Shown here one piece after another: positions 1 to 64,000 of a stretch of 64,000 nucleotides of DNA. Origin of the DNA: Micromonospora sp. WMMD1102 (GTDB taxonomy: Bacteria > Actinomycetota > Actinomycetes > Mycobacteriales > Micromonosporaceae). The position numbers were made by a program, and so were the translations under genes. How positions within the stretch are numbered: position 1 is the stretch's first letter; each line of letters starts with the position of its first letter. The stretch covers positions 2,418,001-2,482,000 of the forward strand of contig NZ_JARUBN010000001.1 in the NCBI RefSeq assembly GCF_029626265.1, written 5' to 3'. Under the pieces are notes generated by a model. It saw only the letters and a list, made by a program, of their open reading frames with translations. It was not told the origin of the DNA and searched no databases.

Positions 1-150
1 GTCTATATCGAGAACCGGGTGAACGCCCTGTTCCTTGAGCGCGACGCCGACATCGCCAGCTACACCGATCTCTTCGAGTACCTACGCGCGGCGGCGCTGA
101 ACCCGGTGGCCTCGGTCCGCTTGATCGCACGTGCTGCCGAGCAGGGTTGA
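1..150 (+). CDS. C-terminal fragment of a DUF5753-type helix-turn-helix regulator (5' end outside window)
   Basis: An open frame runs from the first base to a TGA at 148-150 and encodes 49 residues ending ARAAEQG. The text VYIENRVNALFLERDADI followed by a YTDLFEYL segment and an aliphatic C-terminal helix resembles the end of DUF5753 (Scr1-type) proteins, which in actinomycetes carry an N-terminal XRE-type HTH. The gene is immediately followed by a DUF397 gene, the usual neighbour of this family, which strengthens the call. Only the tail is visible, so the DNA-binding part is not seen here. Its target is unknown. Confidence 0.6.
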   Translation, partial: VYIENRVNALFLERDADIASYTDLFEYLRAAALNPVASVRLIARAAEQG

Positions 151-168
151 CGGAAGGAGGTGAGGAAG

Positions 169-375
169 ATGTACGACGTTGATCCGACCAACGCCAGGTG
201 GCGTACAAGCCGTCGCTCCGGTGCCAATGGCAACTGTGTCGAGGTTGCCGACAATCTGGAAGCCGTTGTCGCGGTACGGGACAGCAAGGACCCGTTCGGT
301 CCGGTGCTGACGTTCCGCCCGGCCGCCTGGACGACCTTCATGGTATCGCTGAAGGTCGGTGCGCCTCCGGCGTAG
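169..375 (+). CDS. DUF397 family small protein
   Basis: A 68-residue protein begins at ATG 169, with the ribosome site AAGGAGG at 154-160. An in-frame GTG at 160 would overlap that ribosome site, so ATG 169 is preferred. The pattern W-R-T-S-x-R-S-G-x-x-G-N-C-V-E-V-A followed by VAVRDSKDP and a C-terminal F-x-x-x-W-x-x-F is the DUF397 signature. DUF397 proteins pair with DUF5753/XRE regulators in actinomycetes; pairs such as WhiJ-type loci have been linked to development and to toxin-antitoxin-like control. The exact role here is unknown. The gene lies 18 bp after the regulator's stop codon and is probably co-transcribed. Confidence 0.85.
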   Translation: MYDVDPTNARWRTSRRSGANGNCVEVADNLEAVVAVRDSKDPFGPVLTFRPAAWTTFMVSLKVGAPPA

Positions 376-397
376 CCACTCCGGTGAGCGGCCGAGA

Positions 398-1417
398 TCA
401 GTCCTTGGGCTTGGCCGCCCACCGGTAGCCATATCGGCTCGGCCGGAGCGCGGCGATCCATTCGACCGACTTGCCGGAGCGCCACCCAGAGCGCGCCGCT
501 CTGGCCAGCGGCAGCAGTAGAAGGGGAAGGTTGCCCACCCACATTACGGCGGTACAGAGCACTGCTGCCTGCGCAAGACCGCCCCATCCTCCCAGGTGGA
601 GGGAAAGGGCCAGCGAGCGGCTGACCCAGCTCACGGCTCCCAACATCAGGCCATTCATCAGCACCGAATACAGGGCCAGCAGTGGTAGGAGGCGCGGCAC
701 GAAGGCCGCGCTGTCCTGGGAGCCGCGCCACAATTCGACCATGCTGAACAGCATCGCCAGCACCGCCAGCGTCAGCAGTTGCCGCCACGCCTCGCCCTGG
801 TCCAGCCGGACTCGCTCCAACGTGGCAACGGCAAGCCACAGCGCTAGCAGACAGATCACGAGCCGCGCAGACTGATGGTGCGCTCCGCTGGCCCGGTTCT
901 CTCGGCTTGGTGTCCGTAGCAGGATCCATACGGCGATGCGGCTGATCTCGGCCAGGCACCCACCGACCAGGACGGGCCAGAGACTGGTGACCTCGACTGG
1001 CAGCCCGAGCAGGCCGGAGCCAGTGAGCCCGAGCCATAAGCCGAACGGCGCCGAGACGGTGACACCGACGCCCAGCACGGCGCCGGTCAGTAGGCACCCG
1101 GACAGCCCTCGCTCCGGCCAGCGCATAATCCACCTTTTGAGCGGCGCTGGATAGAACAGCAGGTAAGCGACGGTAGCGAGCATGATCGCCACCAGGATGC
1201 CCAGTACGGCTCCGATGCCAGTCGCGTTGACCTCGACTCCGTCGATCACCAACACCGCGACCGAGTATCCGGTGGCGACATTGCCGAAGGACACGATCAG
1301 CCTGTTCGTCGGGAGCAGGCGGCTGATTGCCGATCGGCGCGACAGGCCACCAGCCTTACTAACCGTTGTCGACGCATTGGGCTGTTCCACTACTGGAGAA
1401 TATCGAATTCCGTCCAT
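398..1417 (-). CDS. multi-pass membrane protein of unknown function
   Basis: The encoded protein is about 339 residues from ATG at 1417, or 370 residues if an upstream start at 1510 is used. The shorter start is preferred because the longer one runs into the small reading frame at 1482-1682; no strong ribosome site is seen at either. About seven or eight hydrophobic segments are visible, including a GILVAIMLATVAYLLFYP helix, a GLLGLPVEVTSLWPVLVGG helix region and NLPLLLLPLA near the end. The C-terminus is basic. No family motif was recognised. It converges with the DUF397 gene and is less GC-biased in style than the biosynthetic genes further right. Confidence 0.6.
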   Translation of the reverse strand: MDGIRYSPVVEQPNASTTVSKAGGLSRRSAISRLLPTNRLIVSFGNVATGYSVAVLVIDGVEVNATGIGAVLGILVAIMLATVAYLLFYPAPLKRWIMRWPERGLSGCLLTGAVLGVGVTVSAPFGLWLGLTGSGLLGLPVEVTSLWPVLVGGCLAEISRIAVWILLRTPSRENRASGAHHQSARLVICLLALWLAVATLERVRLDQGEAWRQLLTLAVLAMLFSMVELWRGSQDSAAFVPRLLPLLALYSVLMNGLMLGAVSWVSRSLALSLHLGGWGGLAQAAVLCTAVMWVGNLPLLLLPLARAARSGWRSGKSVEWIAALRPSRYGYRWAAKPKD

Positions 1418-1481
1418 CAGCGGTCGGGCCTGGACGAGTTCATCGCAGCGGGCCGCTACCCGTGTCGCCGGGCATAGCCAC

Positions 1482-1682
1482 TTATTGCGCGTACTTGTCG
1501 GTCCGGGCACGCTGGAGGAGTCTGAGCGTGGGCGGTCGAACGGCCGCGGGGATCCGGATCGACGGAAGGGAGCGGCCGCCGTCGTAGTCCTGGTACCACG
1601 AGTACGCGTGGTCGTGCCCCTCGTCCAGCCCGGGAATGCCGTCTCGTACCTTGACCTGGGCCCAGCCTGTGCACCCTGCCAT
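1482..1682 (-). pseudogene. probable remnant of a bacterial sugar transferase (WcaJ/PF02397-like C-terminus)
   Basis: This 66-residue frame starts at ATG 1682, nine bases after the hrpA stop, behind a GAGGG sequence. It contains CTGWAQVKVRDGIP followed about 13 residues later by a WYQDYD segment and then SLPSIRI. Undecaprenyl-phosphate sugar phosphotransferases end with TGWAQVNGR...(D)xWYVDxxSLxLDLxIL in the same order, so this looks like a detached and decayed C-terminal piece. No catalytic or membrane part is visible on either side. It could instead be a real small hypothetical protein translated with hrpA. Confidence 0.4.
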
Positions 1683-1691
1683 ATTTTGCCC

Positions 1692-4600
1692 TCAGCCCGC
1701 CTCGGCCACGTCCATCGCTCGGTAGATCCGCTGTTCCGAGATCGGGTACGGCGTACCGAGCGCCTGGGCGAAGACGTTCACCCGGAGTTCCTCGATCATC
1801 CAGCGGATCTGCCGTACCGCGTCGTCGGCCCGACGGGCCGGGGGGAGCGCGGCCAGCATCTCCTGGTACTCCTGCTGCACCTGGACGATCCGGGCCTGCT
1901 GGTCGCGGTCCCGCTGCGGATTCTGCGGAAGCCGGTCGAGGCGGCGCTCGATCGCGGTCAGATAGCGGGGCAGGTCGGCGAGCCGAGCATGGCCGGTCGC
2001 GGTGACGAAGCCGGGGTGCACCAGCCCGGAGAGCTGGGCGCGGATGTCGGCAAGGGCGGCGACCAGGGTCAGGCTGTTGGTCCGGGCCAGCCGCTGCTCG
2101 ACGGAATAGGCGCTGGCCAGCACCCGGCGTACCCGGTCGACGACCTCGAAGGTGGTGTCCACCAGCTCCGCCCGGACCCGGTCGCGCAGCGCGGTGAAAC
2201 CGTCGGCGTCCCAGGCCGGCCCGCCCGCGTCGGCCATCAGCCGGTCCACCGCCGCGTCGGCCGCGTCGTCGAGCAACTCCTGCACGTTGCGGTACGGGTT
2301 GCGGCTCAGCGCCAGCTTCGCCTCGTTCGTCAGCCGGCCGGAGACCGCCTTCTGCGGCGAGCCGAGGGTGAGCCGGAGCAGCCGCCGGGTGCCGGCCCAC
2401 ATCTGGCGGCGCTGCTCGGCCTCGCTCTCGAAGACCCGCACCCCGACACTGTCGCCCTCGTCGGTGAGCGCCGGATAGGCGGTCACCAGGTAGCCGGCCC
2501 GGTCCTGCTCGATCGACCTGGGCAGCGTGCCGACGCTCCACTCCCGTAGCCCGGAGCGTTCCACGTCCGGCGCGGCGGCGGCGACCATCCGGCGTACCTG
2601 GGTGCTGAGCTGGCGTTGCAGCGCCGGCAGGTCCTTGCCCTCGGCGACGGTCTGCCGCTCGTCACCGACCACCCGGAAGGTGGGGCGCAGGTGTGCCGGC
2701 AGCTTCGCCACGTCCCAGGCGTCCCGGGGCACCGTCACCCCGGTCATCCGGCGCAGTTCCCGGGTCAGCGCGTCCAGCAGCGGCTCCCGGCCCGGCGTGA
2801 TCGCGGCCAGCACCGCCCGCGCGTAGTCCGGCACCGGGACGAAGTTCCGGCGTACGGCCTTCGGCAGCGACCGGATCAGCGCCACCACCAGTTCCTCGCG
2901 CAGCCCCGGCACCTGCCAGTCGAAGCCGTCCGCGTCGACCTGGTTCAACATCGGCAGCGGGATGTTTACAGTCACCCCGTCGGCCGCCGTCCCCGGCTCG
3001 AACCGGTACGTCAGCGGCAGCGCCACCCCCTCGGAGTGCCACTCGTCGGGATAGTCGGCCGCGTCGACTCCGCCCCGGCCCTCGTTGACGAGCATCTGCC
3101 GGTCGAAGTTGAGCAGCTCGGGTGTGTCCCGGCGGGTCTTCTTCCACCAGGCGTCGAAGTGCCGGCCGGAGACGACGTCGGCGGGGATGCGCTGGTCGTA
3201 GAAGGCGTACACGGTCTCGTCGTCGACCAGGATGTCCCGGCGGCGGGCCCGGTGTTCCAGCTCCTCGACCTCGTCGCGCAGTGCCTGGTTGTCGTGGAAG
3301 AACCTGTGGTGGGTCTGCCAGTCGCCCTCGACCAGGGCGTGCCGGATGAACAGGTCCCGGCTCAGCACCGGGTCGATCCGGCCGAAGTTGACCTTCCGGC
3401 CGCTGACCAGCGGGATGCCGTAGAGGGTCACCTTCTCGTACGCCAGCACCGCGGCCTGCTTCTTCTCCCAGTGCGGCTCGCTGTAGCTGCGTTTGACCAG
3501 GTGCCCGGCGAGCGCCTCGACCCACTCCGGCTCGATCCGGGCGGCGACCCGGCCCCAGAGCCGGGAGGTCTCGACCAGTTCGGCGGCCATCACCCAGCGC
3601 GGCGGCTTGCGGAACAGCGCCGAGCCGGGGAAGAGGGCGAACTTCGCACCCCGGGCGCCGAGGTACTCGTTCTTCTGCGCCTCCTTCAGCCCGACGTGCG
3701 AGAGCAGCCCGGCCAACAGCGACTGGTGGATCCGGTCGGTGTCGACGTTCTCCGGCGGCGTGCCGTCGGCCGTCGGGGCGCCGGCCTTCGCGGTGTCCGC
3801 CTTCGCGGTGTCCGCCGTCGGGGTGTCGGCCGCTGTCGGGGTACCCGGAGCGGGGCCGGCGGTGCCGCGGTCGCCGCCGCGTCGGGCACGCCCCGGACGG
3901 GCGTCGGACGCCGCGCCGGCACTGGTGCGGAGCACCTGGCGGAGCTGGGAGTTGATGTCCTGCCACTCCCGTACCCGCAGGTAGTTGAGGTATTCGGCCT
4001 TGCACATCCGGCGGAACCCGCTGGACGAGAGCGCCCGCTGCTGCTCCTGGAGATAGCGCCACAGGTTCAGCAGGGCGGCGAAGTCCGACTCCTTGTCGGT
4101 GAACCGGGCGTGCGCCTGGTCGGCCTGGGCCTGCTTCTCCGCCGGCCGCTCGCGGGGATCCTGGATCGACAGGGCGGCGGCGATCACCGACACCTCGGTG
4201 GCGCAGCCGTTCCGCTCGCCCTCCAGCACCATCCGGGCCAGCCGGGGGTCGACCGGAAGCTGGGCCAGCCGGCGGCCCAGCGGGGTGAGCCGGTAGCCGG
4301 TCTCCGGACCGGTCTCCTCCAGCGCGCCCAGCTCGCGCAGCAGGTTGACCCCGTCGGCGATGTTGCGCTTGTCCGGCGGGTCGATGAACGGGAACGCGGC
4401 GATGTCGCCCAGCCCGATCGCGGTCATCTGCAGGATGACCGAGGCGAGGTTGGTGCGCAGGATCTCCGGGTCGGTGAACTCCGGCCGGCCGAGGAAGTCC
4501 GGCTCGTCGTAGAGCCGGATGCAGATCCCGTCCGAGGTACGCCCGCAGCGCCCCTTGCGCTGGTTCGCCGACGCCTGGGAGATCGGCTCGATCGGCAACC

Positions 4601-5813
4601 GCTGCACCTTGAGCCGGTGGCTGTACCGGGAGATCCTGGCCGTGCCCGGGTCCACCACGTACTTGATGCCGGGCACCGTGAGCGAGGTCTCGGCGACGTT
4701 CGTAGCCAGCACCACCCGGCGGCCCCGGTGTGGCTGGAAGACCCGGTGCTGCTCGGCGGTGGAGAGCCGGGCGTACAGCGGCAGGATCTCGGTGTCCCGC
4801 AGCGCCGGCCGGTTCTGCACCAGTCTGCCGAGCGCGTCGGCGGTGTCCCGGATTTCCCGTTCGCCGCTGAGGAAGACCAGGACGTCCCCGGGCCCCTCGG
4901 CGGCGAGCTCCTGCACCGCGTCGCCGATCGCCTGGATCTGGTCCCGGACGGTCTCCCCGTCGTCGTCCGGGTCCTCGCCGTCGCCGAGTTCGACAAGTGG
5001 CCGGTAGCGGGTCTCCACCGGATAGGTCCGGCCGGAGACCTCCAGCACCGGCGCCGGCTCGCCGTCGGCGGCGAAGTGCCGGGCGAACCGCTCCGGGTCG
5101 ATCGTCGCCGACGTGATCACCACCTTGAGGTCGGGGCGGCGGGGGAGCAACTGCCGGAGGTACCCGAGGATGAAGTCGATGTTGAGGCTGCGCTCGTGCG
5201 CCTCGTCGATGATCAACGTGTCGTACTGCCGGAGCATCCGGTCCTGTTGCAGCTCGGCCAGCAGGATGCCGTCGGTCATCAGCTTGACAAGCGTGCCGTC
5301 CCCGACCTGGTCGGTGAAGCGGACCTTGTAGCCGACCGCCCCGCCCAGCTCGGTACCGAGTTCGTCGGCGATCCGGTCCGCCACGGTACGCGCGGCCAGC
5401 CGGCGCGGCTGGGTGTGCCCGATCAGCCCCCGGACGCCCCGACCCAGCTCCAGACAGATCTTGGGCAGCTGGGTGGTCTTGCCAGAGCCGGTCTCGCCGG
5501 CCACGATCACCACCTGGTGGTCCCGGATCGCGGCGAGCAGGTCGTCCTTGCGCTCGCTGACCGGCAGTCCGGCCGGATAGCTGATCACCGGCACGGCGGC
5601 CCGGCGGCGGGCCAGCCGCTGTTCGGCCGCCTCGATCTCGGCGGCGATCTCGGCGGCGGCCGCCTGTCGCCGTCCGAGATCACGGATCTTGGCCAGCCCC
5701 TCCAGCCGGCGCTGGATCCGGCGCTGGTCCCGGAACATCAGCTCCGGCAACCGGGCCTGGAGCGCGGGAAGGTCGACGGCGGGTACGGCGGTGGCGGGCG
5801 GTGGCGTCTGCAT
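1692..5813 (-). CDS. hrpA: ATP-dependent RNA helicase HrpA
   Basis: A 1373-residue DEAH-box helicase. Walker A GETGSGKTTQ is near residue 105, the DEAH box (LIIDEAHERSL) near 202, the SAT motif (VITSATID) near 235, motif V in TNVAETSLTVPG and motif VI as QRKGRCGR. The helicase-associated and OB regions follow, and the long C-terminal region is typical of HrpA (DUF3418). HrpA proteins act on structured RNA and on stalled translation complexes. An insertion near residues 650-690 is rich in Thr, Ala and Asp with short repeats (TADTAKADTAKA), probably a flexible linker. Length and motif set match the family, so this appears to be an intact housekeeping gene outside the biosynthetic cluster. Confidence 0.95.
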   Translation of the reverse strand: MQTPPPATAVPAVDLPALQARLPELMFRDQRRIQRRLEGLAKIRDLGRRQAAAAEIAAEIEAAEQRLARRRAAVPVISYPAGLPVSERKDDLLAAIRDHQVVIVAGETGSGKTTQLPKICLELGRGVRGLIGHTQPRRLAARTVADRIADELGTELGGAVGYKVRFTDQVGDGTLVKLMTDGILLAELQQDRMLRQYDTLIIDEAHERSLNIDFILGYLRQLLPRRPDLKVVITSATIDPERFARHFAADGEPAPVLEVSGRTYPVETRYRPLVELGDGEDPDDDGETVRDQIQAIGDAVQELAAEGPGDVLVFLSGEREIRDTADALGRLVQNRPALRDTEILPLYARLSTAEQHRVFQPHRGRRVVLATNVAETSLTVPGIKYVVDPGTARISRYSHRLKVQRLPIEPISQASANQRKGRCGRTSDGICIRLYDEPDFLGRPEFTDPEILRTNLASVILQMTAIGLGDIAAFPFIDPPDKRNIADGVNLLRELGALEETGPETGYRLTPLGRRLAQLPVDPRLARMVLEGERNGCATEVSVIAAALSIQDPRERPAEKQAQADQAHARFTDKESDFAALLNLWRYLQEQQRALSSSGFRRMCKAEYLNYLRVREWQDINSQLRQVLRTSAGAASDARPGRARRGGDRGTAGPAPGTPTAADTPTADTAKADTAKAGAPTADGTPPENVDTDRIHQSLLAGLLSHVGLKEAQKNEYLGARGAKFALFPGSALFRKPPRWVMAAELVETSRLWGRVAARIEPEWVEALAGHLVKRSYSEPHWEKKQAAVLAYEKVTLYGIPLVSGRKVNFGRIDPVLSRDLFIRHALVEGDWQTHHRFFHDNQALRDEVEELEHRARRRDILVDDETVYAFYDQRIPADVVSGRHFDAWWKKTRRDTPELLNFDRQMLVNEGRGGVDAADYPDEWHSEGVALPLTYRFEPGTAADGVTVNIPLPMLNQVDADGFDWQVPGLREELVVALIRSLPKAVRRNFVPVPDYARAVLAAITPGREPLLDALTRELRRMTGVTVPRDAWDVAKLPAHLRPTFRVVGDERQTVAEGKDLPALQRQLSTQVRRMVAAAAPDVERSGLREWSVGTLPRSIEQDRAGYLVTAYPALTDEGDSVGVRVFESEAEQRRQMWAGTRRLLRLTLGSPQKAVSGRLTNEAKLALSRNPYRNVQELLDDAADAAVDRLMADAGGPAWDADGFTALRDRVRAELVDTTFEVVDRVRRVLASAYSVEQRLARTNSLTLVAALADIRAQLSGLVHPGFVTATGHARLADLPRYLTAIERRLDRLPQNPQRDRDQQARIVQVQQEYQEMLAALPPARRADDAVRQIRWMIEELRVNVFAQALGTPYPISEQRIYRAMDVAEAG

Positions 5814-5879
5814 GTCGTCGCCAAGGATAGGCAGGCCCGGACGGCAACCGCCCGCGAGCTACCGAGGCTACGCCACGGC

Positions 5880-6503
5880 TCACCGCCTGCCCCGGCGCCG
5901 GCCCCGGTCGCCGGCCGGCTGTCCCGGTTGCCGGCGGGCCGGCGGAGGGCGGTCGGTGCCCCAGCCCGACGGCAGCCGGAACGTCCACCCGGGGCGCCAC
6001 TCGAACGGCGCGGCGACCAGGTCGGCCAGCGGGCGACCGTGCAGCAGGTGTTCCAGCGCCCACCGGTTCGCCGAGTGCGCCACGACCAGGATCCGGAACC
6101 CGTCCCAACCGGCGGAGAGGTCCCGGAGGAAGTCGCGGGTCTGCTCCACCACCTGCCGGTAGCTCTGGCCACCCGGAAAGGGCTCGTCCAGGTGCCGGCC
6201 GCGCAGCGCGGCCAGCTCGCCCACCGGATGGCCGGTCAACTCGCCGTAGTCGCACTCCCGCAACCGGGTGTCGCGGTGCACCGGCAGTTCCCGCCGCGGG
6301 AAGGCGATCTCCACCGTCTCCACCGCCCGGGCCAGGTCGGAGCAGAAGACCGCGGCCAGCCCGTCGCCGCGGCGCCGCTCACCCAGCTCCCGGGCGCCGC
6401 GCCGGCCGTACCCGGAGAGTTGGCCGGGGCGCCAGCCGGTGGCCAGGCCGGCCTCGTTGTCGGTGGTCATCGCGTGCGTCTCGTAGACGATGTCGACCGC
6501 CAT
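5880..6503 (-). CDS. histidine phosphatase (phosphoglycerate-mutase-like) family protein
   Basis: A 207-residue protein. Its N-terminus, IVYETHAMTTDNEAG, aligns with the RHGxTxxN motif of the histidine phosphatase superfamily, but the Arg before the catalytic His is Thr. FCSDLARAVETVEIA matches the SDLxRAxxTA motif, LRECDYGELTG matches the LRExxxGxxEG motif, and LVVAHSANRWALEHLL carries the second His. The C-terminus is a short Pro/Arg-rich tail. The substrate cannot be told from sequence. It is the last minus-strand gene before the biosynthetic cluster and is divergent from it, with 252 bp between. Confidence 0.8.
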   Translation of the reverse strand: MAVDIVYETHAMTTDNEAGLATGWRPGQLSGYGRRGARELGERRRGDGLAAVFCSDLARAVETVEIAFPRRELPVHRDTRLRECDYGELTGHPVGELAALRGRHLDEPFPGGQSYRQVVEQTRDFLRDLSAGWDGFRILVVAHSANRWALEHLLHGRPLADLVAAPFEWRPGWTFRLPSGWGTDRPPPARRQPGQPAGDRGRRRGRR

Positions 6504-6568
6504 GACTCCACCCTGCCACGGGCGGTGGACCGGCGGTCGGGCGCAGCCGAAACCGGGGGTCGGGGCGG

Positions 6569-6594
6569 ATATGGCGGACCGCCCGTCGCCATAT
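6569..6594. repeat. perfect 8-bp inverted repeat upstream of the type II PKS operon
   Basis: ATATGGCG at 6569-6576 and CGCCATAT at 6587-6594 are perfect inverted copies with a 10-bp spacer, giving an 18-bp centre-to-centre distance that suits a dimeric regulator on one DNA face. The right arm overlaps the first TATAG heptamer of the adjacent putative SARP promoter, so binding of a repressor here could compete with activation. The protein that binds is not identified. Confidence 0.45.
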
Positions 6595-6623
6595 AGGAGA
6601 AATATAGTCGCGGCTCACAGACT
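6592..6623 (+). promoter_or_regulatory. putative SARP-type promoter of the type II PKS operon
   Basis: Two heptamers, TATAGGA (6592-6598) and TATAGTC (6603-6609), are separated by 4 bp. Eight bases further on is CAGACT (6618-6623), which fits yAnnnT for a -10 box. No -35 box is needed in this layout: known SARP promoters have 7-bp direct repeats 11 bp apart with the last one 8 bp from -10. The start codon of the first gene is 132 bp downstream, leaving a leader. The same arrangement occurs at 23320, 34204 and 58610. Confidence 0.55.
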
Positions 6624-6755
6624 CGGGGCAGTACCGCGATCCGATGGTGCTGCCGGACGGGCCGATGCGGCAAACGGTATCGGGAAATGCGGCACACGGC
6701 GCAGCCGACGCAGGCAGCCATCCATTCGCTCAACCGATCCGTTTCTGGAGGCGAG

Positions 6756-7016
6756 ATGACCAGCACGACCCCGACCACCGACATCGACCGCGAGCAGGTC
6801 AAGGAGATCGTCTGCGAGATTCTGGAAATCGACGCCGACGAGGTCACCGAGACCAGTCTGTTCAAAGAGGACCACGGGGCGGACTCGCTGCTGGCGATCG
6901 AAATTCTCGCCGCTCTCGAGCGGAATCTGCACGTCACCATCGACCAGGCGGAACTGAGCCGAATGGTGAATCTGGCGGGCGTTTACGCCGTCATCGACGA
7001 GGCGTCGAAAGCCTGA
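6756..7016 (+). CDS. acyl carrier protein (type II PKS, first ACP)
   Basis: An 86-residue acyl carrier protein. The start at ATG 6756 is chosen because GGAGGCG lies just upstream and the four-helix fold begins there; a longer frame would add unstructured residues. The phosphopantetheine site is Ser44 in HGADSLLAIE. It is the first gene of the operon, 54 bp ahead of a ketosynthase, and would carry the growing chain for the ketosynthase and ketosynthase-like proteins downstream. ACPs placed directly before KS genes are typical of reducing type II PKS loci in actinomycetes that make polyene or cinnamoyl-like chains. Confidence 0.9.
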   Translation: MTSTTPTTDIDREQVKEIVCEILEIDADEVTETSLFKEDHGADSLLAIEILAALERNLHVTIDQAELSRMVNLAGVYAVIDEASKA

Positions 7017-7070
7017 CCGCGCCGCGCGCGGATGTCGGGTCGGAAGACTACGGGTGAATGAGGCGAGATC

Positions 7071-8318
7071 ATGAGCGTTCTGCCAGGCGATGCTCGGTCG
7101 CCCCGCCGGGTGGTCGTCACCGGGCTCGGCGTGCTGACAAGCATCGGGATCGGGGTCGAGGACTTCCTCGCCGGGCTGCGGGCCGGCCGGAGCGGAGTCA
7201 AGCCGATCACCGCGTTCGACACCACCGGATTCGCGTACGCCAACGGCTGTGAGATCAGCGACTTCGACCCGGCCCGCTGGCTGCACCGCGTCGACCCGGC
7301 GCAGCTCGGCCGGGCCAGCCAGCTCTCGGCCGCCGCCGCCGGCATGGCGGTCGCGGACGCGGGCCTGGCCGTCGAGGAGCTGCGGTCCCGCCGCGCCCTG
7401 GTGTCGGTGGGGACCACCGACGGGGAATCCCACGACCTCGACCAGCTGGTAGGGGTGCAGGTGGACCGGGGTCCGGAGCACTTCGACCCGGTGGTGGCCC
7501 GCCGGGTCCCCGCCGGCCGGCTCTCCTCCAGCATCGTCGCCGAACTCGGGCTGACCGACGTCGAGACGGTGACCATCCCGACCGCCTGCGCGGCCGGCAA
7601 CTACGCGGTCGGGTACGGCTTCGACGCGATCCGCTCCGGGGACGTGGAGGTGGCGCTCTGCGGCGGCGCCGACGCGCTCTGCCGGAAGACCTTCACCGGC
7701 TTCTACCGGCTCGGCACCATCGCCCCGGAGGCGTGCCAGCCGTTCGACCGCAACCGCAAGGGCATCCTCACCGGCGAGGGTGCCGGCATCCTGCTGATGG
7801 AGAGCCTGGACTCGGCGCGGGCCCGGGGCGCCCGGATCTACGCGGAGGTGCTCGGCTACGGGCTCAACTGCGACGCGTACCACCCGGTCGCGCCGGACCA
7901 GAACAGCATCGCCCGCTGCATCGAGCTGGCCCACCGCAACGCCGGGGTGAAGCCGGGCGACATCGACTTCATCTCCGCGCACGGCACCGGCACCAAGGCC
8001 AACGACGTGACCGAGGCCGGCGCCATCCGGCAGGTCTTCGGGGAACGCCCGCCGCGCACCGTCTCGATCAAGGGCATGATCGGGCACAGCATGGGTGCGG
8101 CCAGCGCGCTGGCCTCGGCGGCCTGTGCCCTGGCCATCACCCACCGGTTCATCCCGCCGACGGTCAACCACGTCGAGACCGACCCCGAGTGCGGGCTCGA
8201 CTGCGTGCCGAACGTCGCTCGGGAAGCCGAGCTGCGGGTGGTGCAGAACAACGCGCTCGCCTTCGGCGGCAACAACGCGGTGCTGATCCTCGGCAGGTAC
8301 GACGAGGTGGCGCCGTGA
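7071..8318 (+). CDS. beta-ketoacyl-ACP synthase (KS1, catalytically complete)
   Basis: A 415-residue FabF-type ketosynthase with an intact triad: Cys173 in TACAAGN, His304 in AHGTGTKAND and His339 in GHSMGAAS. The N-terminal RRVVVTGLGVLTSIG and C-terminal NALAFGGNNAVLIL motifs are present. It would perform decarboxylative Claisen condensation on ACP-bound malonyl units. The stop codon overlaps the start of the next ketosynthase by 4 bp (GTGA), so the two are translationally coupled. The conserved AYHPVAP segment between the catalytic motifs is shared with KS2 at 8315, which suggests both belong to one specialised group rather than to housekeeping FabF. Confidence 0.92.
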   Translation: MSVLPGDARSPRRVVVTGLGVLTSIGIGVEDFLAGLRAGRSGVKPITAFDTTGFAYANGCEISDFDPARWLHRVDPAQLGRASQLSAAAAGMAVADAGLAVEELRSRRALVSVGTTDGESHDLDQLVGVQVDRGPEHFDPVVARRVPAGRLSSSIVAELGLTDVETVTIPTACAAGNYAVGYGFDAIRSGDVEVALCGGADALCRKTFTGFYRLGTIAPEACQPFDRNRKGILTGEGAGILLMESLDSARARGARIYAEVLGYGLNCDAYHPVAPDQNSIARCIELAHRNAGVKPGDIDFISAHGTGTKANDVTEAGAIRQVFGERPPRTVSIKGMIGHSMGAASALASAACALAITHRFIPPTVNHVETDPECGLDCVPNVAREAELRVVQNNALAFGGNNAVLILGRYDEVAP

Positions 8319-9457
8319 CCGCGCTGGTGGTGGGGATGGGCGCGGTGGCCAGTATCGGCGGCAACACCGTCGAGTTCTTCGACTCGCTCTGCGCCGGCTA
8401 CAGCGGGCTGGCCGAACTGCGCGGCTTCGACCGCAGCCGGTACCGGGCACAGCACGCGTACGAGATCGACGACCGGCCGGGACCGGGCTGCGACGAGACC
8501 CTGCGGGCCAGCCGGTGGCTGGAGCAGGCGGTCGCCGCCGCACTCGCCGACGCCGGCCTCGACGACGACCTCGGGGACACCCCGGTGCTGGTCGGCACCA
8601 CCCTGCGGGAGCTGCGCTCGGTCGAGCTGAGCTGGCGCGACGGCGTGCCGTTCGACGTACGCGACCTGCACTTCGGCAGCGCGCTGCGCCAGCGGTTCGG
8701 GGCCAGCAACACGCACACCGTGGCGAACGCCTGCTCGGCCTCGCTCTACGCCCTCGGGCTCGGCATGGACCTGCTCGACGTCGGCGCCGCCGACACCGTG
8801 GTGGTGGCCGGGGTGGACGCGATCACCGAGAGCACCTACGGGCTGCTGGACCGCTGCTATCCGGAGGCGCCGGAACGGGTCCGGCCGTTCGACCGGGACC
8901 GCCGGGGCATGCTCCAGGGCGAGGGAGCGGTCGCCGTGGTGCTGCGCCGGGAGGCGGACGGCCCCGGCACCGGGCACCGGCACGCCCGGGTCCGCGGCGT
9001 CGCGGTGAACTGCGACGCCTACCACCCGTCCGCGCCGGACGCCAAGAGCATCGCCCTGGTCACTCGGGAGGCGCACCGCCGGGCCGGGATCGAGCCCGGC
9101 GACGTGGACCTGCTGATGCTGCACGGCACCGGCACCGCACTCAACGACGAGGCGGAGGCGCAGGCCGTCCGGGAGGTCTACTCCGGGGTCTCGCCGTCGC
9201 CGTGGATGACCGCGATCAAGTCGATGACCGGGCACACCGCCGGCGCCTCCGGGCTGCACAGCCTGGTGGTGGCGGTCGAGGCGCTGCGCTCCGGGGTGGT
9301 GCCGCCGATCCTCGGCCTGGACAACCCGATCGACGAGGTCGACGGCTTCCGGCTGGTACGCGGACACGCCGAACTGGCCGGCCTGCGCCTGGCCCAGGTG
9401 GACTCGTTCGGCTTCGGCGGACTGAACGCCGTCGCGATCGTGGAGAAGGTGACCTGA
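8315..9457 (+). CDS. beta-ketoacyl-ACP synthase (KS2, catalytically complete)
   Basis: A 380-residue ketosynthase starting at a GTG inside the previous stop (GTGA). Its triad is complete: Cys140 in NACSASLY, His270 in LHGTGTALND and His307 in GHTAGAS. It is shorter than KS1, mainly in the N-terminal half, but has the SFGFGGLNAVAIV end motif. Its stop overlaps the ATG of a KS-fold protein that lacks the catalytic residues, so KS2 plus that partner are the best candidate for a KS/chain-length-factor pair in this operon. Confidence 0.9.
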   Translation: MTALVVGMGAVASIGGNTVEFFDSLCAGYSGLAELRGFDRSRYRAQHAYEIDDRPGPGCDETLRASRWLEQAVAAALADAGLDDDLGDTPVLVGTTLRELRSVELSWRDGVPFDVRDLHFGSALRQRFGASNTHTVANACSASLYALGLGMDLLDVGAADTVVVAGVDAITESTYGLLDRCYPEAPERVRPFDRDRRGMLQGEGAVAVVLRREADGPGTGHRHARVRGVAVNCDAYHPSAPDAKSIALVTREAHRRAGIEPGDVDLLMLHGTGTALNDEAEAQAVREVYSGVSPSPWMTAIKSMTGHTAGASGLHSLVVAVEALRSGVVPPILGLDNPIDEVDGFRLVRGHAELAGLRLAQVDSFGFGGLNAVAIVEKVT

Positions 9458-10428
9458 TGGCTCCCGTCGACGTGGTGGTCAGCGGAGTGGGCCTGGCGGT
9501 CTCCGGGGTCGCCGGCCCCGACGACCTGCTCCGGCGCACCCCGGTCGCCGAGGACGGGGACGACCCGGCCCACCGGCTGACCGGCAAGGGACTGCGCTAC
9601 AAGGACCGGGCCACCCGGCTCGCGCTCTGTGCCGGGCGGGACGCGCTGGCCGACGCCGGGCTGCTCGGCGACCCCGGCCTGACCGTTCCCGGCGAGACCG
9701 TCGGCGTGGTGGTCAGCTCGAACTACGGCAACGTCGACACCGTCTGCGACACCGTGTCGACGATCGCCGCCGAGACGTACGCCGGGCTGAGCCCGATGAC
9801 CCTGCCGGCCACCGCCAGCAACGTGACCGCCTCCTGGCTGGCCATCTGGTTCCGGCTGCGCGGGGCGAACCTGACGATGTGCAGCGGGGCGACGTCCGGG
9901 CTGGACGCGGTCAACTGGGGTCGGCTGCTGGTGCTGGCCGGCCGGGTGGACCGGGTGCTGGTGGTCGGGGTCGAGCCGGCGAACGCGCCGGTGCGGCACC
10001 TGGTCAGCGGTGGTCGCAGCAACAGCGCGGCGGACCTGCGGCTCTTCGACGGGGCGGCGGCGCTGGTGCTGGAGTCCGCGGCGGCGGTGCGGGACCGGGG
10101 CGTCGAGGCGCTCGCCGCGCTCGGCCCGTACGCCCGCAAGGCGGACCAGCCGGCGGCGGTGGCGGCGATCCGGCGTACCGACCCGCGACCGGTGGACATG
10201 TGGTTCGGCGGCGGACCGGGTGGACCGGCCGGGACGACCGAGCTGACAAGTCACGACCTCACCTCCTATCACGGGCACTGCTCGGGTGCGCTCGGCGTGC
10301 TCCAGTGCGTCGCCGGCACCGCCTGGCTGAGCGGGCACGACCGGGGCGCCGTGCTGGCCAGCTCGGACGGCGCGGGCGCGGACGCGGCGGCGGCACTGCT
10401 GCTCACCGCCGGTGCGGGTGCGCGATGA
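9457..10428 (+). CDS. ketosynthase-like protein lacking the active site (chain-length-factor-like, KSx3)
   Basis: A 323-residue thiolase-fold protein, shorter than a normal ketosynthase. VVVSGVGLAVSGV and GETVGVVVSSNYGN match the N-terminal KS strands. At the nucleophile position the sequence reads CSGATSGLDAV, so the expected Cys in A-C-S-x-G-L is Thr. There is no HGTGT motif, while YHGHCSGALGV keeps the last His region. By analogy with KS-beta subunits it probably pairs with the KS encoded just upstream and affects chain length rather than catalysing condensation. The start ATG overlaps the previous stop (TGATG), and the gene end overlaps the hydrolase start. Confidence 0.75.
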   Translation: MAPVDVVVSGVGLAVSGVAGPDDLLRRTPVAEDGDDPAHRLTGKGLRYKDRATRLALCAGRDALADAGLLGDPGLTVPGETVGVVVSSNYGNVDTVCDTVSTIAAETYAGLSPMTLPATASNVTASWLAIWFRLRGANLTMCSGATSGLDAVNWGRLLVLAGRVDRVLVVGVEPANAPVRHLVSGGRSNSAADLRLFDGAAALVLESAAAVRDRGVEALAALGPYARKADQPAAVAAIRRTDPRPVDMWFGGGPGGPAGTTELTSHDLTSYHGHCSGALGVLQCVAGTAWLSGHDRGAVLASSDGAGADAAAALLLTAGAGAR

Positions 10429-11393
10429 GCACCGCCGCGCCGCCGAGGCCGAGCCACGCCGGAACGACCGGGGCTGTTGCCGGGACGACCGGAGCTGTTG
10501 CCGGGGTGACCGGTGCCGGGGCGTTGGTCCGGTGCCGGCGGCCGGGGGCCGGGACCCGTCCGGTGCGTACCCTGCTGCTGCACGGCCTGGGCAGCAGCCG
10601 GGGCATCTGGGACCGGTTCGAGTCGCGGGCGCCGGACTGGCTGGAACTGTGGGACGCCGAACTGCCCTGGGCGAGCGCCGGTGACGGCGGCTGGAGCCAC
10701 CGGTCCGACCCCACCGGCCCGCTGGCCCGGGCGCTGGCCGGCGTCGACGGCGGCGCCGACCTGGTGGTGGCGCACTCGTTCGCCGCGAACACCCTGCTGG
10801 AACTGCTCGGCCGGGCCGGTGCGGCCGAGACCGGGCCGGAGCAGATCCGGCCGGCGATGGCACCGGCGGCACCACCTCGGTCGGCGGCGGTGCCGCTGCC
10901 CCGGGCGGTGGTACTCGTCTCGCCCTTCTACCGGAGCGCCGCCGACGACTTCGACTGGGCCGCGATCGACTTCTACCTCAACCACTTCCACCGGATCCTC
11001 GAAGAGGGCATCCGGGTCAGCGCCCCGGCCGGGCTGCCCGCCGAGATCCGCGTCGCGATGGGCGAGCGGGTACGCGAGCGGATCGGCCCGTACGGCTGGA
11101 TGCGCTTCTTCGAGGCGTACCTGCGTACCCCGTTCCTGCCCGTCGCCGACCTGGCGCTGCCGCTGCTGGTGGTCGCCGGCGACGGCGACTTCGCCGCCCG
11201 GCCCGGTGACGGGCGGGCGCTCGCCGACGCGGCGCCGGACGGCCGGTACGCCCTGCTGCCCGACTGCGGCCACTTCGCGATGGCCGAGCACCCCGACCGG
11301 TTCGCCGCCCTGGTGGCGGACTTCGCCCGCCCGCTGTCGCCGCTGCACGCGGCACCGGAACCGATCCTCGACACACATCTGGAGCGCACGTGA
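10425..11393 (+). CDS. alpha/beta hydrolase
   Basis: A 322-residue alpha/beta hydrolase. It has the oxyanion-loop motif LLLHGLGSSRGIWD, a nucleophile elbow VVAHSFAANTL (A-H-S-F-A, with Ser as nucleophile), VVAGDGDF for the acid region and CGHFAMAEHPD for the catalytic His. The first 35 residues are Gly/Ala/Thr-rich with a repeated TTGAVAG. Within a type II PKS operon it could hydrolyse acyl-ACP or acyl-CoA thioesters as an editing or release enzyme. That role is inferred from position only. ATGA overlaps couple it to both neighbours. Confidence 0.8.
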   Translation: MSTAAPPRPSHAGTTGAVAGTTGAVAGVTGAGALVRCRRPGAGTRPVRTLLLHGLGSSRGIWDRFESRAPDWLELWDAELPWASAGDGGWSHRSDPTGPLARALAGVDGGADLVVAHSFAANTLLELLGRAGAAETGPEQIRPAMAPAAPPRSAAVPLPRAVVLVSPFYRSAADDFDWAAIDFYLNHFHRILEEGIRVSAPAGLPAEIRVAMGERVRERIGPYGWMRFFEAYLRTPFLPVADLALPLLVVAGDGDFAARPGDGRALADAAPDGRYALLPDCGHFAMAEHPDRFAALVADFARPLSPLHAAPEPILDTHLERT

Positions 11394-12379
11394 ACTCGAC
11401 GACCCTGGCACCCCGGCCCGTGGCCGAACCGCTCACCGACGGGGTGACCCGCGTGGACCTGCGGCCCCGCTACGAGGGATCCAACATCTGCACCTGGATC
11501 GGCTTCAAGCACGTCAACTACCTGGTGGAGGAGGTCGTCCTCGACCACCTGCGGCAGCGCGGCTTCGCCCCCGGCGGGCTCTACGAGCGGCACGGCCTCT
11601 GCGTCGACATCGTCGACATCGACACCCGGATCACGCACGCCTTCCACATCGACGACGTGGCGACGGCCGAGGTCCGGCCGCTGCCCGGGGACGCGCTCGC
11701 CTTCGCGGTGGAGATCTCGGTCCACGGGGTGCCGCCGGTCAAGGCGGTCAGCGCCAAGGTGCGGGTGGAGCTGCGCCACGACCCGCACGGGCACCCGGCC
11801 GAGCCGGCACCTGCCGAGCTGGCCCCGTACGCGGTGGCCCGGCTGGGCCAGGCGCCGGTCAAGGTGACCCGGCCGGCCGCCGCCGGTGCCGCCCCCGAGG
11901 GCGACGTGCTGGCCGCGCTCACCGCCGGCCGCAACGCGTACGCCTGGAAGTGGCGGATCCCGTACTTCTACTGCCACTTCACCGAGCGGATGCAGATGTC
12001 CGGCTACCTGCGGCAGATGGAGGAGGTCGTCGACCTCTTCCTGGCCGACCGGGGCGTCTCGATCAAGACGCTGCTGGACGAGCAGGACTGGATCCCGGTG
12101 GTGCCGCACTCCCGGATCACGCTGCTGGACGAGGCGCGGATGGAGGAGGAGCTCTACACCGTCTTCACCGTGGAGAACGTCTTCAAGCGGCTCACCTACA
12201 CCTCGCGGATGGACTGCTACGTGCTGCGCGACGGCATCCTGGTGCCGACCGCGACCGGCAAGATCACCCACGGGTACGCGGTGATCGGCAGCCGCCGGGA
12301 CTGGACCCTGGTGGACTTCGACGACCGGCTGGCCAGCGCGCTGGAAGGTGCGCCGGCCGCTTCGAGTACACGTCGATGA
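11390..12379 (+). CDS. double-hotdog-like acyl thioesterase/dehydratase protein
   Basis: A 329-residue protein starting at a GTG that overlaps the hydrolase stop. Residues about 25-125 contain SNICTWIGFKHVNYLVEE and GLCVDIVDIDTRITHAFH, similar in layout to 4HBT-type hotdog thioesterases. Residues about 185-310 contain ERMQMSGYLRQMEEVVDLFL and RLTYTSRMDCYVLRDG, which look like a second hotdog half. No single catalytic residue could be assigned with confidence. In this operon it could act as a thioesterase, a dehydratase or a structural partner of the polyketide complex. It sits between the hydrolase and KS4 with 4-bp overlaps. Confidence 0.55.
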   Translation: MNSTTLAPRPVAEPLTDGVTRVDLRPRYEGSNICTWIGFKHVNYLVEEVVLDHLRQRGFAPGGLYERHGLCVDIVDIDTRITHAFHIDDVATAEVRPLPGDALAFAVEISVHGVPPVKAVSAKVRVELRHDPHGHPAEPAPAELAPYAVARLGQAPVKVTRPAAAGAAPEGDVLAALTAGRNAYAWKWRIPYFYCHFTERMQMSGYLRQMEEVVDLFLADRGVSIKTLLDEQDWIPVVPHSRITLLDEARMEEELYTVFTVENVFKRLTYTSRMDCYVLRDGILVPTATGKITHGYAVIGSRRDWTLVDFDDRLASALEGAPAASSTRR

Positions 12380-13569
12380 CCGGCGTCGCCATCACCGGCC
12401 TCGGTGTCGTCACGTGCCACGGCAGTGGTACGCGCGCCCTCTGGGACGCGATGATGGCGGCACCGGTTACCGACCCGGGTCCGGTGCCGGACCCGTACGC
12501 GAACATGGACGTGCCGGTGGTGCAGCGCGTCGCCGACGTCGACCTGCCGGCCGAGTCCCTGGCGCTGGCCCGGACGTCCCGGATGGCGCTGGCCGCGGTC
12601 GACGAGGCCGTCGCCGACGCCGGCCTGCCGCCCGGCGGGCCGGCGTCGGCGGCCACCCGGCTCGGCCTGGCCCTCGGCACCTGCATGGGTGACGCGGGCC
12701 TGCACGAGCAGTGGCGGGCCGACGGCGGCAAGCCGGTGGCCCGGTTCACCTCGGAGATCGCCGTCGCCTCGGAGATCGCCGAGCGGCTCGGGCCGCTGAG
12801 CGTCGTCACCACGATCAGCAACGCCTGCGCGGCCGGCGGGTTCGCCCTCGGCGCCGCGGCCGACCTGGTCCGGTCCGGCGAGGCGGACGTGGCGCTGGCC
12901 GTCGGTTCGGACGCGTACAGCCGGGTGATGCTGGCCTGCTTCAACCGGATGGGCGCGGTGGACCCGGTCCGGTGCCGCCCGTTCGACAGGCACCGCCGGG
13001 GCACCTCGTTCGGCGAGGCGGCCGGCGCCCTGGTGGTCGAGTCGGTAGCGCATGCCCGGGCCCGGGGCGCGACCGTGTACGGCACGGTGGAAGGCTCCGG
13101 CTGGACCTGCGACGCCTACCACCTGACCGCGCCGGAGCCGGCCGGCACCCAGATCGTCCGGGCGATGCGGGCCGCACTGGAGCAGACCGGTGCCGACCGG
13201 GACCGGATCGGCTGCGTCCTGCCGCACGGCACCGGCACCCAGCTCAACGACGTGGTGGAGAGCCGGGCGCTGCACGAGGTGCTCGGCGCCGACGTGCCGC
13301 TCTACAGCCTCAAGGCGCTGATCGGGCACACCGGCGGTGCGGCGGCCGCGGTCGCCGCGGTCGCGGCGGCGCTGATCCTGCGGCACCGCACCGTGCCGCC
13401 GAACGTGCCGATCGCCGAGCAGGACCCGGAGTGCCGGGTCTGGCTGCCGCAGGGCCGGGCCACCCCGCTCGGTTCCGACCGGATCATGGTCAACGGGTAC
13501 GCCTTCGGCGGCAACAACGTGTCGCTGGTGCTCGCGGGGGCGGGGACACTCGCGGGGGCGGGGACATGA
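12376..13569 (+). CDS. beta-ketoacyl-ACP synthase (KS4, catalytically complete)
   Basis: A 397-residue ketosynthase with an intact triad: Cys151 in NACAAGGFAL, His284 in LPHGTGTQLND and His318 in GHTGGAAAA. MTGVAITGLGVVTCHG and NGYAFGGNNVSLVL mark both ends. The last residues repeat LAGAGT. The start overlaps the hotdog gene stop and the end overlaps the start of a second KS-like protein without catalytic residues, so a KS4/KSx5 pair is likely. The AYHLTAP insertion corresponds to AYHPVAP in KS1 and AYHPSAP in KS2, which links the three active ketosynthases. Confidence 0.92.
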   Translation: MTGVAITGLGVVTCHGSGTRALWDAMMAAPVTDPGPVPDPYANMDVPVVQRVADVDLPAESLALARTSRMALAAVDEAVADAGLPPGGPASAATRLGLALGTCMGDAGLHEQWRADGGKPVARFTSEIAVASEIAERLGPLSVVTTISNACAAGGFALGAAADLVRSGEADVALAVGSDAYSRVMLACFNRMGAVDPVRCRPFDRHRRGTSFGEAAGALVVESVAHARARGATVYGTVEGSGWTCDAYHLTAPEPAGTQIVRAMRAALEQTGADRDRIGCVLPHGTGTQLNDVVESRALHEVLGADVPLYSLKALIGHTGGAAAAVAAVAAALILRHRTVPPNVPIAEQDPECRVWLPQGRATPLGSDRIMVNGYAFGGNNVSLVLAGAGTLAGAGT

Positions 13570-14519
13570 GTCAGGTCGTGGTCACCGGGATCGGTGTCTG
13601 TGCCCCGCCGGTGGACCGGCCGGCGGCCGACGCCTGGTTCGACGTCCGTACCCGGCTCGGCCGGCGCGGCTACAAGTACCTGCCGGCCGCCTGCCAGTAC
13701 CTGCTGGTGGCCGGGCGGGACGCCCTCGACGACGCCGGGAACCGGCTCGACGGCGTCGCCGAGCAGGGCCGGGGCGTGGTGGTCGGCACCAACAACGGGG
13801 TGGCGGCGCTGCACGACGAGCAGGATCGCACCGTGATCGCCGAGCACGCCAGCGAGCTGAGCCCGGTCACCGCCCCGTACGGCGCGGTGAACGTGCTGAC
13901 CAGCCGGCTGTCGATGGAGCACGGGTTCACCGGGATCAGTCTCACGCTGATCTCGCCGCTGGTCGCCGGCCTGGAGTCGGTGCAGGTCGGGGCGCGGGCC
14001 TTCGCGGCCGGCCGGGCCACCATGCTGCTCGCCGGAGCGATGGAGCAGGCGGTGCCGGCACCCGAGGCGGCGGCCCCGGAGGAGGGCTCGGTGATCCTGG
14101 TCCTGGAGCCGCCGGAGCGGGCGCGGGCACGCGGCGTCACCGGCTACGGCCAGGTCTCGGTCCGCACCCTGCTGCTCCCGCCGCACGGGCTCGCCGCCGG
14201 TCCGACCCGGAACCGGGCCGTGGCCGTGGTCCGGGAGGCGGCGTCGAGCCTCGGCGCCGGCCAGGTCCCGGTGCACGCGCTGCTGGACGACTCGGCGGTC
14301 GGCGAACTGGTGGCCGGGGCGATGCCGGCCGGCGTCGACCTGGTGCGGGACGCCGGCCCGCCCGCCGCCGGCAGCCTCACCCCGATGCTCCGGCTGGCCG
14401 ACCGGCTGCGTGCCGGCGACGGGGACAGCCTGCTGGTCACGGCGGCCGGCACCGGAAACGTGGCGATGGTCCGGATCTGGCGGACGGCCGGATCGACTCG
14501 AAGGAGCGCGGGATGCTGA
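13566..14519 (+). CDS. ketosynthase-like protein lacking the active site (chain-length-factor-like, KSx5)
   Basis: A 317-residue KS-fold protein. QVVVTGIGVCAPP and GRGVVVGTNNGVAALHDEQ match the N-terminal ketosynthase strands. The nucleophile region reads TLISPLVAGLESV with no Cys, and the two His motifs are missing (HALLDDS where HGTGT is expected). The C-terminal half is shortened. It directly follows KS4 with a 4-bp overlap and precedes the SDR gene with a 7-bp overlap, so it is best read as the non-catalytic partner of KS4. A regulatory or scaffolding role without KS4 cannot be excluded. Confidence 0.7.
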   Translation: MSQVVVTGIGVCAPPVDRPAADAWFDVRTRLGRRGYKYLPAACQYLLVAGRDALDDAGNRLDGVAEQGRGVVVGTNNGVAALHDEQDRTVIAEHASELSPVTAPYGAVNVLTSRLSMEHGFTGISLTLISPLVAGLESVQVGARAFAAGRATMLLAGAMEQAVPAPEAAAPEEGSVILVLEPPERARARGVTGYGQVSVRTLLLPPHGLAAGPTRNRAVAVVREAASSLGAGQVPVHALLDDSAVGELVAGAMPAGVDLVRDAGPPAAGSLTPMLRLADRLRAGDGDSLLVTAAGTGNVAMVRIWRTAGSTRRSAGC

Positions 14520-15484
14520 TTCCCCTGGAAGGCACGTGGAGTCTGCTGCTGGGCGCGTCCAGCGGCATGGGGCGGGCGACCGCGCTGGCGCTGGCCCGGG
14601 AGGGCGGCAACGTCATCGGGGTGCACCTGGACATGGGCGAGCGGGCCCAGGCGGCCAGGGTTCTCGAGGCGGAACTGCGCGGGTACGGCGTACAGGCGCA
14701 CTTCTTCAACGTCAACGCGTCCAGCCGGTCGACCCGGGAGCAACTGCTGCCCACCATCGCCGAGCTGACCGGTGCGCGCGGGCTGCACGTCGTCATGCAC
14801 TCGCTGGCGTTCGGCTCGCTGCTGCCGTACCTGCCCCGGGCCGGCTGGGACCGGACGCTGGGCCAGCGGCAGATGGAGATGACGGTCGACGTGATGGCGC
14901 ACAGCCTCGTCTACTGGGTGCAGGAGCTGATGGCGGCGAAGCTGCTGCACCGGGGCGCCAAGGTGTACGCGATGACCAGCTCCGGGGCCACCTCGGTGAT
15001 GCCGAGCTACGGCGCGGTGTCGGCGGCCAAGTGTGCGCTGGAGTCGCACGTCCGGCAGCTCGCCTGTGAACTCGCCAGGTACGGCGTCGCCGTGAACGCG
15101 CTCTGCGCCGGGGTGACCGTGACCCCGGCCCTGGAGCGGATCCCCGAGCACACCCAGTTCGTCGCCCAGGCCGGCGCCACGAATCCGCACGGCCGGCTCA
15201 CCCGGCCTGAGGACGTCGCCGAGGCGGTCCTGCTGCTGTCCCGTACCGACTCGTCCTGGATCACCGGCAACACGATCGGGGTCGACGGGGCCGAGAACAT
15301 CGCCGGAATTCCGGCCTGGAGTCCCCGGCACGCCGAGGCGGTCGAGCCGGGCACGGCGTCGGAGCCGGTCTCGACGCCGGTCGCGTCGGGGTCAAGCCTG
15401 ACGCCGGCAGCGTCGGGGTCAAGCCAGACGCCGGTCGCGTCGGAACCGAACGGGACGCCGGTCGTGGCGTCGGCCGCGGGCTGA
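14513..15484 (+). CDS. short-chain dehydrogenase/reductase resembling enoyl-ACP reductases
   Basis: A 323-residue SDR with the cofactor motif LLLGASSGMGRATALAL and the catalytic pair in SYGAVSAAKCALESHVRQLACEL (Tyr and Lys four residues apart). HVVMHSLAFGSLLPYL and VNALCAGVTVTPAL resemble the VHS(I/L)AF and VNAxSAGxxxT segments of FabI/FabL-type enoyl reductases more than FabG, so enoyl reduction is the favoured reading. A SAGXXXT-like tail is followed by a non-catalytic C-terminal extension of about 50 residues built from three 27-bp repeats. It lies among the ketosynthases and overlaps KSx5. Confidence 0.65.
   Translation: MLIPLEGTWSLLLGASSGMGRATALALAREGGNVIGVHLDMGERAQAARVLEAELRGYGVQAHFFNVNASSRSTREQLLPTIAELTGARGLHVVMHSLAFGSLLPYLPRAGWDRTLGQRQMEMTVDVMAHSLVYWVQELMAAKLLHRGAKVYAMTSSGATSVMPSYGAVSAAKCALESHVRQLACELARYGVAVNALCAGVTVTPALERIPEHTQFVAQAGATNPHGRLTRPEDVAEAVLLLSRTDSSWITGNTIGVDGAENIAGIPAWSPRHAEAVEPGTASEPVSTPVASGSSLTPAASGSSQTPVASEPNGTPVVASAAG
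15374..15454 (+). repeat. 27-bp in-frame tandem repeat (3 units) in SDR tail
   Basis: Three imperfect 27-bp units start at 15374, 15401 and 15428 and encode Thr-Pro-(Val/Ala)-Ala-Ser-rich nine-residue blocks in the C-terminal tail of the SDR. The period is a multiple of three, so copy number can change without frameshift. Confidence 0.75.
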
Positions 15485-15497
15485 GGGGGAGAGACAG

Positions 15498-16613
15498 ATG
15501 ACCGTCACCACCATCGCCGCGGACGAGCTGGTGCTCTCCGGCTGGTCGGCGGCCTCGGCGTTCGGGCTCGGCGCCGACCGGTTCACCGCCGGCCTGCGCG
15601 CCGGGACCGGTGCGGTGACCGCGCTGGACCGGGACGTCTGGCCCGGACCGTACGACCGGGCGGGGCTGATCCCCGGCTTCGACGTCGCCGAGGTGCTCGG
15701 CAAGAAGGGCACCCGGTCGATGGACCGGGCCACCGGGATCGCCATCGCCACCGTCGGGATGCTGCTCGACGAGCACGGGCGGGAGCGGCTCGGCGAGCCG
15801 GAGCGGCTCGGCCTGGTGCTGGGCACCAACTCCGGCAGCGTGCAGAGCATCATGGACTTCACCCGGGAGTCGCTGACCGGGGCGAAGCCGTTCCACGTCG
15901 ACCCGGCGCGCTTCCCGAACACGGTGATGAACCGCGCCGCCGGGCAGAGCGCGATCTGGTACGGGCTGAAGGGCCCGAACACCACGATCGCGGGCGGCTC
16001 GCTCACCGGCCTGCTGGCGCTGAACTACGCCGTACGGCTGCACCGGTGCGGGCACGGCGGGCCGGTGCTGTGCGGCGCCGTCGAGGAGTACTCGGTCCAG
16101 CGCGGCTGGCTGGAGTGGCACGCCCGGTCCCGGGACGGGGTCGCCCCGGCCGACGGCGCGACGGCGCTCGGCGAGGGTTGCGCGATCTTCCTGCTCGAGT
16201 CGTACTCCGGTGCGGTCCGGCAGCAGCGCCGGCCGCTGGCGGCGGTCCGGGGCTCCCGGTTCCTCGCCTTCGCCGACCCGTCGGCGGTGCGCACCGTGCT
16301 GGCCCGCGCGGTCGCGGAGGCACTCGCCGCGGCCGACCTGAGCCCGGCCGACGTGACGGTGTTGGCCGCCTCCGACAGCGGCGACGAGTTCGGTGCGCTG
16401 GAGGAGGCGGCCCTGGTCGACGTGCTGGGGACGAACCGGCCGACCCGGGTGCACTGCCGGGCCCTGCTCGGCGACACCTCGGCCGCGTCGTCGGCGTTCC
16501 AGCTCGCCGGTGCGCTCGCCGAGCTTTCCGAGCGTCCCGACGGCGTCGCGCTGGTGACCGGGGTGGACCGGGACGGCCAGGTCGGCGCCACCCTGCTCGG
16601 CGGGGTGGGCTGA
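15498..16613 (+). CDS. ketosynthase-like protein lacking all catalytic residues (KSx6)
   Basis: A 371-residue KS-fold protein. GLVLGTNSGSVQSIMDFT and FPNTVMNRAAGQSAIWYGLKGPNTTI are typical ketosynthase core elements and the length is near normal. The nucleophile site reads AGGSLTGLLAL, with Ser or Gly where Cys is expected. The HGTGT region reads AASDSGDEF and the GHTxGA region reads LLGDTSAAS, so all three catalytic positions are lost. GGGGGAGAG-like sequence precedes ATG 15498. It is separated from KS1 by many genes, so if it pairs with KS1 they would do so in trans. A chain-length or initiation-factor role is inferred only. Confidence 0.72.
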   Translation: MTVTTIAADELVLSGWSAASAFGLGADRFTAGLRAGTGAVTALDRDVWPGPYDRAGLIPGFDVAEVLGKKGTRSMDRATGIAIATVGMLLDEHGRERLGEPERLGLVLGTNSGSVQSIMDFTRESLTGAKPFHVDPARFPNTVMNRAAGQSAIWYGLKGPNTTIAGGSLTGLLALNYAVRLHRCGHGGPVLCGAVEEYSVQRGWLEWHARSRDGVAPADGATALGEGCAIFLLESYSGAVRQQRRPLAAVRGSRFLAFADPSAVRTVLARAVAEALAAADLSPADVTVLAASDSGDEFGALEEAALVDVLGTNRPTRVHCRALLGDTSAASSAFQLAGALAELSERPDGVALVTGVDRDGQVGATLLGGVG

Positions 16614-16616
16614 GCC

Positions 16617-18392
16617 GTGGGCGCCTCCACACTGGACCTGATCAACGGGCTGCCGGACGGCGTGTGGCAGCCGTGCCCGCGCTGCACGGCGCTGCTGCAC
16701 CGGGACCGGCTGGCCCGGGCCCTGCACACCTGCCCGGAGTGCGGCCACCACCTGCCGCTGCGCGCCGAGGACCGGATCGCGCTGCTTGTCGACCCGGACA
16801 GCTTCGTCGAGCACGACGCCGACCTCGCCGCCGCCGACCCGCTGGAGTTCACCGACCGGATGCCCTACCCGCAGCGGCTGGCCCGGGCGCGGGCCAGGAC
16901 CGGCCGGGCCGACGGCGCGGTACTGGGGCTGGCCACCATCGGCGGGCACCGGGTCGCGCTCGTGGTGCTCGACTTCGCCTTCCTCGGCGGCAGCATGGGT
17001 TCGGTGGTCGGCGAGAAGGTGGCCCGGGCCGCCGAGACCGCACTGGACCACGGGGTGCCGCTGGTCGCGGTCAGCGCCTCGGGCGGGGCGCGGATGCAGG
17101 AGGGCGTGCTCTCGCTGTTGCAGATGGCCAAGACCGCCGCCGCGATCCGGCTGCTCCGGGACGCCGGGGTGCCGTACGTCAGCGTGCTCACCGACCCGGT
17201 CTACGGCGGGGTGGCCGCCTCCTTCGCCAGCCTCGGTGACGTGATCGTCGCCGAGGAGGGCACCCGGGCCGGGTTCGCCGGCCCCCGGGTGATCGAGCAG
17301 ACGATCCGGCAACCGCTGCCGGCCGGCTTCCAGACCGCCCGCTTCCTGCACGAGCACGGCCACGTCGACCTGGTGGTACGCCGGGCCGAGCTGCGCGGGG
17401 TGCTGGCCCGGCTGGTCGGCTTCTTCGCGGCGGCCCGCGCCTCCTCGGGCGGTCCGCTCGCGGCTGTCGGCACCGCCCCGGGCCGCCCGGTCGCCGCCGC
17501 CGGCCGCCGGACGTCCCGGGGAGCCGGGCACGACGACCGGCCGGAGCGTTCGGTGGACGCCTGGACGGCGGTCGGCCGGGCCCGGGCGGTGGACCGGCCG
17601 ACGGTGCGGCAGCACATCGAACGGATCTTCGGCGACTTCGTCGAGCTGCACGGCGACCGTTGGGAACGCGACGACCCGGCGATCGTCGGCGGGCTGGCCC
17701 GGCTGGACGGCGTGCCGGTGGTGCTGGTCGGGCACGCCAAGGGGCGGGACACCCGGGAGAACGTGGCGAACAACTTCGGCATGCCGCACCCGGCGGGCTA
17801 CCGCAAGGTGATGCGGCTGTTCGAGCTGGCGCAGCGCTGGGGCGTACCGGTGGTGACCCTTGTGGACACTCCTGGGGCGTACCCGGGGCTGGCCGCCGAG
17901 GAGGGCAACCAGAGCGGGGCGATCGCCGAGACGCTGGCGCTGGCGGCCGGGCTGCGTACCCCGGTGGTCGCGGTGATCACCGGCGAGGGCGGCAGCGGCG
18001 GCGCCCTGGCGCTGGCGGTCGCGGACCGGCTGCTGATCCAGGAGAACGGCGTCTTCTCGGTGATCAGCCCCGAGGGCTGCGCCGCGATCCTCTTCGGCGA
18101 CGCCGGGCAGGCCCCGGTGGCCGCCCGCGCGCTGCGGCTGCGCGCCGAGGACCTCGGCCGGCTCGGTGTGGTCGACGAGATCCTGCCGGAGCCGCCCGGC
18201 GACCCGGACCGGGCCGCCGAACTCGTCGCCGAGGCGGTGGGCCGGCTGCTGCGCCAGCTCGCCGCGGTCCCGGTCGAGGAACTGCTGGCCGCCCGCTACC
18301 GCCGGCTGCGCGGATACGGCGTGCTGGCCCCGGAGGGCGCCGCCGCCGGCAGCGCGGTGCCGGAACCCTGGAAGGAAGGCGCGCATGTCTGA
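16617..18392 (+). CDS. acetyl-CoA carboxylase carboxyltransferase, fused beta-alpha subunits (AccD-AccA)
   Basis: A 591-residue fusion. Residues 1-280 match AccD: a zinc ribbon with Cys20, Cys23, Cys39 and Cys42 (CPRC and CPEC), then FLGGSMGSVVGEK and SASGGARMQEG. Residues about 325-575 match AccA: HGDRWERDDPAIVGGLAR, GHAKGRDTRENVANNFGMP, VDTPGAYPGLAAEEGNQ and GEGGSGGALALAVADR. An Ala/Arg-rich linker joins them. The enzyme transfers carboxyl from biotin to acetyl-CoA to make malonyl-CoA. The start is GTG 16617, three bases after the KSx6 stop. Fused beta-alpha forms are known in actinobacteria; here the gene lies inside a biosynthetic operon, implying dedicated extender supply. Confidence 0.92.
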   Translation: MGASTLDLINGLPDGVWQPCPRCTALLHRDRLARALHTCPECGHHLPLRAEDRIALLVDPDSFVEHDADLAAADPLEFTDRMPYPQRLARARARTGRADGAVLGLATIGGHRVALVVLDFAFLGGSMGSVVGEKVARAAETALDHGVPLVAVSASGGARMQEGVLSLLQMAKTAAAIRLLRDAGVPYVSVLTDPVYGGVAASFASLGDVIVAEEGTRAGFAGPRVIEQTIRQPLPAGFQTARFLHEHGHVDLVVRRAELRGVLARLVGFFAAARASSGGPLAAVGTAPGRPVAAAGRRTSRGAGHDDRPERSVDAWTAVGRARAVDRPTVRQHIERIFGDFVELHGDRWERDDPAIVGGLARLDGVPVVLVGHAKGRDTRENVANNFGMPHPAGYRKVMRLFELAQRWGVPVVTLVDTPGAYPGLAAEEGNQSGAIAETLALAAGLRTPVVAVITGEGGSGGALALAVADRLLIQENGVFSVISPEGCAAILFGDAGQAPVAARALRLRAEDLGRLGVVDEILPEPPGDPDRAAELVAEAVGRLLRQLAAVPVEELLAARYRRLRGYGVLAPEGAAAGSAVPEPWKEGAHV

Positions 18393-19176
18393 GCAGGTCC
18401 GCGAGCCGGCCACCGCCCAGGTGGCCAACGGCACGCCGCCGTCGCCGGAGCGCGACGGCACCCGGTCGAAAGCCACCAACGGCAGCCGGCCGGCAACCAC
18501 GAACGGCAGCGGTGCGGCAGCCGCGAACGGCAGCGGTGCGGCAGCCGCGAACGGCAGCGGTGCGGCAGCCGCGAACGGCAACGGCGCGGCAGCCGCGAAC
18601 GGCAGCGGTCCAGAAACCCCGGTCGCCAACGACACCGACGCCGCACTGCAGAGTGCGGTGCGGGCCGCCGCCGAGGTGGCGGAGCTGGTCCGCGACTCGG
18701 CGATCCGGCGGGTGCGGGTGGAGGTGGCCGACGTCCGGATCGAGGTCGAGCGGGTCGATCCCGGCCCGGCCCGGGAGACGGTCGTCACCGTCGCCGCCGA
18801 ACCGGCGGCAGGCGGCGGCGCGGCCGGGACCGCCGTACCCGGTGCGGCCGTGGCGGTCACCCCGGGCACGGCCGTGGCCGCCGTACCGGGTGCGGCCGTG
18901 GCGGCCGTCGCCGCGGCGGTCGCCCCGAACGCCGGCACCGTGCCGGTGACCGCGCCGCTGATGGGGGTCTTCTACCGCCGTCCCGGCCCGGACCAGCCGC
19001 CCTTCGTCGAGATCGGCCAGCGGGTCGAGGTCGGCGACCAGGTCGCGATCGTGGAGGCGATGAAGATGATGAACCCGGTCGTCACCGACCGGGGCGGCAT
19101 CGTCCGGGCGGTGCACGCCACCGACGGCGAGGTCGTCGAGTACGAGCAGGCGCTGCTCAGCATCGAGCCGGGCTGA
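18385..19176 (+). CDS. accB: biotin carboxyl carrier protein of acetyl-CoA carboxylase
   Basis: A 263-residue protein overlapping the carboxyltransferase gene by 8 bp. The C-terminal 80 residues form the biotinyl domain: TAPLMGVFYRRPGPD, then EAMKMMNPV with the biotin-accepting Lys227. Before it lie an RVEVADVRIEVERV segment and a long Ala/Gly/Val-rich linker. The N-terminal 90 residues are low complexity and contain four exact or near-exact 24-bp repeats encoding NGSGAAAA. The linker is longer than in typical AccB and probably gives the biotin arm reach. It works with the neighbouring carboxyltransferase and biotin carboxylase. Confidence 0.92.
   Translation: MSEQVREPATAQVANGTPPSPERDGTRSKATNGSRPATTNGSGAAAANGSGAAAANGSGAAAANGNGAAAANGSGPETPVANDTDAALQSAVRAAAEVAELVRDSAIRRVRVEVADVRIEVERVDPGPARETVVTVAAEPAAGGGAAGTAVPGAAVAVTPGTAVAAVPGAAVAAVAAAVAPNAGTVPVTAPLMGVFYRRPGPDQPPFVEIGQRVEVGDQVAIVEAMKMMNPVVTDRGGIVRAVHATDGEVVEYEQALLSIEPG
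18502..18597 (+). repeat. 24-bp in-frame tandem repeat (4 units) in accB
   Basis: Units start at 18502, 18526, 18550 and 18574. The first three read the same by eye and the fourth differs at two positions. Each encodes Asn-Gly-Ser/Asn-Gly-Ala4. A partial fifth unit follows at 18598. The repeat forms a flexible linker. Confidence 0.85.
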
Positions 19177-19186
19177 GGTGGCGGGC

Positions 19187-20620
19187 ATGGTCAACCGGGT
19201 ACTCGTCTGCAACCGCGGCGAGATCGCCGTCCGGATCATCCGCGCCTGCCGCGACCTCGGCCTGGAGAGCGTGCAGGTCTACTCCACCGCCGACCGGGAC
19301 AGCCTGGCGGTGCAGCTCGCCGACCACGCCGTGCACATCGGACCAGGACCGGTCGCCCGCAGCTACACCAACATCCCGGCCATCCTCTACGCCGCCGCCA
19401 AGTCCGGCGCCGACGCGGTGCACCCCGGCTGCGGCTTCGTCTCCGAGGACCCGGTCTTCGCCGCCTCCTGCCGGGGCGTCGGGCTCACCTTCGTCGGCCC
19501 GGCCGCCGAGCACATCGCGCTGATGGGGGACAAGGTGGCGGCTCGGACGGCGATGCGGGCCGCCGGGGTGCCGGTACTGCCGGGCTCGGACGGCACCGTC
19601 GACTCGCTCGGCGACGCGGTGACGGCGGGCGGCACGATCGGCTTCCCGCTGATCGTCAAGGCGGTGGCCGGCGGCGGCGGCCGGGGCATCGCGGTGGTGC
19701 ACCGGGCCGAGGACCTGCCGCTGGCGTACGAGACGACCCGCTCGGCCGCCCGGACCCTATTCGGCGACGACCGGGTCTACCTGGAGCGCTACCTGCCGGC
19801 CGCCCGGCACATCGAGGTGCAGGTACTCGCCGACGGGCACGGCACCGTGCTGCACCTGGGCGAGCGGGACTGCTCGGTGCAGCGCCGGCACCAGAAGCTG
19901 GTCGAGGAGTCCCCGTCCCCGGCCCTCGACCCGGAACTGCGGGAGCGGCTCTGCGCGGCGGCGGTCGCCGGGGCCCGGGACATCGGCTACGTCAGCGCCG
20001 GCACCTTCGAGTTCCTGGTCGCGCCGGACGGTGCGGCGTACTTCATGGAGATGAACACCCGGCTCCAGGTCGAGCATCCGATCACCGAGGTACGCACCGG
20101 GATCGACATCGTCGCCTGGATGATCCGGATCGCCGCCGGGGAGCGGCTGGACCTGACCCAGTCCGACGTCCGGTTCGACGGCCACTCGATCGAGGCGCGG
20201 ATCAACGCCGAGGACGTGGACCGGGACTGGGCCGGTTCCACCGGCCGGCTGCACGGGCTGCGGATGCCGGCCGGCCCCGGCGTACGGGTGGACAGCCACC
20301 TCTTCGACGGCTACGTCGTACCGCCGTTCTACGACTCGCTGCTGGCCAAGATCGTCACGCACGGCGCCACCCGCGAGGAGGCGCTGCGCCGGCTGGACCG
20401 GGCACTGGCCGAGTACCGGTTGGCGGGGGTGACCACGAACGTCGACTTCCACCGCCGGCTGCTGCGCCATCCCGGCTTCCGCGCGGGCGACTACCAGCTC
20501 GGCGTCGTCGAGTCCGTGCTGGCCGAGCCATCCCCGGGCGACGTCGCCCAGACCGAGGAGCACGAGATCAACACCGAGGACCACGAGATTCACACCGAGA
20601 GGACGGAAAGTCATGTCTGA
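19187..20620 (+). CDS. accC: biotin carboxylase subunit of acetyl-CoA carboxylase
   Basis: A 477-residue ATP-grasp enzyme. VNRVLVCNRGEIAVRIIRA is the classic N-terminus, KAVAGGGGRGIAVV the ATP-binding glycine loop, and ERDCSVQRRHQKLVEE, MNTRLQVEHPITE and EARINAED the catalytic and substrate segments. ATG 19187 is preferred to the GTG at 19178 because AGGTGG lies five bases upstream of it. The last 20 residues are an acidic, His-rich tail made of a 21-bp near-repeat (EEHEINTE, DHEIHTE), which is not part of the family. It carboxylates biotin on the carrier protein. The end overlaps the next ACP start by 8 bp. Confidence 0.95.
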   Translation: MVNRVLVCNRGEIAVRIIRACRDLGLESVQVYSTADRDSLAVQLADHAVHIGPGPVARSYTNIPAILYAAAKSGADAVHPGCGFVSEDPVFAASCRGVGLTFVGPAAEHIALMGDKVAARTAMRAAGVPVLPGSDGTVDSLGDAVTAGGTIGFPLIVKAVAGGGGRGIAVVHRAEDLPLAYETTRSAARTLFGDDRVYLERYLPAARHIEVQVLADGHGTVLHLGERDCSVQRRHQKLVEESPSPALDPELRERLCAAAVAGARDIGYVSAGTFEFLVAPDGAAYFMEMNTRLQVEHPITEVRTGIDIVAWMIRIAAGERLDLTQSDVRFDGHSIEARINAEDVDRDWAGSTGRLHGLRMPAGPGVRVDSHLFDGYVVPPFYDSLLAKIVTHGATREEALRRLDRALAEYRLAGVTTNVDFHRRLLRHPGFRAGDYQLGVVESVLAEPSPGDVAQTEEHEINTEDHEIHTERTESHV

Positions 20621-20876
20621 CCAGCTCACCACGGGGCTCGACAAGGAAGACCTGCGCAAGCTCATCGCCGACACCATCGACGTCGACCTGGCCGAGGTCA
20701 CCGACGAGGCGCACTTCGTCAACGACCTGGAGGTGGACTCCCTGATGGCCCTGGAGATCACCGTCCGGCTGGAGAAGCGGTACGGCGTCAAGATGGAGGA
20801 GAGCGAGCTGATCGCGGTAAGCACGCTGGACAGCACCTACCAGCTCCTCGACGGCAAGCTGCGGGGCGGGTCGTGA
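20613..20876 (+). CDS. acyl carrier protein (second ACP of the operon)
   Basis: An 87-residue ACP with the phosphopantetheine Ser43 in LEVDSLMALE. It overlaps accC by 8 bp, and GAGAGGACGGAAAG precedes the ATG. It is followed by two hotdog dehydratase-type genes and a ketoreductase, so it is probably the substrate carrier for the reductive steps, whereas the first ACP sits beside the ketosynthases. Whether the two ACPs serve different chain stages cannot be told from sequence. Confidence 0.92.
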   Translation: MSDQLTTGLDKEDLRKLIADTIDVDLAEVTDEAHFVNDLEVDSLMALEITVRLEKRYGVKMEESELIAVSTLDSTYQLLDGKLRGGS

Positions 20877-21271
20877 CGACCCGCTGCGCACCCCTGGCCG
20901 ACCAGGTCGAGCTGCTCGACGCCGACGGGACCTCGGCGGTGGCGACCGCGAAGGTGGACCCCGGTGACCCGGTCTTCACCGGGCACTTCCCGGGCTTCCC
21001 GGTGCTGCCCGGGGTCTACCTGGTCGAACTCGTCGGGCAGACCGTACGGGCGGCGCTCGGCGAGCGGCACCGCCCCGAACTGGCCGCGATGGACAGGTGC
21101 CGCTTCCTCAGCCCGGTCGCCCCGGGCGACGATCTGCGGATTGAGGCGGCGCTGTCCTGGTCCGGGCCGGAACTGCGCTGCACCGCCAGGATCAGCACGG
21201 GTCGCGGTCCGGCCGCCGAGCTGCGCCTGCGCTACCGACCGGAGGAAAACCGACCGGAGGAGAACCGATGA
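20873..21271 (+). CDS. FabA/FabZ-type 3-hydroxyacyl-ACP dehydratase (His and Glu both present)
   Basis: A 132-residue hotdog protein starting at a GTG within the ACP stop (GTGA). FTGHFPGFPVLPGVYLVEL is the diagnostic FabZ motif, with His38 and Glu52 as the likely catalytic pair. It would dehydrate 3-hydroxyacyl-ACP to the 2-enoyl form. The last residues repeat RPEEN because the DNA contains a duplicated CCGGAGGA, the second copy of which serves as ribosome site for the following gene. It is coupled to a second, His-less FabZ-like gene, so a heterodimeric dehydratase is possible. Confidence 0.88.
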   Translation: MTTRCAPLADQVELLDADGTSAVATAKVDPGDPVFTGHFPGFPVLPGVYLVELVGQTVRAALGERHRPELAAMDRCRFLSPVAPGDDLRIEAALSWSGPELRCTARISTGRGPAAELRLRYRPEENRPEENR

Positions 21272-21762
21272 TCGGGGTTGCCGGGATCCGGAAGGTGATA
21301 CCCCAGCGGTATCCGATCCTGCTGCTCGACCGGGTGGTCGAGCTGGTGCCGGGTGAGCGGCTGGCCGCGACCAAGGCGGTCACCTGTAGCGAGGCCTGCT
21401 ACGAGCGGCTCGACGAGGCGTCCGTGGACCGCGACTACGCGTACCCGGGGACTTTGATCGTCGAGTCGTGGGCCCAGGCGGCGGTGCTGCTGGCCAGCTG
21501 GGAGAACCCGAACCCGGACGTGCTGGCCGGCAAGGTGGTGCTGGCCGGCTCGATCAGCAACGTCACCTTCGGCAACCCGGTCTATCCCGGTGACGTCCTC
21601 GAACACCGGGTCCGGCTGGTCAAGGTCGTCGGCGAGACGGTGATCCTCGAGGGCGAGACCGTGGTCGGCGACGAGCCGGTGATGCGGCTCGGCCAGTTCG
21701 TGCAGACGCTGCGCCCGCTGGACGCGCTGCGTCCGGCGGAGCCGGCCCCGGCGGGGGTGTGA
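21268..21762 (+). CDS. FabZ-like hotdog protein missing the catalytic His
   Basis: A 164-residue hotdog protein. IPQRYPILLLDRVVEL matches the FabZ N-terminal motif IPHRYPxLLVDR, and GTLIVESWAQAAVLL matches the helix that carries the catalytic Glu (Glu66 here). The preceding GHFPGxPVMPG loop is replaced by DRDYAYPG, so there is no His fourteen residues before the Glu. The start ATG overlaps the previous stop (ATGA). The pair may form one working heterodimeric dehydratase, as reported for ApeI/ApeP in aryl polyene synthesis, or this member may work on ring or double-bond chemistry. The reading is by eye. Confidence 0.8.
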   Translation: MIGVAGIRKVIPQRYPILLLDRVVELVPGERLAATKAVTCSEACYERLDEASVDRDYAYPGTLIVESWAQAAVLLASWENPNPDVLAGKVVLAGSISNVTFGNPVYPGDVLEHRVRLVKVVGETVILEGETVVGDEPVMRLGQFVQTLRPLDALRPAEPAPAGV

Positions 21763-21770
21763 GGAGCGAG

Positions 21771-22517
21771 ATGAGCGACAACGGACGACGGGTCGCGCTG
21801 GTCAGCGGCGGATCCCGGGGCATCGGCCGGGCCGTGGTGGCCCGGCTCGCCGCCGACGGCTTCGACGTGGCCTTCTGCTACCAGGCCAACGCCGAGGCGG
21901 CCGAACTGTCGGCGAAGGCCGCCCGGGAGACCGGGGCCCGGGTGCTGACCCGGCAGGTGGACGTGGTGGACCTGGCCCAGGTACGCGACTTCGTCAGCGC
22001 CACCGAGGACGAGCTGGGCCCGATCGACGCGGTGGTGACGGTGGCCGGGGTGACCCGGGACCGGCCGCTGGTGCTGATGGGCGAGGACGAGTGGCACGGC
22101 GTGCTGCGGACCAACCTGGACGGCACCTTCACCGTCTGCCGGTCGGCGGTCTTCGCGATGATGAAGCGGCGGCGCGGCGCGGTGGTGACGCTCTCCTCGG
22201 TCGCCGGGGTGGCCGGCAACGCCGGGCAGACCAACTACTCCGCCTCCAAGGCCGGGATCATCGGCTTCACCAAGGCGCTGGCCAAGGAGATGGGCCGGTA
22301 CGGCATCCGGGCCAACGTGGTGGCGCCGGGCTTCATCGAGACCGACATGACCGCGGGACTTCCGCCGGCGGTCAACAAGGAGATGCTCGGCCGGATTCCG
22401 CTGGGCCGGTTCGGCCGGGCCGAGGAGACCGCCGACCTGGTCGGCTTCCTCGTCTCCGACCGGTCCTCCTACGTCACCGGCCAGGTCTTCCAAGTCGACG
22501 GCGGCATCGCGCTGTAG
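21771..22517 (+). CDS. fabG: 3-oxoacyl-ACP reductase (FabG-type)
   Basis: A 248-residue SDR. It has the NADPH motif VSGGSRGIGRAV, Ser in TLSSVAGVAGNAG, the catalytic Tyr and Lys in NYSASKAG, the PGFIETDM loop and a C-terminal QVDGGIAL that matches FabG closely. ATG 21771 follows GAGGAGCGAG and is preferred to the GTG at 21759. It would reduce the 3-oxo group after each ketosynthase step, ahead of the two dehydratase-type proteins encoded just upstream. Confidence 0.92.
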   Translation: MSDNGRRVALVSGGSRGIGRAVVARLAADGFDVAFCYQANAEAAELSAKAARETGARVLTRQVDVVDLAQVRDFVSATEDELGPIDAVVTVAGVTRDRPLVLMGEDEWHGVLRTNLDGTFTVCRSAVFAMMKRRRGAVVTLSSVAGVAGNAGQTNYSASKAGIIGFTKALAKEMGRYGIRANVVAPGFIETDMTAGLPPAVNKEMLGRIPLGRFGRAEETADLVGFLVSDRSSYVTGQVFQVDGGIAL

Positions 22518-22551
22518 CGCGTACCGCCTCGGAGTATCCGAGGAGTTTCCC

Positions 22552-23298
22552 ATGGCGGTGCGCCGCACCCCACGGTTCTACTTCAGCCTGCGCAGCCCGT
22601 ACTCCTGGCTCGCCTACCGGGACCTGCACCAGCACCATCCGGAGCTGGTCCCCGGGTTGGACTGGGTGCCGTTCTGGGAGCCGGACGAGCGGAGCTCCCG
22701 GCTGCTGACCGAGGCCGGCGGCGAGTTCGTCTACACCGCGATGTCCCGGGCCAAGCACCTCTACGTGCTCGCCGACATCCGGCGGCTGGCCGCCGAGCGC
22801 GGGCTGTCCTTCAGCTGGCCGGTGGACCGCGAGCCGGTCTGGGAGATCCCGCACCTGGGCTACCTGGTCGCGGCGCGGCACGGTGCCGGGCCGGGCTACC
22901 TGGAGCGGGCGTACCGGGCCAGGTGGGAGGAGGGGCGGAACATCTGCGACCGGGACACGGTCGCCGGGATCGCCGCCGAACTCGGGCTCGACCCGGCCGA
23001 GGTCGCCGGGGCGGCGGACGATCCCGAGGTACGCCGCCAGGGCGTCGCGGCGCTGCTCGACATCTACGCCGACGGCGTCTTCGGGGTGCCGTTCTTCGTG
23101 CACAAGCTGGACCGGTTCTGGGGGGTGGACCGGCTGCCCGCGTTCGCCGCCTCGGTCGCCGCCAGGCGCGGTGCCGCCCGACCGGCGGCCCGGCCGGCGG
23201 CGGTACCGGCACCCGAGGAGAGCGGCCCGGCGGCCGAGCCGGTACTCGTGGGTGTGCCGGGCCGCACCGACGAGGGGCATGCCGGCGGCTGCGGCTGA
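22552..23298 (+). CDS. DsbA-fold protein, 2-hydroxychromene-2-carboxylate isomerase-like
   Basis: A 248-residue protein. RFYFSLRSPYSWLAYRDL at the N-terminus and DGVFGVPFFVHKLDRFWGVDRLPAFA near residue 185 are the hallmark segments of the HCCA isomerase/kappa-GST-like DsbA fold, which lacks a CXXC. The last 40 residues are Ala/Pro-rich and end GGCG. Homologues occur in reducing type II PKS loci for polyene and cinnamoyl-type chains, where an alkene isomerase role has been proposed, so cis/trans double-bond isomerisation is the favoured reading. It is the last gene of the operon that starts at 6756. Confidence 0.75.
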   Translation: MAVRRTPRFYFSLRSPYSWLAYRDLHQHHPELVPGLDWVPFWEPDERSSRLLTEAGGEFVYTAMSRAKHLYVLADIRRLAAERGLSFSWPVDREPVWEIPHLGYLVAARHGAGPGYLERAYRARWEEGRNICDRDTVAGIAAELGLDPAEVAGAADDPEVRRQGVAALLDIYADGVFGVPFFVHKLDRFWGVDRLPAFAASVAARRGAARPAARPAAVPAPEESGPAAEPVLVGVPGRTDEGHAGGCG

Positions 23299-23319
23299 GC
23301 ACACCGGCCAACCCGCCGA

Positions 23320-23351
23320 TATAGCCCGAATAGAGACGTCGACCGTACGGT
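23320..23351 (+). promoter_or_regulatory. putative SARP-type promoter of the FAAL cassette
   Basis: Heptamers TATAGCC (23320-23326) and TAGAGAC (23331-23337) are separated by 4 bp. Eight bases later is TACGGT (23346-23351), a good -10 fit. The gene start is 60 bp further on. The second heptamer is the weakest of the set. Confidence 0.5.
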
Positions 23352-23410
23352 CTGGCCCGACAGGCGCCGATGGCGCGGGTGCACGCCGTACCGGAGAAGC
23401 CGGGGAAGCA

Positions 23411-25315
23411 ATGTTGGGAAGCATCGTCGAGGCGGTCCGGCACAACGTCGCCGGATCGCCAGGGCGGCAGGCGGTGGTGTTCTGCCGTGGGGTGGGGGAG
23501 CGGCTTGTGGAGTCGTCCCTGACGTACGCCGAACTCGACCGGGCGGCCCGGTCCACCGCGACCTGGCTGGGCCGGCGGTGCCGGCCGGGCGACCGGGCGC
23601 TGCTGCTCTATCCGACCGGGCTGGAGTTCGTGGTCGGCTTCCTGGGTTGCCTCTACGCGGGCGTGATCCCGGTGCCGGTCCCGCTGCCGGCGAACTACCG
23701 GCAGCACGCCGACCGGACCAGCGCGATCGCCCGGAACGCCGACGTGGCGGCGGTGCTGACCGACCCGGGCAACCTGCGCCCGGTCGCCGACTGGATGCTC
23801 CAGGAGGGCCTGGACCAGCTGGCCTTCGCCGCGACCGACCTGGCCGCCGTCCCGGCCGGGCCTGACGGTCCGATCGGGTCCGGCGGTCCGATCGGGTCCG
23901 GCGGTCCGATCGGGTCCGGCGGTCCGATCGGGTCCGGCGGTCCGATCGGGTCCGGCGGTCCGATCGGGACCGGGCCGGGCGACGGTGGCGCGGACTGGCG
24001 GCCCTATCCGGCCCGCCCCGACGACATCGCGTTCCTCCAGTACACCTCGGGCTCGACGAGCGACCCGAAGGGCGTGATGGTCACCCACGGCAACGTGCTG
24101 CACAACATCGGCTCGGCGCACCGGACCCTCGGCTGGACCGACCAGACCAGGTTCTGCTCCTGGCTGCCGCTCTACCACGACATGGGCCTGATCGCGATGC
24201 TCATCGCGCCGCTGCTGCTCGGCAGCACCGCCGTGCTGATCCGGCCCAACGACTTCCTCAAGCGCCCGCACCTGTGGCTGACCGCGATCGACAGGTACGG
24301 CGCCGAGGTCGCCTGCGCGCCGAACTTCGCGTACGACCTCTGCGCCCGGGTGCTCACCGACGAGCAGGTCGCCGGGCTGGACCTGTCCCGCTGGCGGTAC
24401 GCCTGCAACGGCGCCGAGCCGGTCGACCCGGCCACCCTGGAGCGGTTCGCCGCCCGGTTCGCCCCGGCCGGATTCCGTTACGAGTCGTTCCTGCCGACGT
24501 ACGGGCTGGCCGAGGCGACCCTCTGCGTCACCGGGGCCCGCCCGACCGGCCGCCCCGTCAGCGCGTACGTCGACCCGGCCGAGCTGGCCCGGGACGTCTT
24601 CGCCCCGCTGCCCGCCGGTACGCCCGCCGGGCTGGCCCTGGTCGGCAGCGGCCGGGTGAACGCGCTGGACGTGCGGATCGTCGACCCCGGCACCTGCACC
24701 GTGCTGCCGGACGGGCGGGTCGGCGAGGTGTGGATCCGGGGCGGCAGCGTCACCCGGGGCTACTGGGGGGACCCGGTGGCGACCCGACGGGCCTTCGGCG
24801 CGGCGACCGCGGACGGCGACGGCGGCTTCCTGCGTACCGGTGACCTCGGTGTCCTCGACGACGGCGAACTCTACGTCACCGGCCGGATCAAGGAAATGAT
24901 GATCGTGCACGGCCGCAACCTCTATCCGCACGACGTGGAGCGCGAGGTCCGGGAGGTCTCGCCGGCGTTCGCCGGGCTGCCCTGCGCGGTCTTCTCGGTG
25001 CCGGCACCCCGGGAGGAGATCGTGGTCGTCCAGGAGCTGCGTACCCGGGGCCGGGACGACGCCGAGATCGCCGGGCTGGCCGCCGGAGTCAGGGCGGCCC
25101 TGAGCCGGGTCCTCGGGGTCCGGGTGGCGAACGTGGTCTTCGTCCGGGTCGGCCAGGTCCGGCGGACCACCAGCGGCAAGATCCAGCGCACCATGATGCG
25201 GGAACTCTTCGTCTCCGGCGTGCTCGACTCGACGTACGAGGAACTCGATCCGGAGGTCCGGGACCGCTATCGGGCCGGCCGGGCCGGGCTGCCGGTGCCG
25301 GCCGGGCGGGGGTGA
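23411..25315 (+). CDS. fatty acyl-AMP ligase (FAAL) of lipo-initiation
   Basis: A 634-residue adenylating enzyme of the FAAL group. LLLYPTGLEFVVGFLGCLYAG and PVPVPLP are typical FAAL N-terminal text; LQYTSGSTSDPKGVMVTH is motif A3, WLPLYHDMGLI and NGAEPV follow, and TYGLAEATLCV is A5. RTGDLGVLDDGELYVTGR with KEMMIVHGRNLYPHDVE ends the A-domain, and TTSGKIQR carries the catalytic Lys region. It would activate a free fatty or polyketide acid and load it on the ACP at 29021. Between the N-terminal part and A3 lies a GPIGSG repeat (six 18-bp units). GGAAGCA precedes ATG 23411. Confidence 0.92.
   Translation: MLGSIVEAVRHNVAGSPGRQAVVFCRGVGERLVESSLTYAELDRAARSTATWLGRRCRPGDRALLLYPTGLEFVVGFLGCLYAGVIPVPVPLPANYRQHADRTSAIARNADVAAVLTDPGNLRPVADWMLQEGLDQLAFAATDLAAVPAGPDGPIGSGGPIGSGGPIGSGGPIGSGGPIGSGGPIGTGPGDGGADWRPYPARPDDIAFLQYTSGSTSDPKGVMVTHGNVLHNIGSAHRTLGWTDQTRFCSWLPLYHDMGLIAMLIAPLLLGSTAVLIRPNDFLKRPHLWLTAIDRYGAEVACAPNFAYDLCARVLTDEQVAGLDLSRWRYACNGAEPVDPATLERFAARFAPAGFRYESFLPTYGLAEATLCVTGARPTGRPVSAYVDPAELARDVFAPLPAGTPAGLALVGSGRVNALDVRIVDPGTCTVLPDGRVGEVWIRGGSVTRGYWGDPVATRRAFGAATADGDGGFLRTGDLGVLDDGELYVTGRIKEMMIVHGRNLYPHDVEREVREVSPAFAGLPCAVFSVPAPREEIVVVQELRTRGRDDAEIAGLAAGVRAALSRVLGVRVANVVFVRVGQVRRTTSGKIQRTMMRELFVSGVLDSTYEELDPEVRDRYRAGRAGLPVPAGRG
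23867..23974 (+). repeat. 18-bp in-frame tandem repeat (6 units) in FAAL
   Basis: Five identical 18-bp units from 23867 and a sixth with two changes (23957-23974) encode GPIGSG five times and GPIGTG once. They lie in a loop before the A3 motif. The length is likely to vary between strains and assemblies. Confidence 0.9.
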
Positions 25316-27270
25316 CCGGGATGCGCTATCCGGCCTTCGCCCTCGCCGAGCACCTCGACGCCGGGCTCGGCGACCCGCACGACGCGTCCCGGGCGGCCTC
25401 GTTCGCCAACTGCGTGGCGCTGGACACCCGGGAGGAGTTCCCGGCCGAGGTCTGCGCCGAGCTGGACCGGCTCGGCCTGCCCCGCTGGTACGTGCCGGCC
25501 GAGTTCGGCGGCGAGCTGCGCAGCTACGAGGAACTGCTGCACGCGGTGCGGATGCTGGCCCGCCGGGACCTGACCGTCGCGATCGGACACGGCAAGACCT
25601 ATCTCGGCGCGGTCTCCGCCTGGGTGGGCGGCACCCCGGAGCAGGCCCGCCGGGTCGGTGCCGAGGTGCTGGCCGGCAGCGTCATCTCGCTGGCGCTGAC
25701 CGAGCGGGAGCACGGCAGCGACCTGCTCGCCGGTGACGTCTCGGCGGTGCCGTCCGGCGCCGGCTACCGGGTCGACGGCGAGAAGTGGCTGATCAACAAC
25801 GCCAGCCGGGGCGATCTGCTCTGCGTGCTGTCCCGGACCGAGCCGGCCGGCGGCACCCGGGGGTTCAGCCTGCTGCTCGTCGACAAGCGGCGGCTCGACC
25901 CCGGCACCTTCCGCTGCCTGCCGAAGGAGCGCACCCACGGGGTACGCGGCGCGGACATCAGCGGGATCGCCTTCGACGGCGCACAGGTGCCGGCCGAGGC
26001 GCTGCTCGGCCCGGCCGGCGCCGGCCCGGAGATCGTGCTGAAGAGCGTCCAGCTCACCCGGACGATGTGCGCGGCGATGTCGCTCGGCCTGGCCGACCAG
26101 GCACTCCGGCTGGTCGCCGACTTCGCCGCCGGGCACCGGCTCTACGACCGGGCGCTGATCGACCTGCCGCACGCGAACCGCACCCTCACCGAGGCGTACG
26201 TCGACCTGCTGGTCGGCGAGGTGGTGAGCGTGCTTACCGCGCGCGGCATCCACGCCACCCCCGGCGAGCTGAGCGTCACCTCGGCGATCGCCAAATACCT
26301 GGTGCCGACCATGATGGACCGGACCATCCCCCGGCTCGGCCAGGTGCTCGGGGCGCGCGCCCTGCTCACCGCCGACCACGCCGACGGGCTGTTCCAGAAG
26401 ATCGAACGCGACCACCGGATCGTCGGCATCTTCGACGGCAACACCCTGGTCAACCTGAACTCCCTGGTCAACCAGTTTCCCGGGTTGGTGCGTGGCTACC
26501 GGCGCGGGGTGACCGACCCGGGGTTGGCCGAGACGGTCGAGCTGTCCCGGCCGCTGCCGGACTTCGACCGGAGCCGGCTCGCCCTGCTCTCCCGGGCCGG
26601 GTGCAGCGTGGTGCAGCGGCTGCCGGCCGCGGTCGCCGAGGTGCTGGAGTTGGCCGACGCCGGCATCGTCCCGCCGGCCCTGGCCGCCCAGGCCGAGACG
26701 CTGGCCGGACTGGTGGACGCCTTGCACGAGCGGATGGCGGCGTACCGGCCGCAGCCCCGGCAGGTGCCGGTCGAGGCGTTCGAGCTGGCCGGCGGGTACG
26801 CCGTCGCCTTCGCCGCCGCTGGCTGCCTGCAACTGTGGCTGCGCAACCGGCACTGGCTCGCCGACGGGCCGACCGCGCCGCTCTGGGCGGACGCCCGCTG
26901 GCTGCGCGCCTGCCTGCACCGGCTGATCGGGCAGCTCCGCCCGGTCGCCGGCAGCGGCTCCGGCTCCGGATCAGGACCCGGGCCCGGACCCGGACCCGAC
27001 GACGGCGCCGGGCCCGACGACGGCGAGGACTACGACCGGCTGCTTCCGGACCTGCGCGCACAGCACCGTGCGGGCCGGCTCTTCTCCCTGCTCCCGTTCC
27101 GGCTCGCCGAGGCGACCGGGCAACCGCCCGCACCGCCGTCCCGGCCAGCCGGCGCGCCGGCACCGCCGTCCCGGCCCGGTGAGGCGTCCGCGTCGGCCCG
27201 GTCGGGTGAGCCGTCCGCGTCGGCCCGGTCCGGTGAGCCGGCTCCGCAGCTTCCCGAGGTGGTCCGATGA
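25312..27270 (+). CDS. acyl-CoA dehydrogenase homologue (ACAD1)
   Basis: A 652-residue acyl-CoA-dehydrogenase-fold protein. SLALTEREHGSDLLAGD matches the FAD-contacting TExxxGSD motif, KWLINNASRGDL follows, and KERTHGVRGADIS and QLTRTMCAAMSLGLADQAL form the central region. Where IYEGTxxI carries the usual catalytic Glu, this protein reads IFDGNTLVNL, with Asp. The C-terminal 150 residues are an extra region ending in Ser/Pro-rich repeats (SGSGSGSGPGPGPGP; SASARSGEP twice). The start is GTG 25312, overlapping the FAAL stop; ATG 25321 is an alternative. With FAAL and ACP it resembles friulimicin-type lipid desaturation cassettes (LipA, LipB, LipE, LipD). Confidence 0.85.
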   Translation: MTGMRYPAFALAEHLDAGLGDPHDASRAASFANCVALDTREEFPAEVCAELDRLGLPRWYVPAEFGGELRSYEELLHAVRMLARRDLTVAIGHGKTYLGAVSAWVGGTPEQARRVGAEVLAGSVISLALTEREHGSDLLAGDVSAVPSGAGYRVDGEKWLINNASRGDLLCVLSRTEPAGGTRGFSLLLVDKRRLDPGTFRCLPKERTHGVRGADISGIAFDGAQVPAEALLGPAGAGPEIVLKSVQLTRTMCAAMSLGLADQALRLVADFAAGHRLYDRALIDLPHANRTLTEAYVDLLVGEVVSVLTARGIHATPGELSVTSAIAKYLVPTMMDRTIPRLGQVLGARALLTADHADGLFQKIERDHRIVGIFDGNTLVNLNSLVNQFPGLVRGYRRGVTDPGLAETVELSRPLPDFDRSRLALLSRAGCSVVQRLPAAVAEVLELADAGIVPPALAAQAETLAGLVDALHERMAAYRPQPRQVPVEAFELAGGYAVAFAAAGCLQLWLRNRHWLADGPTAPLWADARWLRACLHRLIGQLRPVAGSGSGSGSGPGPGPGPDDGAGPDDGEDYDRLLPDLRAQHRAGRLFSLLPFRLAEATGQPPAPPSRPAGAPAPPSRPGEASASARSGEPSASARSGEPAPQLPEVVR

Positions 27271-28988
27271 GCGTCGACACCGCTACCCCGCCCGGCAGCA
27301 CGCCGGCCGGCGCGGCAGATCCCGACCTGGAGACGTACCTCGGGGATCCGCACGATCCGGCGAACCCGGTCGGCTATCCGGCGGTGCTCGCCGCCGACGA
27401 GCGCGGCGAACTGCTCGCCGAGGGCGAGCGGGCCCTCGACGGGTACGGCCTGAACGCCGAGTTCGTGCCCCGGGCCCTCGGCGGCCGGTTCGACCGGGCC
27501 GACCGGCTGGCCCGGGTGCTGCGGGCGGTGTTCCGCCGGGACACCACCCTCGGGGTCGGCTACGGGGTCACCACCTTCATCGCCGCCACACCGGTCTGGA
27601 CCGACGGCACCCCCGCACAGCGCCGCTGGCTGGCCGACCTGCTGCTGCGGCACGGCAAGGCGTCGGCCGGCTACAACGAACTGGCGCACGGCACCGACTT
27701 CGGCCGCACCGAGCTGCGGGCCCGGCCCGCCGGGGACCGGTTCCTGGTCACCGGCCGCCGGGAGATGGTCGGCAACCTGTCCCGGGCGGACGCGGTGACC
27801 CTGTTCGCCCGCACCGACGACCGGCCGGGCAGCCGCAGCCACTCGCACCTGCTGCTGGACATGGCGGCGCTGCCGGCCGGACACCGCCGCCAGCTGCACC
27901 GCTACCGGACCGCCGGTGTCCGCGGCATCCTGCTCGGCGGGCTGGAGTTCACCGACTGCCCGGTACCGGTCGACGCGCTGGTCGGCGAGGCCGGCGGTGC
28001 GATGGAGACGGTGCTGCGGGCCTTCCAGGTGACCCGGAGCGTGCTACCCGGGATGGCCGTCGGGATCGTCGACACCCAACTGCGTACCGTGCTGCGCTTC
28101 GCCCTCGACCGCCGGCTGTACGGGCTGCCGGTCGCCGAACTGCCGCACGCCCGGGCCACCCTGGTCGGCGCCTTCCTGGACCTGCTGGTCGGCGACTGCC
28201 TGTCCACGGTGGCCGCCCGTGCCCTGCACGTGCTGCCGGAGCAGACGAGTGTGTACAGCGCCGCCGTGAAGTACCTGGTGCCGAAGCTGTTCCAGGAGGC
28301 GGCCCACTCGCTCTCGGTGGTGCTCGGCGCCCGGTCGTACCTGCGGGACGGCCGGTACGCGATCTTCCAGAAGACCCTGCGGGACCTGCTCGCCGCGACG
28401 CTCACGCACGCCAGTGCGGCGGTCTGCCAGGCGACGATCATCCCGCAACTGCCCCGGCTGGCCCGGCAGGGCTGGCGGTCCGGCCCGAGCGCGCCGCCGG
28501 CCCTGTTCCGGCTCGACGACCCGTTGCCGCCGCTGGACTTCGCCGCTCTCGGGCTCTCCGCCAAGGGGATGGACAGCCTGGCCGGCAGCCTGCGGGACCA
28601 CCTGGACGAGCCGGGCGGGGATCCGGCGGTCGACCGGCTCGGCCGGCTCTTCGCCGCCGAACTCGACCGGCTCGGCGGGCTCTGCGCCGACCTGCCCCCC
28701 GCCGACCGCACCGTGATCGCCGGCCGGCGCAGCTTCGAGCTGACCGACCGGTACGCGACCGTACTGGCCGCCGCCGCCTGCCTCGGGGTGTGGCGGCACG
28801 GTCCGGCGGACCCGTTCCTCCGGGACCCCCGCTGGCTGCTCGCCGCGCTGTCCCGGCTGGCCGGCCGGCTCGGCATCGACCCGGGTACGGCGCCGGACGG
28901 GCTGGCCGACCACATCTACGCCGAGCTGCTGGAACGTCATCAGGACAACCGCGGCTTCGATCTCGTCAACCGGCGCCTGGCCGGCTGA
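27267..28988 (+). CDS. acyl-CoA dehydrogenase homologue (ACAD2), catalytic Glu position lost
   Basis: A 573-residue protein with the same fold and a similar start (ETYLGDPHDPANP) to ACAD1. ASAGYNELAHGTDFGRTE is a diverged TExxxGSD motif, and FQVTRSVLPGMAVGIVDTQLR corresponds to the central helix. The region after IFQKTLRDL, which holds the catalytic IYEGT in active enzymes and IFDGN in ACAD1, reads LTHASAAVCQ, with no acidic residue. It may be the non-catalytic half of a heteromeric enzyme with ACAD1. ATGA-overlapped with ACAD1. Confidence 0.82.
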   Translation: MSVDTATPPGSTPAGAADPDLETYLGDPHDPANPVGYPAVLAADERGELLAEGERALDGYGLNAEFVPRALGGRFDRADRLARVLRAVFRRDTTLGVGYGVTTFIAATPVWTDGTPAQRRWLADLLLRHGKASAGYNELAHGTDFGRTELRARPAGDRFLVTGRREMVGNLSRADAVTLFARTDDRPGSRSHSHLLLDMAALPAGHRRQLHRYRTAGVRGILLGGLEFTDCPVPVDALVGEAGGAMETVLRAFQVTRSVLPGMAVGIVDTQLRTVLRFALDRRLYGLPVAELPHARATLVGAFLDLLVGDCLSTVAARALHVLPEQTSVYSAAVKYLVPKLFQEAAHSLSVVLGARSYLRDGRYAIFQKTLRDLLAATLTHASAAVCQATIIPQLPRLARQGWRSGPSAPPALFRLDDPLPPLDFAALGLSAKGMDSLAGSLRDHLDEPGGDPAVDRLGRLFAAELDRLGGLCADLPPADRTVIAGRRSFELTDRYATVLAAAACLGVWRHGPADPFLRDPRWLLAALSRLAGRLGIDPGTAPDGLADHIYAELLERHQDNRGFDLVNRRLAG

Positions 28989-29020
28989 CCGTCCGCGCCC
29001 GTACGCCGAAGGAGAGCACC

Positions 29021-29290
29021 ATGTCCGGAACCATCCAAGACACGTCCGTCGACGCCATCCGCAGCTGGCTGGTCGGCCGGATCGCGTTCTACCTGCAACG
29101 GCCGGCCGAGCAGATCGACGCCGACACGCCCCTGGTCGAGATCGGCCTCGACTCGGTGTACGCGATGACCCTGAGCGGGGACGTCGAGGAGCGCTTCGAC
29201 ATCGAGGTGGAGCCGACGATGGCCTGGGACCACCCGACCGTCAACGCCCTCGCCGGTCACCTGCACGGCGTACTGGGCGACCGGGGATGA
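29021..29290 (+). CDS. acyl carrier protein of the lipo-initiation cassette
   Basis: An 89-residue carrier protein with Ser45 in EIGLDSVYAMTLSG, the pattern of PKS/NRPS-type carrier domains rather than of FAS ACPs. The sequence DHPTVNALAGHL near the end is also PKS-like. GAAGGAGAGCACC precedes ATG 29021. The gene lies between the two ACAD homologues and a stand-alone C domain, so it is the likely acceptor of the FAAL product, the desaturation substrate carrier and the acyl donor for N-acylation. Confidence 0.93.
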   Translation: MSGTIQDTSVDAIRSWLVGRIAFYLQRPAEQIDADTPLVEIGLDSVYAMTLSGDVEERFDIEVEPTMAWDHPTVNALAGHLHGVLGDRG

Positions 29291-30801
29291 GCACCGACCT
29301 CGCGCCCGCCGGGGGGCAGCCGGCCACCCCGGGCGGGCAGCCGGTGGTCGAGCCCTCGCCCGGGGCCGGGCATCCGCTCTCGGTCGGGCAGGAGGCGCTC
29401 TGGTTCCTCTACCAGCTCGCGCCGGAGAGCCCGGCGTACAACATCACGCTCGCGGTGCGGGTCCGGACCGCGCTCGACGACGCGGCGCTGGCCCGGGCGG
29501 TCGACGCGCTGGTGGCCCGGCACCCGGTGCTCGGCACGGCCTTCGCCGAGCGGGACGGGGCACCCCGGCAGTACGTCCCGGCGGCGCCCCCGGCTGCCTC
29601 GCCGGCCGGGGCGGCGGCCTCCCGCTGGCTGGAGATCCGGGACGTGCCGGGCCGCACCGACGCGGCGCTGCTCGGGCTGGCCCGGTCGGTGGGGGAGCAG
29701 CCGTTCCGGCTCGGCGCCGGGGAAGTCTTCCGGGTGGTGCTGCTGCGCCGTGCCGCCGCCGACGCCGCCCTGGTGCTGGTCACCCACCACATCGTCAGCG
29801 ACGCCACCTCGCAGTGGCTGCTGCTGCGCGACCTGCTGGCCGGCTACCGGGGCATCGCGGCCGGCGGTGCCCCGGACTGGGCGCCGCTGACCGCGGGCTA
29901 CCTCGACCACGTCGAGGCGGAACGGAAGCTGCTCGACTCGCCCCGCCGGGCCCGGCTGGAACGGTACTGGCGGGAGCGCTGCACCGGCGTGTCCGCCGGG
30001 GTGATCCCGCTGGACCGGCCCCGGCCGGAGCGGCAGACCTTCGATGGCGCCACCCACCACCTGCGGCTCCCCGACGAGCTGGCCGGCCGGGTCCGGTCGG
30101 CGGCCTCGGCGGCCGGGGTGACCCCGTTCGCGTTCCTGCTCGGCGTCTTCCAGGCCACCCTCTACCGGTACGGCGGGCAGGACGACTTCACCCTCGGCTG
30201 CCCGGTCGCCACCCGGTACGGCGCGGGCCTGCGCGACGTGGTCGGCTACCTGGTCAACACGGTGGTACTCCGCTCCTCCTTCGCGCCCGGCGCCACCTTC
30301 GCCGCCGCGGTCGCCTCGGCGCACCGGGAACTCCTCTCCGGGCTGGCGCACGTCGGCTATCCGTTCCCGCTGCTGGACCGGATGCTCGGCGCGGCCCGGG
30401 GCGGCAGCCGGGCGCCGCTGTTCCGGATCGCCTTCACGATGGTGGCGGCGGACCGGCTCGACCCGCCGCTGCCGCTGGTGCCCGAGGGTGCCGTCGTCGG
30501 CCCGGAGATCGAACATTCCGGGCTGCGGCTGGCCGCCTTCGACGTGCCGCAGCTGGAGGGGCAGTTCGACCTCAACGTCGAGCTGCGGCAGTCGGAGGAT
30601 TCACTCGCCGGAGCCTTCCGGTACAACACGGATTTGTTCGATGATGCGACCATAGAGCGGCTTACCGGGCACTACCGCCGGTTGCTGGAGGCGGCCACCG
30701 CCGACCCGACGCACCGGATCGACCGGGTTTCCCTCGTCGACAGCGCACAACTGGAGCTGCTGCTCGCCCTGGGTACCGGTGGAGTCTCCCCCGGGCGGTG
30801 A
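29287..30801 (+). CDS. stand-alone NRPS condensation domain for N-acylation
   Basis: A 504-residue protein that is just one condensation domain. HPLSVGQEALWFLYQLAPES is motif C1, THHIVSDATS is HHxxxDx with His168 as catalytic His and Asp172, and DDFTLGCPVATRYGAGL and VGYLVNTVVLRS are the C5 region. The last position of HHxxxDG is Ala. It overlaps the ACP gene by 4 bp. NRPS1 begins directly with an A domain and has no C domain of its own, so this protein is the natural candidate to join the ACP-bound acyl chain to the first amino acid in trans. Confidence 0.88.
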   Translation: MSTDLAPAGGQPATPGGQPVVEPSPGAGHPLSVGQEALWFLYQLAPESPAYNITLAVRVRTALDDAALARAVDALVARHPVLGTAFAERDGAPRQYVPAAPPAASPAGAAASRWLEIRDVPGRTDAALLGLARSVGEQPFRLGAGEVFRVVLLRRAAADAALVLVTHHIVSDATSQWLLLRDLLAGYRGIAAGGAPDWAPLTAGYLDHVEAERKLLDSPRRARLERYWRERCTGVSAGVIPLDRPRPERQTFDGATHHLRLPDELAGRVRSAASAAGVTPFAFLLGVFQATLYRYGGQDDFTLGCPVATRYGAGLRDVVGYLVNTVVLRSSFAPGATFAAAVASAHRELLSGLAHVGYPFPLLDRMLGAARGGSRAPLFRIAFTMVAADRLDPPLPLVPEGAVVGPEIEHSGLRLAAFDVPQLEGQFDLNVELRQSEDSLAGAFRYNTDLFDDATIERLTGHYRRLLEAATADPTHRIDRVSLVDSAQLELLLALGTGGVSPGR

Positions 30802-30818
30802 CGTCCGGAAACCGCCCG
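30792..30818 (+). terminator. weak candidate hairpin at the end of the C-domain gene
   Basis: CGGGCGGT (30792-30799) pairs perfectly with ACCGCCCG (30811-30818) with an 11-nt loop, overlapping the stop codon. No T-run follows, so it could attenuate rather than terminate. Confidence 0.3.
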
Positions 30819-30900
30819 AACCCGCAGGACGGCTCAGGGTCGGGCGTCCGGGGCTTCTCAGGGTGGAATCTCATGTGTCGATCTGACGATCAGTGATTGG

Positions 30901-31644
30901 ATGCTCGCTATGGAGCACGCTGTGCGGCTGGAGTCGCTGAGCAAGACGTACGGTTCGGGACAGAACGCGGTGACCGCGCTGCGGGACGTGTCGCTGAACC
31001 TGCGGGCCGGCAGTTTCACCGCGATCATGGGGCCGTCCGGCTCGGGCAAGTCGACGCTGTTGCAGTGCGCGGCGGGGCTGGACCGGCCGACCGGCGGTCG
31101 GGTGGTGATCGGCGGCACCGATTTGACCGGGCTGAGCGAGACCGCGCTGACCCTGCTCCGGCGAGACAAGATCGGCTTCGTCTTCCAGGCGTTCAACCTG
31201 CTGCCGTCGCTGACCGCCGAGCAGAACGTGGCGCTGCCGCTGCGGCTCGCCGGTCGCCGGCCGAGCCGCTCCGAGGTGGCGGAGGTGCTCGGCGAGGTCG
31301 GGCTCGGCAACCGGGGCGGGCACCGGCCGGCGCAGCTCTCCGGCGGCCAGCAGCAGCGGGTGGCGATCGCCCGTGCCCTGGTCACCAAGCCGGCGGTGCT
31401 CTTCGCCGACGAGCCGACCGGCGCGCTGGACACCAGCACCAGCCGGGAGGTGCTGGCCCTGCTGCGCGGCCTGGTCGACCAGCACCAGCAGACAATCGTG
31501 ATGGTGACGCACGACCCGGTCACCGCCGCCAACGCCGACCGGGTGGTCTTCCTCGCCGACGGGGTGCTCGCCGGCGAGCTGGTCAACCCGACGGCGGAGG
31601 CCATCGCCGCCCGGATGACCCGGATGGAGGTCGGCGCGTGCTGA
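30901..31644 (+). CDS. ABC transporter ATP-binding protein (MacB/LolD type)
   Basis: A 247-residue ATPase. Walker A is GPSGSGKSTLL, the Q-loop GFVFQAFNLLPSLTA, the signature LSGGQQQRVAIARAL, Walker B VLFADEPTGALD and the H-loop VMVTHDP. The NLLPSLTAEQNVALPL text is typical of MacB/LolD-type ATPases. The start is ATG 30901 or ATG 30910; no clear ribosome site distinguishes them. It overlaps the permease gene and would power export of the lipopeptide or self-protection. The gene is 99 bp after the C-domain gene. Confidence 0.92.
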   Translation: MLAMEHAVRLESLSKTYGSGQNAVTALRDVSLNLRAGSFTAIMGPSGSGKSTLLQCAAGLDRPTGGRVVIGGTDLTGLSETALTLLRRDKIGFVFQAFNLLPSLTAEQNVALPLRLAGRRPSRSEVAEVLGEVGLGNRGGHRPAQLSGGQQQRVAIARALVTKPAVLFADEPTGALDTSTSREVLALLRGLVDQHQQTIVMVTHDPVTAANADRVVFLADGVLAGELVNPTAEAIAARMTRMEVGAC

Positions 31645-34130
31645 GCATCGCGGTGCAGACGCTGCGGATGCGCTGGGCCGCCTTCGTCGGCACCTTCCTG
31701 GCGTTGACCCTGGGCGCCGGCATGATCGCCGCGATGGGGCTGGAGATCGCCGCCACCCTGGACCTGCCGGACCGGGCGCCGCAACGGTTCGCCACCGCCC
31801 CGGTGGTGGTGGCCGCGCTGGATCCCGAGTGGGATCCGGCTCGGCACGACCCGGGCAGCCGCTCCCTGATCCAGGCCCGGGGCATCTCCGACGCGCTCGC
31901 CGCCGAGATCGGCGCGCTGGGCCGTACCGTGCCGGTCCGGTCCTTCTACGCCCAACTGACCGGCGGACCCGACGACCAGGTCGGGCACGGCTGGGCCAGT
32001 GCCGAGTTCGCGCCGTACGCGCTGGCCGCCGGCCGGGCGCCGCAGACCGACACCGAGGTGGTGGTGCCGGCCGGCGGTGCCGGACCGGGTGAGCGGGTCA
32101 CCGTCCTCACCACCGGCGGGCCGCGCGAGTACACCGTCGCCGGGGTGACCGGGCCGGCCGACTTCGAGTCGGCGGTCTTCTTCACCGACGCCGAGGCGGC
32201 CCGGCTCGCGCCCCGGGTCGAGGCGCTGGTCTCCTACGGCGCCCCGGAAGCGGTGCGGCAGGCCGTCGGCGGGGACGCCGAGGTGCTCACCGGGGACCGG
32301 CGCGGGGTGCTGGACCCGAGCTACAACGCCGACCGGGAGGCGATCGACAACACCCAGACGCTGCTGCCGATCACCGCCGTGGTGGCCGGCTTCGTCTCGA
32401 TCTTCCTGGTCGCCTCGACGTTCGCCTTCGCGGTCGCCCAGCGGCGCCGGGAGATCGCCCTGCTCCGCACGGTCGGCGCCACCCCCCGGCAGGTACGCCG
32501 GATGGTGCTGGCCGAGGCGTTCGTGGTCGGGCTCGCCTCGGCGGTCGCCGGCTCCGCCCTCGGGCTGGCCGCCGCGCCGCCGCTGGCCCGCTGGATGGTC
32601 GAGCTGGGGCTCGCCCCGTCCTGGTTCACCGTCGAGGTCTCCACCAGCCCGGCGATCTGGGTCCCGCTGCTGATCGCCTTCAGCACCGCGCTCGGCGTGG
32701 CGCTGCTCGGGGTCTGGGCGGCGTCCCGCCGGGCCGGCGACGTACGCCCGATCGAGGCGTTGCGGGACGCGGCCGTGGACTCCCGCACCATGACCCCCGG
32801 CCGGTGGCTCTACGGGCTGCTGGCGCTCGCCTTCGGACTCGTCACCATCGGCTGGGTGGCGACGGTCAACCCGGGCCTGGTGATGGTGCCGACCCGGTAC
32901 ATCGGGGTGCTGATGTTCCCGATCCTCGCCTTCGCACTGCTCGCCCCGGTGGTGGTCAAGCCGATCGCCCGGCTGATCACCTGGCCGCTGGGCCGGCTCG
33001 GCGGGGCCGCCGGGATGCTGGTCCGGGAGAGCGCGCTGACCGCGGTGCGGCGTACCGCGGCCACCGCCGCGCCGGTGCTGCTCACCGTCGGGCTCTCCAT
33101 CTCGCTGCTCGGCGCGGCCGCCACCATCGACCGGGCCAAGGACAGCGGCCGGCGCAACCAGGTGGTCGCCGACTTCGTGGTCACCCCGGACGGCACCCCC
33201 GGAGTCAACGAGGCGGTCACCGAACGGGTCCGGGCCATCCCCGGCGTCGACGTGCTCGCCGCGCTGCCGACGATGGTGTACGCCCGGGACGACGCCCGGC
33301 TGGCCGACTACGAGGCGCTGGCCGTCGACCCGGCGGCCCTGTCCAGCACCCTGACCCTGCCGGTCGACGAGGGGAACCCGGCCGACCTGCGCGACGACAC
33401 CATAGTGGTCAACGACGACTGGGGGGTCGGGGTCGGCGAGACCGTCGAGGTCTTCCTGGCCGACGGCAGCAGCGTCCCGCTGCGGGTGGTGGCGGTGCTG
33501 AACACCACCTCGGGCAGCAACGACGTCGCCTACCTGAGCACGAAGTACGCCGGCACCGCCGAGTACGCCTTCACCGGGCTGGCCCGCCGGGTCTACGTCT
33601 CGGTGCGCGACGGCACCGACCCGGCGACCGTCCGCTCGGCCCTGGCCGCCGCGACCAGCGGGCTCGGTGCCCGGGCGGTCCCGGCCGAGGACTGGCTCGG
33701 CGAGGAGAGCAGCGAGAACAGCCAGGCCAGCTCGCTGGGCATGGTGCTGGTGCTCGGCATCGCGATCGTCTTCTGCTTCATCGCCATCGTCAACACGCTC
33801 GTGATGGCGACCTCGGACCGGCTGCGCGACCTGGCGATCCTCCGGCTGGCCGGGGCCACCCCGCGCCAGGTGCTCCGGGTCTTCGCCGCCGAGTCGCTGC
33901 TGGTCGCCGGGGTCGGGGTGCTGCTCGCGGTCGGGGCCTCGGCGGTGAACCTGGCCGGGCTGCGGCTCGCCCTGGGGCAGCTGGTCGGGGCCACCCCGGT
34001 CAGCGTGCCGTGGGGCACCGTCGCGGTGATCACGCTGGTCAGCGCCGCCCTGGCGGTACTCGGTGCGGTGCTGCCGGTCCGGCTCGCCTTCCGGTCCGGC
34101 GCGGTCGAGCTGGCCGGCGTACGCGAATAG
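31638..34130 (+). CDS. ABC transporter permease, FtsX/MacB type with two FtsX domains
   Basis: An 830-residue permease starting at GTG 31638 inside the ATPase gene end. It has one N-terminal membrane helix (AAFVGTFLALTLGAGMIAAM) and a first extracytoplasmic domain to about residue 245. Three helices in the first FtsX domain follow, containing QRRREIALLRTVGATPRQVRR. A second extracytoplasmic domain lies at about 500-690, and a second FtsX domain contains DRLRDLAILRLAGATPRQVLR. This duplicated layout is common for actinobacterial antibiotic exporters or resistance pumps. With the ATPase it forms one pump, and it ends just before a strong terminator. Confidence 0.92.
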   Translation: MLSIAVQTLRMRWAAFVGTFLALTLGAGMIAAMGLEIAATLDLPDRAPQRFATAPVVVAALDPEWDPARHDPGSRSLIQARGISDALAAEIGALGRTVPVRSFYAQLTGGPDDQVGHGWASAEFAPYALAAGRAPQTDTEVVVPAGGAGPGERVTVLTTGGPREYTVAGVTGPADFESAVFFTDAEAARLAPRVEALVSYGAPEAVRQAVGGDAEVLTGDRRGVLDPSYNADREAIDNTQTLLPITAVVAGFVSIFLVASTFAFAVAQRRREIALLRTVGATPRQVRRMVLAEAFVVGLASAVAGSALGLAAAPPLARWMVELGLAPSWFTVEVSTSPAIWVPLLIAFSTALGVALLGVWAASRRAGDVRPIEALRDAAVDSRTMTPGRWLYGLLALAFGLVTIGWVATVNPGLVMVPTRYIGVLMFPILAFALLAPVVVKPIARLITWPLGRLGGAAGMLVRESALTAVRRTAATAAPVLLTVGLSISLLGAAATIDRAKDSGRRNQVVADFVVTPDGTPGVNEAVTERVRAIPGVDVLAALPTMVYARDDARLADYEALAVDPAALSSTLTLPVDEGNPADLRDDTIVVNDDWGVGVGETVEVFLADGSSVPLRVVAVLNTTSGSNDVAYLSTKYAGTAEYAFTGLARRVYVSVRDGTDPATVRSALAAATSGLGARAVPAEDWLGEESSENSQASSLGMVLVLGIAIVFCFIAIVNTLVMATSDRLRDLAILRLAGATPRQVLRVFAAESLLVAGVGVLLAVGASAVNLAGLRLALGQLVGATPVSVPWGTVAVITLVSAALAVLGAVLPVRLAFRSGAVELAGVRE

Positions 34131-34149
34131 CCGTCCACAACGGACCATC

Positions 34150-34199
34150 GGGCTCCGCCAGCCGGCTTTACGCCGGTGGCGGGGCCCGGTTCGTTTTCT
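34150..34199 (+). terminator. strong rho-independent terminator after the ABC transporter
   Basis: A left arm from 34150 to 34166 pairs with 34172-34187 over about 15 bp with one bulged G (34161) and one G-T wobble, around a TTTAC loop. It is followed by TTCGTTTTC at 34191-34199. It separates the exporter genes from the diaminopropionate/NRPS operon promoter. Confidence 0.8.
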
Positions 34200-34203
34200 C
34201 GAA

Positions 34204-34246
34204 GATAGTTTCGATATGGGGCTGGTATAGCCGCGGGTCGCAGGAT
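34204..34246 (+). promoter_or_regulatory. putative SARP-type promoter of the Dap/NRPS operon (three heptamers)
   Basis: GATAGTT (34204-34210), TATGGGG (34215-34221) and TATAGCC (34226-34232) recur every 11 bp. CAGGAT (34241-34246) lies eight bases after the last and fits a -10 box. The sbnA-like gene starts at 34344. This is the only site with three copies. Confidence 0.55.
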
Positions 34247-34343
34247 GGCAAGGAGCCGAGAAAGCAGGCCGGCGCCAACCGTGGGAACGCCTCACCTGGC
34301 GGTGACGTTTCCGGGAGCGTAACTGACCCGCGAAGGGAAAGCC

Positions 34344-35444
34344 GTGCCAATGGACCTTTTACGAGCTGGACAGCGCGGCGCCTGCACGCCGACCCTCAGC
34401 AGCGGTGACGACCAACCGCAGGGCGAGGTCGAAGAGGGTCCACCGGATGCGCTGAAGGGCATCCTCGCGGCCGTCGGGAACACGCCGCTGGTGGAACTCG
34501 AACGCCTGGTGCCCGATTCCCGAATTCGGGTCTTCGCCAAGCTGGAGCGGTTCAATCCCGGTGGCAGCGTCAAGGACCGGACCGCGCTGAGCATGCTGCT
34601 GGACAAAATTCGCAGCGGTGAGCTCCAGCCGGGCCGGTCGGTGGTGGTCGAGTCCAGCTCGGGAAATCTCGCGGTCGGGCTCGCCCAGATCTGCCGGTAT
34701 TTCGGACTCCGGTTCGTCTGCGTCGTCGACGCCAAGACGACCGAGCAGAACATCGCGATACTGCGGGCGTACCAGGCGTCGGTCGAGGTGGTGAACCGGC
34801 CCGACCCGGACAGCGGCGAATACCTGCCGGTGCGGGTACGCCGGGTCCGCGAACTGGTCTCCAACACCCCGCACGCGTTCTGGCCCAACCAGTACGCCAA
34901 CCCGCTCAACCCGATCGCACACCGGCAGACCATGGGCGAGATCGTCGCGGCGCTGGACGGCTCCGTCGACTACCTGTTCTGCGCGGTCAGTTCCTGCGGG
35001 ACCCTGCGCGGCTGCGCGGACTACATCCGGCAGCACGGGCTCAAGACGAAGATCGTCGCGGTCGACGCGGTCGGCAGCATGATCTTCGACGGGCAGCAGC
35101 CGATCGAGCGGCTGCTCCCCGGACACGGCGCGTCGCTGCGGCCGGGACTCTTCGACCCGGACGCCGCCGACGAGGTCATGCACGTGACCGACCTGGAGTG
35201 CGTCGCCGCCTGCCGCCGGCTCACCGCCCGGGAGGCGATCCTGGCCGGCGGCTCCTCCGGGGCCACGGTCGCGGCCCTGGAACGGCGCAGCCAGACCATC
35301 CCCGAGGACGCGACATGCGTGCTCATCTTCCCCGACGGTGGCGACCGCTACCTCGACACGATCTATTCCGACGACTGGGTGCGAAGCCGCTTCGGTGAGG
35401 TTTCGCACCTCTGGAAGGAAGCCGCCGGTGGTGATCAGGCCTGA
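34344..35444 (+). CDS. sbnA: PLP-dependent 2,3-diaminopropionate biosynthesis protein, SbnA-like
   Basis: A 366-residue cysteine-synthase-fold enzyme. GNTPLVELERL, KLERFNPGGSVKDRTA with the PLP Lys77, VESSSGNLAVGLA and ILAGGSSGATVAAL are family motifs. SbnA condenses O-phosphoserine with glutamate to N-(1-amino-1-carboxyl-2-ethyl)-glutamic acid, which SbnB then oxidises to L-2,3-diaminopropionate. The NQYANPLNP segment and the immediate SbnB neighbour favour this over cysteine synthase. GTG 34344 follows GAAGGGAAAGCC; ATG 34350 is an alternative. First gene of the NRPS operon. Confidence 0.92.
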   Translation: MPMDLLRAGQRGACTPTLSSGDDQPQGEVEEGPPDALKGILAAVGNTPLVELERLVPDSRIRVFAKLERFNPGGSVKDRTALSMLLDKIRSGELQPGRSVVVESSSGNLAVGLAQICRYFGLRFVCVVDAKTTEQNIAILRAYQASVEVVNRPDPDSGEYLPVRVRRVRELVSNTPHAFWPNQYANPLNPIAHRQTMGEIVAALDGSVDYLFCAVSSCGTLRGCADYIRQHGLKTKIVAVDAVGSMIFDGQQPIERLLPGHGASLRPGLFDPDAADEVMHVTDLECVAACRRLTAREAILAGGSSGATVAALERRSQTIPEDATCVLIFPDGGDRYLDTIYSDDWVRSRFGEVSHLWKEAAGGDQA

Positions 35445-36460
35445 TGCTGATCCTTCGACATGACGACGTGCGACAGATCCTGGCCGAACGCGAACTCGCA
35501 CTGATCGAGCTGGTCGGCGAGGCGTACAGGTTGCACGACGAGGGTGCCACCTCGGTGCCGCACTCGACGTTCCTCCGCTTCCCCGACCAGCCCCGCAACC
35601 GGATCATCGGGCTGCCCGCGTACGTCGGCGGGAAGTCCCCGGCGGCCGGGATGAAGTGGATCGCCTCCTGGCCTGGGAACATCGACAGCGGGCTGGCCCG
35701 GGCCAGCGCCTCGATCGTGATCAACGACCTCGACACCGGGCAGCCGACGGCGCTGCTCGAAGGGTCGGTGATCTCGGCCAAGCGGACCGCGGCCAGTGCG
35801 GCGCTCGCCGCCCGGCTGCTGGTCCGCGAGCCGGGCCCGAGCGGGGTCACGCTGATCGGCTGCGGCGTGATCAACCTGGAGGTGCTGCGCTTCCTGCTCG
35901 CCGCACTGCCGACGCTGTCCGAGGTGACCCTCTTCGACAGCGACTGCACCCGGGCCGCCGCGTTCGCCCGGCAGTGCGCCGACCTCTCGCCGACCCTGCA
36001 CGTCACGCTGGCCGCCGACGCCGGCCGGGCGGTCGCCGCGCACGACCTGGTCTCGATCGCCACCACGGCGGCCGAACCACACCTCGACCTCGGCCCGGCC
36101 CGCCCCGGCACCCTGGTGCTGCACGTATCGCTGCGCGACCTGACCCCGGCGACGATCCTGGCCAGCCAGAACGTGGTCGACGACGCCGACCACGTCTGCC
36201 GGGAGCGGACCTCGCTGCACCTTACCGAGCAGCAGGTCGGACACCGGGACTTCATCGACGCGCCGATCGGCCAGATCCTGCGCGGCACCGGCGGCTTCCG
36301 CCGCGACCCGGACCGGACGGTGGTCTACTCGCCGTTCGGCCTCGGCGCCCTGGACATCGCCCTCGCGGAGTTCGTCCGGGCCGCCGCCGTCGAACGGGGC
36401 CTCGGCACCCGCGTCGACGACTTCCTGCCCGCCACCGGCGGCACCGCGAATCCCCGCTGA
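35444..36460 (+). CDS. sbnB: 2,3-diaminopropionate biosynthesis protein, SbnB-like (ornithine cyclodeaminase family)
   Basis: A 338-residue protein of the ornithine cyclodeaminase/mu-crystallin family. MKWIASWPGNIDSGLARAS is the substrate region and LIGCGVINLEVLRFLL the NAD-binding Rossmann motif; DAPIGQILRGTGGFRRDPDRTVVYSPFGLGALDIALAEFV is typical of the SbnB branch. It would oxidatively cleave the SbnA product to L-2,3-diaminopropionate, alpha-ketoglutarate and NADH. The start ATG overlaps the sbnA-like stop (TGATG). The pair supplies a building block to the NRPS genes downstream. Confidence 0.92.
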   Translation: MLILRHDDVRQILAERELALIELVGEAYRLHDEGATSVPHSTFLRFPDQPRNRIIGLPAYVGGKSPAAGMKWIASWPGNIDSGLARASASIVINDLDTGQPTALLEGSVISAKRTAASAALAARLLVREPGPSGVTLIGCGVINLEVLRFLLAALPTLSEVTLFDSDCTRAAAFARQCADLSPTLHVTLAADAGRAVAAHDLVSIATTAAEPHLDLGPARPGTLVLHVSLRDLTPATILASQNVVDDADHVCRERTSLHLTEQQVGHRDFIDAPIGQILRGTGGFRRDPDRTVVYSPFGLGALDIALAEFVRAAAVERGLGTRVDDFLPATGGTANPR

Positions 36461-36552
36461 CCCGCCCGCCGCGCACGACGAGGCGATCCGGCCCCGGCCG
36501 GGATCGCGATCCCCCGGACCCGCACCGGGTCGGGGAGCAGCAGCCCAGGTCA

Positions 36553-36618
36553 CCGGCCTCCGGCCGGCGACCTGACCGACCAGGTGACCCGGCCTCCCGC
36601 CGGCGCCCTGACCGACCA
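36553..36618 (+). repeat. 30-bp imperfect direct repeat upstream of mbtH-like gene
   Basis: 36553-36582 and 36589-36618 match at 27 of 30 positions by eye and both end in CTGACCGACCA. They lie in the 172-bp gap between sbnB and the mbtH-like gene. A function such as a binding site is not known; it may be a local duplication. Confidence 0.7.
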
Positions 36619-36632
36619 CACGAGGAGTTCCG

Positions 36633-36848
36633 ATGGCTGACGAGCAGAACGACGACCGGGTGTACCGGGTCGTCCGCAACGACGAGGAGCAGTACTCCAT
36701 CTGGCCCGCCGACCGCGATCTGCCGGCGGGCTGGCACGCCGAGGGCACCCAGGGCCCGCGTGCCGACTGCCTCGCCCGGATCGGCGAGGTCTGGACCGAC
36801 ATGCGCCCGCTGAGCCTGCGCCAGCGGATGGCGGCGGCGCAGGGCTGA
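36633..36848 (+). CDS. MbtH-family NRPS accessory protein
   Basis: A 71-residue MbtH-like protein. [10 protein letters not shown], then [34 protein letters not shown] carries the conserved Ser/Trp/Cys-Leu/Trp-Thr-Asp-Met-Arg-Pro signature. GAGGAGTT precedes the ATG. MbtH-like proteins bind A domains and promote their folding and activity; here it is placed 30 bp ahead of NRPS1 and likely serves all six A domains. Confidence 0.97.
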
Positions 36849-36878
36849 CCGCCCCCGCGACGAGGTGAGGAGCACCCG

Positions 36879-39800
36879 ATGAACCCCGATCGAAGCCGGA
36901 CCGAATCAGCCGGCGACCTGCGCGGGCCGGCGACCGACGCCGGGTCCGCCAACATCCTGCCGGCGCTTGTCGCCCGCCAGGTGGCGGCCACGCCCGACGC
37001 GGTCGCCGTACTGGCCGGCGACGTCGAGGTGACGTACGCCGAGCTGGACCGCCGGGCCAACCGGCTGGCCCGCCACCTGCGCGACCTCGGCGTCGGGCCG
37101 GACGCACTGGTCGGGGTCTGCCTGCCCCGCGGCGTGGAGCTGGTCGTCGCGCTGCTCGGCGTCTGGAAGGCGGGTGCCGGCTACCTGCCGCTCAGCCCGG
37201 ACCACCCGAGGGACTGGGCGAGCTGGGTGCTCACCGACACCGGCGCCGGGATCGTGCTCACCGAGTCGGCACACGCCGAGCTGGTGGCCGGTACCGGCGC
37301 CCGGGTGGTCACCCTCGACGACCTCGGGACCGTCCTCGCCGGACTTTCCGACGAGGCGCCGGGCAACCCGGCCGGCGGGGACCACCTCGCCTACGCGATC
37401 TACACCTCCGGCTCCACCGGGCGGCCCAAGGGCGTCATGGTCAGCCACGCGGCGATCGCGAACCGGGTCGACTGGGCGGTCCGGCAGCACGGCCTCGGCC
37501 CCGCCGACCGGGTGTTGCAGAAGACCGCGCTCACCTTCGACGCGGCCTGCTGGGAGTTCTTCGCCCCGCTGGTCAGCGGCGGCACCGTGGTACTCGCCCC
37601 GGTCGGCGCCGAGCGCGACCCGGCCGCACTGGTCCGGGCGATCCACCGGCACGGCGTCACCGTCTTCCAGGGCGTGCCGTCGGTGCTCCGGCTGGTCGCC
37701 GAGGAACCGGGCTGGCGGGACTGCACCTCGCTGCGGCTGCTCTTCTCGGCCGGCGAGCCGCTGCACGCCGAGCTGTGCCGGCGGCTCACCGACGGACTCA
37801 AGGTCACCCTCTGGAACACGTACGGGCCGACCGAGTGCGCCATCGACGTGACCGCGCACCCGTACGACCCGGCGCTGCCGACCGGCCCGGTGCCGATCGG
37901 CCGGCCGCTGGCCAACCTGCGGGTGCTGGTGCTCGACGGCAACGGTGACCCGGTGCCGGTCGGGGTCGCCGGTGAACTGCACGCCGGCGGGGTCGGGGTG
38001 GCCCGGGGCTACCTCGGGCGGCCGGACCTGACCGCCGAGAAGTTCGTCCCCGACCCGTACGGGCCGGCCGGGTCCCGGCTCTACCGCACCGGCGACCTGG
38101 TGCGCTGGCGGGCCGACGCGACCCTGGAGTACATCGGCCGGCTCGACCACCAGGTGAAGGTGAACGGGGTCCGGATCGAGCCCGGCGAGGTGGAGTCGGC
38201 GCTCGTCGCCCACCCGGACGTCAGCGCCGCGGTGGTGCTGGCGGTGGAGGCCGCCGAGGGCGGCAAGCGACTCGTCGGGTACGTCACCGGCGAGCGGGTG
38301 CCGGCCGCCGACCGGCTGCGTACCTTCCTGCGGGACCGGCTGCCGGACCCGATGATCCCGGCCGCCTTCGTAGCCCTGCCGGAGTTCCCGCTGAACAGCA
38401 GCGGCAAGGTGGACCGGGCCGCGCTGCCGGCGCCGGAGACCGCCGCCGAGGACGGCCGCCCGCCGTACGTGGCGCCGCGCACCACCGCCGAGCGGATGGT
38501 CGCGCAGGCGTGGGCCGAGCTGCTCAAGGTGGACCGGGTCGGCGCGCACGACGACTTCTTCACCCTCGGCGGCTCCTCGCTGCTGCTCACCCGGCTCGCC
38601 AACCAGCTCCGGTCGGCCTCCGGCAGCAAGGTCGCGCTTCGCGGCCTCTTCGCCGCGCCCACCGTCGAGCAGCAGGCGAAGCTGATCGCGGTACCGTCCG
38701 ACGACGGCCCGCCGCTGCACCCGGTGCCCCGGACCGGCCCGCTGCCGCTCTCGTTCGGGCAGCGCCGGCTCTGGTTCCTGGACCGGCTGGAGCCGGGCAA
38801 CACCGAGTGGGTCGCCCCGCTCTTCGTCCGGCTCGGCGCCGAAATCGATCAGCGCACCGTCCGGCGGGCCCTGGACGTGCTCGCCGGGCGGCACGAGATC
38901 CTCCGCACCCGGTACGTCGAGGACGCCGGCGAACCCCGCCAGCTCGTCGACCCGCCCGGCCCGGTCGAGCTGCGGGTGGTGGAGGCCGACTCCGCCGACC
39001 TGGAGACGGTGTTCCGGGCCGAGTTCGAGCGCGGTTTCGACCTGGCCACCGGCCCGGTCTGGCGGGCGCTGCTGGTCCGCTTCCCGGGCGTGCCGACGCC
39101 CACCCCGCCGACGTCGGTGCGGATTCCGGCCACCGCCGGACGTGCCCCGGCCGGCGAGTCGGTGCTGCTGCTCACCCTGCACCACATCGCCTGCGACGGC
39201 TGGTCGTCGGTGGTGCTGGAGCGGGAGCTGCGGGAACTCTGCGCCGCGGTGCTCGCCGGACGGGACCCGGAGCTGCCGGCCCAGCCGGTGCAGTACCCGG
39301 ACTTCGCGAGCTGGCAGCGGGGCTGGCTGACCGAGCAGGTGCTGGCGGCCGAGCTGGCGTACTGGCGGAAGACCCTCGACGGGCTCGGCCCGCTGGACCT
39401 GCCGACCGACCGGCCCCGACCGGCCCGGCGGAACCCCCGGGGCGCGCTCGCCCCGTTCACCATCCCGACCGGGCTGGCCACCGCCGTCCGCGACCTGGGC
39501 CGGCGGCACGGCGCATCGCCGTACATGACGATGCTCACCGCGTTCAGCACGCTGCTCGCCCGGTACGCCGGGAACTGGGACGTCGCCGTCGGCACCCCGG
39601 TCGCCGGCCGCAACCGGCCCGAGCTGGAGAACATGGTCGGCTTCTTCCTCAACTCCCTGGTGCTGCGGCCGAACCTCGGCCCGGGGATGCGGTTCGAGGA
39701 GGCGCTGGAGGCGACCCGGGAGGTCTGCCGGGGGGCGTTCGCGCACCAGACGCTGCCGTTCGAGCAGCTCGTCGACGATCTCCAGCCGGACCGGGACATG

Positions 39801-42008
39801 TCCCGGACCCCGCTCTTCCAGGTCGCCTTCGACCTGCACGACGAGGGGCTGACCGGTGGGGCGGTCCGCGGCGACGACCTGGCCGCGTTCACCGAGGCGT
39901 GGCAGATCGCCAAGACCGACCTGACGCTCTTCGTCCGGGTCCAGGCCGACGGCACCATGCTCGCCGCCCTGGAGTACGCGACCGCGCTCTTCGACCGTTC
40001 GACCGTGGACCGGATCGGCCGGCACCTGGTCCGGTTGCTCCAGGCGGTCACCGCCGACCCGGAGCTGCGGCTCGGCACGGTGGACTTCCTCGACCCGCTC
40101 GACGAGCTGGTCGGCACCGGCCGGACCGACCCGTTCCGCACCGGCACCCCGGACCGCTGCCTGCACCAGGTCTTCGAGGAGCGGGTACTGCTCGCTCCGG
40201 ACGCGGTGGCGGTGACGTTCGAGGGTGTGTCGTTGTCGTACGCGGAGGTGAACGTCCGGGCGAACCGGTTGGCGCACCGGTTGCGTGCGTTGGGTGCGGG
40301 GCCGGAGTCGTTGGTCGGGGTGTGTCTGGAGCGGGGTATCGATCTCGTGCCGGCCCTGCTCGGTGTGCTGAAGTCGGGTGCGGCGTATCTGCCGTTGGAT
40401 CCGGCGCAGCCGGTGGACCGGCTCGGCTTCATGGTCGGCGACGCCGGGGCGCCGGTGCTGGTCACGCAGGCCTCGCTTGTCGACACGGTCGCCGGGTTCT
40501 TCGGCGGCGAGCTGCTGGTGCTGGACGAGGAGGACCTCTCCGGGCTGCCGGCCGGCAACCCGGCGCCGGTCTCGCACCCCGAGGACCTGATCTACGTCAT
40601 CTACACCTCCGGCTCGACGGGGCGGCCCAAGGGGGTCTGCCTGACCCACGCCAACGTCTTCCGGCTGTTCGACACCACCCGACAGCACTATCAATTCTCG
40701 GCTGACGATGTGTGGCCGTTGTTCCACTCGTACGCGTTCGACGTGTCGGTGTGGGAGTTGTGGGGTGCGTTGTTGTACGGCGGTCGTCTGGTGGTGGTGC
40801 CGCGTGAGGTGACCCGGTTGCCGGACGAGTTCCTGGATCTGTTGGTGGCGGAGCGGGTGACGGTGCTCAACCAGACCCCGTCGGCGTTCCGCAGCCTGGT
40901 CGGGTTCACCCGCGACGGTGACCCGAGGTTGGACCGGTTGGCGTTGCGGGCGGTGGTTTTCGCGGGTGAGAAGTTGGAGATGGCGGAGTTGGCGCCGTGG
41001 ACGGATCGGTTCGGTCTGGACCGTCCGGCGTTGTTGAACATGTACGGGATCACCGAGACGACCGTGCACTCCACCTTCCACCAGGTACGGGCGCAGGACA
41101 TCACCGATCCCGGTAACCCGGTCGGCTACCCCCTCGGTGATCTGCGGATCTACCTGTTGGACGGGTACGGGAACCTGGTGCCGGTCGGGGTGCCCGGTGA
41201 GATCCACGTCGGTGGTCCGGGGGTGGCCCGGGGTTATCTGCGGCGGCCGGAGTTGACGGCGCAGCGGTTCGTGCCGGACCCGTTCGCCGGGGTGCCGGGT
41301 GCGCGGATGTATCGCAGTGGTGACCTGGCCAGGCGTCGTCCGGATGGTGGGTTGGACTTCCTGGGTCGGATCGACGACCAGGTGCAGATCCGGGGTTACC
41401 GGGTCGAGCTGGGGGAGATCGAGACCGTCCTCGCCGCGCACCCCGGCATCCGGGACGCGGTGGTCCGCACCGACGAACCGGAGCCGGGCCAGCCGCGGAT
41501 CGTCGCCTACTACGTGCCCGACGCCGACCAGGCGCCGACCGTCCCCGAACTGGCCGGATACTGCGGCAAACGGCTGCCCGACTACATGGTGCCGGGCGCG
41601 TTCGTGCCGCTGGCGAAGATCCCGCTGACCGCCAACGGCAAGCTCGACCGCCGCGCGCTGCCGACACCGGGCCGGACGGCCACCGGAGCGGACGCCCCGG
41701 ACCACGTCGCGCCGAACGGCCCGGTCGAGGAGCGGATCGCCGAGATCTGGGCCGAACTGCTCGACGTCGACGCCGGCACCCAGACGAACTTCTTCACCGT
41801 CGGCGGCCACTCGATCCTCGCGGTCCGGCTGGCCTCCCGGATCCAGGAGGAGTTCGAGATCGACCTTCCGGTCCGGACCGTCTTCGAGCGGCCCACGATC
41901 GCGCGGATCGCCGAGGCGGTCGAGGAGCGGATCCGCGCCGAGATCGACGAGCTATCCGAATCCGACCTGCTGACCGGCCTGGCGTTGCTGAAGGAGCAGA
42001 ACAGATGA
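36879..42008 (+). CDS. NRPS1: A-T-C-A-T, two modules, starts without a C domain
   Basis: 1709 residues. A1 (about 25-525) has YTSGSTGRPKG, TYGPTE and RTGDL. T1 has Ser567 in LGGSS. C (about 610-1075) has HHIACDG with His769 and Asp773. A2 (about 1090-1600) has MYGITETTVH and RSGDL. T2 has Ser1645 in VGGHS. Specificity residues read by eye are DAWQFATID(K) for A1, closest to Gln codes, and DVWNVAMVH(K) for A2, closest to Thr codes; either could take a non-standard residue such as diaminopropionate. No epimerase is present. The first residue would be acylated by the stand-alone C protein at 29287. The stop overlaps NRPS2 (ATGA). Confidence 0.93.
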   Translation: MNPDRSRTESAGDLRGPATDAGSANILPALVARQVAATPDAVAVLAGDVEVTYAELDRRANRLARHLRDLGVGPDALVGVCLPRGVELVVALLGVWKAGAGYLPLSPDHPRDWASWVLTDTGAGIVLTESAHAELVAGTGARVVTLDDLGTVLAGLSDEAPGNPAGGDHLAYAIYTSGSTGRPKGVMVSHAAIANRVDWAVRQHGLGPADRVLQKTALTFDAACWEFFAPLVSGGTVVLAPVGAERDPAALVRAIHRHGVTVFQGVPSVLRLVAEEPGWRDCTSLRLLFSAGEPLHAELCRRLTDGLKVTLWNTYGPTECAIDVTAHPYDPALPTGPVPIGRPLANLRVLVLDGNGDPVPVGVAGELHAGGVGVARGYLGRPDLTAEKFVPDPYGPAGSRLYRTGDLVRWRADATLEYIGRLDHQVKVNGVRIEPGEVESALVAHPDVSAAVVLAVEAAEGGKRLVGYVTGERVPAADRLRTFLRDRLPDPMIPAAFVALPEFPLNSSGKVDRAALPAPETAAEDGRPPYVAPRTTAERMVAQAWAELLKVDRVGAHDDFFTLGGSSLLLTRLANQLRSASGSKVALRGLFAAPTVEQQAKLIAVPSDDGPPLHPVPRTGPLPLSFGQRRLWFLDRLEPGNTEWVAPLFVRLGAEIDQRTVRRALDVLAGRHEILRTRYVEDAGEPRQLVDPPGPVELRVVEADSADLETVFRAEFERGFDLATGPVWRALLVRFPGVPTPTPPTSVRIPATAGRAPAGESVLLLTLHHIACDGWSSVVLERELRELCAAVLAGRDPELPAQPVQYPDFASWQRGWLTEQVLAAELAYWRKTLDGLGPLDLPTDRPRPARRNPRGALAPFTIPTGLATAVRDLGRRHGASPYMTMLTAFSTLLARYAGNWDVAVGTPVAGRNRPELENMVGFFLNSLVLRPNLGPGMRFEEALEATREVCRGAFAHQTLPFEQLVDDLQPDRDMSRTPLFQVAFDLHDEGLTGGAVRGDDLAAFTEAWQIAKTDLTLFVRVQADGTMLAALEYATALFDRSTVDRIGRHLVRLLQAVTADPELRLGTVDFLDPLDELVGTGRTDPFRTGTPDRCLHQVFEERVLLAPDAVAVTFEGVSLSYAEVNVRANRLAHRLRALGAGPESLVGVCLERGIDLVPALLGVLKSGAAYLPLDPAQPVDRLGFMVGDAGAPVLVTQASLVDTVAGFFGGELLVLDEEDLSGLPAGNPAPVSHPEDLIYVIYTSGSTGRPKGVCLTHANVFRLFDTTRQHYQFSADDVWPLFHSYAFDVSVWELWGALLYGGRLVVVPREVTRLPDEFLDLLVAERVTVLNQTPSAFRSLVGFTRDGDPRLDRLALRAVVFAGEKLEMAELAPWTDRFGLDRPALLNMYGITETTVHSTFHQVRAQDITDPGNPVGYPLGDLRIYLLDGYGNLVPVGVPGEIHVGGPGVARGYLRRPELTAQRFVPDPFAGVPGARMYRSGDLARRRPDGGLDFLGRIDDQVQIRGYRVELGEIETVLAAHPGIRDAVVRTDEPEPGQPRIVAYYVPDADQAPTVPELAGYCGKRLPDYMVPGAFVPLAKIPLTANGKLDRRALPTPGRTATGADAPDHVAPNGPVEERIAEIWAELLDVDAGTQTNFFTVGGHSILAVRLASRIQEEFEIDLPVRTVFERPTIARIAEAVEERIRAEIDELSESDLLTGLALLKEQNR
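40210..41463 (+). repeat. A2/A3 homologous block, copy 1 (within NRPS1)
   Basis: This segment and 43566-44820 share long stretches that read identical by eye, such as 41026-41329 with 44384-44687, interrupted by short diverged patches. The shared stretches are richer in TTG and GTG codons than the rest of the gene. This is consistent with recent duplication or gene conversion of an A-domain core, and both copies have the same specificity residues. Confidence 0.8.
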
Positions 42009-45000
42009 GCACGGGCGAGGGCACGATCGAACGCGGCGTCGAGGCGGCCCGGGAGGAACTGCTGCGGGCCCGGCTCGCCGGTCGGCTGCGCGGCGGGCGC
42101 CGTGCGGCGCTGACCCGGGTGGACCGGAACGGCCCGCTGCCGCTCTCCTTCGGGCAGCAGCAGATGTGGTTCCTGAGCCGGCTCGACCCGGGTAGCTGGG
42201 AGTACCTGGTGCCGCTGGCGCTGCGGCTGCGCGGCACGCTTGACGCAGCCGCGCTGCGCCGGGCGCTGACCGGGCTGGTCGGCCGGCACGAGATCCTGCG
42301 TACCCGCTACGCGCTCGCCGACGGCGAACCGGTCCAGGTGATCGACCCGGCCGGGCCGGTCGAGCTGGCGGTGACCGACCTGACCGAGCTGCCCGAGGCG
42401 GAGCGGGAGGCCCGCGGCTTCGAGCGGGCCGCCCAGGAGCCGGCGGTACCGTTCGACCTCGGCACCCAGTGGCCGGTCCGGTCCCGGCTGATCAGGCTGG
42501 CCGACGACGACCACCTGCTGGTGGTGGTCTTCCACCACGTCGCCTGCGACGCCTGGTCCGCCGGGATCTTCGCCGAGGAGCTGAGCGAGCTGTACGCCGC
42601 CGCGCTCGCCGGCCGCCCCGACACCCTCGCCCCGCTGCCCGTGCAGTACGCCGACTACGCCGCCTGGGAACGCGGCCGCGAGGCGACCGAACACCAGCGA
42701 CACCTGGACTACTGGCGCCGGCAGCTCGCCGGGGTCCCACCGCTGGACCTGCCGGCGGACCGGCCCCGCCCGGCCACCCGGGAGTGGGCCGGCGCGGCGG
42801 TCGAGCTGGAGCTGCCGGCCGGGCTCGGCGGGCAACTCCGCGACCTCGCCCAGCGGCACGGCGCGACGCTGTTCATGGTGCTGCTCACCGGCTACCAGGC
42901 GCTGCTGTCCCGGTACACCGGCGGCACCGACATCCCGGTCGGCACGGTGGTCTCCGGCCGCAACCGGCCCGAGCTGTCCCGGCTGATCGGGTACGGCATC
43001 AACAGCCTGGTGATGCGGGCCCGCTGGGACTCCGACATCACCTTCGCCGAGCTGCTCGCCGCCAACCGGGAGACCGTGCTGGCCGCCTTCGACCACCAGG
43101 AGGTGCCGTTCGGGCAGCTCGTCGACGAACTCCAGCCAGACCGGGACATGTCCCGTACCCCGCTGTTCCAGGTCGCCTTCACGATGCACGAGGCGGGCGA
43201 CGGCCGGTACGCGATGCCGGGGCTGGCGGTCTCCCCGCTGGACGCGCTCTCCCAGGTCTCCCGCTTCGACCTGACGCTACAGGTGCAGGAGGCCGCCGAC
43301 GGCGGGCTGCGCGCCCACCTGGAGTACGCGACCGCGCTCTTCGACCGGGCCACCGTGCGGCGGCTGGGCGGGCACCTGGTCCGGCTGCTCCAGGCCGCCG
43401 TCGCCGAGCCCGGTCGGGCGCTCTCCGCCGTCGACCTGCTCGACGAGGCCGAGCGGGCCGAGGTGACCGGGGTCGCCAACCCGTTCCGGATCGACGCGGT
43501 GCCGCCGACCCTTACCGTGCATCAGGTCTTCGAGCAGCGGGTGGCCGCCGCTCCGGACGCGGTCGCGGTGACGTTCGAGGGTGTGTCGTTGTCGTACGCG
43601 GAGGTGAACGTCCGGGCGAACCGGTTGGCGCACCGGCTCCGGGCCCTCGGCGCGGGGCCGGAGTCCCTGGTCGGGGTATGTCTGGAGCGGGGCCTCGATC
43701 TCGTGCCGACCCTGCTGGGTGTGCTGAAGTCGGGTGCGGCGTACCTGCCGTTGGATCCGGCGCAGCCGGTGGACCGGCTCGGGTTCATGGTCGGTGACGC
43801 CGGTGCCTCGGTGGTCGTGACGCAGTCCTCACTGGCCGGGACCGTCGCCGGCTTCTCCGCCGGTGCCGTGGTCGACCTGGACGAGGAGGACCTGTCGGGT
43901 CAGCCGGCGGAGAACCCGGTCCCGCTCTCCGGCCCGGAAAACCTGATCTACGTCATCTACACCTCGGGCTCGACCGGCAAACCGAAGGGTGTCTGCCTGA
44001 CCCACGCCAATGTGCTCCGGCTGCTCACCGTCGGCGAGACCCACTACCGGTTCTCGGCTGACGACGTGTGGCCGTTGTTCCACTCGTACGCGTTCGACGT
44101 GTCGGTGTGGGAGTTGTGGGGTGCGTTGCTGTACGGCGGTCGTCTGGTGGTGGTGCCGCGTGAGGTGACCCGGTTGCCGGACGAGTTCCTGGATCTGTTG
44201 GTGGCGGAGCGGGTGACGGTGCTCAACCAGACCCCGTCGGCGTTCCGCAGCCTGGTCGGCTTCGCCCGGGACGGTGACCCCCGACTCGCCGCCCTGGAAC
44301 TGCGGGCCGTGGTCTTCGCGGGTGAGAAGTTGGAGATGGCGGAGCTGGCGCCGTGGACGGATCGGTTCGGGTTGGACCGTCCGGCGTTGTTGAACATGTA
44401 CGGGATCACCGAGACGACCGTGCACTCCACCTTCCACCAGGTACGGGCGCAGGACATCACCGATCCCGGTAACCCGGTCGGCTACCCCCTCGGTGATCTG
44501 CGGATCTACCTGTTGGACGGGTACGGGAACCTGGTGCCGGTCGGGGTGCCCGGTGAGATCCACGTCGGTGGTCCGGGGGTGGCCCGGGGTTATCTGCGGC
44601 GGCCGGAGTTGACGGCGCAGCGGTTCGTGCCGGACCCGTTCGCCGGGGTGCCGGGTGCGCGGATGTATCGCAGTGGTGACCTGGCGCGGCGTCGTCCGGA
44701 TGGTGGGTTGGACTTCCTGGGTCGGATCGACGACCAGGTGCAGATCCGGGGTTACCGGGTCGAGCTGGGGGAGATCGAGACCGTCCTCGCCGCGCACCCC
44801 GGCATCCGGGACGCGGTGGTGGTGGTTCGGGAGGACATCCCCGGCGACAAGCGGCTGGCCGGCTACCTGGTGGCCCAGGGAGAGCAGGTGCCGAACCCGG
44901 CCGAGCTGCGCGAGTTCCTGGCCCGCAGCCTGCCCGAGTACATGGTGCCGGCCGCGTTCGTGTCGCTGGCGAAGATCCCGCTGACCGCCAACGGCAAGCT

Positions 45001-48000
45001 CGACCGCCGCGCGCTGCCCGCACCGGACCGCGCGGCACTGCACGGCGAGCAGGCGTACGTGGCGCCGCGTACCCCGGTGGAGGAGCGGGTCGCGGCGATC
45101 TGGCGGGACGTCCTCGGGCTCGAACGGGTCGGTGTGCACGACAGCTTCTTCGACCTCGGCGGGCACTCGATCCGGGCGGTCGCTCTGGTCGGCGAGCTGC
45201 GGGCGATCGGGCTGGACGTCTCGGTCCGGGACGTCTTCGCGCACCGTACCGTCGCCGAACTCTGCGGCATCCTGGACGGCCGCTCGACACCGGCCGCCGA
45301 GGAGCGCCCGGTGGCGCCGTTCGAGCTGCTCTCCGCCGAAGACCGGGCGAAGGTGCCGGCCGGCGCGGCCGACGCGTACCCGCTGTCCCGGGTGCAGGCA
45401 GGCATGGTGGTGGAGATGCTCTCCGACGGGGAGCTGCACGCGTACCACAACGTGACCTCGTTCCGGATCCGGGACGAGCGGCCGTTCGGGCTGGCGGCGC
45501 TGCGCGAGGCGGCCCGGATCGTGGTGGCCCGGCACGAGGTGCTGCGTACCGCGATCGACCTGACCACGTACTCGGTGCCGATGCAGGTGGTGTACCCGGA
45601 CGCCGAGATGCCGGTCGGGGAGCGGGACCTGCGGCACCTGGACGCCGCCGAGCTGGACCGGTCGCTGCGGGAGTTCACCGCCGTCGAGCGGGCCGACGTC
45701 TTCGACCTGGCCCAGCCGTCCCTGATGCGGCTGCACGCACACGTCTGCGACGACAAGACCTGGTGGCTGTCGGTCACCGAGTGCCACGCCATCATCGAGG
45801 GCTGGAGCCACCACTCGCTGCTGATGGAGGTGCTCGACCTCTACCGGCAGATCCGGGACGGCGGAACCCCGCCGCCGGTCGAGGCTCCGCCGGTGCGGTT
45901 CGCCGACTTCATCGCCGCCGAGCTGCGCTCGCTCGACTCGGCCGAGGACCGGGAGTACTGGCGGGACATCGTCGGCCGGTACGCCAGGTTTTCCCTGCCG
46001 ACCGGCTGGGGCGACCCGGACGCGCCGCGCGAGTCGCTGATGCTCGGGGTGCCGTTCCACGACCTCGACGCCGACCTGCGGAAGCTGGCCAGCCGGGCGA
46101 AGGCGTCGCTGAAGACGGTGCTGCTCGCCGCGCACCTGAAGGTGATGAGCCAGCTTACCGCCGAGGAGTCGTTCCTGACCGGCCTGGTCCTGCACGGCCG
46201 CCCCGAGGTGGTCGGCGCCGACCAGGTCTACGGGATGTACCTGAACAGCCTGCCGTTCGGCTACGACCGGGGCGCCCGGACCTGGCGGGAGCTGGTGACG
46301 CGGACGTACGCCCGGGAGATGGAGATCTGGCCGCACCGCCGGTTCCCGATGCCGGAGATCCAGCGCGAGTTCGGCGAGGGTCAGCGGCTGATGGACGTCC
46401 GGTTCAGTTACCACGACTTCGACCAGGTCGACCGGGATCTGGTCGACTACATGGCCAGCATCGACGACAGCCCGACGGAGTTCCCGCTCGCCGTGGCGGT
46501 CCGGCTCGGCTACGTGACGATGGCGGTCAACCCCCGGGCACTCAGCCGGGCCAACGGGGACCGGATCGGCGCCATGTACCGGGCGGTGCTGGAGGCGATG
46601 GCGGCCGACCCGGACGGCGACGCCCGGGGCACCTTCCTCGCCGACGAGGAGCGGCAGCGCTGCGTGGTGGAGTGGAACCGCACCACCGCCGAGCCGGCCG
46701 GACCGAGCGTGCCGGAGCGGTTCGCCGCGCAGGCGGCGGCCACCCCGGACGCGGTGGCGGTCGAGTGCGCCGGGCAGCGGCTCGGCTACGCCGAACTGGA
46801 CGAGCGGGCGAACCGGTTGGCCCGGCACCTGCGCGCCTGCGGTGTGGTGCCGGAGTCGGTCGTCGGGGTGCTGCTGGACCGTACCCCGGAGCTGCTGGTG
46901 ACGATGTTGGCGGTCTGGAAGGCCGGCGGCGCGTACGTGCCGCTGGACCCGGCCCATCCGGCGGACCGGCTCGCCGACATGCTGGCCGACGCCGGTGCCC
47001 GGGTCGTGGTGACCGGCTCCGGCTACGCCGACCGGTTCCCGCAGATCCCGGTGCGGGTCCTGGTCGACCGGGACGCGGCGGCCGTCGCGGAACAGCCGGA
47101 GACCCCGCTTCCGGTACCGGCCGATCTGGACCGGCTGGCGTATGTGATTTTCACGTCGGGGTCGACGGGGCGGCCGAAGGGTGTGGCGGTGTCGCATCGT
47201 GGGTTGGTCAACCATGTGTCGTGGGCGGCGCGGGAGTTGGCTGGTCGTGGTGTTGGTGGTTCGGCGTTGTTCTCGTCGGTGGCGTTCGATCTGGTGGTGC
47301 CGAATGTGTGGGCGCCGTTGGTGTCGGGTCAGCGGGTGTGGTTGGCCGGTCCGGAGTTGGACATGGCGGATCTGGGTCGGGAGTTGGTGGCGGCGGGTCC
47401 GTTCAGTTTCCTGAAGCTGACCCCCGGCCACCTGGAGGTGCTCGCCCACCAGCTCGCACCGGGCCAGGCCACCGGCCTGGCCGGGATCACCGTGGTGGCC
47501 GGCGAGGCGTTCACCCGGCATACTTTGGAACGCTGGCGCGAGTGCGCCCCCGACGCGGTACTCGTCAACGAGTACGGGCCGACGGAGGCGTCGGTGGGTA
47601 CCTGCACGTTCCCGGTGCTGGGTGTGCCGGTCTCGGAGGTGGTGCCGATCGGTCGTCCGTTGCCGGGGATGGCGATGTACGTGTTGGACGCCGACCTGGC
47701 TCCGGTTCCGGTGGGTGTGCTGGGTGAGCTGTATGTCGGTGGGGTCGGGGTGGCCCGGGGTTACGTGAACCGTCCCGAGCTGACGGCGGAGCGGTTCGTG
47801 CCCGATCCGTTCGGGTCGGCTGGTGGTCGGCTGTACCGCACGGGTGATCTGGTGCGGGTGTCGGCCACGGGTGACGTGGAGTTCGTGGGTCGGGTCGACG
47901 ACCAGGTGAAGGTGCACGGTTATCGGATCGAGTTGGGTGAGATCCGTTCGGTGTTGCTGGCGCATTCGGCGGTCCGGGACGCGGCGGTGGTCGCGGTGGG

Positions 48001-51000
48001 TTCGGCTTCGGACAAGCGGTTGGTGGCCTACTGCGTGCCGGCTTCCGGGGAGTTGCCGGTGAGCGGGCTGGTCGAGCACTGCGGGGCGCGGTTGCCGGAG
48101 TACATGGTGCCGGCGGTGTTCGTGTCGTTGGATGCGTTGCCGTTGAACGCGAACGGGAAGGTGGATCGTCGGGCGTTGCCGGATCCGGATTCGGCTGTGG
48201 TGGATGCGGGGCCGGTGTTCGTGGGTCCGCGGTCGGAGACTGAGGAGCGGGTCGCCGCCGTGTGGCGGGAGGTGTTGGGTCTGGATCGGGTCGGGGTGAC
48301 GGAGAGTTTCTTCGATCTGGGTGGGCATTCGATCCGGGCGGTGGCCCTGGTCGGGAAGTTGCGGGCGGCCGGGTTCGAGGTGGCGGTCCGGGACGTGTTC
48401 CAGTACCGCACCGTCGCCGAACTCGCCGAGAAACTCGCCGGCCCGGTGCCGGAGACGACCACCGACGGCACGACCGTCCCGGCCACGGCCGTCGCGGTGG
48501 CGACCGGTGCCAGCATCGACGGGCCGACCGTGGCGCCGTTCGCGCTGATCTCCACGGAGGACCGGGCCGCGCTGCCGGCCGGGGTGGTCGACGCGTACCC
48601 GCTGTCGCAGGTGCAGCTCGGCATGGTCGTGGAGATGCTTGCCGACAGCGACCTGCACGCGTACCACAACGTCACCTCGTTCCGGCTGCGCACCGAGCGG
48701 CCGTTCGGGCTGGCCGCGCTGCGCGAGGCGGCCCGGATCGTCGTCGAGCGGCACGAGCTGCTGCGTACCTCGTTCGACCTGACCAGCTATTCGGTGCCCA
48801 TGCAGCTCGTGCACGACACCGCCGAGATCCCGATCGGGGTACGCGACCTGCGGCAGCTCGACGCCGCCGGACGGAAGCAGGCGATCCGGGAGTTCACCGC
48901 GGCGGAACGGGCCGAGCTGTTCGACCTCGGGGTGGCGCCGCTGCTGCGGTTCACCGTGCACGAGGAGAGCGACGAGGCGTGGTGGATGTCCGTCACCGTC
49001 TCGCACCCGATCACCGAGGGGTGGAGCCACCGGGCGATGCTGACCGAGCTGCTGGAGCTTTACCAGCAGATCCGGGCCGGCGGAACCCCGGAACCGGCGA
49101 CCCGACCGGCGGTCCGGTACGCCGACTTCATCGCCGCCGAACTCGACTCGCTGGCCTCGGCCGAGGACCGGGACCACTGGCGCGGCATCGTCGACGGGTA
49201 CGCCCGGCTGAGCCTGCCGACCGGCTGGGCCGACGCCCCGGACACGCCCCGGGAGCCGTACTCGGTCACCGTGCCGGTCCGGGACCTGGAGCCGGAGCTG
49301 CGGAAGCTGGCCACGGCGACCCGTACCTCGCTCAAGGCCGTGCTGCACGCCGCGCACCTGAAGGTGATGAGCCAGCTCACCGACGAGCCGGTCTTCTTCA
49401 CCGGCCTGGTGTGCAGCGCCCGCCCGGAGGTCGACGGCGCCGACCGGGTCTACGGGATGTACCTGAACACCCTGCCGTTCGGCCACCGGCGCGGCGCGGC
49501 GACCTGGGGCGAGCTGGTCCGGCAGGTCTTCGACCGGGAGGTCGAACTCTGGCCGCACCGGCGCTACCCGATGCCGGCGATCCAGCGCGAGCTGGCCGAC
49601 GGCCAGCGCCTGCTCGACGTGCGCTTCAGCTACCAGGACTTCGACGCGGTCGACACCGAGCTGGTCGATGTGGAGTCCGGGCTCGGCGAGGGGGCCACGG
49701 AGTTCGGCCTGGCCGTCGCCGCGATGACCGGCAGCCTGGTGCTGACCGCCGACACGCACACGTTGAGCCGGCCGGAGGCAGCCAGGGTGGGCGAGATGTA
49801 CCGGGCGGTGCTGGCCGCGATGGCGGCGACCGGTGCCGGCGGGAACGCCCGAGGCACCCAGCTGCCGGCGGGGGAGCGGGACCGGCTGCTCGACGAGTAC
49901 GCGGTAAACCCCGTCGAGGCGCCGACCCGTACCGTGCCGGAGCTGGTCGCCGAGATGGCCGCCACCCATCCGGAGCGGACCGCGGTGGCGCTCGGCGAGC
50001 TGGAACTCGACTACGCCGAACTGGACGCCCGGGCGAACCGGCTGGCCCGGCACCTGCGCTCCCGGGGCGTCGGGCCGGAGTCCCTGGTCGGGGTGCTGCT
50101 GGACCGGGGTCCCGACCTGATCGCCACCTTCCTGGCGGTCTGGAAGACCGGTGCTGCCTACGTGCCGCTGGACCCGTCCTTCCCGGCCGACCGGGTGAAC
50201 GCGATGCTCGCCGACGCCGGTGCCCGGGTGGTGGTCACCCGGTCCCGGCACGCGGACCGGTTCGACCCGGGGCTGGACTGCGTGCTGGTCGACACCGAGC
50301 GCCTGGAGATCGGCAACCGTCCGTCCTCCCCGATCTCCGAGCCCGCCGATCTGGACCGGCTGGCGTATGTGATTTTCACGTCGGGGTCGACGGGGCGGCC
50401 GAAGGGTGTGGCGGTGTCGCATCGTGGGTTGGTCAACCATGTGTCGTGGGCGGCGCGGGAGTTGGCTGGTCGTGGTGTTGGTGGTTCGGCGTTGTTCTCG
50501 TCGGTGGCGTTCGATCTGGTGGTGCCGAATGTGTGGGCGCCGTTGGTGTCGGGTCAGCGGGTGTGGTTGGCCGGTCCGGAGTTGGACATGGCGGATCTGG
50601 GTCGGGAGTTGGTGGCGGCGGGTCCGTTCAGTTTCCTGAAGCTGACCCCCGGCCACCTGGAGATCATCGGCCAGCAGGCCGAGGCTGCCCAGCTCGCCGC
50701 GCTGGCCGAGATCGTGGTGGTTGCCGGCGAGGCGCTGCCCGGCCCGGTCGCCGAACACTGGCGCGGCATCCTCGGCGACGGCCGCCTGGTCAACGAGTAC
50801 GGCCCGACGGAGGCGTCGGTGGGTACCTGCGTCTATCCGGTGCGCGGCCCGCAGACGGTCGAGGTGGTGCCGATCGGTCGTCCGTTGCCGGGGATGGCGA
50901 TGTACGTGCTGGATGCGGAGCTGTCTCCGGTTCCGGTGGGTGTGTTGGGTGAGTTGTTCGTCGGTGGTGTCGGGGTGGCTCGGGGTTATGTGAACCGGCC

Positions 51001-53092
51001 GGAGTTGACGGCGGAGCGTTTCGTGCCGGATCCGTTCGGTGCGACGCCGGGTGGTCGGCTGTACCGCACCGGCGACCAGGTCCGGATGCTGCCGGGCGGT
51101 GACGTGGAGTTCGTGGGTCGGGTCGACGACCAGGTGAAGGTGCACGGTTATCGGATCGAGTTGGGTGAGATCCGTTCGGTGTTGCTGGCGCATTCGGCGG
51201 TCCGGGACGCGGCGGTGGTCGCGGTGGGTTCGGCTTCGGACAAGCGGTTGGTGGCCTACTGCGTGCCGGCTTCCGGGGAGTTGCCGGTGAGCGGGCTGGT
51301 CGAGCACTGCGGGGCGCGGTTGCCGGAGTACATGGTGCCGGCGGTGTTCGTGTCGTTGGATGCGTTGCCGTTGAACGCGAACGGGAAGGTGGATCGTCGG
51401 GCGTTGCCGGATCCGGATTCGGCTGTGGTGGATGCGGGGCCGGTGTTCGTGGGTCCGCGGTCGGAGACTGAGGAGCGGGTCGCCGCCGTGTGGCGGGAGG
51501 TGTTGGGTCTGGATCGGGTCGGGGTGACGGAGAGTTTCTTCGATCTGGGTGGGCATTCGATCCGGGCGGTGGCCCTGGTCGGGAAGTTGCGGGCGGCCGG
51601 GTTCGAGGTGGCGGTCCGGGACGTGTTCCAGTACCGCACCGTCGCCGAACTCGCCGAGAAACTCGCCGGCCAGCCGGTCGCCGAGCAGCCGGCCGAGGCG
51701 GGTCCGGTGGCGCCGTTCGGGCTGATCTCCGGCGAGGACCGGGCCGCGCTGCCGGCCGGGGTGGTCGACGCGTACCCGCTGTCGCAGGTGCAGCTCGGCA
51801 TGGTGGTGGAGATGCTCGGCGGGGTGGGCGGCAACCGCTACCACAACACCAGCTTCTTCCGGATCCGTGACGAGCGGCCCTTCCAGCCGGCCGCGCTGCG
51901 CGAGGCGGCCCGGATCGTGGTGGCCCGGCACGAGCTGCTGCGTACCTCGTTCGACCTGACCAGCTATTCCGTGCCGATGCAGCTCGTGCACGGCACCGCC
52001 GAGATGCCGGTCGAGGTTCGCGACGTACGGCACCTGGACGAGGCGGGCCGGGAGCAGGCGCTGCACGAGCTGATCGCCCGGGAGCGGGCGAACCTGTTCG
52101 AGCTGACCGACCCGCCCCTGCTCCGGATGGCCGGGTTCGTGGAGAGCGACGTCGCCTGGCGGCTCGGCTTCACCCAGTGTCACGCGATCACCGAGGGCTG
52201 GAGCCAGCAGTCGCTGCTGATGGAGGTCCTCGACCTCTACCGGCAGCTGGCCGCCGGAGCGGCACCCGAGCCGGTCGCCGCGCCGCCGGTCCGGTACGCC
52301 GACTTCATCTCCGCCGAACTCGACTCGCTGGCCTCGACCGAGGACCGCGACTACTGGCACGGGATCGTCACCCGGTACGCCCGGTTCACCCCGCCGGCCG
52401 GGTGGGGCGAGGCACCCGAGGAGACCGGCAGCTTCCGGATCCCGGTCGGCTTCCCCGACCTCGAGCCGGGGCTGCGGGCGCTGGCCAGCGCGACCCGTAC
52501 CTCGATGAAGGCCGTGCTGCACGCGGCGCACCTGAAGGTGATGAGCCAGCTCACCGACGAGCCGGCGTTCTTCACCGGCCTGGTGTGCAGCGCCCGCCCG
52601 GAGGTCGACGGCGCCGACCGGGTCTACGGGATGTACCTGAACACCCTGCCGTTCCCGCACGACCGCACCGCCGGCACCTGGGGCGAACTGGTCCGGCAGG
52701 TCTACGACCGGGAGGTCGAACTCTGGCCGCACCGGCGCTATCCGATGCCGGCGATCCAGCGCCAGGTCGGCGGGCGGCAGCTGATCGAGGTGATGTTCAG
52801 CTACCAGGACTTCCACCAGGTCGACACGGAGCTGGTGGACGTCCGGGCCGGTGCCGGCGACGCCGCCAACGAGTTCGCGCTCGCGGTCTCGACCGGCCCC
52901 GGGCACCTGATGCTGCGGGTCCGGCGTTCCGCGCTGACCCAGCAGAACGCCGAGCGGGTGGTGGCGATGTACCGGACGGTGCTGGAGGCGATGGCCGCCG
53001 GTGCCGACGGGAACGCCCGGGCGGCGTACGTGCCGGCGGCGGAACTGGCCGCGGTGCTGACCGACTGGAACGACACGGCCGTGGAGTGGTGA
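42005..53092 (+). CDS. NRPS2: C-A-T-C-A-T-C-A-T-C, three A domains and a terminal C domain
   Basis: 3695 residues. The first C (about 30-490) has HHVACDA. A3 (about 500-1010) has code DVWNVAMVH, the same as A2. A4 (about 1570-2060) and A5 (about 2640-3140) both read DLPKVAEVG, closest to Asn codes. Each A is followed by a T with LGGHS. The second to fourth C domains form a distinct subgroup starting YPLSxVQxGMVVEML; their core motif is H-x-x-x-Glu-Gly (His1261/Glu1265, His2334/Glu2338, His3393/Glu3397), with Glu replacing the usual Asp. The last C ends the protein, so it must work with the A-T of NRPS3. No epimerase domain is visible. Confidence 0.93.
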   Translation: MSTGEGTIERGVEAAREELLRARLAGRLRGGRRAALTRVDRNGPLPLSFGQQQMWFLSRLDPGSWEYLVPLALRLRGTLDAAALRRALTGLVGRHEILRTRYALADGEPVQVIDPAGPVELAVTDLTELPEAEREARGFERAAQEPAVPFDLGTQWPVRSRLIRLADDDHLLVVVFHHVACDAWSAGIFAEELSELYAAALAGRPDTLAPLPVQYADYAAWERGREATEHQRHLDYWRRQLAGVPPLDLPADRPRPATREWAGAAVELELPAGLGGQLRDLAQRHGATLFMVLLTGYQALLSRYTGGTDIPVGTVVSGRNRPELSRLIGYGINSLVMRARWDSDITFAELLAANRETVLAAFDHQEVPFGQLVDELQPDRDMSRTPLFQVAFTMHEAGDGRYAMPGLAVSPLDALSQVSRFDLTLQVQEAADGGLRAHLEYATALFDRATVRRLGGHLVRLLQAAVAEPGRALSAVDLLDEAERAEVTGVANPFRIDAVPPTLTVHQVFEQRVAAAPDAVAVTFEGVSLSYAEVNVRANRLAHRLRALGAGPESLVGVCLERGLDLVPTLLGVLKSGAAYLPLDPAQPVDRLGFMVGDAGASVVVTQSSLAGTVAGFSAGAVVDLDEEDLSGQPAENPVPLSGPENLIYVIYTSGSTGKPKGVCLTHANVLRLLTVGETHYRFSADDVWPLFHSYAFDVSVWELWGALLYGGRLVVVPREVTRLPDEFLDLLVAERVTVLNQTPSAFRSLVGFARDGDPRLAALELRAVVFAGEKLEMAELAPWTDRFGLDRPALLNMYGITETTVHSTFHQVRAQDITDPGNPVGYPLGDLRIYLLDGYGNLVPVGVPGEIHVGGPGVARGYLRRPELTAQRFVPDPFAGVPGARMYRSGDLARRRPDGGLDFLGRIDDQVQIRGYRVELGEIETVLAAHPGIRDAVVVVREDIPGDKRLAGYLVAQGEQVPNPAELREFLARSLPEYMVPAAFVSLAKIPLTANGKLDRRALPAPDRAALHGEQAYVAPRTPVEERVAAIWRDVLGLERVGVHDSFFDLGGHSIRAVALVGELRAIGLDVSVRDVFAHRTVAELCGILDGRSTPAAEERPVAPFELLSAEDRAKVPAGAADAYPLSRVQAGMVVEMLSDGELHAYHNVTSFRIRDERPFGLAALREAARIVVARHEVLRTAIDLTTYSVPMQVVYPDAEMPVGERDLRHLDAAELDRSLREFTAVERADVFDLAQPSLMRLHAHVCDDKTWWLSVTECHAIIEGWSHHSLLMEVLDLYRQIRDGGTPPPVEAPPVRFADFIAAELRSLDSAEDREYWRDIVGRYARFSLPTGWGDPDAPRESLMLGVPFHDLDADLRKLASRAKASLKTVLLAAHLKVMSQLTAEESFLTGLVLHGRPEVVGADQVYGMYLNSLPFGYDRGARTWRELVTRTYAREMEIWPHRRFPMPEIQREFGEGQRLMDVRFSYHDFDQVDRDLVDYMASIDDSPTEFPLAVAVRLGYVTMAVNPRALSRANGDRIGAMYRAVLEAMAADPDGDARGTFLADEERQRCVVEWNRTTAEPAGPSVPERFAAQAAATPDAVAVECAGQRLGYAELDERANRLARHLRACGVVPESVVGVLLDRTPELLVTMLAVWKAGGAYVPLDPAHPADRLADMLADAGARVVVTGSGYADRFPQIPVRVLVDRDAAAVAEQPETPLPVPADLDRLAYVIFTSGSTGRPKGVAVSHRGLVNHVSWAARELAGRGVGGSALFSSVAFDLVVPNVWAPLVSGQRVWLAGPELDMADLGRELVAAGPFSFLKLTPGHLEVLAHQLAPGQATGLAGITVVAGEAFTRHTLERWRECAPDAVLVNEYGPTEASVGTCTFPVLGVPVSEVVPIGRPLPGMAMYVLDADLAPVPVGVLGELYVGGVGVARGYVNRPELTAERFVPDPFGSAGGRLYRTGDLVRVSATGDVEFVGRVDDQVKVHGYRIELGEIRSVLLAHSAVRDAAVVAVGSASDKRLVAYCVPASGELPVSGLVEHCGARLPEYMVPAVFVSLDALPLNANGKVDRRALPDPDSAVVDAGPVFVGPRSETEERVAAVWREVLGLDRVGVTESFFDLGGHSIRAVALVGKLRAAGFEVAVRDVFQYRTVAELAEKLAGPVPETTTDGTTVPATAVAVATGASIDGPTVAPFALISTEDRAALPAGVVDAYPLSQVQLGMVVEMLADSDLHAYHNVTSFRLRTERPFGLAALREAARIVVERHELLRTSFDLTSYSVPMQLVHDTAEIPIGVRDLRQLDAAGRKQAIREFTAAERAELFDLGVAPLLRFTVHEESDEAWWMSVTVSHPITEGWSHRAMLTELLELYQQIRAGGTPEPATRPAVRYADFIAAELDSLASAEDRDHWRGIVDGYARLSLPTGWADAPDTPREPYSVTVPVRDLEPELRKLATATRTSLKAVLHAAHLKVMSQLTDEPVFFTGLVCSARPEVDGADRVYGMYLNTLPFGHRRGAATWGELVRQVFDREVELWPHRRYPMPAIQRELADGQRLLDVRFSYQDFDAVDTELVDVESGLGEGATEFGLAVAAMTGSLVLTADTHTLSRPEAARVGEMYRAVLAAMAATGAGGNARGTQLPAGERDRLLDEYAVNPVEAPTRTVPELVAEMAATHPERTAVALGELELDYAELDARANRLARHLRSRGVGPESLVGVLLDRGPDLIATFLAVWKTGAAYVPLDPSFPADRVNAMLADAGARVVVTRSRHADRFDPGLDCVLVDTERLEIGNRPSSPISEPADLDRLAYVIFTSGSTGRPKGVAVSHRGLVNHVSWAARELAGRGVGGSALFSSVAFDLVVPNVWAPLVSGQRVWLAGPELDMADLGRELVAAGPFSFLKLTPGHLEIIGQQAEAAQLAALAEIVVVAGEALPGPVAEHWRGILGDGRLVNEYGPTEASVGTCVYPVRGPQTVEVVPIGRPLPGMAMYVLDAELSPVPVGVLGELFVGGVGVARGYVNRPELTAERFVPDPFGATPGGRLYRTGDQVRMLPGGDVEFVGRVDDQVKVHGYRIELGEIRSVLLAHSAVRDAAVVAVGSASDKRLVAYCVPASGELPVSGLVEHCGARLPEYMVPAVFVSLDALPLNANGKVDRRALPDPDSAVVDAGPVFVGPRSETEERVAAVWREVLGLDRVGVTESFFDLGGHSIRAVALVGKLRAAGFEVAVRDVFQYRTVAELAEKLAGQPVAEQPAEAGPVAPFGLISGEDRAALPAGVVDAYPLSQVQLGMVVEMLGGVGGNRYHNTSFFRIRDERPFQPAALREAARIVVARHELLRTSFDLTSYSVPMQLVHGTAEMPVEVRDVRHLDEAGREQALHELIARERANLFELTDPPLLRMAGFVESDVAWRLGFTQCHAITEGWSQQSLLMEVLDLYRQLAAGAAPEPVAAPPVRYADFISAELDSLASTEDRDYWHGIVTRYARFTPPAGWGEAPEETGSFRIPVGFPDLEPGLRALASATRTSMKAVLHAAHLKVMSQLTDEPAFFTGLVCSARPEVDGADRVYGMYLNTLPFPHDRTAGTWGELVRQVYDREVELWPHRRYPMPAIQRQVGGRQLIEVMFSYQDFHQVDTELVDVRAGAGDAANEFALAVSTGPGHLMLRVRRSALTQQNAERVVAMYRTVLEAMAAGADGNARAAYVPAAELAAVLTDWNDTAVEW
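43566..44820 (+). repeat. A2/A3 homologous block, copy 2 (within NRPS2)
   Basis: This is the partner of 40210-41463. Identical runs cover the A4-A5 and A6-A8 motif regions. Short diverged patches at about 44269-44310 show normal high-GC3 codons, so the mosaic is visible at base level. Confidence 0.8.
47120..47437 (+). repeat. A4/A5 identical block I, copy 1
   Basis: 318 bp that read identical to 50345-50662, covering motif A3 through the specificity pocket start. TTG, GTG and GGT codons are unusually frequent compared with flanks. Confidence 0.85.
47870..48443 (+). repeat. A4/A5 identical block II, copy 1
   Basis: About 574 bp that read identical to 51098-51671, spanning the end of the A domain and the whole T domain up to the linker before the next C domain. 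Confidence 0.85.
50345..50662 (+). repeat. A4/A5 identical block I, copy 2
   Basis: Partner of 47120-47437 at an offset of 3225 bp. The sequence between this block and block II is diverged, so homogenisation is patchy. Confidence 0.85.
51098..51671 (+). repeat. A4/A5 identical block II, copy 2
   Basis: Partner of 47870-48443 at an offset of 3228 bp, three more than block I, so a one-codon length difference lies between the two blocks. Confidence 0.85.
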
Positions 53093-53097
53093 GCAGC

Positions 53098-56000
53098 ATG
53101 AGTCGATCGGTGCACCACGTCGTCGAGGCACAGGCGGCGGCCACCCCGAGAGCGGTGGCGGTGGTCCAGGGAGGCGAGCGGGTCCGGTACGCCGAACTCG
53201 ACGCGCTGGCGAACCGGTACGCCCGGCACCTGCGGGCGGCCGGCGTCGGGCCGGAGTCGGTGGTCGGGGTGCTGCTGTCCCGCGAGCCGTCCCTGCTGGC
53301 CTGGCTGCTGGCCGTCTGGAAGGCCGGTGCGGCGTACGTGCCGCTGGATCCGGAGCTGCCGGCGGAACGGCTCGGCTACATGCTGGAGACCGCCGGGGCG
53401 GAGCTGGTGGTGAGCGAGTCGAAGCTGGTCGGGCGGCTGGCCGGGGTCTACTCCGGCCGGCGGGTCCTCGCCGACCGGGACGAGGCCGTGATCGAGTCCC
53501 GGTCGGCGGAGCCGGTGCCCCGCCGGGACGACCAGCACCAGCTGGCGTACATCATCTTCACCTCCGGTTCGACCGGGCGGCCGAAGGGTGTGCAGATCTC
53601 GCACCGGGCGCTGCTGAACCTGCTCTTCTCGATGCGCCGGCTGCTGGACGCCGGCACCGAGGACGTCTGGCTCGCCGCGACCTCGCTCTCCTTCGACATC
53701 TCCGGCCTGGAGCTGTACCTCCCGCTGGTCACCGGCGGCCGGCTGGTGCTGGCCGACGACGACGAAGTGGGGGACAGCCCGGAACTGCTCGGCCTGCTCG
53801 ACCGCTTTCCGGTGACCCACGTCCAGGCGACCCCGTCCGGCTGGAAGCTGCTGCTGGACGCCGGGTTCGGCAACCGTCCGGTGGTGGCGCTGGTCGGCGG
53901 CGAGGCGCTGCCGCCGGCCCTCGCCGGTGAGCTGCGCGGCCGGGTGAAGCGGCTGGTGAACGTGTACGGCCCGACCGAGACCGCGATCTGGTCGACGAGC
54001 TGGGACGTGCCCGGTGAGGTCGAGGTGGTGCCGATCGGACGGCCGATCGCGAACACCCGGACCTACGTGCTGGACCGGGACTTCCAGCCGGTCGCGGTCG
54101 GCGTGGTCGGCGAGCTGTACATCGCCGGTGACGGCGTCGCCCGCGGGTACGTCAACCGTCCCGAGCTGACCGCCGAGAAGTTCCTGCCGGAGCCGTTCGG
54201 CCGGGCGGTCGGGGCCCGGATGTACCGCACCGGCGACCTGGTCCGGTACGGCCCGGACGGCAACCTGGAGTTCCTGGGCCGGGCGGACCACCAGGTGAAG
54301 ATCCGGGGGCACCGGATCGAGCTGCCCGAGATCGAGGAGCGGCTGCTCGCCCATCCGGACGTCCGCAACGGCGTGGTGGTGGCCCGGGAGGACCCAGGCG
54401 GCGAGAAGTGGCTCGCCGGCTACGTCGTACCGGTGGACGGCCGGCCGGTCGAGCCGGCCGGACTGCGCGACTTCCTCGCCGCCGCGCTGCCCGGCTACAT
54501 GGTGCCGGCCGCCTTCGTCACCCTGGACGCGCTGCCGCTGAACCCGGCCGGCAAGGTGGACCGGCGGGCGCTGCCGGCGCCGGAGCGGACCTCGTTCGGC
54601 GGCGAGCGCGAGTACCTGCCGCCGCGTACCGAGACCGAGCGGCGGATCGCCGAGGTCTGCGCGGAGGTGCTCGGCCTGGACCGGGTGGGTGTGCACGACA
54701 GCTTCTTCGACCTGGGTGCCGACTCGATGCGGATCGTGCAGCTGGTCACCGCCGGGCGTCGGGCCGGGCTGCCGGTGTCGCTGCGGATGCTCTACCAGAA
54801 CGGCACCGTCGCCGACCTGGCCGTGGCGCTCGGCGACCCGCCCCCGCCCAGCACCGTCGTCGAACCGACTGCGCCGAGCACCGTTGTCGGACCGGCTGCG
54901 CCGAGCACCGTTGTCGAACCGGCTGCGCCCGTCGTCGAACCCGCCCAGCCCGTCGCCAGCACCGGCTCCGGTGTGGTCCGGGCCGAGGCGCGTCCGGTCG
55001 GCCGGCTCGGCGCCGGGCCGTCGCCGCTGCCCCTGATGGCCGAACACCACATCCCCGGCGCGAGTGTCGCGCTGGTCCGGGCCGGCCAGCTCGCCGAGGT
55101 ACGCGGCTACGGCGTACTCGCCGCCGGCGGGTCGGAGCCGGTCACCCCGGAGACCCCGTTCCAGGTCGCCTCGATCAGCAAGCACGTCACCGCGCTCGGG
55201 GTGCTCCGGCTGGTCGCCCAGGGTCGGCTGGAGCTGGACGCCGACGTGAACCGGTACCTGACCTCGTGGCGGCTGCCCGACGGCGGCGCACCGGTCACCG
55301 TACGGCACCTGCTGGCGAACCTCTCCGGCCTCTCCACCAGCCCGAACACCGGGTACGCCCCGACCGAGCCGGGCCCGTCCCTGCTCGACGTGCTGTACGG
55401 CCGCCCGCCCGCCACCTCCGCGCCGATCCGGCCCGAACTGGTGCCGGGGGAGTCGTTCCGGAAGACCAACAGCCACTACGCGGTGCTGCAACAGGTGCTC
55501 GTCGACCTGACCGGGGAACCGTTCCCGGAGCTGATGCGGCGGCTCGTGCTGGCCCCGCTGGGCATGACCGACAGCAGCTTCGACCCGGCGTTCCCGACCG
55601 ACCCGGCCCGCCGGGTCGCGCTCGGCCACGACGCACACGGGGTACCCGTACCCGGTGGCTGGCGCAACCGTCCGGCGCTGGCCGGCGGCGGTCTCTGGAC
55701 GACCGCCGCGGACCTGGCCCGGGTGCTTGTCGAGGTCCACCGTGCCCGGCTCGGCAACGGTGAACTGCTCACTCCGGCGCTCGCCGCCGAGCTGGTGGCG
55801 GTCGCCGCACCGGGTAGCTTCTACGGGCTCGGCACGGTCGTCGACGACACCGCGCCGGACCTGGAGTTCGGGCATCCTGGCGAGACGGTCGGCTACCGGG
55901 CGATGACGCTGGGGCGGCTCGGTGCCGGTGACGGCTTCGTGGTGCTGACGAACGCCGAGTCCGGCAAGGCGGTGCAGTCGTTCGTGGCGACCGAGCTGGC

Positions 56001-57105
56001 CGGCTGGGCGGAGCGTCCGGCGGCCGTGGCGGAGACCGGCGCCTACGCTGCCGCCGACGGCGAGACCGTCGGGATCGCGGCGACGGCCGGCCTGCCGGCC
56101 GACCGGGCCCGGGACCTGCCGCCGGCCGGCGGCACGGCGCAGGAGGAGGCACGGATGGTGCGGCACCTGATCTCGATAAACGACCTGACCGACGAGGACC
56201 TGCGGTCCATCGTCGCCCGGGGGGTGCGGTTCCGGTCCGGGCAGGCCCGGCGGGAACGGCCGCTGCACGGCGACGTGGTCGGGGTGTACTTCCGGAAGAC
56301 CTCGACCCGGACCCGGACCGCGTTCTCCAGCGGCGCGCTGCGCCTCGGCGCGCAGATCGTCGGGTACGGGCCGGACGACCTCCAGCTCAACACCGGTGAG
56401 ACGCACGCCGACACCGGCCGGGTGATGTCCCGGATGCTCGACCTGCTGGTGGCCCGCACCGCGGGCGATCCGGCGGAACTGCGGGCGCTCGCCGACCAGG
56501 ACCGGATGTCGGTGGTGAACGCGATGAGCGCCGACGAGCACCCGACCCAGGCGCTCACCGACCTGACCACGATGCTCGACCACTTCGGCCGGATCGACGG
56601 GCTGCGGGTGCTCTACGTGGGGGAGGGCAACAACAGCGCGGCGGCGCTCGCCCTGGCCCTGACCCGGTACGCCGGCACCCACCTGGAGCTGCGCACGCCC
56701 CCGGGGTACGGGCTGACCGAGGAGATCGTGGCGACCGCCTCGGCCCAGGCGGCCCGGGGTACGGCGACTATCCACCGGCGGCACGACATGGCCGAGCTGC
56801 CCGGCGGCTTCGACGTCGTCTACACCACCCGGTGGCAGACGACCGGCACCAGCAAGCCCGACCCCAACTGGCGGGAGATCTTCGCACCGTTCCAGGTCGG
56901 CAAGGAACTCTGGGTGGGAAGCCCGGACGCGGTCTTCATGCACGACCTGCCGGCGCACCGAGGCGAGGAGGTCACCGCCGAGGTGCTGGACGGTCCGGCG
57001 AGCATCGCCTTCGAGCAGGCGGAGAACAAGCTGCACAGCGCGATGGCGGTGTTGGAGTGGTGCCGCCGGGGTCCGGTGGACGGACCGCCGGGAACCGGAA
57101 CGTGA
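53098..57105 (+). CDS. NRPS3 fusion: A-T, beta-lactamase-fold release domain, carbamoyltransferase
   Basis: 1335 residues in one uninterrupted frame. A6 (1-500) has code DILQLGVIW, a close Gly match; T carries LGADS near residue 540. A Pro/Val linker with three 27-bp repeats follows. Residues about 640-975 are a class C beta-lactamase/CubicO-type domain with SISK (Ser692, Lys695), NSHYA as the Tyr motif, and HPGETVGYR near the end. From Met1020 the sequence is an ornithine-carbamoyltransferase-like protein: RKTSTRTRTAF, DEHPTQALTDL and HDLPAHRGEEVT. The start is ATG 53098; GTG 53089 would overlap the NRPS2 stop (GTGA). The beta-lactamase part may act like PBP-type thioesterases such as SurE. 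Confidence 0.88.
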   Translation: MSRSVHHVVEAQAAATPRAVAVVQGGERVRYAELDALANRYARHLRAAGVGPESVVGVLLSREPSLLAWLLAVWKAGAAYVPLDPELPAERLGYMLETAGAELVVSESKLVGRLAGVYSGRRVLADRDEAVIESRSAEPVPRRDDQHQLAYIIFTSGSTGRPKGVQISHRALLNLLFSMRRLLDAGTEDVWLAATSLSFDISGLELYLPLVTGGRLVLADDDEVGDSPELLGLLDRFPVTHVQATPSGWKLLLDAGFGNRPVVALVGGEALPPALAGELRGRVKRLVNVYGPTETAIWSTSWDVPGEVEVVPIGRPIANTRTYVLDRDFQPVAVGVVGELYIAGDGVARGYVNRPELTAEKFLPEPFGRAVGARMYRTGDLVRYGPDGNLEFLGRADHQVKIRGHRIELPEIEERLLAHPDVRNGVVVAREDPGGEKWLAGYVVPVDGRPVEPAGLRDFLAAALPGYMVPAAFVTLDALPLNPAGKVDRRALPAPERTSFGGEREYLPPRTETERRIAEVCAEVLGLDRVGVHDSFFDLGADSMRIVQLVTAGRRAGLPVSLRMLYQNGTVADLAVALGDPPPPSTVVEPTAPSTVVGPAAPSTVVEPAAPVVEPAQPVASTGSGVVRAEARPVGRLGAGPSPLPLMAEHHIPGASVALVRAGQLAEVRGYGVLAAGGSEPVTPETPFQVASISKHVTALGVLRLVAQGRLELDADVNRYLTSWRLPDGGAPVTVRHLLANLSGLSTSPNTGYAPTEPGPSLLDVLYGRPPATSAPIRPELVPGESFRKTNSHYAVLQQVLVDLTGEPFPELMRRLVLAPLGMTDSSFDPAFPTDPARRVALGHDAHGVPVPGGWRNRPALAGGGLWTTAADLARVLVEVHRARLGNGELLTPALAAELVAVAAPGSFYGLGTVVDDTAPDLEFGHPGETVGYRAMTLGRLGAGDGFVVLTNAESGKAVQSFVATELAGWAERPAAVAETGAYAAADGETVGIAATAGLPADRARDLPPAGGTAQEEARMVRHLISINDLTDEDLRSIVARGVRFRSGQARRERPLHGDVVGVYFRKTSTRTRTAFSSGALRLGAQIVGYGPDDLQLNTGETHADTGRVMSRMLDLLVARTAGDPAELRALADQDRMSVVNAMSADEHPTQALTDLTTMLDHFGRIDGLRVLYVGEGNNSAAALALALTRYAGTHLELRTPPGYGLTEEIVATASAQAARGTATIHRRHDMAELPGGFDVVYTTRWQTTGTSKPDPNWREIFAPFQVGKELWVGSPDAVFMHDLPAHRGEEVTAEVLDGPASIAFEQAENKLHSAMAVLEWCRRGPVDGPPGTGT
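54847..54927 (+). repeat. 27-bp in-frame tandem repeat (3 units) in NRPS3 linker
   Basis: Units at 54847, 54874 and 54901 encode PSTVVEPTA, PSTVVGPAA and PSTVVEPAA between the T domain and the beta-lactamase-fold domain. Confidence 0.85.
56141..56157 (+). promoter_or_regulatory. internal ribosome binding site and start codon of the carbamoyltransferase part
   Basis: AGGAGGAGG at 56141-56149 lies five bases before an in-frame ATG at 56155. That ATG is exactly where ornithine-carbamoyltransferase homology begins (MVRHLISINDLTDEDL). A separate 316-residue enzyme could therefore be made from inside the fused reading frame, which has no stop codon between the two parts. Confidence 0.65.
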
Positions 57106-58625
57106 GCATCGTGGACGACAAGCCCGCCCCGCCATCCGGCGGGGCGGCGCCGTCCGTGCCGCCTGTCGCCGTAGTGCCTGCCGCCGCGCCGCCTGCCTAC
57201 GCGCCGCCTGTTTCCCCTGGGCCGTCTGCCCCCTCTGCACCGTCTGCCCCCTCTGCGCCGTCGCTCGCCGAGCCGCCGGCGTCGGTGCCGCTGCGGCGCA
57301 ACCGGGACTTCCTGCTGCTCTGGGCCGGGGCGGCCGGCACCATGGTCGGGGCCCGGATCACCTCGATCGCCTACCCGATGCTGGTGCTCTGGTACACCGG
57401 CTCGGCCGGCAACGCCGGGCTGGTCGGTGCCGCCGCGCTGCTGCCGCACCTGCTGGTGCAACTGCCGGCGGGCGCCTTCGTGGACCGCTGGGACCGGCGC
57501 CGGCTGATGATCTTCTGCGACCTGGGCTGCCTGCTCGCCACCGGCAGCGTGGCGCTGGCGGTACTCTTCGGCCGGGTCTGGGTGCCACAACTCATGGTCG
57601 TCGCGTTCGTGCAGACCAGCCTGAGCGTCTTCTACCAGCTCTCCGAGCGGGCCGCCGTCCGGCACCTGGTCCCGGCCGAACAGCTGCCGAGCGCGCTGAC
57701 CCAGAACGAGACCCGGGGCCGGGCCGCGGTGCTGGTCGGTCAGCCGGTCGGCGGGCTGCTGTTCACCCTGGCCCGCTGGGCGCCGTTCCTGTTCACCACG
57801 CTCGCCCACCTCGGCTCGCTCGTCGCGCTGCTGCTGATCCGCCGGCCGTTCCAGCAACCCCGGCCGACCAGGCCCGGCACGGTGCGCGCCGACATCGCCG
57901 AGGGCGTGGCCTGGCTGTGGCAGCAGCGGTTCCTGCGTACCGTGCTCGGTTTCGTCGCGATCAGCAACGCGGTGTTCCAGGCGCTGACCCTGGTCCTGAT
58001 GGTCACCATCCGCAACGGCGGCGGTTCGGCCGCGCTTGTCGGTGCGGTGATCGGGGCCAGCGGGGTGGGCGGGATGCTCGGCGCGCTGAGCGGCATGTGG
58101 TGGCTGCGCCGGGCCACCCTGCGGACCCTGGTGGTGGGCGGGCTGGCCGCCTGGGCGGTGACGGTGCCGTTGATGGCGTTCACCACCGATCCGGTCAGCC
58201 TGGCGGTGATCTTCGCCGTCAACAGCTACGTCGGCGGCCTGTTCAACGTGGTCGGCGGGGTCTATCTGGTGCGGATCACCCCGGACCCGATGATGGGCCG
58301 GGTCGGTGCCGTCGCCACGCTGCTCGCCTCGGGGGCGAACTTCCTCGGCGCACTGGCCGGCGGGGTGCTGCTCGGCGGTGCCGGGGTCCGGGCGACGGTG
58401 CTGGGCTTGAGCGCCGTGATGGCCTCGCTGGTGCTGCTCGCCGTCGCCAGCCCGGCGGTGCGGGGGATCGCCAGGAGTCCGGACAACGCCCGGATGGTCC
58501 GCCGGCTGGGCCGGCACGCCGCGCCGGGCCGGAACATCGTCCCGCCGGCAGCCGGTGGCCTGTGGCTAAACGGTGCCGGAGCAGGGGTCCAGCGGCTCGA
58601 TGGCCGCAGTATCGAGAAAGTATAG
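57102..58625 (+). CDS. MFS transporter (enterobactin exporter EntS-like family)
   Basis: A 507-residue permease that starts at a GTG overlapping the NRPS3 stop (GTGA). The first 60 residues are Pro/Ala/Ser-rich with an APSAPS repeat. About ten to twelve membrane helices follow from residue 68. DRWDRRRLMIFCDLG is the MFS loop 2-3 motif, and SERAAVRHLVPAEQLPSALTQNETRGRAAVLVGQPVGG is characteristic of the EntS-like group. It is the last gene of the NRPS operon and a second export candidate besides the ABC pump. Its stop codon lies inside the last heptamer of the next promoter. Confidence 0.9.
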   Translation: MSIVDDKPAPPSGGAAPSVPPVAVVPAAAPPAYAPPVSPGPSAPSAPSAPSAPSLAEPPASVPLRRNRDFLLLWAGAAGTMVGARITSIAYPMLVLWYTGSAGNAGLVGAAALLPHLLVQLPAGAFVDRWDRRRLMIFCDLGCLLATGSVALAVLFGRVWVPQLMVVAFVQTSLSVFYQLSERAAVRHLVPAEQLPSALTQNETRGRAAVLVGQPVGGLLFTLARWAPFLFTTLAHLGSLVALLLIRRPFQQPRPTRPGTVRADIAEGVAWLWQQRFLRTVLGFVAISNAVFQALTLVLMVTIRNGGGSAALVGAVIGASGVGGMLGALSGMWWLRRATLRTLVVGGLAAWAVTVPLMAFTTDPVSLAVIFAVNSYVGGLFNVVGGVYLVRITPDPMMGRVGAVATLLASGANFLGALAGGVLLGGAGVRATVLGLSAVMASLVLLAVASPAVRGIARSPDNARMVRRLGRHAAPGRNIVPPAAGGLWLNGAGAGVQRLDGRSIEKV

Positions 58626-58641
58626 ATCTTGCCGGCATCCT
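58610..58641 (+). promoter_or_regulatory. putative SARP-type promoter of the dioxygenase genes
   Basis: TATCGAG (58610-58616) and TATAGAT (58621-58627) are 11 bp apart, overlapping the end of the MFS gene. CATCCT (58636-58641) is eight bases downstream. The dioxygenase starts at 58737. Confidence 0.5.
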
Positions 58642-58736
58642 TGGACTGGATGACGGCTGTGTCACCGACGCATTACCTTCCGATTCCCGCTACCGGTCTC
58701 CACCTCCCGCGGGAGTCCCCTCGAAGGGAGAGTCCG

Positions 58737-59678
58737 ATGGAAGGTCACCAGAGCTGGAGACCGATGGAGATCGACCCGGCGGCTGCTGGGGTCGAGGCGA
58801 GCCCGCAGGGGCTGGCCGACTACCTCTCGACCACGGCGGAGCTGGACAACCTGCTGACCGCGGAGAAGGCGCTGGTCTTCCGTGGCTTCCAGGTGACGGA
58901 GGAGACGCTGGATCCGGTGATGGACCAGCTGCTGCCCAACCGGCTGGCGTACGTGCACGGCAACTCGCCGCGCACCAAGGTGGGGAAGAACGTCTACACC
59001 TCCACCGAGTACCCGCCCGAGTTCACCATCTCGATGCACAACGAACTGTCGTACGCCCACCAGTGGCCGTCCCGGCTGATGTTCTTCTGCCACACGGCGG
59101 CCGAGACCGGTGGCGCCACCCCGGTGGTCGACGCCGCACTGTGGCTGCACTCGCTGGACCCGCAGGTGCGGGCCGCGTACGCCGGCGGGGTGCGCTACAC
59201 CCAGAACCTGCACGACGGGTTCGGCCTCGGCAAGAGCTGGCAGGACACCTTCGAGACCGCCGACCGGGACGAGGTCGAGGCGTTCCTGAGCAGCACCGAG
59301 GCGAGCTGGGAGTGGAAGTCCGACGGCGGGCTGCGGGTCACCCAGGACCGTCCCTCCACCACCCGGCACCCGGTGACCGGGGTCGAGGTGTGGTTCAACC
59401 AGTCCGACCAGTGGCACCCGGCGGCGCTGGGCGACGACACCGCGAAGTCGCTGGCCGAGGTGCTGCCGCCGGACGAGCTTCCGCAGTCGGTCACGTTCGC
59501 CGACGGCAGCCCGATCCCCGACGAGTACGTCATCCAGGTGCGTGACCGTGGCCTGGAGGCCGCCGTCGACGTCGACTGGCGACAGGGTGACGTGCTGCTG
59601 ATCGACAACGTACTGGTCGGCCACGGCCGGCGCCCGTTCACCGGGCGGCGCCGGGTCCTGGTGGCCATGTCCGACTGA
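58737..59678 (+). CDS. TauD/TfdA-family Fe(II)/2-oxoglutarate dioxygenase 1
   Basis: A 313-residue non-haem iron oxygenase. The iron ligands are His101 and Glu103 in MHNELSYAHQW and His296 in VGHGRRPFTGRRRVLVAM; the Arg-containing C-terminal motif would bind 2-oxoglutarate. TGGATPVVD is typical of SyrP-like NRPS-associated hydroxylases. ATG 58737 follows AAGGGAG and is preferred to an upstream start at 58629. The likely role is beta-hydroxylation of an amino acid bound to an NRPS T domain; Asn-like modules A4 and A5 are candidates. It is paired with a second, related gene. Confidence 0.9.
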   Translation: MEGHQSWRPMEIDPAAAGVEASPQGLADYLSTTAELDNLLTAEKALVFRGFQVTEETLDPVMDQLLPNRLAYVHGNSPRTKVGKNVYTSTEYPPEFTISMHNELSYAHQWPSRLMFFCHTAAETGGATPVVDAALWLHSLDPQVRAAYAGGVRYTQNLHDGFGLGKSWQDTFETADRDEVEAFLSSTEASWEWKSDGGLRVTQDRPSTTRHPVTGVEVWFNQSDQWHPAALGDDTAKSLAEVLPPDELPQSVTFADGSPIPDEYVIQVRDRGLEAAVDVDWRQGDVLLIDNVLVGHGRRPFTGRRRVLVAMSD

Positions 59679-59713
59679 ACCGCACGGAGCTGACCAGACC
59701 GAAGGGCCGGACC

Positions 59714-60664
59714 ATGACTCTGTCCACTACTGACACCGGAACAATGCCGTACCTGGTGACCCGCGGGTCGGCCGGGGCCGAGATCGGGGAGCTGATCCGG
59801 GCCGAGCGCGCCGAGCTGCGCAAGATCCTGGGCGAGCGGGGTGCGCTGCTGCTGCGCGGCTTCTCCGTCGGCGGTGTCGACGGCTTCGACGCGGTGGTCC
59901 GCGCGCTCTCCGGCCCGCCGCTGACCTATTCGGAGCGTTCCTCGCCGCGCAGCACCATCAAGGGCCAGGTCTACACCTCGACCGACTACCCGCCGGAAGA
60001 GGAGATCTTCCTGCACAACGAGAACTCGTACCAGGCGGTGTGGCCGCTGACGCTCTACTTCTACTGCCGGCAGGCGCCGGCCACCCGGGGTGCGACCCCG
60101 CTGGCCGACATCCGCAAGGTCTACCGGTCGATCGACCCGACCATCCGGGAGGAGTTCGTCCGCCGGGGCTGGATGGTGGTGCGCAACTTCCACGGCTCCT
60201 TCGGCACCTCCTGGCAGCAGATCTTCAACACCGACGACCGGGCGGCCGTCACGGAGTACTGCGCGGTCAACGGGATCGAGGTCGAGTGGCGCGACGGCGG
60301 CGGCCTGCGGACCCGGGCGGTACGCCGACCGGTGCACACGCACCCGGTCAGCGGCGAGACGGTGTGGTTCAACCACGCGACGTTCTTCCACGTGACGACG
60401 CTGCCGAAGGACATCCGGGAGGGCGTCCTGGAGATGTTCGACGAGGAGGACCTGCCGACGAACACCTACTACGGGGACGGCGGCCGGATCCCCGACGACG
60501 TCATCGGGCACCTGCGCGACTGCTACCGGGCCGCGACCACCCGGTTCGACTGGCAGTACGACGACGTGCTGGTGGTCGACAACATGCTCGCGGCGCACGG
60601 CCGCGAGCCGTTCACCGGCCCTCGGCAGATCGCGGTGGCGATGGCGGAGCCGTCGAACGCCTGA
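59714..60664 (+). CDS. TauD/TfdA-family Fe(II)/2-oxoglutarate dioxygenase 2
   Basis: A 316-residue paralogue of the preceding gene. The iron ligands are His101 and Glu103 in LHNENSYQAVW and His295 in AAHGREPFTGPRQIAVAM. STDYPPEEEIF aligns with STEYPPEFTIS in the first enzyme, so the two share a layout but have diverged strongly. 35 bp separates them. The last gene of this unit is followed by a hairpin. Substrate could be a second T-bound residue or a free amino acid such as diaminopropionate or its carbamoyl derivative. Confidence 0.9.
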   Translation: MTLSTTDTGTMPYLVTRGSAGAEIGELIRAERAELRKILGERGALLLRGFSVGGVDGFDAVVRALSGPPLTYSERSSPRSTIKGQVYTSTDYPPEEEIFLHNENSYQAVWPLTLYFYCRQAPATRGATPLADIRKVYRSIDPTIREEFVRRGWMVVRNFHGSFGTSWQQIFNTDDRAAVTEYCAVNGIEVEWRDGGGLRTRAVRRPVHTHPVSGETVWFNHATFFHVTTLPKDIREGVLEMFDEEDLPTNTYYGDGGRIPDDVIGHLRDCYRAATTRFDWQYDDVLVVDNMLAAHGREPFTGPRQIAVAMAEPSNA

Positions 60665-60677
60665 CCCCGCGACCAGC

Positions 60678-60721
60678 AGCCCGCCCCGGCGCCCCCACGG
60701 CCGCCCGGGCGGGCTTCTCGC
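60678..60721 (+). terminator. candidate terminator after the dioxygenases
   Basis: AGCCCGCCC (60678-60686) pairs with GGGCGGGCT (60707-60715) over 9 bp with a 20-nt loop, followed by TCTCG. The T-run is short. It ends the dioxygenase unit. Confidence 0.5.
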
Positions 60722-61232
60722 GTGCCGGCGCGGCAGGCCCTCTCGCGTGCCGGCACGGCGCCGCCGGGGCCGCTCGTCCCCTATTTACGACTCTGCCCGG
60801 CCTGCTCCGAGCGGGCCCAGCCGGGGTTACGCACGAGTATGTGAAACAGTCTTGTCTTCTGGGTGCGGGCGCGTATGTGGAAGACGGCGGACTATGTTGT
60901 TTGCGTCGGCAAAGCGGCGGGAAGTTTCCCGGCCGGGCGGGTCAATTGCCCTGGTGGCCGGGACATCGCGGCAATGCGGGAGAGGTTACCATTCGGTAGT
61001 GGACGTCCGGCTGTATAAGCGACTCCACCGTTTTCCTGATGTTTCGCTGGAAGTTGTTATGGCTGTCTCCAACCTGACTTGATTGAATATCCGTGCACCG
61101 ATATCGTAGGCGGAACCGTCCGTGAGCGTTTGGGGAACTGGCGTCCGCGGGCGTGGCCGTCGCCGAGCCTGTGCTCATTCGGCGGCCCGCCGTGGTTGGC
61201 CACGCTTCCTGTAGCCAACATTTTGGGGGGAA
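60722..61232. other. 568-bp intergenic region (60665-61232), partly AT-richer, without a supported gene
   Basis: Near the left end is a duplicated CTCGCGTGCCGGC (about 60717 and 60741). From about 60780 the composition becomes less GC-rich than any neighbouring coding region. Short frames are present but have no family resemblance, ribosome site or codon bias. The region probably holds the control sequences of the second FAAL gene. I see no tRNA, repeat array or mobile element. Confidence 0.6.
61079..61107 (+). promoter_or_regulatory. candidate sigma-70-type promoter for FAAL2
   Basis: TTGATT (61079-61084) and TATCGT (61102-61107) are separated by 17 bp, a fit to a vegetative promoter. The start codon is 126 bp downstream. 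No heptamer pair like those of the other units is seen here, so this gene may be controlled differently. Confidence 0.35.
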
Positions 61233-63029
61233 ATGCGGGTGGGAATCGTGGGTTTGGTGGAGCGGGTCATCCGACACGCCGGCCATGATCCGGACCGGGA
61301 GGCTGTCGTCCTGCTGCGCTGGGGTGAACGTGAGGAGCATTCGGAATCCCTGCGTTACGGCGAGCTGGACCAGGCGGCCCGGGAACTGGCCGGCCGACTG
61401 CGGGACCGCTGCCGGCCGGGTGATCGGGCACTGCTGCTCTATCCGACCGGTCTCGAGTTCGTCAAAAGCATCCTGGGCTGCATGTATGCCGGCGTCGTCC
61501 CGGTGCCGGCCCCGCTGCCCGACGGGGACAAGCACCACCTCATGCGGGCCACCGGAATCGCCCTGGACTCTGATCCGCGCATCGTGCTGACCGACAGCGC
61601 GAGCCTGGTCACGGTCTCCGACTGGATGAGCCAGGACGGGTTGGACCGGCTGCTCTGCACCGCCACCGACCTTGCCGGTCCGGCCGACCCGGGCGGATGG
61701 GACGGTCCGACGCACATCAGTCCGGCCGGGCTCGCGTTGCTGCGCTATACGACGGGTTCGACGAGCGACCCGAAAGGCGTAATGATCAGCAATGAGAATC
61801 TGGCGCACAACTTCGAGATATTTCGGGACACTTTTTCGCTGACTCCGGCGGACCGATGTCTCAGTTGGTTGCCGTTGCACGACGGGACCGGCCTGATCGA
61901 GATGCTTCTCGAACCGCTGTATCGCGGCGCCACCACCGTGCTCATGTCCGCCGACGATTTTTTCACCGATCCTTGCCGGTGGTTGGAAGCCGTTGACAAA
62001 TACGACGTGCGGATCAGTTCGGCGCCCGGATTCGCATACCGTCTGTGTGCTCGCGAGGTGACCGACGAGCAGGTCAGAGGCATGGACCTGGCCCGCTGGG
62101 AGCACGCCTTCGTCGGCGGCGCGGACCCGATCGAGCCGGAGCCGCTGATCGAATTCGCCGAGCGATTCGGGCCGGCGGGTTTCCGCCCCGAGGCGGTCCG
62201 GGTCGGCTACCACATCACCGAGTCGACATTGTTCGTCTCCGGCACCCGACCCGGTCGGCCGTTGGCGGTGGAACGATTCGACCCGAGCCGGTTGGAACAG
62301 AACATCCTCCTGCCGGCGGCGGCCGACGCGGCGGCGGCTAGATCACTTGTCAGCAGCGGCACCGTAAATGGTCTTGACATCAGGATCGTCGACCCCGAGA
62401 GCGCCTCGGTATTGCCGGACGGGCGGCTCGGCGAGATCTGGATCCGGGGCCGGAGCGTGGCCCGCGGCTACTGGCGACGCGAGGTGGAGACCGACCGGGT
62501 CTTCGGGGCGGCCACCGGGGACGGCGAGGGCGGCTACCTGCGCACCGGTGACCTCGGCGTCATCGCCGACGCCGAGCTGTACGTGCTGGGCCGGATGCGC
62601 GAGATGCTCGTCGTCGGCGGCCGGAGCCTCTATCCGCACGACATGGAGAAGGCGGTACGCACCTCCGACACCCGGTTCGCCGACCTGACCGGCACGGTCT
62701 TCGCGGTGCCCTCACCCCGCCAGGAGATCGTGGTCCTGCACGAGGTCCAGGCGGAGACCGCCGACCCGGCGTCGCTGTCGACGCTGGCCCGTACGGTCAA
62801 GGACTGGCTCAGCCGCTGCTTCGGCGTACGGGTGGCGAACGTGGCGTTCCTGCACCCCGGCAAGGTGCGCAAGTCGCCCGGCGGCAAGGTGCAGCGTGCG
62901 CTGATGCGGGAGCTGTTCATGGCCGACGCCCTCGATCCGGTCTACGAGGACCTGGACATCGAGACCCGGCGCCGCTACCGGGCGGTCCGCCCGGCGCTCG
63001 CGGTGAGCCACGGCAAGGACTTCCGATGA
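61233..63029 (+). CDS. second fatty acyl-AMP ligase homologue (FAAL2), motif-degenerate
   Basis: A 598-residue FAAL-like protein related to the enzyme at 23411. Both share LLYPTGLEFV and TSDPKGVM. A3 is LLRYTTGSTSDPKGVMIS, intact apart from minor changes. WLPLYHDMGLI is altered to WLPLHDGTGLI, NGAEPV to VGGADPIEP, and A5 (YGLAEAT in FAAL1) to VGYHITEST. RTGDLGVIADAELYVLGR and KSPGGKVQR are kept. It may activate a different acid or have lost activity. GGGGGGAA precedes ATG 61233. The neutral name ANL-family protein is safest. Confidence 0.82.
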   Translation: MRVGIVGLVERVIRHAGHDPDREAVVLLRWGEREEHSESLRYGELDQAARELAGRLRDRCRPGDRALLLYPTGLEFVKSILGCMYAGVVPVPAPLPDGDKHHLMRATGIALDSDPRIVLTDSASLVTVSDWMSQDGLDRLLCTATDLAGPADPGGWDGPTHISPAGLALLRYTTGSTSDPKGVMISNENLAHNFEIFRDTFSLTPADRCLSWLPLHDGTGLIEMLLEPLYRGATTVLMSADDFFTDPCRWLEAVDKYDVRISSAPGFAYRLCAREVTDEQVRGMDLARWEHAFVGGADPIEPEPLIEFAERFGPAGFRPEAVRVGYHITESTLFVSGTRPGRPLAVERFDPSRLEQNILLPAAADAAAARSLVSSGTVNGLDIRIVDPESASVLPDGRLGEIWIRGRSVARGYWRREVETDRVFGAATGDGEGGYLRTGDLGVIADAELYVLGRMREMLVVGGRSLYPHDMEKAVRTSDTRFADLTGTVFAVPSPRQEIVVLHEVQAETADPASLSTLARTVKDWLSRCFGVRVANVAFLHPGKVRKSPGGKVQRALMRELFMADALDPVYEDLDIETRRRYRAVRPALAVSHGKDFR

Positions 63030-63072
63030 CCGGCGCCGGGACGGCACCGACGACGACCGGCGGGAGGTGCTG

Positions 63073-64000
63073 ATGAGCACGATCCCGTCGACTCCGGCGC
63101 CGGCCGACAACCCCGAGGCGGGCCTGGCCGGCCACCCCCGGTCCGGGGAGCTGGAGTTCCGGATCCTCGGCTCGGTCGAGGTGGTCGACCCGACCGGTGT
63201 GGTCGAGCTGAGCGCGTCGAAGGTACGCACCGTGCTCGCCGTACTGCTACTCGCCCGGGGGCGGGTGGTCTCCGACTCGCGGCTCGCCGTCGTACTCTGG
63301 GGCGACGACCCGCCGGTCACCGCGGCGGCGCAGATCCAGACGTACGTCTCCCGGCTGCGCGCCAAGCTCGCCCCGGACGCCGAGATCGTCCGGCAGCGTC
63401 CCGGCTACGTGCTGCGGGTCGCGCCCCAGCGATTCGACCTGGTCCGGTTCGAGGAGCTGGCGGCGCGCGGTCGGGACGCCCTCGCGTCCCGGCGGCCGGC
63501 CGAGGCCGCCGAGGCGCTGCGCGCCGCGCTGGCGCTGTGGCGCGGTCCCGCCCTCGCCGGGGTCACCGAGTTCCTCAACGACGCCGAGCGGCCCCGGCTG
63601 GAGGAGGCGCGGTTGGCCGCGCTCGGCGACCGGATCGAGGCCGAACTCGCGCTCGGCCAGCACGGTCGGCTGGTCGTCGAACTGACCGGCCTGGTCGCCG
63701 CGGACCCGCTGCGTGAGCAGTTGCGCGGCCAGCTCATGCTGACCCTCTACCGCTGCGGCCGGCAGGCGGACGCGCTCGCCAGCTACCAGGACTACCGGCG
63801 GCTGCTCGCCGAGGAACTCGGTATCGACCCGGGTCGGGAGCTACAGGACCTGCACAAGTCGATCCTGGCCGCGGAGGCGACGCTCACGCTCCCGGCCCCG
63901 GAGGCCCGGGTCAGCGTCCGGCCCGTCTCGGCCGAGCCGCTGCCGGCCCGGCTTCCGCCGGACGTGGCCGACTTCACCGGCCGGGACCGGGAGGCCGCCC
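63073..64000 (+). CDS. AfsR/SARP-family transcriptional activator (3' end outside window)
   Basis: The visible 309 residues start at ATG 63073 with GGGAGGTGCTG upstream. LEFRILGSVEVVD, VRTVLAVLLLARGRVVS and LWGDDPPVTAAAQIQTYVSRLRAKL form the OmpR-like winged helix. RQRPGYVLRV leads into the bacterial transcriptional activation domain (DLVRFEELAARGRDAL; LYRCGRQADALASYQDYRRLLAEELGIDPGRELQDLH). The final LPPDVADFTGRDREAA matches the segment that opens the NB-ARC domain of AfsR-type SARPs, so a large regulator is expected. SARPs bind 11-bp-spaced heptamers at -35, and such sites occur before four units in this window. Confidence 0.93.
   Translation, partial: MSTIPSTPAPADNPEAGLAGHPRSGELEFRILGSVEVVDPTGVVELSASKVRTVLAVLLLARGRVVSDSRLAVVLWGDDPPVTAAAQIQTYVSRLRAKLAPDAEIVRQRPGYVLRVAPQRFDLVRFEELAARGRDALASRRPAEAAEALRAALALWRGPALAGVTEFLNDAERPRLEEARLAALGDRIEAELALGQHGRLVVELTGLVAADPLREQLRGQLMLTLYRCGRQADALASYQDYRRLLAEELGIDPGRELQDLHKSILAAEATLTLPAPEARVSVRPVSAEPLPARLPPDVADFTGRDREAA

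Follow-up and report, generated by a model that had tools for sequence, protein, structure and literature searches.

The four arrays of TATAG-type heptamers that stand before separate units of a PKS/NRPS cluster very probably serve as operators for the medium-size SARP that the same cluster encodes, and TATAG would be the operator word of the SARP clade to which this protein belongs. They lie in "the window", by which we mean the whole stretch of 64,000 nucleotides that was analysed (Table 1). The promoter layout of SARPs was already known; what would be new is a specificity for TATAG shared by an entire clade, together with the possible control of two clusters. That the arrays constitute a SARP regulon (i.e. 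that they are bound, that binding activates, that this particular SARP is the activator, and that transcription starts where the layout places it) is what we infer from sequence.

The nine TATAG-type heptamers and their coordinates all held when the letters were re-read: every one of them belongs to a direct repeat with an 11-bp period, and in 4/4 arrays of the window the last heptamer stands exactly 8 bp before a [CT]AnnnT hexamer, the proposed -10, so that both traits of a SARP-type promoter are present. Each array is also 5' of the first gene of its own co-directional unit, as the sequence-only reading had said. Array 1 precedes an acyl carrier protein gene (Pfam; start near 6756) and then ketosynthases, in a unit whose Pfam domains suggest that it is type II PKS-like; array 2 precedes a FAAL-type ligase gene (AMP-binding by Pfam; start near 23411); array 3 the PALP/OCD (diaminopropionate-type) genes and the NRPS (PALP start 34344); and array 4 two TauD-type dioxygenase genes (first start near 58737). 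The start codons of these adjoining genes are predicted ones, and units 1-3 are putative single operons of predicted extent. The fifth unit, in which the SARP gene itself is found, has no TATAG box, since from 58642 up to 63073, where the SARP gene starts, no TATAG pair occurs at up to two mismatches; the 568-bp gap that precedes this unit (60665-61232) is likewise without a box.

Table 1. Arrays, units and genes discussed in the text (window positions, except for the last line; unit contents and domains from Pfam)
Feature	Coordinates	Strand	Letters or content
Array 1	6592..6623	+	TATAGGA-gaaa-TATAGTC-n8-CAGACT; heptamers 6592-6598, 6603-6609; -10 CAGACT 6618-6623
Array 2	23320..23351	+	TATAGCC-cgaa-TAGAGAC-n8-TACGGT; heptamers 23320-23326, 23331-23337; -10 TACGGT 23346-23351
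Array 3 (three heptamers)	34204..34246	+	GATAGTT-tcga-TATGGGG-ctgg-TATAGCC-n8-CAGGAT; heptamers 34204-34210, 34215-34221, 34226-34232; -10 CAGGAT 34241-34246
Array 4	58610..58641	+	TATCGAG-aaag-TATAGAT-n8-CATCCT; heptamers 58610-58616, 58621-58627; -10 CATCCT 58636-58641
Unit 1	6756..23298	+	ACP, ketosynthases, carboxylase subunits, dehydratases, ketoreductase, DsbA-like protein
Unit 2	23411..34130	+	FAAL-type ligase, two acyl-CoA dehydrogenase-like, carrier, condensation domain, ABC/FtsX transporter
Unit 3	34344..58625	+	PALP, OCD, MbtH, NRPS, beta-lactamase-fold, carbamoyltransferase-like, MFS transporter
Unit 4	58737..60664	+	two TauD-type dioxygenases
Fifth unit	61233 to 65836	+	AMP-ligase 61233, SARP 63073-65025, thioesterase to 65836
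SARP gene	63073..65025 (window ends 64000)	+	650 aa; Trans_reg_C DNA-binding domain, BTAD, NB-ARC
Lasso-peptide cluster	G000:C1:4276441-4281300		about 1.8 Mb from the window cluster, unlinked

Since this promoter anatomy is that of published SARP promoters, we propose the same action with a different operator word. On the model of AfsR, two or three protomers of the SARP would bind abreast, each occupying one 11-bp turn across the -35 region; once bound, they would recruit sigma together with RNA polymerase to the -10, a weak one situated 8 bp past the last heptamer, and this recruitment would switch on the four units of the PKS/NRPS lipopeptide-type cluster.

How rare is the box? On both strands of the window, four TATAG pairs with at most one mismatch in total occur at spacing 11, where word frequencies lead one to expect 0.02. 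In an enumeration of all 5-mers of the window at spacings 8-14, codon-periodic G+C words at 9 and 12 ranked first and TATAG at spacing 11 fell outside the best 25 rows, so that we relied on searches of the whole genome instead. Over its 8,920,919 bases the pair alone, at 0-1 mismatch, is found at nine places (four in the window, two in a lasso-peptide cluster and three others), and the pair followed by BANNNT at gap 8 at six places, all of them in these two biosynthetic clusters. The three other pairs (3491488, 6509582 and 6711255) were set aside, a -10 at gap 8 being absent. The sequence-only reading would have been abandoned if similar arrays had turned up elsewhere at random frequency, which they did not; it had also asked whether such hits are confined to the present cluster, as 4/6 boxes are, the other two lying in the unlinked lasso cluster. 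At two mismatches the full box gains nine scattered places and reaches 15, against 21 for a reversed control (a rough one, its word make-up differing from that of the pattern), so that degenerate boxes are indistinguishable from noise. The pair alone at up to two mismatches gives 135 places against 528 for this control, whose word is commoner by its make-up.

The arrays are also conserved. Orthologous clusters are present in 4/6 Plantactinospora congeners (G002, G003, G004 and G005). With the source genome (G000), five Plantactinospora genomes have the cluster, and each of them carries the four arrays, the fourth being on a different contig in P. endophytica (G002). The second heptamer of array 2 is TATGGAC in the four congeners. 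Across the five genomes, 63/69 box positions are invariant, compared with 490/861 flank positions. One-mismatch pairs number 6 in G005, all in the two clusters, 12 in G003 (P. mayteni), six of which are in the two clusters, 6 in G004 and 7 in G002 (four in the cluster in each case); the reversed control gives 20-46 per Plantactinospora genome. In P. endophytica a second SARP of the clade (G002:C42:21065 and 23803) lies at a separate locus, with a TATAG array of its own some 2 kb from it.

SARP matches at E 1e-65 or better, with the best six candidates scored per genome, are present in 48 of the 354 genomes of the family. Up to 40 kb was fetched around 30 of these relatives (1.17 Mb in all; 29 in other genera and the second SARP of G002), and these neighbourhoods contain 57 TATAG pairs at up to one mismatch. 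BANNNT lies at exactly gap 8 in 46/57 of them, while the runner-up among gaps 0-24 has four, and several of the 11 that miss gap 8 are reverse readings of a place already counted. Spacings from one exact word to the next are 11 in 23 cases, 24 in two and 27 in one. No TATAG pair was found in ten regions (400 kb) around the 11 next-best SARP paralogs of the source genome. The 45 distinct gap-8 sites (those of G002 excluded) give the consensus TATAGrg-n4-TATAGcs-n8-CAnnnT, with mismatches concentrated in the upstream heptamer (20 versus 3 downstream); this agrees with the greater importance of the downstream repeat for AfsR, as stated in the part of PMC10936776 available to us.

As the 30 neighbourhoods were selected by the presence of a SARP, only the genome search with the exact box counts as unselected. 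It returned 50 hits in 38/354 genomes, compared with three for the reversed control. No more than 65 kb separates 34 of these boxes from a SARP (the 1e-65 matches, plus those of G034 and G044); five are near a PALP ortholog only, and for the other 11 the contig shows no known SARP and no PALP ortholog within that distance, although their 1.5-kb flanks include, in G080, a SARP that is more distant and, in G300, a fragment of one. Counted by genome, a SARP at 1e-65 is present in 25/38 genomes with the box and in 23/316 others (Fisher p 5e-16, ignoring relatedness). Of 30 inspected loci, the box stands before a PALP ortholog in nine, before TauD relatives in three (G034, G044, G073) and before a KS ortholog in one (G114, 74%), all of these in other genera.

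In a tree of 46 SARPs, that of the window groups with 30 others in a single clade (support 100/99), and a box lies within about 20 kb of 27/31 clade members and of 0/11 source-genome paralogs. This co-occurrence supports the proposal that TATAG reflects a SARP specificity; what goes beyond the sequence-only reading is that the TATAG type appears to be a property of the SARP clade, not of this cluster alone. Four clade members (G014, G148, G180 and G253) have no 0-1-mismatch box near the SARP; at two mismatches three boxes appear in G014 and one in G253, with none in G148 and G180, and exact boxes occur elsewhere in G148, on other contigs. The clade is retained in a quicker tree of 64 rows, where it has 38 rows, including two duplicates (SH-aLRT 99), and gains the SARPs of G016, G034, G044, G073 and G183; no box was found at 10 named non-clade loci of this tree. 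Among the other non-clade SARPs of the first tree a box is near 2/4 (G017 and G072, not G093 and G350). In these two genomes the SARP has, about 2 kb away, a TACAG/TATAG pair followed at gap 8 by a -10, which perhaps indicates a related operator specificity.

The SARP gene does begin at 63073, as had been read from the letters, and its Pfam domains (Trans_reg_C and BTAD, with NB-ARC) make the 650-aa protein a medium-size SARP in the sense of PMC12224297. The part of this paper available to us associates medium-size SARPs with NRPS and RiPP clusters, as is the case here. In a residue alignment, R92 and T88 of AfsR, which contact bases, correspond to R94 and T90 of the window SARP, T90 being replaced by Asn in several clade members; by our own count, heptamer position 1 coincides with the T contacted by R92. 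Within the DNA-binding domain, the residues that typify the clade (28 clade rows versus 13 others) include D68, Q87, R94, R107 and Q108, and R107 and Q108 in the wing and Q87 and R94 in the recognition helix are candidate specificity residues.

One could argue that the arrays are indeed SARP-type operators but are bound by another SARP of the genome (for example a global, AfsR-like one), the link with the clade being indirect. The source genome has 31 SARP-like matches, 19 of the other 30 are outside the tree, and the lasso cluster has boxes while the 60 kb fetched there contain no SARP, all of which could be invoked for such an activator. We nevertheless consider it improbable, because the regions of the 11 best paralogs are without the box, because 34 of the exact boxes, found without reference to SARPs, are near SARP matches of the clade's kind, and because G001 and G006, the congeners with neither cluster, have just three and two one-mismatch pairs. 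The idea that the arrays are chance AT-rich words near the promoters of a G+C-rich genome strikes us as scarcely credible: the pattern is admittedly not commoner than its reversed control at two mismatches, but chance would have to account for the genome-wide restriction of the 0-1-mismatch full box to two clusters, for its conservation in the genus, for the excess of exact boxes over the control in the 354 genomes, and for a -10 at gap 8 in most pairs around SARP relatives.

The lasso-peptide cluster deserves separate discussion. Its boxes, at 4279231 and 4281176, stand one before an ABC transporter gene and one before the precursor gene (44 residues), which is followed by genes for an Asn_synthase-type cyclase and a Transglut_core3 protein. 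Both recur in the two congeners with the lasso cluster, G003 and G005, and in all three genomes a third, degenerate heptamer (CAAAGCT-like) lies upstream; the -10 at gap 8 is GATAGT or GAAGGT/GAGGGT. The lasso genes of the source genome are without a SARP match in the surrounding 60 kb that were fetched (the nearest is at 4317453, 39%), as are those of G003 and G005 in the 33-35 kb covered there, and each of the three genomes has one SARP match at 1e-65 (best six candidates scored), in the lipopeptide-type cluster. The simplest reading is that the lasso cluster may be under the trans control of the SARP of the lipopeptide cluster. In G073, G183 and G197 a clade SARP lies about 2-4 kb from the lasso cluster, with a box before the precursor, and G073 and G183 have in addition a weaker, two-mismatch box between the SARP and the lasso genes. 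Among the nine genomes whose cyclase reaches 58% identity or more, 6/6 of those with a SARP at 1e-65 have the box, as against 0/3 of those without (G060, G182 and G221; Fisher 1/84). An XRE-like/NB-ARC gene near the lasso cluster of G003 was considered as a SARP remnant and rejected, the match being confined to the NB-ARC part.

We lean, with some hesitation, towards the view that one cluster-situated SARP coordinates two unlinked clusters that differ in chemistry, the PKS/NRPS lipopeptide-type one and the lasso one, the latter having lost its own clade SARP in Plantactinospora, kept the operators and been captured by the surviving one, a capture which we propose would be possible because the clade has one common operator code. 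It seems to us rather unlikely, though deserving consideration, that the lasso boxes are left over from a local SARP that has been lost, and lie outside the control of the SARP of the lipopeptide-type cluster. The lasso clusters with a clade SARP within a few kb (G073, G183 and G197), set beside the Plantactinospora regions fetched, which have none, would fit such a loss; against it, both boxes keep the 11-bp period, the 8-bp gap and the third heptamer in 3/3 Plantactinospora genomes with the lasso cluster, each of which has its single 1e-65 SARP in the lipopeptide-type cluster. Coordination by one SARP would resemble the case of FscRI, where one regulator serves two separate clusters (antimycin and candicidin), although FscRI is reportedly a PAS-LuxR regulator, not a SARP, and its coordination of the two is said to rest on experiments. 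The lasso precursors of G000, G003 and G005 share a near-identical terminal stretch that begins GSLFT, with two Cys, perhaps that of a disulfide-bearing lasso. The box of the lasso transporter gene has upstream of it a palindrome, TTGCATAGA...TCTATGCAA (G000:C1, about 4281245-4281275), which could be the site of another regulator.

Known SARPs such as ActII-ORF4 use TCGAG-type heptamers, in contrast to the TATAG type described here. The layout is common to both, as the sequence-only reading had stated: the parts of PMC4393881 and PMC10936776 available to us give, for SARP promoters, a spacing of 11 bp between repeats and of 8 bp from the last repeat to the -10. AfsR of Streptomyces coelicolor (structures PDB 8jke, 8k60 and 8hvr) resembles the present system in its afs box, with two 11-bp direct repeats over the -35 and 8 bp to the -10, and in combining a SARP domain with an NTPase domain and the same base-contacting Arg and Thr (PMC10936776, in part). 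It differs in its operator word, CGTT(T/C)ATCGNN (PMC10972967, in part), in its additional TPR repeats and in being a global regulator. Like the window SARP, OtcR is cluster-situated (oxytetracycline cluster), and several promoters there have repeats 11 bp apart that end 8 bp from the -10; its repeat, e.g. CGGTCGAAG, is different, and was proven by repeat mutation in a reporter (PMC4393881, in part). PimR/SanG/PolR (PMC5930380) and PapR2 (PMC7040171) share heptamers, 4-bp spacers and two or three copies with our arrays, but the words are again different, CGGCAAG for the PimR type, whose operator does not overlap the -35, and GTCAGSS for PapR2, as given in the parts of these papers available to us. 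A further published word is TTGCAGT-N10 (PMC12224297, in part). The TATAG consensus thus matches none of the PimR, PapR2, AfsR and OtcR words in the parts of these sources at hand, and among the matches listed in open-licence PMC texts we found no description of a TATAG-type SARP box.

If the clade-wide specificity is real, a short DNA word would predict the promoters of this SARP clade across many genomes and several types of cluster, and silent clusters, even those without a regulator of their own, could therefore be assigned to an activator from sequence. The specificity of SARP operators would also become testable, one clade with a defined box standing beside 11 paralogs without it.

Neither an Rfam nor a tRNA scan of the 64,000-nt window gave a match. 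PALP and OCD (diaminopropionate-type), carbamoyltransferase-like and beta-lactamase-fold domains are encoded at 34344-36460 and 52177-57105 of the window, a combination which suggests that the product is a Dap-containing cyclic lipopeptide.
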